From positions 11,566,382-11,630,381 of the forward strand of contig CM049317.1 of NCBI GenBank assembly GCA_026874595.1: a stretch of 64,000 nucleotides of DNA, given 5' to 3'. The notes below the pieces were generated by a model. That model saw only the letters and a list, made by a program, of their open reading frames with translations, did not search any database and had not been told where the DNA came from. The stretch is from Sipunculus nudus. Taxonomy: Eukaryota > Annelida > Sipuncula > Golfingiida > Sipunculidae. Below are positions 1 to 64,000 of this stretch, piece after piece; the first letter of the stretch is position 1; each line of letters begins with the position of its first letter. The translations under genes and the position numbers were made by a program.

Positions 1-1140
1 TTTTGTACCCTCTGATCCTGATAATAATGATCAAAAATAGTATGATTTTACCAGTTATACATATGTCATATTTATTCAGGTTTTACACCTTGCATTTTGG
101 ATGTAGTTTAAGCAGAGTAGTTTTACTCTGCTGTCCATGACAGCATGATGGTAGCATCAGGACTCGTATATCTGGCAATTGTATATTAAGTTAGCTGACT
201 GATAAAAACAGAGAATGTGAACATGAGTTAAAAGATGTAAAAATAGGGATTTAACCATTTTGAATACTTGAGATTAAGGTTTCAGGTTGGTCATAGGAAA
301 TAAATAAAACAATATAGAATCATGGACAACATAATAATACATGATTATAATTTTACATTTTACCTAATTTATTTAGCACCTTTTTAATAGGACCATTGTG
401 TCTGAAGATGATTGATTAGATTGAAATAATGTTAAAATATATTTTTGCAGACTTTGCAGAATTATGATATAAAACTTATGTCTGATAGACAAAGTGTTCT
501 ATTGTAGTTGATTAAGTTGATTTTCATGTGTACATACATACATACATACATATATATATTTATACGGTCCTGATGTTACAAAATGTCCTCTTTTTACGAA
601 TGGCACGCAGGGACTAAATGTCTTTCAGGTCATATTGTATTATTCACAAAGTAGATATTATAAAACTTAAAATGATATTAAACCATAATCAGCTTTAGTC
701 CGAAAGGAAGACTTTGAGATTGAGTGTTAGTTGACAGTAATGGTGGTGGATGACTCAGTTTAGGAAATTAAGTTCTTTTTTTTCTCAGAAAAAAACTGCC
801 CTTTTCTTTAATTTTTATCCCTAATACAATCACTGCAAACAAAAAAAAAGTCTTCTGTTTTAATTTTGTATGGTAAACATATGATGATGTTTTACAAGTT
901 TAATAAATTTCTACCTCTTTCATGTCCTCGGTTCATAGTGACAGGGTACATTATCCTTTTGGGCCTGGGTACAGGTTCCATCAAATGGGGTACGTTGCCT
1001 CCTGCGCGCCTTAGATTTTAATGGTGTAGTGAGCACTCCCCAGATGGCAGTGCAGTCGGCTACGTAAGACCCACTGCATGCATATTACAAAATCACGGAT
1101 TACTTGTATCATTCGGGTCCTGTGCACTGAGAGATTCTTA
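1..1140. other. AT-rich non-coding stretch
   Basis: No coding exon or RNA gene is recognisable. A short CATA/TA microsatellite lies at about 531-559. The rest looks like ordinary AT-rich non-coding sequence. Confidence 0.5.
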
Positions 1141-1320
1141 TTACAGGGACGGATCCAGGATTTGGAAAGGGGAGGGTCCAAACCAGGAAGACAAATAAGA
1201 AAACCTAAAAAGGGAGGGGTCCACGCAAGACAAGAATGGTAAAAGGGAGTGCTTATTTCCACTCCCCCGGGGAGTGGAAATAAGGGATGCTTATTTCCAA
1301 TCCCCCTAGGAGTTACCATG
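1141..1320 (+). repeat. GGATCC-type dispersed repeat with palindrome
   Basis: The segment opens with GGACGGATCCAGGATTTGG, a motif that recurs (diverged or inverted) at 7127-7360 and about 42400. It continues into a perfect inverted repeat at 1252-1284: 16-nt arms CTTATTTCCACTCCCC and their reverse complement around one C. A third, imperfect arm follows at 1290-1310. The palindrome type recurs 1 kb downstream at 2279-2351. It is probably a short non-autonomous element; the family is not identified. Confidence 0.6.
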
Positions 1321-2254
1321 CAATCCCCATGTTAGATGGAACAGATAAGTGTTTGTTAGATTAAATATTCATTAACAGCAGCTCTATAGGATAACGTTGA
1401 TGAATACAAGTAATTATATTAAATAACAGAAGATTGTTATTGGGCTTTACCTTTGAGATGCATATCTATCCAATCAGTAAAGTGACAACAGTCTTAAAGT
1501 ACGCTATGTTGCATTTATAGTTTTAAATTTTCATTTAATCAGAGTTCTATAGTTTTCCCCTATTTTGAAACCACAGTAACATCACTGAAAATGTTTAAGA
1601 TGAAATCAGTGGTTTGGTAAATTACTGAAACAACCTACCACTGAACAGGTGCCAGTCCAGTTTAACTGTCTGGGCTTTACCCGGTATTCTGAGCCAAGAG
1701 CTGATAGCACCAATGTGAGCTTATGGACACAAAACCAAGCTCCCTAGTTAGGTGCCAACAGCCTACTGATAAGGACTTGATCTTAGCCAGTTATCAAGTA
1801 ATGTTGAAATCTTCCTCACCCTTCATGTGCTACTTTAAGTGAGTTCTCATGATCCACACATAACTTTTCAAAATGAATAAACAACTAGACCAACAATATT
1901 TATTTGGCACTGCAGGAAAATATAAATGTATCATGTCTTTGAAATTGTTTGGCAAATATATATGTGGTATCATTGTCAGGGGTTACTCTGCAAATCATTA
2001 ATGTTTTAAACTTTGATGTTAAATGCATTAAATGAAATGCATTTCAATATAAAAACTGAAAAACTTAATTGTTTAAATAACTTATTTCTAGAAATGAGTA
2101 ACTGTGTGTCCCTATTGCGTCTGTAGAAATACTTGAGAGAGGATTTTGTAAAGGAAAGCAATTATTAAACTTCCTTTATCACTTAAAGAGTGAACACTCA
2201 AGTTTTGGTCACTTAAACTGCCAAAATACTCAAGAATTTACCAGCTTTCCTCAT
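1321..2254. other. non-coding stretch, nothing recognised
   Basis: AT-rich sequence with no long reading frame, splice-consistent exon or repeat that I could recognise. Confidence 0.4.
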
Positions 2255-2425
2255 TAGGGGGAGAGGAAATAAGCATCCCTTATTACCACTCCCCCTGGGG
2301 GAGTGGAAATAAGCATTCCTTATTTCCACTCCTCGGGGGAGTGGAAATAAGGCCTGCCATGGTAAAAAACCCTGAAAAAAAGTGTGGCTCGAAGGGAGGG
2401 GGTCCGGACCTCTTCGATCTTCCAT
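2255..2425. repeat. Tandem palindromes of the 1252-1284 type
   Basis: Two adjacent near-palindromes (2279-2313 and 2319-2351) use the same arm as the one at 1252-1284, CTTATTTCCACTCC. Each has one or two mismatches. A C/G-rich tail (AGGGAGGGGGTCCGGACC) follows and resembles the tail of the GGATCC-type repeat. The coding-looking minus-strand frame here is only the open side of the palindromes. Confidence 0.6.
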
Positions 2426-3063
2426 TTTATCGTCTGTTGCTGCCACAGAACATCGGCCAGGCCTGAATCCCTGCTGCACAGTAAGATTTGAATACTGATG
2501 CAAACATTGATATTCTACCTTTAATATCCTTTCCCTCGATAAACTGAACTAAATATAATGGTAATATTTAGGTTTCTTTAAAACTAACTTGTGAAAATTA
2601 AAATTAAATTGCTTTTAAATACTACTGTTCTCATAATTAGTAATGAACACTAGGTATATGATGGACTTCTGTGGGATTATAAGTTGCACACGAACTGAAG
2701 TTGTAAAGGGAGAAAGCGCATGATAACCTCGGGCATCCCAGTTTATTTAGACATGGTACAGTTATTTTATTTGCTAACATGCATACATCCTAAGTTTAAG
2801 AAGAACAAATTGTACATAAAGCAATGTTGCTACAAATATATTCTCACTGTCAATTGCATGGCGGCTGTAATTGTTGCCAATATGTTGCAGGTGGGTTTGA
2901 ATTAGATAACTGTACTGTGTTGCAAACGTTAAGTATCACTATGTCCATAACAATGATATCAAAAGTTTAAATAGTGACAAATATTGCGCATGGCTTATAT
3001 TTGGTTGTAGCACTACTGGAACACCTGGTAGTTTATCACAAACTAGCGAACTAGGTTAAATCA
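2426..3063. other. non-coding stretch, nothing recognised
   Basis: AT-rich sequence without supported features. The 61-codon plus-strand frame at 2720-2905 has no family resemblance. Confidence 0.4.
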
Positions 3064-3740
3064 TTTTTAGCTCGACTGACTGAAAGTCATCTGAGCTATA
3101 GTGATCGATCACTCTTTGTCCGTCCGTCCGTCCTAACTTTACATCCAAGTAGGTTCTAGGCAAATCTCCTTGGAAATCGAAATTAGGTTATGGTGACTTG
3201 TATGTTGTAAACTACGGACCGAACACACGATTTTGGGCACCCAGTGGGTCAGTGAAGACATAAATTGGATCTGCTAACTCTAGAATCCTATCATGATATC
3301 CAGGGAGGTCTTGGTCAAATCTCCATGGAAACCTGATATAAGGTAACCTATATCCTGCAAGATATCTGAAAGAACATGGACAGATTTGCATGATTGGTTA
3401 CAGACCTAGAAATTTCTAATTTGATCAAGACTGAGGGAGTCTTGGAAACCTGAAATAATGTTACTATGACCAATTTTCTGAGAGCTATGCGATTTTAGTC
3501 AGATGAGCTTAAATTGTAACAAATGGACGGAGAAACTTCTAACTTAGCATCTAGGGAGTTTCTGATGGAATATTTGAAAGTCTTAATAAAGTCACGGTGG
3601 CCTATTTTCTAAGGACTGGGCAAAAAAGCATGAATTTGAGCACTCTGGAAGTTATATTACCCAATGTCATATGAGCAAGGTTCCTTAAATTCAGCTGAGC
3701 TTCATGTACCATGAAGAAAGTTCTCATTATTCGATCATAT
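3064..3740 (+). mobile_element. Hairpin-ended dispersed element, copy A (left end only)
   Basis: It begins with TTTTAGCTCGACTGACT, a short spacer, then AGTCATCTGAGCTATAG, which can fold into a hairpin. A run of TCCGTCCGTCCG follows. The same left end occurs at 31074, 57567 and, inverted, at 38236 and 27139. The usual right end (ACCCATGGGTCCCTTGTT) was not found before the minisatellite, so the copy is truncated or its right part has decayed. The body holds repeated phrases about 100-150 bp apart, as in the other copies. Confidence 0.55.
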
Positions 3741-4184
3741 CAAATTTATGGGTGCTTATGGATATTGGGGAAATAAAAAATTGAGACATTTAAGAGATGG
3801 AAACCAATTTACACTGAAGCCTAAGAAAATAACCTGCAGATGTGTGATGATGGAAGGGGGGGGGGGGGGGAGCGGTGGCCTGTCTCTCCCTCTCACACAC
3901 GCGTGGTATAGACTTTGTGACATGAGCATTTCTTCAGAGGAAAATTCTTCGAAATTAAATGTACATGAAACACTCGGAAATATTATTTTGGTTTTAATTT
4001 ATATAATGTTACAAGCAAACTGTGTAATCAGGTATTACGTGAAATACCTGAAAATTTCAGGCATTACACGAAATGACCAATTCACTGTGTATGTGTTTTA
4101 TAAAATAAAGTTACCAGAGTGAACTTCACTGACACTAGGGCGGTACCTGTACTTCATTTTCCTTTTTGTTTTGGTTGGGAAAGT
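3741..4184. other. non-coding stretch with poly-G tract
   Basis: It contains a 15-nt G run at about 3856-3870. A 124-codon plus-strand frame crosses it, but its composition (Gly run from poly-G, no family match) argues against a gene. Confidence 0.4.
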
Positions 4185-4189
4185 TTGAA

Positions 4190-5935
4190 GTCAGACGGGA
4201 CCGGTAAAATCATCATAAGAACGACCTAAACCATTCCCACCGGGCCTGTTATATCATCACAACAACGTACTGAACCATTCCCACCGGGCCTGTTAAGTCA
4301 CCACAACAACGAACTGAACCATTCCCACTGGGCCTGTTATGTCATCACAACAACGAACTGCACCATTCCCACCGGGCCTGTTAAGTCATCACAACAACGA
4401 ACTGAACCATTCCCACCGGGCCTGTTAAGTCACCACAACAACGAACTGAACCATTCCCACCGGGCCTGTTAAGTCACCACAACAACGAACTGCACCATTC
4501 CCACCGGGCCTGTTAAGTCATCACAACAACGAACTGCACCATTCCCACCGGGCCTGTTAAGTCACCACAACAACGAACTGAACCATTCCCACCGGGCCTG
4601 TTAAGTCACCACAACAACGAACTGAACCATTCCCACTGGACCTGTTAAGTCATCACAACAACGAACTGAACCATTCCCACCGGGCCTGTTAAGTGACCAC
4701 AACAACGAACTGAACCATTCCCACAGGGCCTGTTAAGTCACCACAACAACGAACTGAACCATTCCCACCGGGCCTGTTAAGTCATCACAACAACGAACTG
4801 AACCATTCCCACCGGGCCTGTTAAGTCATCACAACAACGAACTGAACCATTCCCACCGGGCCTGTTAAGTCATCACAACAACGAACTGCACCATTCCCAC
4901 CGGGCCTGTGAAGTCACCACAACAACGACCTAAATCATTCCCACCGGGCCTGTTAAGTCACCACAACAACGAACTGAACCATTCCCACCGGGCCTGTTAA
5001 GTCATCACAACAACGAACTGAACCATTCCCACCGGGCCTGTTAAGTGACCACAACAACGAACTGAACCATTCCCACCGGGCCTGTTAAGTCACGACAACA
5101 ACGAACTGAACCATTCCCACTGGACCTGTTAAGTCATCACAACAACGAACTGAACCATTCCCACTGGGCCTGTTAAGTCACCACAACAACGAACTGAACC
5201 ATTCCCACTGGGCCTGTTAAGTCCTCACAACAACGAACTGAACCATTCCCACTGGGCCTGTTAAGTCCTCACAACAACGAACTGAACCATTCCCACCAGA
5301 CCTGTTAAGTCCTCACAACAACGAACTGAACCATTCCCACCGGACCTGTTAAGTCATTACAACAACGAACTGAACCATTCCCACTGGGCCTGTTAAGTCC
5401 TCACAACAACGAACTGAACCATTCCCACCGGACCTGTTAAGTTCTCACAACAACGAACTGAACCATTCCCACCGGACCTGTTAAGTCACCACAACAACGA
5501 ACTGAACCATTCCCACCGGGCCTGTTAAGTCATCACAACAACGAACTGGACCATTCACACCGGGCCTGTTAAGTCACCACAACAACGATCTGAACCATTC
5601 CCACCAGGCCTGTTAAGTCACGACAACAACGAACTGGACCATTCCCACCGGGCCTGTTAAGTCACCACAACAACGAACTGGACCATTCCCACCGGGCCTG
5701 TTAAGTCATCACAACAACGAACTGGACCATTCACACCGGGCCTGTTAAGTAACCACAACAACGAACTGAACCATTCCCACCAGGCCTGTTAAGTCACGAC
5801 AACAACGAACTGGACCATTCCCACCGGGCCTGTTATGTCACCACAACAACGAACTGGACCATTCCCACCGGGCCTGTTAAGTCATCACAACAACGAACTG
5901 AACCATTCACACCGGGCCTGTTAAGTCAACACAAC
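4190..5935. repeat. 44-bp minisatellite, about 40 units
   Basis: Head-to-tail array with a 44-bp period. Core phrases are CCATTCCCACCGGGCCTG and TTAAGTCACCACAACAACGA. Units differ at a few fixed positions: the base after AACTG is A, C or G, and CACC, CATC, CCTC and CACG variants alternate. Near the right end the variants repeat every four units: the marker CTG(G/A)ACCATTCACACCGGG begins near 5548, 5724 and 5900, exactly 176 bp apart. The left edge is a degenerate unit. No coding role is evident. Confidence 0.95.
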
Positions 5936-7126
5936 AAAAACCTTGTGTATAACAGCGCACTTTATTGGAAAACAGTGTGAATATTCATATAAAATCATTC
6001 AATATAACAAAATGAACAATAAATAAAAGATGTAAAAATTGTCGTTTTCTGATGGCAAGTGATTTAGCTAAAGAAAAGCCTGTCTCCATCATCATCTAAA
6101 ATATTACCGCTGTCATTATTTGCTCAAGACACTTAACTGTTTCATTGTTTCTTAAACTTACATATGGGTTACAAATATTACACACACAACGGTAACAAAG
6201 CAAATAGGAAATCTGTCCAGCTAGGAAATCGTCATAATTCCAGGGATTTAACTGTTCATTTTTAATATTGCTGCCAATTTGAGAAGGTTATAAATACCTT
6301 CACATATGTATATCTTAAAAATTTCATGTATATTCAAATATTAAATATGATTGAGCAAACTGTCTTCTATACGCAACCTTAGATCAGATCTCAATTTCAA
6401 AACTGAAAATTTTCTAACACATCCTGTAGGTTGAAACAGGAATAAGGGATTAGGTATTGTGACTTTATGTGGACTGAAAAGTCTGTTTAAAGATGCGAGC
6501 TCTCTCAAATTTAAAATTACTTTGCCATAAAAATTTATTTAATTATTCACATGCACAAAAACATATATTTGACAATTCCTGGCTAGTTGCTGATATTATA
6601 AATATTCTTTACAAAGCGTCCTATGATGTCGTCCGGTATATGGATTTCCCATAATTGAAAACAATCTTTTGCTTTTCTTATACTTATGTCCTGTAAGTCC
6701 ATTACAACCTTTTTCACATCAGTAGCATATGACAGCGATCATATGAAGTTGGATCTACCCTACCAATTGAACAAGAATCTACAATAAGCTTAATATTTTA
6801 ATACTATTAATTCTGTGGCCGTCACGCTTTGAAAGATCTCGATTCTGCTAGCCGCTCTGGCGTCTATATCATGAATGATTAACTATAAAATTTAACCAGT
6901 TAAATGACTCACAGATACACCTATTTCACGCGGTTGTCTGAGCAACTAATTCTGGACCAATTAGCACTGCCATGAGAGCATCAAGATGAACTTTTCCCGT
7001 CTCTGCTGCACACATACTCATGTTCTGACAAACAAAGTATACATAAACATTTGTTCGTCGCATTTGATTGGAAGTTTTGATTTCTGCCCGAACACTTGCA
7101 GGTTTGTACATTATTAATTGAACAGG
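5936..7126. other. non-coding stretch downstream of ISYNA1
   Basis: AT-rich with no exon recognised. The overlapping minus-strand frames at 6926-7211 show no family resemblance. Confidence 0.4.
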
Positions 7127-7360
7127 CGCCAGCAGGGGCCGATCCGGGATTAAGAAAAAGGAGGGGCCTTATCCTGGAGGACTCATGACAAAACCTAAAA
7201 AAAAGGTCCAAAGTTCCAATGAAAGGGGGGGGGGGGGTCCCGGCCGTAAAAATTGGCCTGAAACCCTAAAACAAAGGTTGCCGCAGCTGGAAAAGGTGGT
7301 GGGGGGGGGGGGGGGGGGGTTCCGGGCCATCTAGACCCTGCCCTGGATCCGCTTCTGGGG
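7127..7360. mobile_element. Small element with inverted GGATCC ends
   Basis: The left end reads CAGGGGCCGATCCGGGA. The right end is its imperfect inverse, CCTGGATCCGCTTCTG, making about 16-bp terminal inverted repeats around roughly 230 bp. Two G runs (13 and 19 nt) lie inside. Related ends occur at 1145 and about 42400. The size, ends and lack of coding capacity suggest a MITE-like non-autonomous transposon; the superfamily is unknown. Confidence 0.5.
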
Positions 7361-8101
7361 AGGGGGATTCTTCCAATAAAGAAGAAAATATATTGTATAT
7401 ATATTGGCCTGATATCAAATGCTTATATCATTAAACCCACCAAATAACTAAAAAAAGCGGGTTGTACATTGTTTCAGATGCCTGAAGCATAAACCAATGA
7501 ATATGTAATACATTTATTTTGCAAAATATTCACTCTGAAATATAATGCCCACGAATATGAACAACATGGCTAAAACAGAAGACAATTTTACTTGCTTTAA
7601 TACTATGCACAAATCAAGCATTTTTTTCTGCAGGTATTTAATGATAAACAGTTCAAACTACCTTGATAATAATACAGGGTTATTCTGTCAGGAAATGTGT
7701 CCTTTCTTAAATATAGTTTAATCTTTAGGGAATGAATCACTCTGCGTGGTTAAATCAAATCAAGAATTGACATTTTCCACAATGCGGGTTTTTCTTAATG
7801 ATCACCTGCTGACGATTAATGAGTATTTCAAGATTTGTCAGAAGTTTGTCCCAGCCAAGAGCTCTAACAGGAGTATAACCAACAAATGATAGAGCAGTAT
7901 TTTTTGCGTTGATCAATACAAAATATGACAAAAATATATACCGGTAACCTTTCTTTGTTTATAAAAGGGACCTGAACGTGTAGTCTCAGTTGTCACAGGC
8001 AGGTAGAGCCACTGAATTAAGCTCTATTGAACCATGAGCTCTAAATAAATGATATCACATACATACATGTCACAGCCTTCATCTTAAGCTAATTATGAAT
8101 T
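7361..8101 (-). other. Probable ISYNA1 3' UTR and flank
   Basis: AT-rich sequence after the stop codon. The extent of the transcript is unknown. No other exon is recognised here. Confidence 0.35.
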
Positions 8102-8309
8102 TTACTTTTCGCCCTCATCACTGGCACTGTCGTTTCCATTGACGAACGTTGCGTGGCTATTGGTAACCTGGGTAATTCTAGCTCTTTCTCTCTGTTTCAT
8201 CAGTAGCAGGTCTGTTTCCACAGCAACAGAAGGTGAATAAACTGAAACAATCTTCTCGTGTTTCTGTTCCAACATCATGTTGTTGATAGGGGCTAATCCG
8301 ATGCAGGCC
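8102..8309 (-). CDS. ISYNA1: ISYNA1 exon 7 (last coding exon)
   Basis: Acceptor TTTCCAG. The exon completes the split Arg and reads [16 protein letters not shown], then a divergent Ser/Asp/Glu-rich tail and TAA at 8104-8102. The downstream UTR end was not fixed. A minus-strand AATAAA lies near 7511-7516 but is unverified. Confidence 0.92.
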
Positions 8310-8893
8310 CTGGAAAGGACATTAAAAGCGATTTAATGTGACATTCATGGGATGTATGAGTGTTCATAAATCAAATTACAAGGTTAAAGTAGCATCTGCA
8401 AGATTTAGGTTCAAAAGAAAATGCGCTTATATGCAGCTACCCCCATGAGACTTGTTTGCTGATAAGCAGTAGGGGGGGGGGGCAATCTAAAGGAATATCG
8501 TCAGAAGTCTCTCCCCACCCCCTACGAAATAACGATACCAGCTCAAAATCTCCCATATATATACCCCTTATGGCATACAAAACAAAATCTCTCACCGAAT
8601 GTTCTTCAATCCCACAACATATTAAGAAATACATGTATATGTTTTCAATATGCAAAAATAATTTTGCTCAATTTCAGTCATATTTTATAAATAGTTTACT
8701 TTTGATTAAATATTCAAAAAAATGGACTGGCATTTATTGCAATATCATGGGATAACTGACGCATGGAACATCCTGCATTTACTCAATATGGGTGCATAAC
8801 TGAAATATTATTGAGAAATATATGAGGAAACAATAAGCTGATTGACACAATTATCTTGATTTTCAGAAATTATCCGTATTGTTAAAAAAAACT

Positions 8894-8924
<31 letters not shown>

Positions 8925-10480
8925 GGGGGTTATGTGAATGTCCCCCAACCCTTGTGGGTTTCAGATGCAAATTCAAAGACAATTTTAAAGATTAAACTTG
9001 TGTTAAGATAAGGTAATAATTTCTTAATCAAGATAATTTTTTAAATAAAATACTGACCGACTTTTTAGAGTTATCAAAATAACAGAGTTATTTCAACTAC
9101 TTTGATCTACAAAGAATTTCCTCTTACCTGAAGATATTCTCGATACATGCCCTTTGTTTGAATAGGGAGTTAACAACAGGTGTCCCTCGAGGAACCAGTG
9201 GAGCTTTACACAGGTAACTCAGTAAGGACAGCACGGAGTTGAATCGCTGGAATGTGACCTCCTCCCCGACCTTGAAAGTTATCCTCTCACACATCTCAGC
9301 TAGGATCACAAGGTCAAGGATGATGGGACTCGCCTGTAGAGAGAAAGAAGGTGGTTTTGAGAGATGTTGCCCAAACGTAGTTTTCAATGTTATTGACACA
9401 CAATTTTTAAAAGCACAGTACATTAACTCAACCTACGAAGATAAAAAATTCTCCCCCGGCACTGCAATGCGTGTTTAGATTTCGGATGGGCAACGCTTTT
9501 GTCGACCCATAGTCAAGTCCAGCCGAGTCCGGTTCAACTCATCAATGGCGAGAAAAGAGGCTAAATGTTCCAAACTATGGCGGAGAAAAGTCCTTTACGT
9601 GAACGAGTGCTATGGGTGAGAACGATTCCTATGTGGTGAAGAACTAAGAATGAAAACAATCCTGACGTGAATAAAATGTAAGAATGAGAAAGGTCCTACA
9701 TGTACAATAAGTAGAAATGAGAAAAGTCCAACGTGAACAAGAACTAGGGATGTGAAAAAGTCCTACGTGAACAAGAACTGGAAATGAGAAAAGTCCTACG
9801 TGAACAAAAACTAGGAATGAGAAAAAGTCCTACGTGAACAGGAAGCAGGAATGAGAAAAATCCTACGTGAACAGGAAGCAGGAATGAGAAAAATCCTCAG
9901 AGAACAAGAGCGAGGGATAAATAAAAATACTAAGTATCCATGATCAGGAGACAAGAGCTAGGGATGAGAAAAAAAATTCTAAGTATAAAAGAACAGGGGC
10001 TGGATCAAGCACGTGAAAACGTACAAATTATACAATAGTTAGGGGAGGGAAACGTCCTACCTATACAAGAACCAAGGACCAGCTCTCGCTGATTTACTCA
10101 CCAGTAACGAGTCCTCGCATGTGTTGTGAAGAACGATGGTGTTATGTCCTCCCATCATGATCTCGGAGGTGTACTCGTCCATGGCCCGCTTACTGTCACC
10201 GACGTACGGTACATATTTAATCACAACACAGTGGTCGGGCTTCTTCTGGTCCGGATACAGGATTCTGTTTGATTCTACCATGTCATCTACTACGTTACTC
10301 TTGGATATCTGAAAAACAATAAATTAATATACTGAGTATTATGTTGATATGTAATTTACAAAATCATGACGACATACTGTAAACAAATGTATCTTCACAA
10401 CTGACAAATATATGTTTATAATTGCTCACGGTTGATTACTTCTCTCCTTCAAAAAGTCTAATACATATGTGTTGATTATC

Positions 10481-10522
<42 letters not shown>

Positions 10523-11427
10523 AAAATAATTCTCTCTGGTCTTTTTCAAAGTATACTCACTACAAAGCAAGGGGAAAGAAGACATGAAGAACCAGATGAC
10601 TTATTATTTTTGCATTTTAATCGCATTTGTCATGAACTCGTCTTAAACATTATCCTTTGCGTTTAAAAGTATTTAATACCAATTCTCATTTCTGCAATGC
10701 AAAATAAATTTAATGAGACCTTTATCGGTCGGTTTTCCTCAAGGAAACACCTGAGCTGCACCTAACAAGCAGATAAACACTGATATGATTATACTTGGTC
10801 CAAGTACAACCGAACCATTGTCTAACAGCGTGCAAGCGATTCAGGAAAAAAAATGAATAACATTTTTGAAGAAACTCACCTCTTTAGAACGGAATTGCTT
10901 TGGTGCCGAAAGGTTCATGCCATCATTGTTACCAAGGTGATTATAACTGACGATAGAGGTAGGTTTAATTCCTGCGCTGACGAGAAAGTCTACCAACACA
11001 GACTTCATCTTTGTCTGTCCTGACTTGAAATCGTCGCCACCGATGAAGACACGATGCTGCTCTGCCAAATCAACCACACCTGGTACAAACGTGTTCTGAG
11101 GGGATCCGTTGATGTACGTCACCTGAAAGTTAAGAAGACAGAAACAGTGAGGTGAACGTTGACAAATTAATTATGAATGCTTTTATTTTGAATAACAATT
11201 TTTGTCACATGTATGCTAAAAACAAATTTATATGAACATCATGTGTTTCATTAGACACAGAAGATTATACCTAGGTTAAATGTGAAATTTGAAGAAATCA
11301 AAACTAAAACAAAACACGAAGAAAATGTTTGCAAACCAACAAAAACTTATATACAAAAATCCATAAATACACGTCCCAAAATTAAAACTTATGTTTTAAA
11401 ACTTTATCATTTGTTGTTAATACAAGG

Positions 11428-11507
<80 letters not shown>

Positions 11508-13447
11508 TAATGGTTGAACACGAGTATATGATAAAATAGTATATAAAATTAACACCAGATGGCATCTATGATCATTTTGAGTTCCTTAACCTGTGCATGT
11601 TGTGCATACATGCAGAGGCTACGTCGAGGTCTAATCCTTTTAGAAAGTGCAGGATTTTTCTCAATGTGTGTATATATCTGTTGCCTCCTACAGAAGGGTA
11701 TGCGTTCATCCCCGTTCATGTGCGTATTCATGCGTGTTTCTTCACAACATAACTCCCGCAATCATGAGTGGAATCTCATGAAATGTTTATGACATTCCCG
11801 GAAGTGTCAGCGAAGAAAAGACCTGGCACATTATCCGGATTCAGGAACGTCATCAAGTAATATTCACAAATTTAAAATTACTTATGCACAAATGAACCTC
11901 GGATTATGGGTCGAATAAGTGAATTAATGCAAACACGGGTTGGGAAGCATACCACAATATGGAACCCAACATGGCGGAGGCATGCATTCTTTAAAATGCA
12001 GATTTCTTGTGTGTGTGTGTGTTTTATTACCTACCCCTTCAAGAATGCAGGCTACCGCAAACACTGTAGAAGCGGATATTTCGGCTTCGTTTTTCTTGAT
12101 GGACTCGAGCAGATTTTCCGCTGTGTCATTGATGCCTCGAACCACGTCAGAAAATCTCTCTGTGTTTGCTGTCCACAACACGATGACCTTGTTAAGCCGC
12201 TGCTTCTCCTTGAAATCTCTGATGTCTTCCCGGATTTGCTGGACATGTTCCCACTTTGTCCCTGAGATCACGTTATCAGCTCGTTCAGCCTGATTAGCCG
12301 CAATGAAGTCTGGGTAATAGACTGATGGGCGTGGCTTTAAATGCTGCATGTGTGGACGGAGTTGGATTTGAAGGTTGTAGTCTAACACTTTGGCGCGCTC
12401 CATGGCGTCTGCCAAGTTATAGGACGAGATATCCCAACCTGAAGTAAACAGAGAAAATATGTCTCACTTTTTAAAATAATAAGTATAAATAATTTGTAAC
12501 ATCAGCAGCCTTATAATATTATTATACGACATCATAATAATTACAAGAGCCCTTTTTACACAATACACATCTGTGCGTCTAGTCCAATGCAAAGAACAAC
12601 CTGCTATTTTCATAACTGCAAAAAAAAAAAGATTTTTTTGACAATTTCAGGTTTTGTATTTATTTTGGTTATCAGTATTCATGAAATAACTGCCTGAAAT
12701 TTAATTATAGACATTAGCTCTTAATATACATGTATATTCTAAAATATGAATTTGAGCGAGGCATTGAGGCTTATTTACTATTACAGTCACTAGATGTCTC
12801 TACCAATAGCCCGTTCCCGCGCTCCGCGTGTCGTCTAGTACTTGTTTAATATTTTTATCGCCCAAAGGGCCAAGACGATTAAAATTACGATTTAATCTGC
12901 TGTTTTATATTGCATGAATTTAGTGTATACATCACAACTTTGATTTCCACAGCAATATTTACCTATTGACAAACAATTTATCACTGTTTAACAGGCGACT
13001 GATTTATATACCTTGGTTCAACCGAATTATAAAAAATAACGTACCATCGAAGATGATGTCATTAGGGTGCACCATGGGAAGGATGTCTTTGAATGGGATG
13101 TACACGTCTCCTCCTGCCCCCGTTCCGAGACACACTGTACTGGCCTGTGTCAGTGAACCGTAGTAGTTGGCTTTCTGCACCCCTTCCTTGGTGTTCCAGG
13201 ACAGTCCCAGTTTGTTGGCCAGCACAGCCGCTGTTACAGTCGAGCCATTGTTCCCGCCCCATCCAACCAGCATACAGCCAACTCTCGGGACTCGTCGCTC
13301 TGTTTTGAAGGTGTACACAGTCTCCACAGGTGTCGCCACCAGTGTGTCCCTTTCCCGCGCTACTTGTGTCGTCTGGTACTTATACTGTGACGTAATATAT
13401 TTATCAGTGTATCTGACATTTGGACTCTTTACTTTGATGAAAACCAT
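8102..13447 (-). CDS. ISYNA1: Inositol-3-phosphate synthase (six coding exons)
   Basis: Cytosolic NAD-dependent enzyme converting D-glucose 6-phosphate to 1D-myo-inositol 3-phosphate, the committed step of inositol synthesis. Exons are 13447-13045, 12438-12035, 11122-10880, 10308-10102, 9333-9128 and 8309-8102. All introns are GT-AG and phases agree, giving 556 residues, close to the usual length of animal homologues. Signature motifs are present: the dinucleotide-binding GWGGNNG (62-68), LWTANTERF (222-230), NGSPQNTF (274-281), [11 protein letters not shown] (297-307) and [10 protein letters not shown] (328-337). The start is set by a strong context (AAC before ATG, G after) and by an in-frame TAA 15 nt upstream in the leader. 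The acidic, Ser-rich C-terminus is variable in the family. No lesion is visible, so the gene looks functional. Introns carry tandem repeats and several (AT)n tracts. Confidence 0.96.
8908..8929. repeat. (TG)n followed by a 22-nt G run in ISYNA1 intron
   Basis: The plus strand shows a short TG repeat running into about 22 Gs. The intron lies between coding exons 6 and 7. One of more than a dozen long G or C runs in this window. Confidence 0.9.
9128..9333 (-). CDS. ISYNA1: ISYNA1 exon 6 (residues 420-488)
   Basis: Acceptor CTCTACAG and donor GTAAGAG, ending in phase 2 within an Arg codon. It encodes [14 protein letters not shown], a strongly conserved helix of the family. Confidence 0.94.
9585..10075. 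repeat. 33-34-bp tandem repeat in ISYNA1 intron
   Basis: About 14 diverged units built on GTCCTACGTGAACAAGAACT and GGAATGAGAAAAA fill most of the intron between exons 5 and 6. The last unit runs to within about 30 bp of the exon 5 splice donor. Central units (9726-9890) are the best conserved. Confidence 0.85.
10102..10308 (-). CDS. ISYNA1: ISYNA1 exon 5 (residues 351-419)
   Basis: 69 codons between TTTTTCAG and GTGAGT. It continues the conserved C-terminal half of the catalytic domain, with [20 protein letters not shown] and a typical MMGGHNTI segment. Confidence 0.94.
10485..10519. repeat. (AT)n microsatellite in ISYNA1 intron
   Basis: An uninterrupted AT dinucleotide run in the intron between exons 4 and 5. 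Confidence 0.97.
10880..11122 (-). CDS. ISYNA1: ISYNA1 exon 4 (residues 270-350)
   Basis: Exactly 81 codons between CTTTCAG and GTGAGT. It holds the catalytic-domain motifs [19 protein letters not shown] and [10 protein letters not shown]. Confidence 0.95.
11431..11501. repeat. (AT)n microsatellite, 35 units
   Basis: A pure 71-bp AT tract in the intron between exons 3 and 4. It is self-complementary and able to cruciform. Confidence 0.97.
12035..12438 (-). CDS. ISYNA1: ISYNA1 exon 3 (residues 135-269)
   Basis: Acceptor TACTTCAG, then GTTGGGATATC completes a split Gly. Contains [16 protein letters not shown] and LWTANTERF, both highly conserved. It ends at GAAGGG before GTAGGT (phase 0). Confidence 0.95.
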
Positions 13448-13474
13448 GTTGCTTATCCTTTAGCACTTAGGAAT
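13045..13474 (-). CDS. ISYNA1: ISYNA1 exon 2 (first coding exon, residues 1-134)
   Basis: The acceptor TTACAG precedes 13474. There are 27 nt of leader, then ATG at 13447-13445. The exon ends TTCGATG before GTACGT (phase 1). It carries the nucleotide-binding glycine motif GWGGNNG. Confidence 0.93.
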
Positions 13475-13584
13475 CTGTAATTGTAAAAAAAACCCTTTGT
13501 CAAAATCATAATTCACGATAATATACTTACTTGACCTGCGAGGTTTTCTTTTAAAATATTCAAATGTGCATCTTCAAATCATTG

Positions 13585-13588
<4 letters not shown>

Positions 13589-13657
<69 letters not shown>
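13589..13657. repeat. (AT)n microsatellite in ISYNA1 intron 1
   Basis: A 69-bp AT tract about 115 bp upstream of the first coding exon. Confidence 0.97.
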
Positions 13658-13660
<3 letters not shown>

Positions 13661-14890
13661 ATGCCCATATTGGAAAGACAAAGAAATACAGGTTAAGCGG
13701 CGCGCCGAATATAATTAGGCCTACTGCTGCAACAGACAAGGACGCCAGTCGACCGTACTATACTAAAGCGAGACCTGAAATTTCGTCTAGCACACCAAGC
13801 ATGCATAGTTTCAGTGAGACAAAGTTCTGAACACAAGTAAGAATAATTTAGTGTCACCACATGATTACAATCAAGTACACGCGTGATATGCAGCACAGAG
13901 ATTAGAGACACTTCATTAGGAAAGTAACGAACTGTAAACGAACGGGGAAAGTAGGACGTACTGAACCCAAGGACGTTTCAGGTCTGTTGGCTAACGACTA
14001 TCGAATTTTCCACGAGTCATGGACCGTGACGGATTGGGACTGGGGATTTTCCGATCAGCCTGCTGTCATGCGCATTAATTAAACTTACAGCAAACTACAT
14101 TGCCTCTTGGGCCAAAAAAAAGATATGGTTTTCTTAAATAGAAACTTACTTATTTGAGCTCCAGCCGCTCTGACATTTCTTTCAAGAAGATAAAATAATG
14201 CAATTTTGATAAGATTTCCTATATCAGCCCTGTCTCGGTGTACAATCTCTGAATATCGATGATTAAGGAAAATTCAGTCTTTCGATCAAAGATAAAACGA
14301 TCAAATTGACAATTTTCATTAAAAAGCCTGCGGTATCATATCCACATGCTCACACGCGTTTTCAGAACACAGTTCGGTATTGATGGATAAGTTGTACTCT
14401 GTCGGAAAATGATTTTTATATTTAAAGTATAATTATTTACTGTATATATTTTGCAAATTGAAACGGAGTGTTGGCGAGACAATTATTTTGTCATTTTCTG
14501 CACAGCGCAACGTGCGTGATAATTGACTACCCACACGATGAATTATAGCAACTGCCACAATTTAGATTAATGTTCAATGGGTCAAGACTTCAGATGGGTC
14601 AGTTACGTTCAGACGTAACATGTATAGTCAAACCTATGTTTTATACTGCACGAGGATAATCAATTACTATAATTAGTATTATTCATAAATATATCATTGT
14701 ACATCGTACATTATGTTACTTTTTTTTACCAGGAATGAATCGCTTACCGGTGTGTTCTAGGCTGCTAGGGTTTTGCTAGATTAATCCTTATTCTAAAATT
14801 ATTAAGTATACAACAAATACGTATGCCTGTTCTATAAAGCTATAGCTAGACAAGAAGGAATTTTTGAATTAGGCCCGTTTTCTATGTACG

Positions 14891-14925
14891 CTTTTCATCG
14901 CGCTTGCATTCATCGCGATGAAAAG
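14891..14925. repeat. Perfect 12-bp inverted repeat (hairpin)
   Basis: CTTTTCATCGCG and its exact reverse complement are separated by 11 nt, inside ISYNA1 intron 1. The function is unknown. Confidence 0.8.
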
Positions 14926-15248
14926 AATGTCGTTCCTGTTCGACTTTTCTGCTCGCTTTTTTTTTTTTTTTGCTCAATACAGTAAAACCAGTTAACAGTA
15001 CCCCGGATTCAGCGAGCGGAAAAGTGCACATTGAAAATATATTCAGCGCGGTTTTTCAGCTTGTTGATTTTAAACGCGATGAAATTTCAGCGTACATGGA
15101 AAACCGGCCGAGGTTAATTTGTGCCCGTATAACATGTATAAAATGTGTGTAAATGCACTGCTAAAAGAGTAAATTAGCAATATTAAATTTCTCGATTTTT
15201 CATAGAGTTAATATGGTACAAACTAAACTAGTACACATATTGTCTCAC

Positions 15249-15334
15249 CTGTGTCGGGAAAGACAGCAACCTGTAGCTGCTCGATGAGCGTATACTTTCT
15301 TTGGCTTGGCTTTGGATTGAACAGCGTCCTCTGA
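15249..15334 (-). other. ISYNA1: ISYNA1 non-coding first exon (predicted)
   Basis: A strong donor (CACAG before GTGAGAC) closes this segment. Its upstream side has a TATA box about 25-30 nt away. Joined to the acceptor at 13474 it gives a leader of about 110 nt. A 60-codon frame spans the segment and starts upstream of the TATA box, so it is probably not translated as such. The start site is inferred from TATA spacing only. Confidence 0.6.
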
Positions 15335-15358
15335 ATGTGGAGCGCAGCGTCCCCTTTC

Positions 15359-15369
15359 TTTTTATATAG
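15359..15369 (-). promoter_or_regulatory. ISYNA1: TATA box of ISYNA1
   Basis: The minus strand reads CTATATAAAAAG, a good TATA consensus, 25-30 nt upstream of a CA-containing initiator-like CCACATTCAG. It is followed by a clean first-exon donor. Confidence 0.65.
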
Positions 15370-15540
15370 CAGAATCCGCGATGTTTCTGGAACACGCCAG
15401 ACCATGTATGCTAATGATGGAAAATTCCATGCTGCACGCCGGCTCCACGTTACACGTTTCTCTTGATATTAGAATTGTGTTCGTCCATGCAAGGTCGCCG
15501 TGAGGATAGGGGTGAAGGGAAACCGCTCAGAGTGAGCAGA

Positions 15541-15610
15541 CGATCGATTAGACCTAGTTGTGGCTCTGTTGTGTTTACAAAACAGAGCCACAACTGGGTC
15601 TAACGATCGA
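15541..15610. repeat. Long hairpin upstream of ISYNA1 promoter
   Basis: Arms TTAGACCTAGTTGTGGCTC and the inverse of TTAGACCCAGTTGTGGCTC extend through CTGTT at the loop side. There is one mismatch over about 23 bp and a loop of about 9 nt. Each arm is preceded by the palindrome CGATCG, extending the stem to about 30 bp. It lies 170-250 bp upstream of the TATA box. Confidence 0.85.
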
Positions 15611-15732
15611 TTTACTTTCTGACATCAGTTTTATTTTGCCAGATTTGCCGACCACCCTTTAATACATGTCAGCCTTTTCGGGCTTTTGATAAACGGTATA
15701 CCCTTGGCTACAATACAGCCACAGAGGTTTCT

Positions 15733-15751
15733 CAATCTATCTGTCTATCTG

Positions 15752-15824
<73 letters not shown>
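15733..15824. repeat. (TCTA)n-(TA)n compound microsatellite
   Basis: CTAT/TCTG/TCTA tetranucleotides pass into a TA run. The same compound pattern occurs at 48329-48375. Confidence 0.95.
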
Positions 15825-15825
<1 letters not shown>

Positions 15826-17535
15826 TTTTCCAAACGTATTATTTTGGATTTAGTTCGTGGCCTAAAAGTGTCCTTTATAAACTGAATGAGAACGATAACA
15901 ATGGCCATTCTCCACCAAGCCCTATTTTGATTATAGGCCACACACAAAATATTATTCTATATATACGGACTCTCGGGACAAAACAAAAAAGAAAATGTAC
16001 GGAACCCGGAAGACGACATGGTAAAAATATTTATAAATTCGTGCGCATCAATTACTAATCCGTGCGAACTGATTACATATTCGTATATCAGATAAAAAAA
16101 AATTTATTTACCAACAAGTAATCCGTGCGCACGAATAACATGATAGGAAAAATATTGATTAATTCTTGCCGAGAAAATACAAAAATGTGTTTTAGTTCTT
16201 TAAACGGTGTAACTGCTCCATAAACCTTTAGAAATTCATTTGATATAGCGCAAAATAGCAACATAACCTAGGACCTGGTCTTCATTTGCAAAAAAAAAAA
16301 AAAAAAATAAAGGATAATTTCCACGCAAAATAGGAGAGGCGAATGTGTAGAATGATAAATTTATTTTTGTATATATATGGCCAAATTAAGGTAGCCAGAA
16401 TAAAGTATTTGATATTTAAACGTATATTTTATATTTCTTAACTTTGAATCTTCTTTAATGTGATATATACGTGACGTAAAATTGTAAATGTAGATGTGTA
16501 CCACGTCCACGTTTGCTCGTTGATATAACGTAATTTACAACTATTTCAATTTTTTTTTGTAAAGATGGAAATGGAATGTGATCGTGCAGTGATATACTTG
16601 TGACCACTTCAACAATGAACATATTGCAAAAGAATCATCTGCACAAATGAGACGGGGACTGACCGTAGTATACAAAATGCTGACCATATATGCAGTATAC
16701 GTGCTCCAGTGAACATAAATTGATGGACCCTTTCCTGAATAAGCTTTTTTGACGGACAACTTTCGAGTGCCTCTTTTTGTATATTGCAAGGGGACCGGTC
16801 GATAAAAATATTGCTATACCGGTTGTCGTGGTCATGCATGATTTGACATTCACAAGTTACATTTATACAGCGTCATGGACGAGGGAACCAATGATTTATT
16901 TGTAGGCACCCAATATATATGTATCGTTGTTAGCAGGAGCTTAAATGCCTTAATTAATAAAAAATACGCTAGAACATGTCTGTAGTTTACGGAATTATCA
17001 TAAATACTGCAATATATGAAGATGTTATTTAACCACCATAATGTCATAGACCATTTGAAGTTTCCATCACAGTAAAGTTACTCATCTAAAACGGTTCAGG
17101 ATTTTTGTTTATACTTCCTTTTTGTGCGATCCATCACTAAGTCGGAATTTCGATGCTTATCGTTTTTAAGGATATATACATACATGCGCATGAAATCAGA
17201 ACATGTTTGAAAAGAGGGATGTGCATTCTGGACGCATGCAGACAATGCCCCCAAACTTGTCATTAACCCCCCCCCCCCCAAAAAAAAGGGGGAAGACCTG
17301 TACATATGGCGCGTCATGTGAAAGAACCTACAGAAGAGGGCTATATGCATATCTTATGTGGTATATATGCACAATTATTCTGAGGTGATCGAAACATGTA
17401 CCCTGCAACATAAAGGCTTCTGTGATCCAAGTCTGACTGGAGATGTTTTTTGCTTTATCAAGCAGCTATATACAGGTTGCTGTAACATTTAGTCGGGACA
17501 CACGCAAATTCGAAACACACACACACACACACCAG
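15825..17535. other. intergenic stretch, little recognised
   Basis: AT-rich. Two GTGCGCACGAATAAC-like motifs (16036-16130) echo the array at 29005-29265. A 13-nt C run lies at 17267-17279. Minus-strand frames at 16541-17350 show no family resemblance. Confidence 0.4.
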
Positions 17536-17700
17536 GGTTGCCATGGTACCAGGTACATGCGAAAGTATACCTATAAGTACAGGTACAGGTACTTGTAAAA
17601 TGGTCAGGTACAGGTCCAGGTCCGGTACAGTGTTTTTGTAGAGTACCTAGGTACAGGTACAGGTACTTTACAAAGTACATAGGAACAGGTACAGGTATAT
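17536..17700. repeat. Irregular GGTACA hexamer repeat
   Basis: About 20 copies of AGGTAC/GGTACA, interrupted and diverged. A similar but shorter cluster lies at 23130-23240. Confidence 0.85.
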
Positions 17701-18798
17701 TTTTAAGACTTTTGATCTAATGATAACTGCAAAAATGTAATCCAGACATGCGATAATAAATTATGTAAGAATGGCAGAATATATTCATTAAACAGTTTTA
17801 AACGATCGCTTTCTATGTGACACAAATGTGCTACCCGCCCAGTGTATGTCAAATGGAATTTCATAAAATAATATAATTAGTTAAGGAAAACATAGTTTAT
17901 ACGGAGCACTAACAGGTCAGTTAATATTAATTTGGAACATCAAATCATAAAGTGTAGTCAGAGAGACGGAGTTGAAAATATTTGTTAAAGTTGTATGTTA
18001 TTGAACAGGCGTTATTCTGGCCTAGAACAGGCTAAAACCGCCAATATATACTGATCCCATTAATTTTCGGAACGTACTTCGTGGATTATCTGTTTACATC
18101 TGAACTGACCTTGTTTTTAGACAAATATCAGCCACAAATAACTATTCATGCGACTGTGGTTGTTGTTGTTGTTATCCGGATTGTTTACATCAGTGCCGAG
18201 GAGGCTGATTGATTATTCGATAGCATTTTGTTCATCATGTAAGCAAATGGACTTGCTGTACAATGATTTATTATAACTAGATGACAGAAGGTTCTAGAGA
18301 ATTCAGGCAATAATGTGTTATTTCCAGTAGGTTAATTCCAGAAAATTCCGTTGGTGCTAGTCATGACTGGGGGACCTGATCGATCTTTCTATAGAAGTTT
18401 CGGCGACCCAGATATAAATAGGTGGTGTCAAGGACGTTTAGCGAATGAATGAATTTGGAAGCTAGTGTCAACTGGTGATGGGTTGTGTAATATCAACGAC
18501 AGATTAGATGTACACCGAGCGGAGTTTAGTTATAAATTCCGTGAGGACATTATTAGTCCTGGAGACAGTAAATATAGTTACAGCCAAGGTGTTTCACTAA
18601 ATAAACCATCGAGTCCCAACAAAACACATGGTTTTGAATTTTAATCCGTTTCACTTCTAAAACTTATCCTGTCTATCAGTAACAACTGCTTTTGTTAGTA
18701 GGTTTAGTGGTTTATTTAAGGCGTGAAACCTCTCAAAACAAGGATAAACGAGTTCAGTTATTGATAACCTGATAGAAAGGCCGGTGTAGGCCGGAGCC
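17701..18798. other. intergenic stretch, nothing recognised
   Basis: No exon, RNA gene or repeat that I could name. It ends at the left flanking repeat of the LINE. Confidence 0.35.
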
Positions 18799-18950
18799 CT
18801 ATTTCCCTCTAATTGTCGCCCAGGCCTATGTTTCTTGACATTGTGTCAAGCGCCTGTGGATTGGAGCCAGTCAAAGACGGCGTTGGCTAATTGTTGGATG
18901 TTACCTTAATAAACATGTGTTTTTCGACTTTTCGTGATATTGATAAAATC
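18799..18950 (+). repeat. Left direct repeat flanking the LINE
   Basis: Begins TATTTCCCTCTAATTGTCGC and matches 21797-21935. In the best 110 bp there are about five substitutions and one 14-bp indel; similarity then fades through TTGTGATATT. The right copy begins exactly after the LINE's ATCA tail. Confidence 0.8.
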
Positions 18951-19140
18951 TACAATAATCTAGTGCGGTCAATGTCGTCTACTAATGCAGTCATTATTGC
19001 AATCCCGATGCGCCGTTTTTGTAAAAAATCTTAGACCCAGGTGGAAACATTTTCTAAAATCATATCATGATAATATGAGAAACAAAAGGAGACTGTGGAT
19101 TAATTTAGGAAGACCAAGAGAGCGTAATGATCGTAGTTAA

Positions 19141-19545
19141 ATGGACTACAAAATATCGAAAAGAGAAGTTAGAAAACAAATGCGAGATTATATGGCAATG
19201 TTAGAAAGAGAGGTTTACGAGGATATAGACAAGTCTGCATCAGTCGATATTAATAAATTTTGGGGTCTTGTAGGCCTAAAGAAAAAGGGTAAACGTTCTG
19301 TGAATTGGGTGGGCTCTATGATATTTGGGGACCGCGTAGTAAAGACTAACAAAGAAATTGCAGAATGTTGGGAAAAGTACTTTGCAGAGAAATATGATGA
19401 AAATGAAACTGGAATTCCGTATAACTTTCAGAATGAGGTCAAAGATAAGGTGTCGGAGATAGAAGCGCAGTCTAGGAATATGTACTCAGAGGTAATGGAT
19501 AACCTTTGGAAAAAGCTGAAATTAATAAAGCTGTGGACTCGTTGA
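19141..19545 (+). pseudogene. LINE fragment: linker before reverse transcriptase
   Basis: 134 codons rich in Lys and Glu, with KFWGLVGLKKKGKRS and KTNKEIAECWEKYF, typical of the segment between endonuclease and RT. It ends in a stop after a frameshift; the next motif (DSLRCGKAGGADGI-like) lies in another frame just downstream. Confidence 0.7.
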
Positions 19546-19677
19546 GATGTGGGAAGGCAGGAGGAGCAGATGGTATTGTCTCAGAGCATATTAAATATGG
19601 CGGAGGGTGCGTAATAGATCACCTGTAAATTTATATTTTATAATCTAAATCACAAATTCGAATATATACCCGATAAT

Positions 19678-19968
19678 ATGAAAAAAGGGGTAATAGTTCC
19701 TATATTGAAGAATCGTCTAAACGACAGACGTTCCCCTAATTGCTATAGAGGTATAACCTTATTAACAGTGATGTATAAATTTTGGGAGAAGATTATTTTA
19801 AATAGACTGTTTGCCTATATTGCACATGTTCCGCTGATATTTCTTGATCCTTTAAAATTTGCATATCAAAAGAATATGTCGGCACTGAATGCCTCATTTG
19901 TTTTGCAAGAAGGTATTTCGTATCATACTGATAGGGGTTCTAAAGTATATGCTTGCTTCTTAGATTGA
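19678..19968 (+). pseudogene. LINE fragment: reverse transcriptase N-terminal part
   Basis: 96 codons containing the RT block around VIVPILKN and CYRGITLLTVMYKFWEKI, then KFAYQKNMSALNASFVLQE. The next conserved block (D of motif A) is shifted out of frame. Confidence 0.75.
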
Positions 19969-20131
19969 TGTTGTTTGGCATACTGGCTTATTTTTAAATT
20001 ATACAAACTTGGTATTAGAGGAAAATTATGGAGATTAATTAAACAGGCTTACTCTAACGTTACAAGCTGCATGTGCCCTATATGATGGTATAAGAAGTTC
20101 ATGGTTTTCTGTGCAGCGCTCGGTCAGGCAA

Positions 20132-20152
20132 GGGGGGGGGGGGGGGGGGGGG
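20132..20152 (+). repeat. 21-nt G run inside the LINE RT
   Basis: Replaces or expands the GG of the conserved Arg-Gln-Gly-Gly codons. The sequence on both sides (CGGTCAGGCAA before, TTCTTTCGCCGTGG after) still fits the motif. Confidence 0.85.
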
Positions 20153-20212
20153 TTCTTTCGCCGTGGTTATACATGTTGTATATAAATGATTTACTGTGTG
20201 CACTAAGAGCGG

Positions 20213-21355
20213 GTGGCTTTGGTATTAATGTTGGTGGCATATATAGGTTCGCCAACTCAAGTTGATGATATCGTAGTGTTATCTTTAACAATATCCGGGT
20301 TGCAAAATATGATTGACACTTGCTATTTATATAGTCAGAAGTGGAAATTTCAGTTTAATCCGAACAAAACTAAAATTATGACATTCGGCGAAAGTATAAA
20401 AAAATACAATAAGTTGAGTGTGCTAAGATCTTGGAAACTTGGGAATTCTGAAATCTCTCAAACTAGGCTTTATAAACATCTTGGATTGACTCTAACCAGT
20501 GACTTCAAGTGTAAAGATAAGATAGATAATGCGTGCAGAAAAGGGAGGGGTTCTTTTTTGTCTCTGGCGGTGTTAGGAGTTCGACCAAAAGGTCTTAATC
20601 CGCTCACAGCAGCTATTTTGTACAAGTCTTTTGTTTTGCCAGGGGTATTATATGGAGCGGAGTTATGGAATTCAATTTCAGGGTCTGACTTAATTTGTCT
20701 GGAAAGAATGCATCGATTCTGTATAAAAATAAGCCAGATGTTTAAACGTTCTGTTAGAACTGATATTGCTTTGAGCCTTTTGGGTATGCCTAGTATTGAG
20801 CTGTTTATTGACCGGGCTAAATTATTATTCTTTGGTAGACTGTGCAATTTGCTCAATGGTAATATTTCTAGAAGTTTCAATTTTAAGCTTTGGCATTTCC
20901 TAAGTAACTGTAATTGTAATATGTCTAGTGGATTTGTTGATGACATTGTTAGATTATTCAGATCATACAATCTAAATAACTTTCTTATTTCATATATGGA
21001 GACTATGACGTTTTGTAATCAGAATACGTGGAAAGACCTTGTTCTGGATCAGATAACAAAGCAAGGTGTCCTCCACTTTGATATAAGAAAAAGAGGTAAA
21101 CTTGAGTTCAGAATGCTAAGAGCTGTACAAAGCGAGCCATTTATTCCTTGTAAAATATGGTACGCCGCCAGGGACATTCCTGGATCATTTAGTATATTCT
21201 GTTACTCGGCGCAGTTATTATCTGCGTCAGACACGTATTACTCGTCTCAACTTTGCCATCTTTGCGGCAAGATGTATAATTCTCAGTTACTTCATGCATC
21301 TTTATCATGTTCATATACTAGTGAAGCAGAGCCTCTATCTGGAACTTTATATTAG
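20213..21355 (+). pseudogene. LINE fragment: RT catalytic DD to C-terminal zinc motif
   Basis: About 370 meaningful codons. The first dozen residues are out of frame with the real protein because of a slip in an ATATATA stretch near 20240. The catalytic motif reads TQVDD rather than the usual F/YADD. A C-terminal CCHC cluster (CHLC, then H and C about 10 and 15 residues on) ends the frame. The residual 60 codons of the protein continue in another frame to about 21537. Confidence 0.8.
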
Positions 21356-21796
21356 ATAAACTTCCCTTCACAGTTAGCGCTGCACTAAGAATTCTTGGTG
21401 ATTTCGACTTTGTTGCTACCTTGCTTGGTAAAGATTTGACAGATTGTCCAGACTGGACATATGAACTTTCTATTCTGTATATTTATCGGGCAGCTTTGTT
21501 CTTTAAAGAAGTAAGGCCAGTAATAGAAGCCTTGTAATTTTCAAGTGAGATGTTGCCTGTTATTTCTCATTCTATATAGAAAAAAAACCCCAATAATTTA
21601 TGCATTTCCTTGCTATGACAACATATTAATTGTAACATTATTACATCCTTTTGTAATCTTGTATTTTTCACGTTGCAGAACCTTCACTGATTTAATTATT
21701 ATTTATTATTAATTTTCTTGTCATGTTTACATGTGTATTGCATTTGATTGTACTCTTCGATCTTTCGGAGGAAATAAAGATTATCAATCAATCAAT

Positions 21797-21935
21797 CTAT
21801 TTCCCTCTAATTGTCGCCCAGGCCAATGTTTGTTGACATTGTGTCAATCGCCTGTGGATTGGAGCCAGTCAACGACGGCGGATGTTACCTTAATAAACTT
21901 GTGTTTTTCAGACAACTTGTGATATTTTGAACTTT
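21797..21935 (+). repeat. Right direct repeat flanking the LINE
   Basis: Second copy of 18799-18950, starting immediately after the ATCAATCAATC tail. Compared with the left copy it lacks 14 bp (the GTTGGCTAATTGTT segment). Confidence 0.8.
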
Positions 21936-22514
21936 TCAGAGTGAGAGAACTCGGGAATGTATGTCCGCTGCTTGCGTGGTGTAACACTATTGCTTCAGGT
22001 AAAATACAGGCCTGGCAAATGTAAAGGATTGCCTTTGTAAATATGATAAATGATCAAAGCTGATAAAGTTTACAAAGTTTTTAATATAAATATATAACAT
22101 TTTCATTTATATACGAAAATTTGATGTCTATATTTTAAAGCATGGTTTGAGTTTCAGAGTAATGTTTTAAAGACAAAATATCTGGAAGCACCTACACTCC
22201 TAAAGTAAAGAAGCTTAATTGCTTGACTGAAAGGGAAAATCTAAAATCGATTTTATAGAACAACTTCATGACAATAATGCATACATAATTAAAGTAACAA
22301 TAAACATGTTCATTGCAGAAAGGCACACTGAGGAATGTTCTGAGAATTAAGAGATCCTGCATTTAATGCTTTGGCAGGGACTGTTTTTTTCTGTAAAATG
22401 GAAAGTTCTGCTTCTTTGGCATACCCATGTTGAAATGTTTGAGCGATATAATATGTATTTTCTTCACTTCTTCATTAACCTTCACCAATGTTCTTTATAT
22501 ACTAGACAACAAGT

Positions 22515-23135
22515 ATCTACATAGGGCATGTGAGCAACATTCTCCATATCCTTTGCTCTATGCCCTTTATATCCGATAATGCCACAATTAACTTCTTGTG
22601 TAGATGCTGTAGGTAGCTAGGCCAGCAGGCTATACCAGCCCTAGCAAATTCAATTTTAAAGTCCGCAGGGATGAAAGCTTAGTAATTATCCCTGCCTGGT
22701 TAAGGTAACAGCCCTGACAGGGGTGACAGCTCAATACGCTTACTCGACCCATCCTGATGTCCATTTCCAGTACCATTACCTGCATGTTATCCATATACAT
22801 GTCACTGTGATTTGTGTACCTACAACCTAGGAACAAGTACCTGGCCCATACCCTGTTCTCTGTACATACTAGTACTGGACAATTGTCTATAAGGCACATG
22901 TGGGCAGCCCTGTTCCTATCCTGTGTCAGTTGCCCTATACTGGTGCTGATAATGCTAAAATGAACTTCCTGTTTAAAGACTGGAGGCTGACCAGCTTGCT
23001 ATCCCAGCTAGCTACAAAGGCAACAGGGATGAATGCTTTGTAATTACCCATGCCTGAGATAGGTAACGGTCCTGAAAGGAGTTTTTTTTTACATGCAACT
23101 GACCCAAGCCTGGTGTAAATTTCAGTATCACATTT
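22515..23135. repeat. Two diverged tandem copies, about 360-bp period
   Basis: Shared phrases occur in order in both copies: GGGCATGTG/GGCACATGTG, TAACTTCTTG/GAACTTCCTG, GCAGGGATGAAAGCTT/ACAGGGATGAATGCTT and TAATTACCC-like, then GGTAACRG. The two copies begin near 22515 and 22880. No coding frame is supported. Confidence 0.6.
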
Positions 23136-23240
23136 GTACATGGAGTACCTTATACCAGGTATACAGGTACTAATTAGATCCAGGTACAGTTACAGGTACT
23201 AGGTACTTCCTTCTCATGACAGCCTGGTACAGGTACAGTT
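23130..23240. repeat. GGTACA-type repeat, second cluster
   Basis: Short cluster of CAGGTACAG/AGGTAC motifs like the one at 17536-17700. Confidence 0.7.
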
Positions 23241-23560
23241 TCCAGGTCCCAACTCTGACACACAGACACATTGCATTTCCATCTCAGCAGATAATGTTTC
23301 TGTATTTGTCATGAGATGAATGAGAATCTTGAGTTAATGAATCATACATTCCACACAAATTATTAATTTAGTTTAATATTGTTTGCATATAAATTGCCTC
23401 TATTTCTAAAATTATGTTTATGTTGAGACATTTGTTTTCCTCGATTTGAATATTGAAATTTTACGATAATTTGAAATAATAAGCTAGATTTCAACATGCA
23501 GAATTTAAAATTTTCCTAGATCGCGCATGTCACACACATATAGGCCTACGCGTGATTAAC

Positions 23561-23561
23561 T

Positions 23562-23617
<56 letters not shown>

Positions 23618-23686
23618 TACACATGTATATCGATGCATGATCTTATACTCTTTTTGTGCATATGTATGTATGTATTTATGTATGTA

Positions 23687-23731
<45 letters not shown>

Positions 23732-23778
23732 GGTAGAGTTACCCTCCGTTGTAAAGTGCTCTTTGGCCTACAGACTAG

Positions 23779-23826
<48 letters not shown>
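23561..23826. repeat. Three (AT)n tracts in close succession
   Basis: AT runs at 23561-23614, 23690-23728 and 23782-23826, separated by TATG/TGTA-rich and unique segments. The apparent Ile-Tyr peptides here are translation of the microsatellite. Confidence 0.95.
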
Positions 23827-23830
<4 letters not shown>

Positions 23831-24676
23831 TGCAAGTACGCCATTAGCCTCAGGCTGGGGGTATGTTAAACAATCCAGCACCGCTTTTCTTCTTTGTATC
23901 ATGCATGGAAACGCCCCTACAGTGCTGAGTCCTCTGCTGTGGATATAACCCCCACGAGGCTGGCCACGAGCTATTCACGCGCGTTCCATACTTTGGCCCA
24001 AGTAGTAGTTTGGTGATCAAACCAAAGCTATTATATGGCCATACGTCTGGTATGTAGCTGTACCGGAGACGTATGTATCAAATGATATGTAGTTTCATTA
24101 AGCACAATGAAAGCTTGCATTTAAACTGAATGGTGTGCCAATGAATCGATTATATCGATGAATGTTAATTTCTCTTAACCTTATCGATTATATAGTTGCA
24201 TTTTCACATAATCTATCACAAACCATTATGTATGTACATGTAAAAAAGTGATTATTATATAAAAAATAATCTGTGATCATATGAGAAAGGCGGGACGTTT
24301 AGGAGCAAACAGCATTAAAACTGAACCTTGATTACCTTGTGAAGCGAATAGTTGTCAAGATTACGACCGTTACCTTGACCTTGTAGCGTGCTGTACTATC
24401 AGACTGAGTTTACTCGGTGTAATTTTCTGCAGCAGATTTCATAGTAAAATAACAGGTTATTATCAGTCATTTTATTTTCTCACAATTATTTTACAACCAA
24501 TTTCTGGAACCATTTGGTACACAGGTCCAAAATATGTAGTTCCTTTGATGATGGGCTCAATCAACTCAGTTTAATAACAGTAAAAAATGCAAGCACAGAA
24601 TACTTTATTACTAGTCAGACCGGCAAGGCAGTCAGGATTTGTGTACATATGTCATACACATAAGATCAGACAGGTA

Positions 24677-27139
24677 AACAAAGGACCTGTGGGTTACGGC
24701 GCTCAGCTGAAATTGATTATGAGAATATTTTTATATATACCTAACATATGGAAATGTGGCAACAGTTAGCCTCCCATGATTAAATATTTCAATAAGTATC
24801 GGTATATGACTGAAGTGACTGTAATATGCATGTAAATAATTAAAAGGAAGAAAGTGGAGATGAGTTGATCAAATTATAATAATACACCTTGAATTTATCA
24901 ACTGAAATAAGGGGGCGTTAAAAATAATCAAAATTTTCAATATTCCAGATCAGATAAGTGTGATATCCATTTGTAATTCCGAACTGGGGCTTTCATTTTG
25001 AAACAAATATGTGGGCAGATGGCCTCTGTGACCTTGACCTTTGACCTCTTGATCCCCAAATCAAACATTTTCTTCCGCAATTGGCAGGTGAGCAAAATTT
25101 GAAAGATGGGAGGTTTAGGATAAAAGTTTGGCTTAAAATGCATCCACAATCTTTTTTAAAGAAATGGATCCCGTGACCTTGATCTTTTACCTCATGACCC
25201 CAAAATCAAAATTGTTTTTACTTTAGTGATGGGCCATATATTAGTCAAGTTTAAATTGATATGTCATCCAAACCGTATTAATTATCGGGTAACAAATATG
25301 TGGACACACAAAAAGACGATCAGATGGACAGACGGATGGATGGACAAGGTGATTACAATAGGGCATCCACTTATTCAAGCGGGCCCAAATATCACACAAG
25401 ATTTCAGGACACTAGATGGTACCATAGTTGCAAATTTGACAGTTCATTTATCCATATAATTTTGCAGTCTTTAAATAAAGGGAGAAAAATCATTAAAAAT
25501 AGAAAAAATACAGGTGGCGCCACCAGTCTTTAGGAACTGAAGAAACCAGTCATAATCATTATCACACTAGGTTTCTTCAGTTCCTGATGAAACGACATTC
25601 GATAAACTGACATTATTGCTATCAATTAGAGGTCACAAAATCAGAAAAAAATCATAAAAATTAGGAAATGTGCAAGTGGCGCCACCAGTTTTCGGGAACT
25701 GACAAACCTTGTCCTTGTCAATATCTAAGGCACGATTCAGGGCTATCCATTCATTAATTATCAAAATAAAGTCGAGCCCGCTTATTGTCATTTCGGTGGT
25801 ACATGCTTATATTATGATAATAATCGGGATGTGATATCATGCGGGCTTCAACATCGATGTCTTCTTGAGTCATAGAATAAGCGTTATGTTTCACATGATA
25901 TTTAATAAATTGTCAATAAAAAGGAAACAGAAACGATAATTAAATTTTTATTGCATTACAGCATATCAAATAACGTGTATGCCCACCTGACAATTTATTT
26001 CCAATAATTTTTGTGCCGTATGTAGCATTAACTGACCAAATTCTGATTTGACAACAGAAAGTGACGTAGCGTCATTTCACAAGGTCTGGAAATATTCGGC
26101 ACAGTTACAACGTTATGCAAAGGCAGACTATTTTACCAGATAATTCTTGCACTTTTCTGACTCTTGTATCTTATTTTCCGATTGTTTTACTAATAACCGA
26201 AACTTTCATGATCAGTTCGTCTTTATGATAGGACTGCATGTTCGAGCAGCAGGCATCGTCAAACGATTGTCAAGTTTCACGGCGATTGAGGTTTTTGATC
26301 GACAATCGCTTCCACTTCTCTCAAAACCTCCAGCTTTTCGTGGAACCTCAAAGGGGATTACCAGCCGTTAATTAACACCGTTAACAGCTCGTGCTTCATA
26401 AAATATCGGCGAAACGTGACTGAGGTGTAAGCTGCGACCTTGCAAAGGTCAGGAGTTCATCATGTATGGCATATGATCGCAAACATTGCCCTTGTTAACG
26501 TACGAAGAAACGCAATGATCTTGATTAACGTGGTTTATTAAGACATTAATTAAACTAAGTGTCGGTCGGTGACCCGCATGCATCACTGCACTTGCCTGCC
26601 GCGCACAGGAGGGAGGTGAAATGGTGTGATACGCCTGACCGATTACAGGCTCATGGCCTCTCCGATCTTTGTAACGGCGTTAAATGTGATATTAACTTCC
26701 AACTGGTATCACTAAAAAGGGTACCAAGCATGACAATAAACGGGATCATGACAATATTCCATGATATTAAACGGTCAGATTGCATATATAGGAAATGGTT
26801 TTGAATTTCCGATTTATGTGACAATAAAGAATTTTCTGGTAACCGATATGACACAAAGTGGGACTTGACTGTACTTGAGGTTTTGTATCAATTTTTTCAT
26901 TATTCTGCGGGGTACTTACTTAGCCCCATAACTCGGAGGATATAGGTCACAGTGCCCTAATTTCAGGTCCCCAGGAGTTTTTTTTCTATTGACCTCCCTG
27001 GATATTCAGTTACAGGTTTCTAGGTCCTACGGTGTCAAAACATGCCAGTCTAACAGACAGAAAGACAGGTGGACGTACGGACGGATGGACGCTGACCGAT
27101 CACTTTAGGTCAGTTGACTTACAGTCATCTGAACTAAAA
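24677..27139 (-). mobile_element. Hairpin-ended dispersed element, copy B
   Basis: Minus-strand orientation. The left end at 27139 reads TTTTAGTTCAGATGACT, then the inverted arm AAGTCAACTGACCTAAAG and a TCCGTCCGTACG run. The right end at 24677 reads CAGCTGAGCGCCGTAACCC, then ACAGGTCCTTTGTT. The body contains one intact and one decayed unit of the ACCTTGACCTTTGACC phrase (25029, 25173) and two GGTGGCGCCACC-type palindromes. No coding capacity. Confidence 0.7.
25513..25585. repeat. Palindrome plus perfect 16-bp hairpin inside copy B
   Basis: GGTGGCGCCACC (25513-25524) is a perfect palindrome. Just after it, AGGAACTGAAGAAACC (25532-25547) is matched exactly by its reverse complement at 25570-25585 with a 22-nt loop. 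GTGGCGCCACC recurs at 25675 and 39542. Confidence 0.9.
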
Positions 27140-27387
27140 GCATTCGAAAGATTAGATGAGACGGGCGTAATTTCACTTAGCCTTAAATTGATTAAAGCAC
27201 AGTCATGCAATTACTGTTGCTGGTAACCGCATATTTGTTTTAATATAAAGATTTGCTTATGAAGAAATTAATGTGATGTTTATTGATAATTCTACATTTC
27301 ATTAGTTTTGATCCTGCAAATATGATATTTTTTATTTATTAATCTTGTACAACTGATAATTCTAACTGCAATTAAACATGCGAAATG

Positions 27388-27453
<66 letters not shown>

Positions 27454-29004
27454 TTTAATTGACTTTGCAAAATATTTCAGCCCCGTCCCCTCCACCAATC
27501 CTGGCTACGCCCGTGGATTAGATTGATTGAACAGATTAGATTAGATAGATTTGATAAATATAAAAGATTGATTTTTAAGATGCATTGATAAAATACAATA
27601 ACAGATAATATAGACGCAAAAGACTAGATTAAATTGGATTACACAGATTAGGCAGATAAAACATATAAATTATTATATAATTTGACGCCAGGTGGCAGTA
27701 CCTATCCTAGATATGGCAATTTAGCCATGTGGCCAGAATACTTGAGTCTTATTTACTTTTCCAGCTGCACTAGTCTACAGTTTGGTTAGTACACCAGTAC
27801 GTAATACTCCCCAAGGCCGCCACATATTTTTACTTGTCTGACACGCATGCTTATATTTTCATGTCGGGAAGTATACAAATATACCCTATTACATGCATAA
27901 AGAAAAACTCTCATCTCCCCATGTGAGAAAAAAAAAACCCACACGCTATCGGCCACAAGTTGTCCACGTGCGTGCCTGAAACTATAGGGCCGTATTGCCC
28001 CAGTTGTTAGTCTCCGTAAAGCTCGCGTATGGGGCATGGCTGAATCTAAATAAAAGCTTACCTATGCACCTGAGGGGTTTGCAGAGTTCATCAATTAACT
28101 TTATTCATTTACATGTTCGACATTTCGGAGTTTAATTGAATTATTCAACCTTATTGCAACTATAACAAGATAAGAACTATCTGTGGAATTGCGATATGAT
28201 GTGTTCATTATTCTGGACTGTGAGATTTGAATTCCAGGCTTGTTTTTTTTAACTATATGGCATATGTAAGAATGTGCATATAAAAATAGACGTTATAGAT
28301 TAATCACTTTTGCAGTATAATATATGTAGAAGCATATATATATATAATTTGTTCGGCTAAATTGTTTTATTAAATCAAGCCTGCTAGCTTTTCTTTTTTT
28401 CCAAAACTGGCACGAATATTAAGTATACGACATAGAATATAAACTATTGTACCACATTTTTGCAATCCTGTCAAAAGGGGTTACGTAAGGCGCATGTCTC
28501 CCATTTCTACCTAAACTATTCTGAAAATTACAAATATAAGCGTTAAGAGCACCGTAAATTGTGCATAATGCTCCCGTCGCATATTATGTGACCTCTGACC
28601 TCATAAAACATGCGTGAATTTTGCTGAGAATGTAATTCAAACTGTATTGGTAATTTTTTATGACGAGTTTCATGAAAACCCATAAGATTTTTGGTTAGTC
28701 ATCACGGGCCACAAAAGTATGAAGACCTCTGACCTCATTAAATATGCAAGGATTTTGCATGATGGATACAATATAATATGCGAATACGGTAGGCTATAAT
28801 ATGCAAATACGTGCAATTTAATTACGTCACGCGGTGCATGGAGCTCGCAATATTTCAAGAGTGACTGAATGAACCCAGCTGAATGAATGAGTTTAATCTA
28901 GCGTTCCGACCGGTGTTTTTACTCAGGATATACATTTACCCTCTGGTTTCTAAATCGGGGGTATAAGAGGAAAATTTAGGGTATAATTTTAGTTAATATT
29001 CAAA
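27140..29004. other. intergenic stretch with one (AT)n tract
   Basis: AT run at 27389-27451, followed by a CCCCTCCACCAATCCTGGC motif resembling a dispersed repeat end. Otherwise nothing recognised. Confidence 0.4.
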
Positions 29005-29265
29005 TTCACAGGGCGCACGAAATAAATATCGCGTGCGAACGAGGTAGTAACGCGTGCTCACGGAATAACTAGCGTGCGCACGAGAAAATATTTCTTAAGC
29101 ACGCGATAGGTATTCCATGTGCACGCGTTACTGTCTATTGCGCACGAGATGGTGTCTCATGCGCACGAAATAACATAATGTTATGGATCCCACTCCCAGC
29201 AATCGTAGTGTTCGTGTGCGAATGCGTTTCGCGATAGTATATAGTATACCGTGCGCACGAAATGA
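29005..29265. repeat. Array of GTGCGCACGA palindromic motifs
   Basis: About ten diverged copies of CGTGCGCACGARATAA, in both orientations, about 20-25 bp apart. CpG-dense in an AT-rich context. Similar single motifs occur at 16036-16130. Confidence 0.75.
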
Positions 29266-31073
29266 AAATATAATTTCATGCATGTCCTCTCCCATCTATA
29301 TACCGTAGAAAACAATCTGAAAAAAATATGATTGTACCATTTTTATTTCATTTTTGCATGACGACAGGGATATATGTGAGGATGATACACAGACTTTCAT
29401 TTCTTTATTAGTTGCAAAATGACTACACGTATAATAGACCACATTACTCAAGAGTGTACATTTATTCGCAAAACAGGTTTGCCATAATTATACATAAAAG
29501 CCAAAAAAAAAAAAAAAAAACTGACGGTGATGCCACCCAATTTTCTTTGCAGTTCATTATACACAACTAATGTTTCCAGCCATTGATGAAAAAGGCATTT
29601 AATAAAAGATGACATACAAAGAACGAGAGACAAACACTGCGCCATGGCTAGCTCACAGGTGAGCTATAAATAATTGAATATAACATTGTGGAGTTAAAAC
29701 TTCAGCACCACAAATCTTTGATGTAACGAATGCCGACATTTTAGAACTAAAACCTTACATTTTATTGATCAGTATGGCGGATTTGTAAATTAAAACATAA
29801 TTATTTCTTTTTCATCACATGAGACAACCGTTTTTTTAACTGTTGAAGATGAAAACGCAATATGATCATGCAATATTATGCAACAAGATACCTTGGGGGA
29901 GAGGCGAATATACCGATTAGCAATTGCACGGATCAAGGTTTGTGGGTCACAAGTTGGCGAAAAGCTAGGACAGAAGTAAGGTCAAGCACGCTGAAATCCG
30001 TCACAGTCATCAAGGTCTATTTATATATTCCTCAATAATTTGACCTTGATCTAGAGGTTTGTGGGTACCCTACAAACACAAGGGAACATTTCAGAGAGCC
30101 ACCTGGCGGAGAAAGCCCACACGCGGTTTTTCACGAGTTGTTCACGCGCTCCAGTTTCAGATGGCACAGAGTCTGGCATGTGGCTGGACTGGACAAGCGT
30201 ATCTGGTAACTTGCATATCAACGCCAAAGCAATTATTACATGCTTTATAATTTTGATTTTAGTGCGGTACTAATGTATACGCTCTCAAATTGGATTATAT
30301 TTATTTTAAGGCGGTGGTCTAGCTGGGATCGTGAAATGCTTTCGTTCAGCAACCCCCCCCCCCCCCACACACACCCCTTTGTGCACGTGAAACTAAAAAT
30401 ATTCGTATCTATGATAAAAAGGCTTGCTTTCTTCAGCTGCACATAAAAGCACACCAACTGAAATATAGTCAAGAGGCATATGATATGTAAATTAACTGTT
30501 ACTGCTAATATTAGTATTATTAAATTGCAGCTATATTTTCAAAGCGGAATTCTACGATTTCTTCATGCACCATTTCATTTGGGAAAGCTGGACCTCATAA
30601 TGTGTACATGATGTACAATTTTCCAGATTTCCAAGATAAATCCTTCCCAAATGTTTACAATGGCCTAAGATGAGTTGCATAATGTTTTTTCCACCAAAGT
30701 CGTTGACCTGAAAAAGATTACGTTTATAAAGATCTTATAAAAAAGGTTTTACAATTTTGATGAACCCGCAAGGTATAACGTCGTTTTTATCAGAGCCAAT
30801 GATCATATAATAAGATATAACTCTGACAATATGAAGCACTTTTCGTACCGAACGGGTTGTGACTGGCCACGATCTGTATACATGTACAAGCAAATTACAC
30901 GTTTATTATTTTGCACCTGAAGATTAATTTAGTTTCATTCCCCATTGATAGATGGCGATGCAAGTTCATCCTCTGGACAGTGCATCATTCGGAACACCTC
31001 GGCCGAATCCGTTGGCTTCTAGCCTCGAATGTATCTGTGGCCACAGTCGCTCGAATCCCTATTTGTGGTTGTG
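29266..31073. other. intergenic stretch, little recognised
   Basis: Contains a 14-nt C run at 30353-30366 and a phrase at 31002-31034 repeated inverted at 34866-34898. No exon recognised. Confidence 0.4.
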
Positions 31074-32574
31074 TTTTTAGCTCAGCTGACTATAAGTCAT
31101 CTGAGCTATAGTCGTTGTCCATTGTCCGTCGTCCTTCCGTCTGTCTGTCCGTCCGTCTGTCCGGATGTCCGTCCGTAATACTGGCACGTTTCGACACTGT
31201 TGGACCTACGAATCTGAAATTCGGCATACAGTTTTTGTCCCCAAAATCTCCTACCATGCCGAAAATTGGGTCAATAGGAATTCGTTCCTTCGAGATATTA
31301 AGGAAAAACCTCAATTTTTTATTAGAAATCTATTTTCACACTTCAGGACTGCCTAATATCAAAATCACTCATCTGGTTTTCTTCATATTTACCATAAATA
31401 TTCCTCTATATAGTTCCTATGTACATGCCAGATATTAAGTCAGTACTATATAATTTAAAAAAAGTAATGGGCCCAAACATAATGGACTTTGTAAAAAAAT
31501 CAGGAAGATATTTGGTCACTTAAGACCAAAAGTGTTAAAGGTAGGGACTTTTTTTCCAGTAATACAACTTTAATTAATCAAAATTTAATTGTATACCAAA
31601 AATTAGATCAAAATCTGTTATTTTTTTTTAAATATTGGCAAAAATATAAAATTGGTACCTTAAATTTTGCCAAACTTTGGCCACGGCACGTTTTTTTTCC
31701 TGTAAGTACTGTGGATTTAATTTTCACAGCATGTATACATAAGGATTTAATCTGTTAAAATCTGAAAATTGAAAATAAAAGCTGCAAAATTAGGCTAGTT
31801 ATTGAATTTTTTTGGAGGCTCTTGTTGTATTCCCTTACATTGTCAAGCAGTCCACTTTGATGACTGTAGGTCATTTAGTGCACATCTCTATGCTCCCCAG
31901 GCTGTTGGCATAATTTTAGATGTCCCCAAAATCTCCTACCATACCGAAAATCGGGTCATTAGGACTTTGTTCCTTCGAGATATTAAGGAAAAAACTCCGT
32001 TTTCCATAAAAAGAGCCATTGTTACACTTCAAGGCTGCCTAATATCAAAAGCACTGATCTGTTTTTGATCGTATTTAGTATTCACATTCTTTCATACATT
32101 TTCTGTGAACATACCAAAAATTAGGTCAGTATTGGGTATTATTTTGAAGTTATGGGCCAAAACATAATGCAATTTTTTTAAAAATCAGGATATATATTTA
32201 CTCACTTAACATGAGAATTGCTGAACCTAGAGACTTTTTTTTCAGGAATATAACTTTATTTAATCAAGATTCAATTGTTTACCCAAAATTAGATCTGAAT
32301 TTTGCAAATTTTTCAAGTAATTAGCACAAATAAAAAATCAATACCTTAAATTTTGTCCAACTTTAGCACTGTTGATTTAATTTTCACAGCATATATACAT
32401 AAGGATTTGATCTTTTAAAATCTGAAATTTCAAAGAAATTGATTGGAAAAAATAGCTTTTATTCATGTTTTCATACACCATGTCAAGTGTTGTTAAATCT
32501 AGCCCACCTAGTAGTAGCTTGCCTTGGGTCAGCTTGGCCACTACCAACAGGCTTCCCCTCTGCCCTGCATTCCA

Positions 32575-32592
32575 CCCCCCCCCCCCCCCCCC
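32575..32592. repeat. 18-nt C run in copy C
   Basis: Pure C run in the part of copy C that is absent from copy E. Confidence 0.9.
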
Positions 32593-33104
32593 GATGGTGC
32601 ATAAACTAGATGAATGTTATTATTTTCTGTATTTGATTCATTCTTATTCTAGGCTATGCTACATTTTAGATTTTGTATTGTACCACCAGGGTTACAATGA
32701 TTAAAGTGTACATTTAATTGTGTCCACAAAGTGGTGTATTGCTATGAAAGTGTGGATGTTCATGAGATAAGTAATTCCTTACTTCAGAAGAGTAAAAACT
32801 TCACCAGGTGTGAAACTGACTATTAATTCCAGTAATAAATTAAAACTGGGATAGTAATTAGCACAATGATATTGTTTGTCCCTCATTCAACCAACAGTGT
32901 GTATACTTTATTTGAATAGATGTTTTATTTTATCAAATTTACTGAATCTTTTATTTTATTTTGGTGAATAAAATTAAGCATGTACTTGTAGATGCCATGT
33001 TGTGGCATTATTTTCTTTTAAATTCAGTTTAAACATTTATGATTTAAAAATAATAAAATATATGTGTATGCATAATATGATCCAATATTAGCTACACTCT
33101 GGAT

Positions 33105-33230
33105 ATATGATGATTGCAACTTTTGCAACAATTCTAATATTTTAACTTATAGTTTCAGTTTTTTACTCTGTATATATAATGATTGCAACTTTTGCAACAA
33201 TTCTAATATTTTAACTTATATTTTCAGGGT
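33105..33230. repeat. 60-bp tandem duplication in copy C
   Basis: The segment around ATGATTGCAACTTTTGCAAC and AATTCTAATATTTTAACTTA occurs twice in a row with few differences. Copy E has a single decayed version. Confidence 0.85.
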
Positions 33231-34238
33231 TTTTTTTTATTAAAAATTTTTAAAACCTGTAAATAAAAAAATGCTTCAGATAAAAACTTCTTAATGGAAA
33301 AAGTGGATATGCTGAAAAAAAAATAGGATTATATATAAACTTAAATGCATTATTCCCTTGAAAGTGAAATAAAGGTATTGGTCCATTCTGTCCACTTGCC
33401 TGTCCATCTGTAAATTTGCATATGCATCACAGTATCTCAAAACTTTTCCTGTTTTTCTTCATGGCAGTCTTGTCAGAGTATTAGTTTGCAATCATGTATT
33501 TAGAACTTTACTATAACCAAGTAGGAGGGCCCCTTTCCTCTTAGCTTTTCATATTCTTATATAAATGAAAAACATTACAATAGAATATTTCTACATCCAC
33601 CTTCGTGCTGCCCTCACTTTTCCCTTCTCCGAACCCCATCCCAAAGTCAGCCTCAATAAGCAAGAACAAGATGAATCAGATATATTCATACTTTAATATT
33701 TTGTATAACTATTCGTCCATAGGTACCTATGTACATGCCAGAAATTATGTCAATATTGTGTAATTTGTAGACATAGTGGGCATCACAATAATGTACCTTG
33801 TCAAGACTAAAGAGATATTGTGTCATACAGTCACAAATTCATAAATCACTTCATCAGCATAGTTAATCATAACATCATATCTGTCAAATTGAAAGCTTGC
33901 AGACTACCATACACTTTAGATCCTTCAACAAATAGCCTTATCATCATTCTACTTCTGCTTATTACTGCTGTCATTGCATTCATATTTGCTCAAATATATC
34001 ACAATTTTCAACCCCTCCTAAATAAATAAAAAATAAACCACTATATTTGACTCTATTAATCCATCAGTCAGGTAATTTCATTTATCATTTACTCACATAT
34101 TACATTACATTCCTTTATAATAGCCCAACATGTCCATGATATTCATAAGCTTTATCGACTCGATATAGTATCACAGTGGAGAAACATTTATAGTCCAATC
34201 ACGATCAGCTGAGCGCCGTGACCCATGGGTCCCTTGTT

Positions 34239-35800
34239 TAACAAGAGATGGACGGAACTGCACTATATGGATATACAGATGTGCCTTACGAAGTAAGCAT
34301 GTATCACTATAGAGGCGTAATATGTACGGTTTCTTCCCATTTCCTCCTGAAATATGGATTCAAACGACTGTGCTGTGGCCCAATGATACACCACCTATTA
34401 TTGTGAAGTTCGCCGGAAATCCACCAGGTTGCCAATTCCACTCACTCGTCTAAGAAAATATTTCACACAGTTTCCACTAAGAATATATTGATTTGCCAAA
34501 ATAATGTGTATTATGTGTGCTTGATATGTTGCAAAAAATCTAATTTGACCAGGTTCCATCAGAAATTTAAGTAGAAAGTTTATATTTAATCGCAAATGCC
34601 TCATACATATCCCAACTGGGGTGGACTTCCTGACGTGAACTATATCCTCAAGATGACTTCAAAATCAGTATACTTGGGATTTTGCCCACTTTTTCTGGGA
34701 TGAGTGCGTGTTGTTTTAATATAACTTATTAAGGAAGAATATATGTAAGGATTGGCAGTACCTGAACACGAAATACAGTTTTTCTCTAACAAAGCGCACA
34801 ACAGGTGCGCTTGACCTGCCATGACCTTGACCTTGCCGGAATGCTTTCCATGGCGGCCCCCTATGTACATCCCAGGCTAGAAGCCAACGGATTCGGCCCA
34901 GGTGTACATCACCCTTCCACCAGAGGTCGCTTCTACTCAAAATGAACCTCTTTCAATCGGATTATGTGGGTACGACCGGGACATCTTGTCTCAGTGTCTA
35001 ACTTTAAAATCAAAATTAGTTTGGAAACACATGCACAAGTTCACAAAATATTGTAATTATACCATACCACAAAACATCATGTTTATGTAATCTGCCTTGA
35101 AACAATTCTTATCCAACGTAATCGATCAGACTACAGAATCCTTTCACTGGATTTATAGCTACGCTATCCGTGAAGGTAGAAGCTCCGGCGCACTGTGTGC
35201 CCTAGAATTCAAAGCCCACAAGCCCTAAGCGGAGCTGTTCACTTGTGAGTCCGATTCTGTGCAGTTTGCGCATACAGTTGTATATTTTCCGTCGGATGGC
35301 ACTGAGACAGCTCCTTCGCAAAATAAAAGTCAAATATGGAACGTTACCCCCTTAGGACTTACTTGGCATCGTACCCGCTAGTTCAAGAAAAACAAATGGG
35401 TACATACGAAACGTGACCATAGAGAAGTTGTGGGACAAATGACGGATGGTACCACCATCAAACAGAATGTAGATGCTAAGCGTTCCACCCATATTTGGTG
35501 AGCCCCCATATGGTAATGTTGATATATACTAGACAAGGCTAGAAATGTGTAGTACCTTATCATTATTTTCGGATTCGATATATGCAGCTGTGACTTGTGA
35601 TCTTTATGTACAGACCTATATCACAACAACTGCTTAGTGAAGAGTGTGACCGCATGGAGCAATACATAGAGGAAATCCCGGATATATGAATATATAGATT
35701 GTAGATCGCGCTCACGGTCTTGTTAAAAGGATAAGGTTATCCTAGATAATGGGAAAAATAGAAGCATCCATAAAGCCATTCCGGAGAATCCTGAATAAAT
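34239..35800. other. stretch between elements C and D
   Basis: Contains a phrase at 34866-34898 that is the inverse of 31002-31034. No exon recognised; the short frames here have no family match. Confidence 0.4.
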
Positions 35801-38236
35801 ACAAGTGACCCATGGGTCATGACGCTCAGCTGCCAAGCATGACCTGTGACATCATGGACTGAGATTCACAACTTCCAGTCAAATTTTGAAGAACCAATTT
35901 GCCAATTTGTTGAAAATTTTCTATGACAACAGAAACATATATCACCTATGTCTGGTTAAAACACAGTGAATTGATGGTCTGAGGAAAATGCATGATTGTT
36001 AAGCTATCAGGAACTATTCCAACAGCTTGCTTGAAACCTGTCAGTCTCAAAAGGAACACCACAAAGGGCAAATATAAGATCAAAATATATAGCAAAAATC
36101 AAGGAAATACATGCAAGAATTATTGAGAAACAGGTGCTTCTGTGTGAATTTTTATTCAATACAAGCCAACTGTACTGCACTTTTATAAATGATGGTAATA
36201 TTTATTCAGAAATATTTGACCCAATCCTTTACAAGATTACATAAATATACATCCAACTGCATTCACTTTAACTGTTCTTGAGATAAAATGATCAAAAGGA
36301 ATTAAAAGATGGTTGCCTGGTGTCCATATTGGACTTTTGACAAGTCTGAAATCAGACAACAAACATTCTCTAAATCGGACCAAACATTAAAGAAAATTTA
36401 CTGAAACTGCACTGAAGAGAGAATTTCTAAGGTTGCTAACTGGCAGACATAATGGATTTCTGACAAGTATGACATTTGATATACCACATTCTCCAATAAG
36501 AGACCAAACTTGGGGCAAATTATCCAGTAATGGATGCCCAAAATAATTCAAAAGGCATGTCCAGGCCCTCATATCAGATTTAAAGATATGCAATTGTAAA
36601 AAGTGTAAGTCCTATATTTTTTATTATCACTCTGCTTTTCAATGGGGTCAGCAGGGTAGGTAAACTGCCAAACCTGAAAGAAAAGAAATGCAGAAAGCAT
36701 GACTAAGAGTCTTGAAATAAAACAAAAAGCCATCCTAAATCAAGGTACACATCAACATATTATGAGAACAAACACTTGCTTTTATATGTGGTGATTTATA
36801 TTAAAATATTCAGATATCTAGGAAACTAAGTTTATTGCTAGGATTCCATAAAATAAACTGCAAAATGTTCCCATCATCTTATAAATCAGTAGCAAAACCT
36901 TAATACTATACTCTCATAGTCTTAATGCCTGGCTGAAGCATTCTGACAACAGTGTTTTTGTTATGAAGTAACGAGGTACTTATCACTGAGCCTTATCGCT
37001 TAATAGGCTGATACAAAAGGGAGTCATATGTCACCAGTGTCACTCACAATTACAGCCACACAGGGAGATGTACCAGCTGGAGTGGGATGGTTATATATAC
37101 AAGAAAAATAGAGATGGTCTATAAAATAAGTAATTGTGAACATCCCTGACCTATGACCTTGGCCTTTTGCCCATATATCAACTGGATTCTTTCTAAATGA
37201 TGGGTAACTACTAACCACTTAAATCTGGTGTAATTACTTGGCAACCAATGGGTGAATAACTTTGACCTGCAACCTTTAACCTGCTGACCAGCTGACCCCA
37301 AAATCAATAAGTTATTTATTCAAGCAAAAAGACCCATAAATATGAAGTTTGAGTCAAACTGAATGATGCATAGATGTGGCATATGTGAAACACTGAAGGT
37401 TTGGGTTGAACAGTTACACTTGAAATATACTCACAAGCATTTAGAACAATTAAATATTGTGACCTTGACCTTTGACTTTTTGACCTCAACATCAATAGGC
37501 TTCTTCCCTTATTGGTAGGTAAGCCATATATGACAGATGGAAGGTACAGATTGAAAAATTTGCCTGAAAAAGACTCCACGCAAGAAGTGGGTGCTGTGAA
37601 CTTGACCTTTGACATCAAAATCAACAGGTCTTTTCCCCTGTTGGCAGAGAAGCGATATCAGTGCTGGAAGGTTTGGAATGAAAAGTCTAGCTTGAAATGT
37701 GTCCACAACCTTTTCAAAGATGTGGATCCTGTGACCCTGACCTTTGACCTTGTGACCTCAACATCTATAGGATTCTTCTCCAACTTAGTAGGTGAGCTAT
37801 ATGTGAAAGATCAAAGAATTGGGATGAAAGGGTTGGCTAAAAATGCATCCACAGGCTTTTCAAAGAAGAGGCTCCTGTGACCTTGACCTTTGACCTTTTG
37901 ACCTAAAAAAATATGGTTCTTCCCCTGTTGGTAGGTGAGCTGTATGTGAAAGATGGAAGGTTTGGGATGAAAATTTTGTCTCAAAGAGTTATTTCTGGGG
38001 GGTGCAAACACACCCCATAACTTCGAGAATATAGGTCGCAGTGACCTAATTTCAGGTTTGCAAGGAGATCTTTTTATAACCTCTAAGACTGCATAGGGTT
38101 CATGGCCCTAGTCCCTACGGTTATGATTTGTGCCCTGCTAACGGACGGACGGCCGGCCGGACGGACAGACGGAAGGACGACGGACAAAGACCCATCGCTA
38201 TAGCCCAGCATGACTGAAAGTCAGCTGAGCTAAAAA
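35801..38236 (-). mobile_element. Hairpin-ended dispersed element, copy D
   Basis: Minus-strand orientation. The left end at 38236 reads TTTTTAGCTCAGCTGACT, then AGTCATGCTGGGCTATAG and TCCGTCCGGCCGGCCG. The right end at 35801 reads CAGCTGAGCGTCATGACCC with ATGGGTCACTTGTA. Its part nearest the left end is an array of about 140-bp units (37400-38010), each with a TGACCTTTGACC-type phrase. No coding capacity. Confidence 0.75.
37400..38010. repeat. 140-bp tandem units carrying nuclear-receptor-like sites
   Basis: Units recur at about 37460, 37600, 37731 and 37877. Each reads (GTG)ACCTTGACCTTTGACC, then a phrase on TTCTTCCCCTGTTGGTAGGTG and AAAGATGGAAGGTTTGGGAT. A further decayed unit lies near 37258. 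Single related units occur in copy B. Confidence 0.85.
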
Positions 38237-38749
38237 TGCAATAAAAATACCTTTAAATGGCCCTACATATATGTTTAGTATAAACTAGCTGTTCTCAAAA
38301 CCTACAGGGTTAGACTAATGGTCATGGTCCAGTTCTTAAAAGGTCAAGTCTCCTCGCTGATATCCCTAGATTTGCTAATTTACACCAATTTATATATTAT
38401 CCGGGCAGCCATACGGTTTCCGTGTACACCGTAAAAGCGAGAGAAGGGAAATGTTCAGAACGCTATCCATGCATGACATATAGGGCTATCGAGATTTCGG
38501 AATGATGGACAACCCAGTTCCTGAGAAATATGATACAAGATTTAACGAAATCTGCACGCATGATTCACATTTGTACAAGCGATGAAAATATGACTCACAG
38601 GACTTTTTCAGTAAACGGACTGTGCTGAACGTCTCCAGAATATAATATCGACGTGACAGGCTGACGAGCAGTAAATTTCTGGGTCATTCAAGCATGCCCC
38701 AGAACTAGAAAAAAAATAAGTCACAGCTGTAGTGTTCACATTTCAAGTT

Positions 38750-39850
38750 TCTAGGAGTTATTCCGTTTAAACATCATTTTAGCAAGAAAACAACATAAGG
38801 TGGCACCACTTGTCTTCTGCAGAAAACAATGCTATCAAAGATCTTATGTCAATTTGATTTTTTGACCAATCCATGCATCCCTCAGTGAGATAGTAAACAT
38901 CATTCCAGCGTTATCGCCTCTGTAAACTTGAAAAATGCATCAAGGTCATCCATATTCGAACTTGGCCTAGCCCTTTATAAGATGCACCTAAACTGTAGGT
39001 TTGGTGACGGTACCACAAATTCTTTTTGAGTTATTGCCCTAATATCATTTTGGGATAATCGCTGCTGTGACCTTGAAAAAATGCATCAAGGTCATCAATG
39101 TTCGAACTTGACCTAGCCATTGATAAGATGCATCAAACCTGTGGGTTTGGTGACTGTACATCAAATTCTTACAAAGTTATTGCGTTAACATCATTTTAAC
39201 AAGAAAACGACACAAGGCTGCGCCACCTGTCTTCTGCAAAAGACAAAGCTATCCAAGATCTTCGGTCAGTTTGATTTTTGGATCATTCCATGTATCCTTA
39301 CTGAGATATTAAAGATTTTGTGTGAATTTCACCAAATTTGGGAATATTCAAGGTCAAGGCTACTCTCATAGGAAAGGTCATGACCCCAATTTAAATAAAC
39401 ATCATCCCATAACCCATATCTATGTATATGCATAATATAAAATAAATCTGTCCATTAGTTTTTGACTTATAATGCTCACAATACTGTCAAGTGGCAATTT
39501 CGGGGGTATGAAAAGGCACGAAAACAAGTAAAGAATAATAGGTGGCGCCACCAGTTTCTGGAACATAACAACCCGATCCATGATCTTCCATCAACTTGAT
39601 TTTGGGATCAATCCATGCAAGATTTCTTGAGATATTTAAGATTTTGTGTGATTTTCCCCAAAATTTGGACCTATACAATGTCATGGACACTCTCCTAGTA
39701 AAGGTCATGACCTCATTTTAAATAGGCATCGTCCTCTCACCCATATTTATACATATACCAAGTTTGGTAAAGATCCGTGAAATATTTTTTGAGTTATCGC
39801 GCCAACAGGATTTATATATGGCGGCGGGACCGGTATGAAAACATAGTATC
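38750..39850. repeat. Diverged tandem repeats with GGTGGCGCCACC motif
   Basis: Three related blocks start near 38800, 39210 and 39535. Each has a GGTGG(C/T)NCCAC motif followed by CTTNTGNA...GATCTT and TCAATTTGATTTT-like phrases. Phrases on ATGCATCAAGGTCATC recur at 38938 and 39080. Related to the interior of copy B. Confidence 0.7.
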
Positions 39851-41625
39851 CCCCGACTTTATCTGGGGATACAATGAAGCGTTTGTAAGGCCTTGGCTAA
39901 ACACTTTAAACTATAGCAGAACGAATTTTCTGACTGGGGATAAAGGTCAGCGATAGTGAAACATGGGATTTACCGCCTTTGCACAATTAGTCTACTCAAT
40001 AGCCCAATGTATGATGTAGTTTCAATCTCACGGAATAAGTCCTTTAATTCTTACATGCTAAGGTTGTAATTTTGCTCTAACCCCAGACCATTCTGATAAT
40101 GTAATGGCATGTTGTCACCTTAAAGTTATAGATTGCTTATATTACTCGTAATGTTGAATTTCCTTATTTCAAGTCCAGTATATCAGGTACCTTTGCGTGT
40201 AACGTCTTAGTTTTAACATATTATGCTACTCATGTGCCTTTTATTCGGATGGCTTGTCAATACCATACACATTCAAGTATATTTTGTTCTTTATACGTCT
40301 GTCTTTTCTTAAATGAGCAGTCACCATCAGACGCATAATATCCTAGCTTTCTTGAACAATGATATGTCACCACTGCCTCCCCCCCCCCCCCCCAAAAAAA
40401 AAACCATCCCGTTCTTGTGCATGCTTGGACAGGTCCACTAGTACACACCGGGTGAGGGTTGACCATGAGCCAAATGCATCTCCTTACAACAGCTGGCGCA
40501 GTTTGATATGAGGCTGCCCTTAGCGAAATCCTGCCACGCAGGAAATCTGTGACAAAAGAGGAGTTTGGCAATGCTCAATTTAACAGGTGCCACAAATCTC
40601 AATATCAAAGTATGCCTTTTTTGCCTAAAGACTAAGGTCAGCTACTGTAACTCGGCCAAAAACCACCATACTGGAACCATTCAAACAAACTTGTGAGAAA
40701 TTGTTTCTGGGATTATTTCTGTGAAATTTTGAACAATTTGGTTTGACAATTTTGGAAAAGCTTTTAAATTTTTTTTTAGCTTTTCCCCATTAAAATCAAG
40801 TCAGTGCAGATAGCAAAAAAATATGCTCATCACAATAAAGTTTGACATGTGACAGATTTTTACATAAAATTTTGCGTAGCTAGCTCAGATAGTTTTTGAG
40901 ATGGAATGGGTTAACATACAGACAATGGTAGACAGACACTGCTGCTCAGAGTTTTGGAAAGTTGTGAAACAATTCACACAAGCATGTAGGAAATGAAACT
41001 ACCCGACTGCTAAAGGAGTATACACTTATTCTGGACAGGGGTCAAAACTTCTCATTATGGAAGTTTGGGCATGTGAAATACTTAATAACCTGCGGTATAA
41101 CCAAACCTATCCAACCCCAGGAGACTTGTCATAGATACAAGTAAAGGCAGGAAGATGAATGTTAAAAAGAGGATCTCCAGAAACAAATCCTTCACCTTAA
41201 CTATCAATGCGCCCTATCTACTCTCTGAGAAACTAATACCTGCTTAATTGACACCGACAGAACCTCCTCCAATATTATAAAATTTTCTAGTCAGAAATTC
41301 CTATATGTTTAAAGGTTTCAATCATGAACTCCTTCATAGACAAGACTTTGTGTTTCAAGGATGGGACACCAGATGGGACTGACTTGCAGTATATTTTCTT
41401 ATATTTTCATGTCAAGGAGATCCATAGTCGGCACCCAGGGACTGGCAAATGGGTAATTTTTCTTTTTGTGCAGTAGATACTCAGAGCTACAAGATCACAC
41501 ACATGCATATACAGTGACATCCACGCATTTCGACCAGAGACGAACAAAAGACGCATTGATTATAGGAAGAGGTATAATACAAATCAAGCATACATTATAA
41601 TAATAGAAAGCCGAGGATTCTTCTA
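39851..41625. other. stretch downstream of NACA, includes probable 3' UTR
   Basis: The part next to 41626 should be NACA 3' UTR, with its end undetermined. A 15-nt C run lies at 40379-40393. No other exon recognised. Confidence 0.4.
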
Positions 41626-45703
<4,078 letters not shown>

Positions 45704-46316
45704 TTTGTCTGCAAGGTATTATGAAAATCTGGTTATGGAGCCCTGTCTTAATATAATAGGACATTTGTGTTGTTTCCTAATAAGTAATATATCTAATCTT
45801 TGATCTTGAATTGTTTTAATGCGGATCCCTTCACTTTAATTTTTTAAAAAACTAAGTGCACAGTTACAAGTACAATGATACAAAACAATGAACGGTGTGG
45901 TTGTTAACTTGAATTAAGCTGCATAATGCATTACATTAAATAATTATGTATATAGAATATGGCAGGTTTTTTACTGAAACAGAACCAAGGCTCTGCAGCA
46001 CAAGCAACCAATAGAAGAAAACACTTTTCAAAACTGACAGAAATCAGCATGAACAAAGAGAGAAGAAATATATCACTTGAAAATCATAGCAAAGACCATG
46101 AAAAATGTGGGAAAATAAGGAGCAAAGGGCCTGGAGTGACATGTCTGTTCCTGTTTTGGCCCAAGTTTAGGTAAGCTCAGATGTGAATTCAGAAGTGCCT
46201 TGAATATTAAGTCAACCTGTAATTTAACTGTAAAAGTAAAAAAAAATGAATGTGAAGTATGACATATTCAACACATGGATCAGCCATTATAATCTCTCGG
46301 GTGTTTAACTCATTAA

Positions 46317-46337
46317 CCCCCCCCCCCCCCCCCCCCT
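46317..46337. repeat. 21-nt C run in NACA intron 1
   Basis: Pure C run about 410 bp downstream of the predicted NACA 5' exon. Confidence 0.9.
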
Positions 46338-46750
46338 AAAAAATATCTTTCCGAGTTTCCCGCACTTCCAGTTTGACAGTTCAGTGTAACAATGTAAACA
46401 CAACCGGAAACGCCGAATATAAACTTAATATTTTACATTTATCTCGCCATGAACTACATTTCAATCACGAGACACAACTGTACTCCTCGTCCAGAAAACG
46501 TAAACGCACGTGCAGCCAGGTACTGGGGTTAGCTACCCTGCGATTACACCTGCTCCTATCATGTTACACGAACTTGCCAGAAACCCCGTGTTAGGATCTC
46601 TACAGGAAATCTTAATCCCGGGGTAAATGTTGGAAATATGATGTGTTTGAGATATCTAACATGATGTTCAGTTTATTTCTTTTCAAATATGAAAGTTGAC
46701 AAGAACAAATTCGGCCGATGGTTAAGGATTTAGGATACCAAAACACTCAC

Positions 46751-46800
46751 AGTTTGGATGTCGAGCGTGACTTCCACAACAGTGACTCTGGAAAGGAAGT
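46751..46800 (-). other. NACA: NACA non-coding first exon (predicted)
   Basis: Ends AACT before GTGAGTG, a good donor, matching the acceptor CTTGCAG at 45709-45715. Upstream the minus strand reads CTTCCTTTCCAG, a pyrimidine tract like the 5' TOP start of translation-factor mRNAs. The start near 46800 is inferred from that. Confidence 0.55.
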
Positions 46801-48197
46801 AGATTGTCGTCACTTCCCAATGATTAATTCACTCTTCTGTGAAGAAGTCGAAAAGGGAAGCAATGCGCGATTAACCGCAATCCAGTTACGCTGAAGTTGT
46901 CTATAATGAATTAGTAATTACAGTTATTCTGCTATTTTATAATGTGTCCTTTGATCCTGTACATCGCATATACGTTATATCCTAATTTATGTACGAATTA
47001 TACACAAATTTGATTCATAATTTAAATTGGAATTAAGGTAATATCATCCAACTAGATTGCATTTAATACATTCCATAATTTACACATGGCGACCTGACAA
47101 CCCAGTGTAAACACAGGTAGGTACCAAGTGGTGTCTATACTGACCATAGCTTGTGTTGTCTTGTGATTTTATGTCATTCGTTCATGTTTACATAAAATAT
47201 TTAGATAACGTTGATTTGTGCTTTCTTCCGACGGAACATATTCGGCAATTTAGCAGGACAGTGGAAAAACTGTACCTTAATAAATAATGTGTACAAGTTC
47301 CTATAGTGGCTATACTGTGAAAGTCATCCGGTCAGAAGCGTCAAAATATTTAGTTATAGACGGAATACTATAATACATGGCTGATTAATAATATATGTCA
47401 GAAGTGTGGGAACTGGTGTAAATTTTTATAACTCCAAAGTTATTCAGGGAAAGTAAGGTTTACTTTAACCAGTCGTCTGTCATAAATGACGGAAGAAATT
47501 GATGCAGAGTGACCGTATCTATCCTAAAAAATTGACCCAATTATTCCTGAGACTGACAACACTAGACATCTCCAGATATATTTGTAACACATAATTCTTG
47601 ACAAAACAAACCATCTGTGCATTCATAAATCCGGTCAATGTTTTAACTTATTCCAGTGATTACCGCTCTGTTACTGGATATATTGCTCTCTGCTTCAGCA
47701 AGCTACAGCGGACCACGGAAGTAACATCCAGCAGACTCGCTTTATCAAAGGCTGTGCCCCTGCTGCGCCTGACACCAAGGCACAATAGGCTCACAATAAA
47801 GTTAATGGGCTTATCAGGTCTTAATTGCAATTAGTGCACAACTGACACTCAAAGCTTCTGATAGTTGAGACTCCAGTCTGTAATCTCCTCGGTATTAGAG
47901 TCAATCAAAGAAAGCATACCTGTAACATTAATAGCTTGAAGGGCACTTGTTCAGAATTCAGCCTACATGCATATCTGCTTGGTAAAAATGAGTGTGGTAG
48001 AGATTGTTGTTTTCCAATAAAGGCCCAATAATCATATTTTCCTCAGAAAATAACATATTTGATTTTGCTCATAGATGGAGTGCATTATATTAAACAAATT
48101 TACAGAAGGATGGTTCCAGGGAACATGGGTCTCCTGCCTGAACAGGGGTGTGGGGGTGGCATTCAAATTAATTTAGCTGTTTTAATACCAGTACAAA
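46801..48197. other. NACA 5' flank
   Basis: No exon could be proven. NACA (minus) and DZANK1 (plus) are arranged head to head across about 5.5 kb that includes this stretch. Confidence 0.4.
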
Positions 48198-48854
48198 AAG
48201 GTTCGGGTGTGACTGAAAGTCAGAGATATCCGGCTGGAGATAGGAATTTTCCTAGGAGATGTCAATATCTTAATCTGCTATGCATATTTCTGCTTAAAAT
48301 CTCGCCAACATGCAACTTGACCCTTTCTTATCTATCTGTCTATCTATCTATCTATCTATCTATCTATATATATAATTAAATAGTGTTAATATTGCAGGTT
48401 TAGTGACTAAATACTCAGATATTATACAGAAACCCTGCTGGAGGTGAACAGAAGAGAGTAAGTGCAGTCTCCATCTTGCCTAGTTAGGCATGTCAGACAG
48501 CAGGAGAGATTCGGCTGGAGATTGGTACATGACAGGGAGATGTCAATATTTTTCATAATATTGGTTTCTTTGGTCTAATACTTTTACAGGCATTACATAT
48601 GAGTTACATCTTTCCAACAAGTTATTAATATAAGATATTGTTGGAAATTATCAAAGGTACACAGGGATTTTTATCCCGGAGATGACCTGGAGAGAATTTG
48701 TGATGTAGCCATCTTTCCTTTTACGAACTGTCTATAGTCTCTGTAACAGACACAGTGGTGCTCTGCTACCCATCAGCAGCTTATGCTTTAGTACTGTATT
48801 GAGTTCTAGGCAAGAGTCTAGGCAAGATGGCGAGTGCTCACCAGACATGGGGCC

Positions 48855-48995
48855 TATTACTGATTTCAATAATAGTGCCTATTACTAATACTTTGGGTGT
48901 TTACCTATTACTATTAACTATTATTTTAAGTTTTTCGCCAAAAGTAATAGGTGGCTATTACTATTACTTTACTCCTATTACTATTACTATTAACT
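48855..48995. repeat. CCTATTACTATTA repeat, left block
   Basis: Irregular runs of CCTATTAC/TATTAC. The same-strand motif occurs again at 50680-50815, inside the right side of the inverted repeat. Confidence 0.85.
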
Positions 48996-49626
48996 ATTAC
49001 TGGTTCATTAAAAAAAAAGAAAAATACTCGGTGAACGAAAAATATTTAATCTTGAAGTATCTCAAATTGACCGCTCATTAGGCCACTCTAAATATGTTAA
49101 CAACCAATAAAATAAACAAGAAATGGTGCATGAATAATTCACAACTAAATGAAGTGTCCAATGCACCTAATGAACATTAGCTGTTGAATCCCCCAGGTGG
49201 CAACAGTGGGGTACAGACAAAAGCTCCCCTCCCAATTTTTTAAAGCTTTATTTAAAGTTTAGATTATTTTTTTAAAATGTATGGCTACATTTAAAATTCT
49301 ATAAAGTGAAACCTTTTACAGTGCATGAGTAAATATGTGCAGTACAGGAATATTGTATATATGGATAATTAGTGAGTCACTTAATTATTATCAGCAATAT
49401 AAATGTTAACAATATATACATCATTATTATTATGAATGATATTTCATCAAAATACTGATTATTTGCATTTTCATTTAACTGATTATTTGTATTTTCATAA
49501 CCTTACTAGTCTATTTCATGTAATTATGTGAGGTATACAGTAATATTGCTTTTGTATATTTACCCAAAAATATAAAATTTATAGTAATTTTTAATTTTGA
49601 GTAGTTTTGGATTGAGTAATCCAGGA

Positions 49627-49639
49627 GGGGGGGGGGGGG
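49627..49639. repeat. 13-nt G run
   Basis: Pure G run in the middle of the inverted-repeat structure. Confidence 0.85.
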
Positions 49640-50679
49640 CATTTGTCCTACACTTAGCATTTGTTAGCAACGATCTGGTCTCCAGGTTATTCCTGCAATC
49701 CTAAAGCTGCATTTAACAGGGGCTGAAGTAGGCAAGAGGGGCAAAATAAGGGTTTCTCAGGGCTATTTCAGGGGGTTTCTCTTTTGCCTACTCATAGATA
49801 CCTAGTTTATCAAGTTGCAGCAATAATCAGTGAGCCTTGGTGATGTGCAAACTCTGTCCTTATCATAAGAATATGGTTTCCATCATGGTATCAGGGTGGG
49901 TATCTGAACATGTTACTATTAATTTTTACCTGTTTCACATAACTGAAAATCCTTTGTAATTCAACAAAATTAAAATTGCAACTGAATGAAGTTGCATAAA
50001 TAACTTTGAAAGAAACACTATTTCAGATTACATTTACATTTCATTTTCTGCTTGAAATCAAATGTACTTCAGCATTATAATGGATAAGTCACTCATGTCA
50101 TCCAGTTTCATTTGGGAGATGATTCATGTTTATAAACATAAGGCAAACAAGATTTCCATGGAGTGTTCATTTCTGTCTTGTGACAATATGATTGCAAGAA
50201 ATATGTCACACCAGGAAATATTGTCACAGTTTGGGTAGGAAATAAAGTCATTAGGAATTAATCACATTTGTGTTTAAAAAGTTAAAGTTTTAGTCACAAT
50301 TTTTAGTTGGGGAAACAATCACCAGGTATGAGTTAACCTTTGGTGTTCTGTCTGACTGCGTTCTGACCCCGGCTATCAGTTGCTTGTACACAAACATCAA
50401 AGGGCATGGTTGTACTGTACTTCTATTGTAAAGAGCTATCAGTATCCAAGGAAAACACCCACAGTGATGTACCAGGGATGCAGTCATCCTGTGCTATTGT
50501 TGTTAGTGAGAACATCATGGCCCAGGATAAGCCTGTGCCACCTGTTAATGAGCATGAAAGCATTCAGGTACACCTCAGCTTGGGCCTTATCAGTCTTGCT
50601 GCTGATTTGCACTCAGACCAACACACTCTTAATTACCCCCAGGCTGGTAATAGTTAGAGTAATAGCTATTAATCTATTA

Positions 50680-50815
50680 ATCATCAGCCTATTACTATTA
50701 CTATTACTATTATTCAACATTTTTGGACTGCCTATTATCTATTATTGCCTATTACTGATGAAAAGTAATTGAATTACTGCCTATTACTATTATCTATTAC
50801 TATTACCCCATGTCT
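50680..50815. repeat. CCTATTACTATTA repeat, right block
   Basis: Runs of CTATTACTATTAC in the same orientation as the left block, although the flanking sequences are inverted. Confidence 0.85.
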
Positions 50816-51042
50816 GGTGCTCACACTCTCTCCAGATCACCATTGGCAGGGTTTTGGTATAATATCTGAGAATTTACTCACTAAACTTGCAATATTGATA
50901 TTATTTATAGATATAAGTAAGGGTTAAGTTGCATGTTGGTGAGATTTCAAGCAGAAATATGCATGGCAGATTAAGATATTGACATCTGTGGATAAAATTT
51001 CTCCAGCCGGATATCTATGATGTTCAGTCACACCTAAAGGTT

Positions 51043-51929
51043 CCCCATTTAAACAATAGATGGTGCAAAAATGGAACCAAAATCACCCCTACCCCTTGGT
51101 ATCTTTTCTTCACAGCTCAGTCAGTAGTATTTATTACCAAAAATTGCTCAAATGTAGCTTGAACAGTGCTACATTTTGGCAATGTCATAAAAGCCATGAA
51201 TAACGTTATGTCAGAAGATCAAAATTTGAGCCAATAAATTCAGCTTAGGAGACACAATGACTCTCAAACAACACTACCCTTCAGTATACAACTCCTCTAT
51301 ATCACAGAATAAAATATGTTAAAGATTTGTGACTTAGGCCTTTGAAGGAACCTCTAAAAAATACACATTTACCTAAAGTCTCATTTATAGTCATGTAACC
51401 CAATTTATTCGGACTCAGTTTCATTAGGCCTTGCCATATGTTGAGCTTAATGTCTGCACAGAGAGAGTTTCACCAATATAACCCACAGAATACACACCAC
51501 TCTGTGATCTACAATGCCCTTGTCACCAGCTTGTTATCTGAGCCAAAGTCCTCTTCCTGCATAAAGTTGAACCAAGATGTTTTTACCTTGCATGTTATCA
51601 CCAGGTTCCAATGAATACACACATTAAATCCTGTTATATCTCATAGTGTGCATGCCATGATACTTCATGAGATGTTAAATAAATTATTGCATTTCCTTAA
51701 ATTTCCTTTCCTGAGAAATTATCATAATAGATTTTGCTCATATTTGGAGTACTTTATATTGAAATAAGAAGGGGTTTTCCTAGTGATTATAGTTTGGGGG
51801 TGGCAGCCCCTGACCTGAATTTAATATAACCAGTAACTGATTGATTAATTATGCAAGTGACTGGCAAATGGTACATAATTAGATTGAACTCCAGGTTGGT
51901 ATCTTGTGTGGTGTAATGGAAAAAAGCCC
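51043..51929. other. stretch upstream of DZANK1, nothing recognised
   Basis: AT-rich, no exon or named repeat seen. Confidence 0.35.
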
Positions 51930-52065
51930 TCCAAGTAAACCTGCAGAGCACTCACCCTCGGTGGAGGCTGACTGTGAAAAATCTCATGGCTCTTTGCTGA
52001 GATTTGAACTCGCAACCTCCAGGGTTTACTTTTAGTCCTGTGCTCTGCCCCTTGACCACATAAGT
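51930..52065 (-). mobile_element. tRNA-derived SINE-like unit
   Basis: The minus strand reads TGGTCAAGGGGCAGAGCACA (A-box-like) and, about 45 nt on, GAGTTCAAATCTCAGC (B-box-like). This is the spacing of a tRNA-type Pol III promoter. No clean cloverleaf acceptor stem, so SINE or tRNA pseudogene rather than tRNA gene. Confidence 0.55.
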
Positions 52066-52304
52066 TGGCAGGATTTGGACTTCTGTCGTTTCATCTGGTG
52101 ATGCTTCATTTAGTATGAATGAGGGTAAGATAAGCTTAGTTCAGGAGGTTTTGATTACCATTCAAGTTTGTACAATATAAATTTATTTTACAAATTTTGA
52201 TAAAAATAATTCAACTTGATTAATTTTAATTTTTGTTTCTGGGTGCCTTAGTGTAAGGAGCTGGTCTAATAATGGCTTGTCTTATGGATTTTACTCATTT
52301 TCAG

Positions 52305-52426
52305 TGCAGACAAGATGCCGTTTGCAGGAGGAATTGTTCCCCCAACTGTGACCCCCTTAAGAAGGCCTGTACCAGGAAAACCGAAGGCCCACATTGATAC
52401 CACCACCTACATTGAGCTTGACACAG
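52305..52426 (+). CDS. DZANK1: DZANK1 first coding exon (residues 1-37)
   Basis: Acceptor TTTTCAG at 52298-52304 implies an upstream non-coding exon. ATG is at 52315. Ends ACAG before GTGATA, phase 1. Confidence 0.8.
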
Positions 52427-55400
52427 GTGATATATTGTTCTGATATTTTTTATTGAAAAGGAAATATTATTAAAAATATGTACTTTGAAAATATTTGCAT
52501 GCCTTGGAAAAAAATTAAATGAAGTAATTTTAAAAGATCCTGAATATTCAATATTTTCACATTTTGACTTATTGTGATTGTTACCATAAATAACTATGGC
52601 TGTGTGGCATTATATAAGAATGAAAACAGGACCAATCCTCTCATTTGAATAATGAATATTAATAAACATTTTGTGTTGTAAAAATTTGGTAATTTTACCA
52701 GAGTTTCCTGTTTGAGCGTTTGGAGACTTTTGTAGTCCTTTAAATTTTCATTCTATAGATCTTGCATTGGGTTTTGACCCACTCTGGGAAATGATATTTA
52801 TCTGTGTTTGCATGTTTGTTTCTTTAATGTTTAATAAGTTATAAATTGGTTTTGTTTATATGGTGTTTCAGAAACCCCTGATTGTAAGATCTACTTCACA
52901 ACTGATGGGACCAAACCAAATGCCCACCAGCCTAAATTTGCTGGGAGGGAGATCACATTCAAATACAGGGGGCCATTCTCACTCAAATCAGGGAAGAGAA
53001 CTCTAAAGGCAGTGGCAGTATCAAGGTGAGTCATTAAGCGGGTGGCCCAGTGGTTACAGCATTGGACTTTGGAACTAGAGATTCTTAATTCAGATCCCAC
53101 CAGAGCTTGATAGGCAAAAAAATGAAATTGAAAAAAAAGAACAAACTTTAAACATGGTCTCAGTCATGCAGAGTAAAATGATACAGTTTTAGATTTATGC
53201 CAAATATATCCCTCTGTTATCAAATAACCTGTATGTCCTGTAAATTTTAGTTAAAATGTACCAAAGAAAAACCTTTTTTTTTGTGAAACCTTTGATGTGC
53301 TAAAGTTGCCTTCTGTTCCAACTGGACACCAAATTATGGACAAGAAATCTAGAACAAATAATGTTATAAGTCTTTAGTTTACCTAATGTAGGTATGTTAT
53401 ATAGAGTGTTTGTCAGTGTGACCAAGTACAAAAATATAAAATTGCCTGTTAAACCAAATCCTGAAGTAAATATGGATAAATCTATTAAATATTGTTATTC
53501 ATGTAGATGCCTGAAACATGTCAAGGAATTAAGTTTTTAAACTAGCCATGATAAGAGGTTTTCTTTAAATATTAAAAGGAATATGTAGATGTGAAAAAAT
53601 GTTGCAAAAACTTTTTTTAATTAAATGTTGCCAAAACTAATCCCAGACAATCCTGTTAGTATATTTTTTATCTCCAGGGATGGTTTGCAGGAGAGTAACG
53701 TCGTGACCAAGACAATCCTGTTTGTATATTTTTTATCTCCAGGGATGGTTTGCAGGAGAGTAATGTCGTGACCAAGACATTCTTTGTTGAGGATCTTGGG
53801 CCGCCAAATGAAGACGAGGAGCTGTTGTCAAGGGATACCGAGGATGCGGTTGATACTTTGTTTCAGTCTGGTAGAAGATCACGCAATTCAGGAACAGTCA
53901 GCCTCAGGAAAAAGGTGCCTTCAATGGCAATGAAACAAAAAGCAAGTCCACTATGTGATGAACACAGCTCTCTATATTTCTTCTCACCATAAGGTGTACT
54001 CTAAGTGAGCCAGTAAATCTTAAGCTGTCCATGTGTTTCATAATTTTGAAGTCAGTGAGCTGTGAATGTATGCTGTTTAATATATACAACTAAATACTAG
54101 ACAAGTTGTCACAAGTTTATAGATGGCACAAATCTATTTAGAGGAAAACATTGGACAGGTCAGTTCACTACAGTTTGCTAAATAAATTGGAAGAATATTG
54201 AATGGACTGATGAATAAGCACCTGTTGTTCTTGGTGATGTCACTATTATGTTTTGGTTGGATTGACCTATATCTGGGTCAGATCAGTCTGATATATTTTT
54301 AATGCCTCACTTGGAACAGCTCGATTAATAATACAAAGTAGAAAGTTGATATCAAGAAATACATATTCATGTTTGGCAGTATTTGCAAGTCATTTAAGTT
54401 GTGTAAGCTGTGTTGATCATGTATATGTGGCAACATCTGAGGACCCAAAACCTGACCATCCTTATTGTTTTAATAAGTTTGGTGTATCAGATGATGTCAA
54501 GGTCCCAACTGGTTTCTAGCTTTTGACAGAAAATAGTTTCTAGCTTTTGACAGAAAATAGTTTCTAGCTTTTGACAGAAAAAAGTTTCTAGCTTTTGACA
54601 GAAAATAGTTTCTAGCTTTTGACAGAAAAAAGTTTCTAGCTTTTGACAGAAAATATTTTCTAACTTTTGACAGAAAAAAGTTTTTAGCTTTTGACAGGAA
54701 ATAGTTTCTAGCTTTTGACAGAAAATAGTTTCTGGCTTTTGACAGAAAAAAGTTTCAAGCTTTTGACAGAAAATAGGTTCTAGCTTTTGACAGAAAAAAG
54801 TTTTTAGCTTTTGAGAGTAAATAGTTTCTAGCTTTTGACAGAAAATATTTTCTAGCTTTAGACAGAAAAAAGTGTCTAGCTTTGACAGTAAATAGTTTCT
54901 AGCTTTTGACAGAAAATAGTTTCTAGCTTTTAACAGAAAATAGTTTCTAGCTTTTGACAGAAAAAAGTTTCTAGCTTTTGAGAGAAAATAGTTTCTAGCT
55001 TTTGAGAGAAAATAGTTTCTAGCTTTTGAGAGAAAATAGTTTCTAGCTTTAGACAGAAAAAAGTGTCTAGCTTTGACAGTAAATAGTTTCTAGCTTTTGA
55101 CAGAAAATAGTTTTTAGCTTTTAACAGAAAATAGTTTCTAGCTTTTGACAGAAAAAAATTTCTAGCTTTTGAGAGAAAATAGTTTCTAGCTTTTGAGAGA
55201 AAATAGTTTCTAGCTTTTGAGAGAAAATAGTTCCTAGCTTTTGACAGAAAATAGTTTCTTGCTTTTGACAGAAAAAAATTTCTAGCTTTCGACAGAAAAT
55301 AGTTTCTAGCATTTGACAGAAAATAGTTTCTTGCTATTGAGAGAAAATGGTTCCTAGCTTTTGACAGAAAATAGTTTCTAGCATTTGACAGAAAATAGTT

Positions 55401-58400
55401 TCTAGCTTTTGACAGAAAATAGTTTCGAGCTTTTGAAAGAAAATAGTTTCTAGCTTTTGACAGAAAAAAGTTTCTAGCTTTTGACAGAAAATAGTTTCTA
55501 GCTTTTGACAGAAAATAATTTCTAGCTTTTGACAGAAAATAGTTCCTAGCTGTTGAGAGAAAATGGTTCCTAGCTTTTGACAGAAAATAGTTCCTAGCTT
55601 TTGACAGAAAATAGTTTCTAGCTTTTGACAGAAAATTGTTCCTAGCTGCAGAGAGAAAGTAGTTTCTAGCTTTTGACAGAAAAATAGTTTCTAGCTTTTG
55701 ACAGAAAATAGTTCCTAGCTGTTGAGAGAAAATGGTTCCTAGCTTTTGACAGAAAATGGTTTCTAGCATTTGACAGAAAATAGGTCCTAGCTTTCGACAG
55801 AAAATAGTTTCTAGCATTTGACAGAAAATAGTTTCTTGCTTTTGACAGAAAAAAATTTCTAGCTTTTGACAGAAAATAGTTTCTAGCATTTGACAGAAAA
55901 TAGTTTCTAGCTTTTGACAGAAAATAGTTTCGAGCTTTTGAAAGAAAATAGTTTCTAGCTTTTGACAGAAAAAAGTTTCTAGCTTTTGACAGAAAATAGT
56001 TTCTAGCTTTTGACAGAAAATAGTTTCTAGCTTTTGACAGAAAATAGTTCCTAGCTGTTGAGAGAAAATGGTTCCTAGCTTTTGACAGAAAATAGTTCCT
56101 AGCCTTTGACAGAAAATAGTTTCTAGCTTTTGACAGAAAATAGTTCCTAGCTGTTGAGAGAAAATAGTTTCTAGCTTTTGACAGAAAATAGTTTCTAGCT
56201 TTTGACAGAAAATAGTTCCTAGCTATTGAGAGAAAATGGTTCCTAGCTTTTGACAGAAAATGGTTTCTAGCATTTGACAGAAAATAGGTCCTAGCTGTTG
56301 AGAGAAAATAGTTTCTAGCTTTTGACAGAAAATAGTTTCTAGCTTTTGACAGAAAAAAAGTTTCTAGCTTTTACAGTGTAGGCACTGTATAGTTTAATAC
56401 CTGGGGGTTTGATATAGGTTCATCTGACTTATATTTATTGTATGTTTCAGAGGAACCTGAGGAAATCCAGCACTGGTCTGTCTGACGTCATTCCTCTGGA
56501 CAGTCCTAAAGAGGCGTGGGTGTCTGACACGCCCGCCATGGACTACTCAGTCGGTTATACCAATGGCTTTGATGGTCTGTATGGTAAGTACTGTGATAAT
56601 AATAATAATAAAGATTTAATAGTAACAATAATGATAATAAAAATGATAATTGTTATATTAATTATATCTATAATATCAGTATTAAGTATACCATTTATTA
56701 TACTAACTGCATTGATGGTTCATACAGTCAGTAATGTGATAATGATACAGATGTAATATATAATGGTAATATAAAAATAAAAATAATTATATTGATTATA
56801 TCTATAATATCAGTATCACATATACCATTGGTTATACTAATGGCTTTGATGGTCAAAATGGTGAGAACTGTGATAATGAGTATAATAATAATGCTAATAA
56901 TAAAACTAATAAAAAATAATAAAATAATAAATAATAATAATAATAACAATAAATATAATAATGTTTGTGGTATCAGTGAAATCATTATATTCTAGGTTAT
57001 ATAATGCCTATGGTGGTCCACTTGGCAATTACAATTGTAATCATGATTAAAATCATTATATGATAATAATGACTCAATAACTTAATCACTGACTTTTGTT
57101 GATGGAAGTTCATACAAAATTCAGTTAAATTATTACCAGTTAAAACCTGCTTAACTTATACCTGAGATATGTGAAAGTTTCCGCTTGGCCTCATTTACTC
57201 GGCCACAACAATGTTTCCCTACATTAAGATAATTAATGAACAGTGTAAATGGATTGATTTATTGTTTAATATGATTATATTAGGTACTGGAACAGACAGT
57301 CCCCAGCACAGCACAGTCAAGCTGCCAGATGGTGGTGCATACAACCCCACCAACTACTCTGGCACACAGATAAACTTCTGGGGAGTCGCTCCTAATGGTA
57401 TACCTCAGATGTTAGGTAATGGAACGTCCTTGCCATATGGAAATCGACCAAACCAGCTGGGCATGCTGACAGAAAATATGATCAGGGTGAGTATAACACT
57501 AATGTAAAAAGCACTGCCAGTGCACACTGTGGAAGTGGTTCGTTTGGCATGTCCGACTCTTTGTGCTTTTTTTAGCTCAGCTGACTATAAGTCTTCTGAG
57601 CTGTAGTCATGGTCCTTTGTCCGTTGTCCGTCTGGCCGGCCGGCCATCTGTTTACAGGGCACATTTTGTAACCATTAATCCAAAATTTTACATACAATTA
57701 GATGTCCCTAAAATCTCCTACCATGCCGAAATTTGGGGCACTAGGACTTTGTTCCTTTGAGATATTAAAGAAAAACCTCCGTTTTCCATTAAAAACCCAT
57801 TGTTACACTTCAAGAAAGCCTGATATCAAAACCACTGATATGTTTTTTATTATATTTAATATGCATATTTTTGCATACATTTCCTATGTACATACAAAAA
57901 ATTAGGTCAGTATTGTGTAATTTCTTGAAGTTAATGGCCCAAAACATAATGCACTTTTTAAAAAATCAGGAAATATATTTACTCACTTAACATGAGAATT
58001 GCTGAAGCTAGAGACTTTTTTTTTCCGGAATATAACTTTATTTGATCAAGATTCAATTGTAAACCCAAAATTAGATCTAAATTTTTGCAATTTTTTAAGT
58101 TATTAGTATAAATAAAAAAAAAATACCTCAAAATTTGTCCAAATTTGGCCACAGCACATTTTTTCCTTGTAAGCACTGTTGATTAATTTTTCACAGCATA
58201 TATACATAAGGATTTAATCTTTTAAAATCAATGATTAAAGTGAACATTAAATTGTGTCCACAAAGTGGTGTATTAATATAAAGTGTGGATGTTCATCAGA
58301 TAAGGAATTCCTTACTTCAAAAGAGTAAAAACTTCACAAGGTGTGAAATTGAATATTAATTCCAGTAATAAATTAACATAATGATATTGTATGTCCCTCA

Positions 58401-61199
58401 TTCAACCAACAGTGTGTATACTTCATTTGAAAAGATGTTGATATTTTATCAAAATTACTTAATCTTTTATTTCAGTGAATAAAATAAAACATGTACTGAA
58501 AACTCCAGTGTACAAAAGTTTTTTATTGGGATTCAAGGAATAATCTGGAGGATGCCATGTTATTGCATTATTTTCTTTTAAATTCAGTTTAAACATTTGT
58601 GATTTTAAAATAATGAAATATATTTGTATGCATAATATGACCTGATGTGAGCTAAACTCTGGATAAATAATAATGCAACTTATAATTTCTGATATTTTAA
58701 CTTTTATTTTCAGATTTTTTTGCTTACAAAATAATAAAATTGTTAATAAAAAAAATAAATCTGATAAAAACTAATAATGGAATATTGGATATGCTTAAAA
58801 AAATAAAGTACAATATAAATTGAATTGCATAATACCCCTGAAAGCGAAATAAAGGTATCAGTCCATTCTGTCCTCTTGCCTGTCCATCTGTTAAATTTTT
58901 ATGTGCATCACAGTATCTCAAAACTTCACTGTTTTTTTTCATGACAGTCTTGTAAGAGTATTAATTTTGCAATCTTATATTTCTAACTTTACTATAACTA
59001 AGTAGGAGGGCCATTTCCTCTTAGCTTCTCTTATGCTAATATATATGAAAAACATTACAATAGAAATCAGCATATTTTGCATTTGCTAAAATTTCAAACT
59101 TCACGGCTGAGTGCCGGGACCCATGGGTCCCTTGTCAATGTATAGCATTAGCGCAGTTTGAAGTTTTGCGCAAATCAGCATGTTTAGGTGATTCATTTTG
59201 AATCAAATTATTACACTTTTCAAATGATCATATAAAAGATAGGTTTGTAGCACAACCTACTTCCCCATAACAAGCTCTGGTTGAACGCGTATATGGTATA
59301 CAGGCCACTGAATAGGCCTACCGTGAACCCAAGGTGTAAGCAGTATGTAATCAGTTGGATGATGCAATGGTACTGCATCCAGTCAAGTTTTTTGACATCT
59401 GAGTAAGTTGTAGAATTGCTAAACAAAAACAACTGTGATTATTAATTAGAAACAGCCCATTATATGTTAACAACAAACAGAGCTGACAAAAATCGTGGCT
59501 GGCTCTCAGTCGTACTTTAAGGGGGGGGGGGGTCGGAAGTTGTCTAGGTTGTATGAAATAATGCATGTTCTTAATTTAGCGCAAATGCACCCCATGCTAA
59601 AAGCGCCATAGTTAAAACCCTGCTAACAAAACCACTTCCACAGTATCTATCTGACAGCCAAAATTATAAAGGCTTTAAGCTTGTGGCACTAACACCACCA
59701 CCAGTTAGTCTGAACAAAGGTATTAACCTTTTGTGACACTCACTCATGTATAAAGACAAGCAAGGCCATTCAAACCTTACAGGTTTTTAACTGGTCTTAT
59801 GATTCACTTCATAAATATAAAACCTTCCTTGGTAGTGCCTCATTAATAGTATTAAATTTTGAAATCTGATGTCAGCATTAGGGTACAGTTATAAGTGTTG
59901 ACAAGCAAAGTGAGCAGTGAATTTTGCACCAGAGGTTAGTATCAGCTGCAGTTTTATTTTAATGAAACACATGTACTACAAAATATAAAAGAGAGGACAA
60001 GGGAGAACAAAGTCACCTTTCTCTTCTGTTGAATTGTTTATAATGCTGATCTTTACAGAAGATTTAATAATTTGTATTATACTGTGGAACATTTTATTAT
60101 TGTTTTAATTATACATAACTAATTTATTACAGAGCCTTGAACAGCCAAAAATAACACAAGAGGACATGAAAAGAATGCTTGAGGAACAAGCTCGTCAGCA
60201 GGCCCCACCACCAGAGCCAAAAATTGTAGAGGTTCCAGTCCATAAGGACCCAGAGCTCACAGACAAGAGCCCAGGACATGGTATAGTTCATGGATCCTAA
60301 TACTTTGACATTTTCATTTGTATACCATCTGTAAAATATTTTGTTTTTTTTTTTCCCCTGTTTGTTAGTACTTATCAGCTATTGATGCTGAAAACATCTA
60401 GGTGTTCACCTTTCCAACAGATTGGTCATAGTTCCTTTCTGTGCATTTGTTTATCTGTCTGAGACGGGTTGAAAGGTGTAATTTGGCCCTTGTCGTTCAT
60501 AGTCAGCATTTATAGCTTATTACAGAAGTATTCTTTTAGCAATTTATGATGTTGTCTGTTTCACAAAAAAAAATCATCATTTTTTTACACAAGAGCCACA
60601 TGCTTTCTAATACTGTTCTGTTCAACAGATATCATTTATTGTTAGTTAATTGTTATTTTAGTTTTTAATCAGTTTGTTATTTGATATGTTTGTTTCTGTT
60701 TCACAAACACTTAAACAAAACACAGGTTTTTATCTGTTAAAAATTGTCAGAATGCATGAAGCAAGGTATTTTAAATTTTTAACACAGGTTACCTTCAAAT
60801 GTGAGTGTGTACAGATTCCATGATTTTACCCATAAATTGAGGTAAATATAAATCTTTATTTTACAGTGTAAAATGTAATATTTTCTGATTATACTACATA
60901 ACTTTTATTTACAGTGTATTGGTTACTTAAATATCTCACAGATGTTTTGAATTTCTGGTCATAGCACCATTGAACTGCAATTTATAAATATTTCAATCAT
61001 TATGTCTGACTTTTTCACCCCACAGTGTGCATGCAGATGTCAGATACACTAGTATTGTGAAACTCAATGTGTCAGTTATTTTTTTATTATTTTAGGTGAC
61101 TGGAAAGGAAATCTACAGCATATATATGCTCACCTGATAGAGCAGTGTAAGAACGATGTCAGGTTCAGGACTGCTGTTGGTCAGCCACAGGTTACAAAG
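52315..61199 (+). CDS. DZANK1: DZANK1 homologue, first seven coding exons (partial)
   Basis: Exons are 52315-52426, 52872-53025, 53743-53914, 56451-56583, 57284-57486, 60133-60280 and 61096-61199. All are GT-AG with agreeing phases, giving 342 codons and no stop; the remainder lies to the right. The N-terminus (GGIVPPTVTPLRRPVPGKPK, then TPDCKIYFTTDGTKPN and GKRTLKAVAVSRDG) matches the start of DZANK1, a beta-rich domain like those C-terminal in chitobiases. The zinc ribbons and ankyrin repeats that name the family are not yet reached. Exon 7 (GDWKGNLQHIYAHLIEQ) also resembles the family. The vertebrate protein works with NINL and dynein in photoreceptor/ciliary transport. Start: first ATG of the exon, A at -3. 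Introns hold a large minisatellite, a SINE-like unit, a dispersed element and duplicated splice regions. Confidence 0.82.
52872..53025 (+). CDS. DZANK1: DZANK1 coding exon 2
   Basis: Acceptor GTTTCAG and donor GTGAGT (phase 2). Encodes the beta-rich domain core IYFTTDGTKPN through TLKAVAVS. Confidence 0.88.
53030..53110 (+). mobile_element. tRNA-like SINE unit beside a splice donor
   Basis: GGGTGGCCCAGTGGTTACAG contains an A-box consensus (TGGCCCAGTGG). AATTCAGATCCCACC is B-box-like about 40 nt on. It begins within about 10-15 nt of the exon 2 donor. Confidence 0.5.
53645..53774 (+). repeat. 65-bp tandem duplication over an exon acceptor
   Basis: Copies 53645-53709 and 53710-53774 differ at about two positions. 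Each contains a polypyrimidine tract, TATCTCCAG and the first 32 nt of coding exon 3. Only the second acceptor (exon from 53743) keeps the frame; use of the first (from 53678) leads to a stop. Confidence 0.95.
53743..53914 (+). CDS. DZANK1: DZANK1 coding exon 3
   Basis: Acceptor TATCTCCAG (second of two duplicated). Reads DGLQESNVVTKTFFVED, then an acidic and Ser/Arg-rich segment. The donor AAG before GTGCCT is weak; it was chosen because phase 0 joins cleanly to exon 4. The open frame also runs on to a stop near 53990. Confidence 0.75.
54515..56375. repeat. 24-bp minisatellite in DZANK1 intron, about 77 units
   Basis: Unit TAGTTTCTAGCTTTTGACAG plus AAAA. Variants include TTGAGAGAAAA, AGCATTTGACAG, AGCTGTTGAGAG and CCTAGC. 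A block with a shortened 23-bp unit (marker AGTGTCTAGCTTTGACAGTA) recurs 191 bp apart (54871, 55062), showing higher-order duplication. Because 24 is a multiple of three, the minus strand stays open for 319 codons as a KARNYFLS octapeptide repeat; this is not taken as a gene. Confidence 0.95.
56451..56583 (+). CDS. DZANK1: DZANK1 coding exon 4
   Basis: Acceptor TATGTTTCAG just after the minisatellite; donor GTAAGTA, phase 1. Encodes RNLRKSSTGLSDVIPLDS through YTNGFDGLY. Confidence 0.78.
56690..57040 (+). repeat. Decayed copies of exon 4's end and donor
   Basis: The exon 4 phrase GGTTATACCAATGGCTTTGA plus its donor recurs in the intron near 56694 (poor), 56830 (good, with its own GTGAGA donor) and 56994 (poor). 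The copies are separated by AT-rich TAA/AAT repeats. Period roughly 135-165 bp. Confidence 0.75.
57284..57486 (+). CDS. DZANK1: DZANK1 coding exon 5
   Basis: Acceptor TATATTAG, donor GTGAGT, phase 0. Gly/Asn/Pro-rich: TGTDSPQHSTVKLPDGG through QLGMLTENMIR. Confidence 0.78.
57567..59133 (+). mobile_element. Hairpin-ended dispersed element, copy E, in DZANK1 intron
   Basis: Left end TTTTTTAGCTCAGCTGACT, ATA, AGTCTTCTGAGCTGTAG, then GTCCGTCTGGCCGGCCGG. Right end CGGCTGAGTGCCGGGACC with CATGGGTCCCTTGT. Most of the body is colinear with copy C (31920-34238), missing about 1 kb, including one of the two internal units. Same strand as the host gene. Confidence 0.75.
59521..59532. repeat. 12-nt G run
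   Basis: Pure G run in the DZANK1 intron downstream of copy E. Confidence 0.85.
60133..60280 (+). CDS. DZANK1: DZANK1 coding exon 6
   Basis: Acceptor TTATTACAG, donor GTATAG, phase 1. Encodes SLEQPKITQEDMKRMLEEQA, then a Pro/Glu-rich linker. Confidence 0.8.
61096..61199 (+). CDS. DZANK1: DZANK1 coding exon 7 (last seen)
   Basis: Acceptor TTATTTTAG, donor GTAGGA, phase 0. Encodes GDWKGNLQHIYAHLIEQCKN and AVGQPQVTK. The following exon was not found in this window. Confidence 0.8.
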
Positions 61200-62145
61200 G
61201 TAGGACCAGTCCACAGGTGTATAAAATAATATGATAGCAGTTTAATATCTGTTTTAAAACAGGATGGATCATGACAAAAATTGATCAGGAATTATTGTGA
61301 AAATAAAGAGAATTATTTTTTTAGAATAGGTGCATAGCCTGTTGGTGGCACTGTCCATTGCATAAGGATGAAGATGATCGTAAATTAGAACTAGAAAAAG
61401 TGTCAGATATGGGGAACATACCCTGTGCCGAAGATAGTGTTCAAAGTTGGTGCCTTAACTTGGAATGTCAAAATGTTTTGAAAGACAACCTGGATATTGT
61501 GGTTTTGCTTGCTCTGACTATAAACACAACGAACAACAACCATGCTGCCCACCCCCTGCCCACATGATGTCTGTTGGTGTACTGCATGACACCTTTAGGA
61601 AAACGGCACATGGAGTGACATCATTGTCATCTGTGACCTCATGACTTGCACACCTAATATGGCCATATCAGCACATGCTACATCCTAGTGTAAACATGTG
61701 CTATAAAAACCCATAAACACTCATTCCTTGGTTATTTTTGCTTGGATTTACACCAAAATTAAACTTCTAGGAGATTTTCACAATACCAAGCTGTATGATA
61801 AATTTCAATATCTGTGATACGCACACTCATAATTGAGTGAAAATGATTACTTTTGCATCACGCAGGTTAATTAAATGTAATGATTAAGCCTTCTATGCTA
61901 CAGAGTTTGTATGCATCATGCTAGGGATAATCCAGGAGTCATAACAGTAGAAAAGGCATTAGAGGGAATCTGTGAGGTTCTATCAGTAGTTCATAGTTTG
62001 GAAGGGCTTCCTTGGTTTGCATTGATAATAGGAACCAATATCTGACTTTTTCAACTGTGAAGCTGCATGTATGTGGTTCAACAGTTTTATTACGTAAACA
62101 TAATTGTGAGCTGTTTCTGTATTAATGAGAATTTTCTCTGTTAAA
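61200..62145 (+). other. probable DZANK1 intron, no exon recognised
   Basis: A 69-codon frame at 61358-61567 has no family resemblance and no matching splice sites. Confidence 0.4.
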
Positions 62146-62379
62146 GTTTATACGCCAGAGTAAGCCAACCGAAAATTTTCCCTTATTGGGCCTATTATCG
62201 CCCATCCCGCCTCGTTCCCGTGTATCTAGGTCACACTTCCGTTACCCATAACCACATTTTCTTCTGGCTTATGCCATGATGGACGTATGATCCCGCGCTG
62301 CGAGATTCGTCCACTGTTGGGTTTGTCGTTTTGAGTTTGCAAACTGATTGTAAGTTATTCTTATTTTCCCTTGCCCGCC

Positions 62380-63549
62380 ATGGAGAACCCCTCCTATTGT
62401 GTCTCTTGTGGCACTATAATCCCGGTTTGGAACTCCCACCCCACTTGTTATAGTTGCCGCACCAACAATGACTCCTGCCGCGGTCCGGCTGATCCTGGTT
62501 TCCATTGCCAGACGTGGTCCACTGACAAGTGGGCCTTATTCCAGGATTGGGTTCATTCCCCGGTTATTGGGGATTCCCCCTCCATTCTTCCCTTGTCTGG
62601 CCCCGTGGTTGTCTCCGGGGGGGAGGGGGGGGAGCCTACCCTGGTTGACCGCACCACGGCCGTGTTGGGTTCACCGTCCGTTCCCGCCGGTCCTGTCACC
62701 TCTCCTGTGGTTTCGACTGTAAAATCGTTGCTGTCTCATTCCCGGAAACGGAAATCTTCCCCCATTCACACGGCCTCCCGTTCTGACAGCTCATCTGCAT
62801 ATTCCATATTACATAAATTGTCCCAGTTTTGTTCATCCTTGATGTCGGATCTAGATTCGTCTAGACCCGCAGCTGTCCGTCCGGCGCCCTCCCCGGCGCC
62901 CCCGGTCCTTTCTCCCCGGCCGTTCTCGTCGCCCCCGGCTCCTCGCCGTGTTCCATCTTTGTCGCCGGGGCCGGCTGGAGCCGTCCCGCTGGATCGCCCG
63001 GCCCTTCCTGGGGTGCAGGTAAGTGCGTCGATCCCTCCTGCCTCCGTTTCCGGGCGGCCGGTTCCTCCGTCTTCCGCCATTACTGCCCGGCAGGCCGGCT
63101 CTTTATTTCAGACGCCATCTGCTGGGCGGCCGACGGATCCGGTTCCGGCTCCTTCCAGGATAGGTCCTGCTGCTGCTCGTTCACCGGCTTCCTGTTTCCA
63201 GCCTCCGGTTGTTCCGACTCAGCGGGTCTCTCTGGCTCCCCCTACCCGGGGTTCTCCAGGGTCCCCGTCTTCTCAGTCAGCCGATCCCACCCTGGCACCT
63301 GACCAGTTGTCAGAGATCGCGCTGCAACGCCAGGCTTGGCGTACGCTCAAATCTGCGCTTCTGGACCTTGTGGCTACCTCCATCCAGGAGGCTAACCCTT
63401 CTGGTCCGAAGTTCCGTAGGTTACAACCTCGGACTTCCTCGGGCGTCGGCGGCCGGTTCATTTTTGAATCCTGCCGCCCTGCAGTCGCCCTCGGCCGCAC
63501 CCGCCGTGTGTATGGAGTTTTCCGAACACACGGGGGCTCTCTTACGTGA
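62380..63549 (+). pseudogene. Retroelement gag-like ORF1, N-terminal part, frameshifted
   Basis: From ATG 62380 (GCC before, G after) the protein opens MENPSYCVSCGTIIPVWNSH with a Cys pattern CxxC, CxxC, C, HC over about 50 residues. This is a likely zinc-binding module. A 250-residue Pro/Ser/Ala-rich low-complexity region follows, then LALQRQAWRT-like helical sequence. The frame ends at 63549, but coding-like sequence continues in the +1 frame from about 63440 to the edge. One base is therefore gained or lost in about 63400-63500, or a +1 shift is used. Confidence 0.6.
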
Positions 63550-64000
63550 GCACCACGCGGTGGTCTCGGGGTCTCGCTCCACTGCTACTGGGGCCCCGCT
63601 TCCGCCGGGTTCGGAGAAACCTTGGTCCCCCGGTACCCTCTGGAATTCAAGTGGGTACCGGGCTACCTGTTTCGATCGCTTGCTCCCTTTTCCGGATAAC
63701 CCTGATATTCCGTCGGCTCCCATGCGCCTCGAGTCCGGCCTGGAACAGCCGTTTGCGGACGGAAAGTCTTTATTTCCGTCCTCTGTCCATCTTTCGGATC
63801 GTCACTTGTCGGATCTGGAGGGGCTCGGCCGGCAAGCGGCCGACATGGTTAACGACTTACAGGCTGTCACTAGCTTGCTCACCGTTTCTCCGGACACGCT
63901 CACTCTCAACGACAACTGGCAGGCTTCTGCCCATACATGCGCTGAGTTAAATCAGGTCTTTTGGCGCCTGGTGGAAAATTGCATCTTATTACGCCGCACG
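63440..64000 (+). pseudogene. Gag-like ORF1 continuation in the +1 frame
   Basis: About 185 codons without a stop to the window end. Readable segments include CFDRLLPFPDNPDIPSAPMR, SSVHLSDRHLSDLEGLGRQA and ELNQVFWRLVENCILLRR, a helical capsid-like region. It has no start of its own and is best read as the continuation of the preceding ORF. Confidence 0.55.

Follow-up and report, generated by a model that had tools for sequence, protein, structure and literature searches.

Probable HINEs of a Helentron-type family occur in very high number in the genome of Sipunculus nudus

Five elements, E1 to E5, in a 64,000-nucleotide stretch of the Sipunculus nudus genome (C12:11566382-11630381; hereafter the window) are very probably HINEs, that is, non-autonomous elements belonging to a rolling-circle transposon family of the Helentron type (Helitron2-like). 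Their anatomy has already been published for other animals, and the elements described here are best classed with this known kind, which is present in very high number in a genome of 1.43 Gb (153 contigs). This reading is based on ends that are paired in a preferred relative orientation, on the combination of subterminal inverted repeats (subTIRs), an inverted repeat (IR), a GTCC microsatellite and a 3' palindrome, on insertion into T runs free of target site duplication (TSD) at the resolved sites, on the very high copy number, on the lack of any recognised domain in the tested ORFs, and on the Helentron-type protein genes of the same genome.

An earlier reading of the window (the sequence-only reading) had proposed a dispersed family of five copies with common ends, two of them inverted. 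Scans for the end motifs against shuffled sequence confirm that the five elements are real, and the inverted copies are E2 and E4 as claimed (Table 1). The borders of the elements were set from the insertion borders TAGC...CTTGT, which were resolved at empty sites elsewhere in the genome. All five elements have in common the 5' hairpin end TAGCTCAGCTGACT...AGTCATCTGAGCTA. Each left end begins with TAG[C/T]TC and forms an imperfect hairpin, and each folds better than its shuffles (z from -2.99 to -6.22). Allowing up to 3 mismatches, the left motif had 12 matches in the window, whereas shuffles averaged 3.28 and never exceeded 8; the two arms of the hairpin are matched at 3068/3085, 27106/27123, 31078/31095 and 57573/57590, and a single arm at 38219. 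A GTCC-type microsatellite lies within about 70 bp of the left end in all five elements, which agrees with the TCCGTCC run reported by the sequence-only reading. An alignment of 22 left-end sequences had a mean identity of 89%, and these ends are therefore too conserved for covariation in the left stem to be usable.

Table 1 Positions of the five elements and their parts, in window coordinates.
Feature	Position	Strand	Details
E1	3068 to ~3722	+	degenerate; ~0.65 kb; right edge approximate
E1 left hairpin	3068-3098	+	GTCC tract 3117-3133
E1 probable right subTIR	3692-3700	+	palindrome 3701-3717
E2	24678..27136	-	2.46 kb; central repeat in common with E4
E2 left hairpin	27106-27136	-	GTCC tract 27079-27092
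E2 right subTIR	24701-24709	-	palindrome decayed
Second HINE-like left end within E2	25330..25390	-	hairpin GGGCCCGCTTGAATAAGTGGATGCCC then GTCCATCCATCCGTCTGTCC
E3	31078..34237	+	3.16 kb; CTTGT end
E3 left hairpin	31078-31108	+	GTCC tract 31123-31176
E3 right subTIR	34206-34214	+	palindrome 34220-34231
E4	35801..38232	-	2.43 kb
E4 left hairpin	about 38202-38232	-	GTCC/ACGG tract 38141-38185
E4 degenerate repeats	37395-37985	-	roughly 143 bp
E4 right subTIR	35824-35832	-	palindrome 35807-35818
E5	57573..59135	+	1.56 kb; body in common with E3
E5 left hairpin	57573-57603	+	GTCC tract around 57623-57633
E5 right subTIR	59104-59112	+	two changes; palindrome 59118-59129

The right motif had 4 matches in the window with up to 3 mismatches versus 0 in 100 shuffles. 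GCTCAGCTG at the left end and CAGCTGAGC at the right end are one motif that is inverted between the ends, and its core of 9-10 bp is identical in the best copies; the pair is exact in E3 and E4, with changes in the left ends of E1 and E2 and two changes in the right end of E5. The 3' end of E2 to E5 consists of CAGCTGAGC, followed by a palindrome and then by TTGT. A right end had been claimed for four copies with one palindrome common to them: it is present in E2 to E5, while the palindrome GACCCATGGGTC is exact in three of these (E3, E4 and E5), decayed in E2, and replaced by other sequence in E1. By itself GACCCATGGGTC was not found beyond chance in the window at up to 2 mismatches (3 matches, a number also attained by 19 of 100 shuffles), and it carries weight by its position only, between the 3' subTIR and the end. 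The copy placed at 3064, which had been left out of the four, has a probable right end as well (3692-3717), where CAGCTGAGC at 3692 is followed by an unrelated hairpin (CTTCATG-tac-CATGAAG); a TTGT terminus is not recognisable in E1, and this element probably has both ends. Taken in isolation, the right ends of E2, E3 and E4 showed no folding advantage over shuffles and those of E1 and E5 only a modest one (z of -1.81 each), which counts against the HINE reading. A generic scan for hairpins plus inverted repeats gave 20 hairpins and 9 pairs in the window versus 0-4 and 0-1 in 20 shuffles, figures that we do not rely on as most of the extra matches are AT microsatellites and gapped hairpins are missed.

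The bodies of the elements had been described as differing in length and content, which does not apply to all of them. E3 and E5 are 75-84% identical across most of E5, and E2 and E4 have a central repeat in common and a left region of 68% identity; one of the E4 repeats, which are spaced at roughly 143 bp, recurs in E2. The claim that no copy codes for a transposase agrees with our search of six ORFs of at least 90 aa (stop to stop) in E2 to E5, none of which had a Pfam match above the cut-off; there was one sub-threshold match, to DUF4325 (E=0.093). The second left end inside E2 has a hairpin and GTCC but a sequence unlike that of E2's own left end; no right end of its own was recognisable, and it may belong to another family, as a nested element or as part of a chimera. 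A palindromic short repeat around GGTGGCGCCACC is exact at 25513 and 39541, has one change at 25676 and more changes at 38800, and also adjoins a right end at another locus (L048); it is possibly part of another repeat family.

Outside the elements, the window contains a 44-bp minisatellite of ~39 copies (4210-5937; 93% matches, strong GC skew) that starts ~0.5 kb past E1, and a tandem array of ~78 copies of a 24-bp unit (54512-56376) that yields repetitive ORFs of up to 430 aa from stop to stop. An exon of myo-inositol-1-phosphate synthase lies at 13007-13459 on the minus strand (PF07994, E=3.3e-32). An open frame of 382 aa that resembles reverse transcriptase (20207-21352, plus strand; PF00078, E=0.00018, under the cut-off) is probably a piece of a non-LTR element. 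An open frame of 404 aa (62335-63549, plus strand) is GC-rich, with 57% GC versus ~35% just before it, and Pfam gave no significant match for it.

Counted across the whole genome, as had been proposed, both end motifs are far above reversed controls. The right-end motif had 47,139 matches with up to 3 mismatches (49 for the control) and the full left hairpin had 43,760 (0 for the control), a total in which some sites may figure twice, once per strand, as the hairpin is near-palindromic. Multiplying 43,000-47,000 ends by roughly 2.4 kb gives an order of 100 Mb of genome, as a rough estimate and not a measurement. The elements may thus make up a substantial share of this genome, for which a classification is thereby supplied, and the exact borders (TAGC...CTTGT) and target (TTTT^T) are usable for annotation. 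Two overlapping GC-rich, phage-like contigs from a viral contig scan carry the right-end string and no left end, and we rejected these matches as chance.

The sequence-only reading had named inconsistent co-occurrence of the two ends as the observation that would speak against the family, and we found that the ends do pair in a consistent orientation. In 20 stretches of ~10 kb around exact right ends (~9 kb read in each), the left end nearest to the right end agreed with it in orientation in 15 and was opposite to it in 2, and 3 stretches had no left end (binomial p=0.0012). This sample is small and local, with all 20 stretches at C1:1.2-5.8 Mb and two pairs of them overlapping, and its anchors come from a list that is incomplete for the minus strand. 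Twelve of the 15 same-orientation pairs lie 0.4-3.3 kb apart. The three right ends with no left end and the two with an opposite one nearest count against the HINE reading; one of the two opposite left ends is an 8-mismatch match, and one of the three stretches (L031) has an exact left end on the same strand a little beyond its limits, at C1:1236645. Two loci, L035 and L044, contain stacks of several left and right ends, all in one orientation in L044, and these look like copies nested within copies.

Since several copies are nested in other repeats, natural empty sites could be obtained by comparing the joined flanks of a copy with uninterrupted copies of the host repeat. Of 48 candidate pairs, eight gave a match across the junction. 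When the element is delimited as TAGC...CTTGT, the T run of the host is split 4+1 in L050, 4+2 in L035, and 4+1 and 5+3 in L044, with nothing duplicated: the uninterrupted host runs have 5, 6, 5 and 8 Ts, equal to the sum of the left and right flanking Ts, and ordinary substitutions are found nearby. Two further sites are off by one base, with one different base in the run (L036) or one host base missing (L034), and two matches were left out of the empty-site count, namely L041, which matches its own flank, and a second pairing in L044, which is weak (79%). Among 27 distinct contexts of GGGTCCCTTGT, 25 have T as the next base (26 of 28 before duplicate removal). At the resolved sites, none of which is a window copy, insertion is between TTTT and T(n) with no target duplication.

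Proteins suited to such elements are encoded in the same genome. Helitron_like_N gave 143 matches among the 150 scored of 195 candidates, and seven open frames of more than 2,200 aa have this domain, each also with a PIF1 match for which the frame length is the same. At one of these loci (L014, C11:50.38 Mb), DUF6570, OTU and Helitron_like_N are followed downstream in the same reading frame by an Exo_endo_phos domain (E=1.1e-9) that ends in a stop codon, where the frame link is coordinate arithmetic across an intervening 1.7 kb that was not read. The Exo_endo_phos endonuclease domain is a hallmark of Helentrons. We conclude, from these domain matches, that the genome has predicted genes for Helentron-type proteins (DUF6570-OTU-Rep-PIF1-endonuclease). 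The longer coding copy that had been suggested as a target of search was not found with these ends in the loci examined, and this lack of a coding copy counts against the HINE reading. Neither HINE end is present in 20 Rep loci of 3.4-3.6 kb each, both are absent from two stretches (1.0 and 1.2 kb) at and past the 3' terminus of a Helentron ORF, and Rep loci and HINE loci have no DNA in common by blastn. A search of the HINE loci with the Rep part gave no match up to an E of 1; there, the endonuclease part had weak matches only (L004, L005 and L044; E of 0.017-0.34), and it matched no PDB sequence at an E of 0.01 or less. In one Helentron copy, the stretch past the stop codon of the endonuclease (L051, L052) contains degenerate repeats with pieces that are 74-84% identical.

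The source of the transposition protein could instead be a Helitron2 or proto-Helentron that has no endonuclease domain, and not a true Helentron, which we regard as unlikely while giving it some weight. PMC5148889 gives TTTT^T as the Helitron2 target and names asymmetric inverted repeats and a hairpin at each terminus as Helitron2 traits; however, the sole locus with a C-terminus read ends in the Exo_endo_phos domain, and the HINE anatomy with a GTCY microsatellite is one reported for Helentron derivatives (PMC7492417, PMC4067079). Far less probable is a family of MITEs or fold-back elements belonging to a TIR (DDE) DNA transposon. Such a family would account for a short inverted repeat common to both ends and for the lack of a recognised coding domain, but the repeats here are subterminal and asymmetric (in E3, 2 nt from the left edge versus 23 nt from the right edge), TSDs are absent at the resolved empty sites, and no consistent direct repeat was found at the window copies. 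Canonical Helitrons (Helitron1), which according to PMC4067079 and PMC5148889 have a 5' TC, a 3' CTRR with a hairpin (~11 bp upstream) and insertion between A and T, can be set aside with near certainty, since hairpins near the ends, variable bodies and the absence of TSDs at resolved sites fit them but the present elements have TAGC as their 5' end and CTTGT as their 3' end, insert within oligo-T (TTTT^T), and carry paired subTIRs. The hint at Helitrons in the sequence-only reading was sound in seeing a dispersed family that is Helitron-like and has a hairpin at each end, while its 3' end was, by analogy with HINEs, misassigned: the CTAA taken as a Helitron-like 3' mark on the other strand is merely the complement of TTAG at the left edge. 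By the same analogy, the hairpin-bearing left end would be 5' and the side with the palindrome (GACCCATGGGTCCCTTGT) would be 3'.

Under the HINE reading, autonomous Helentrons of the same genome would make a Rep-helicase-endonuclease protein that recognises the 5' subTIR and hairpin together with the 3' subTIR and palindrome. This protein would peel off or copy one strand of the element, and the strand would then be inserted in an oligo-T target between TTTT and T with no target duplication.

Among the first 100 exact matches listed for the two end motifs, same-strand blocks of up to ~1 Mb, with runs well below those of shuffles, gave the appearance of megabase orientation domains. We rejected these as an artefact because the exact-match lists are incomplete by strand: a second list has 37 sites on C1 below 18.8 Mb, all of which contain the right-end search motif, and 26 of them are in the right-end list, with the 11 missing all on the minus strand. 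One exact minus-strand left end is likewise absent from the left-end list. A runs test on the second list was not significant (44 runs versus 50.7 expected, fraction 0.11). Orientation was the same in 76% of 25 pairs 5-100 kb apart versus 50% of 44 pairs at 100-300 kb, where the pairs are not independent and completeness of the list was checked on 7 of 7 sites in the sampled loci. It is improbable that HINEs insert with a local strand preference and so build same-orientation nested clusters; same-strand stacks such as that in L044 accord with such a preference. If true, it would fit single-strand integration in T-rich DNA with one of its strands exposed, as at replication forks, for instance.

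Literature text searches with the longer end-sequence strings found no paper, and those with shorter strings gave, among the matches listed, unrelated titles. Comparison with published elements was by modules, as described in passages of the sources. HINE/DINE-1 elements of Drosophila, a mite and Culex are described in PMC4067079 as having subTIRs, a stem loop at the 3' end and, optionally, central repeats; DINE-1 also has a microsatellite and, close to the 5' subTIR, an IR. They insert in T-rich sequence and leave the target unmodified. The elements described here are like them in having subTIRs, an IR by the 5' subTIR, a microsatellite, central repeats in some copies, a 3' subTIR followed by a palindrome near the 3' end, a T-rich target with no TSD, and no coding capacity, whereas the subTIR sequence differs. 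The core of 9-10 bp falls below the at least 11 bp of identical subTIRs in the naming rule given there, a rule that names families and not the class. Unlike mite HINEs, with a core of 12-15 bp and a 3' subTIR 38-60 nt from the edge, the present elements have this shorter core and a distance of 23 nt, and both differences count against the HINE reading. Helitron2/FoHeli elements, as PMC5148889 describes them, have asymmetric inverted repeats, hairpins at both termini and TTTT/T insertion, all of which are found here; in contrast to them, the copies found with our ends are non-coding only, and the sole genome protein with a C-terminus read has an endonuclease domain. Cg_HINE of the Pacific oyster, for which PMC7492417 describes the same modules with GTCY/GTCC microsatellites, differs in that E3 and E5 lack a clear array of short central repeats, and resembles the present elements, by module description, in its left-flank GTCY/GTCC microsatellite, the IR of its left module, the palindrome of its right module, and its insertion in oligo-T without a TSD.
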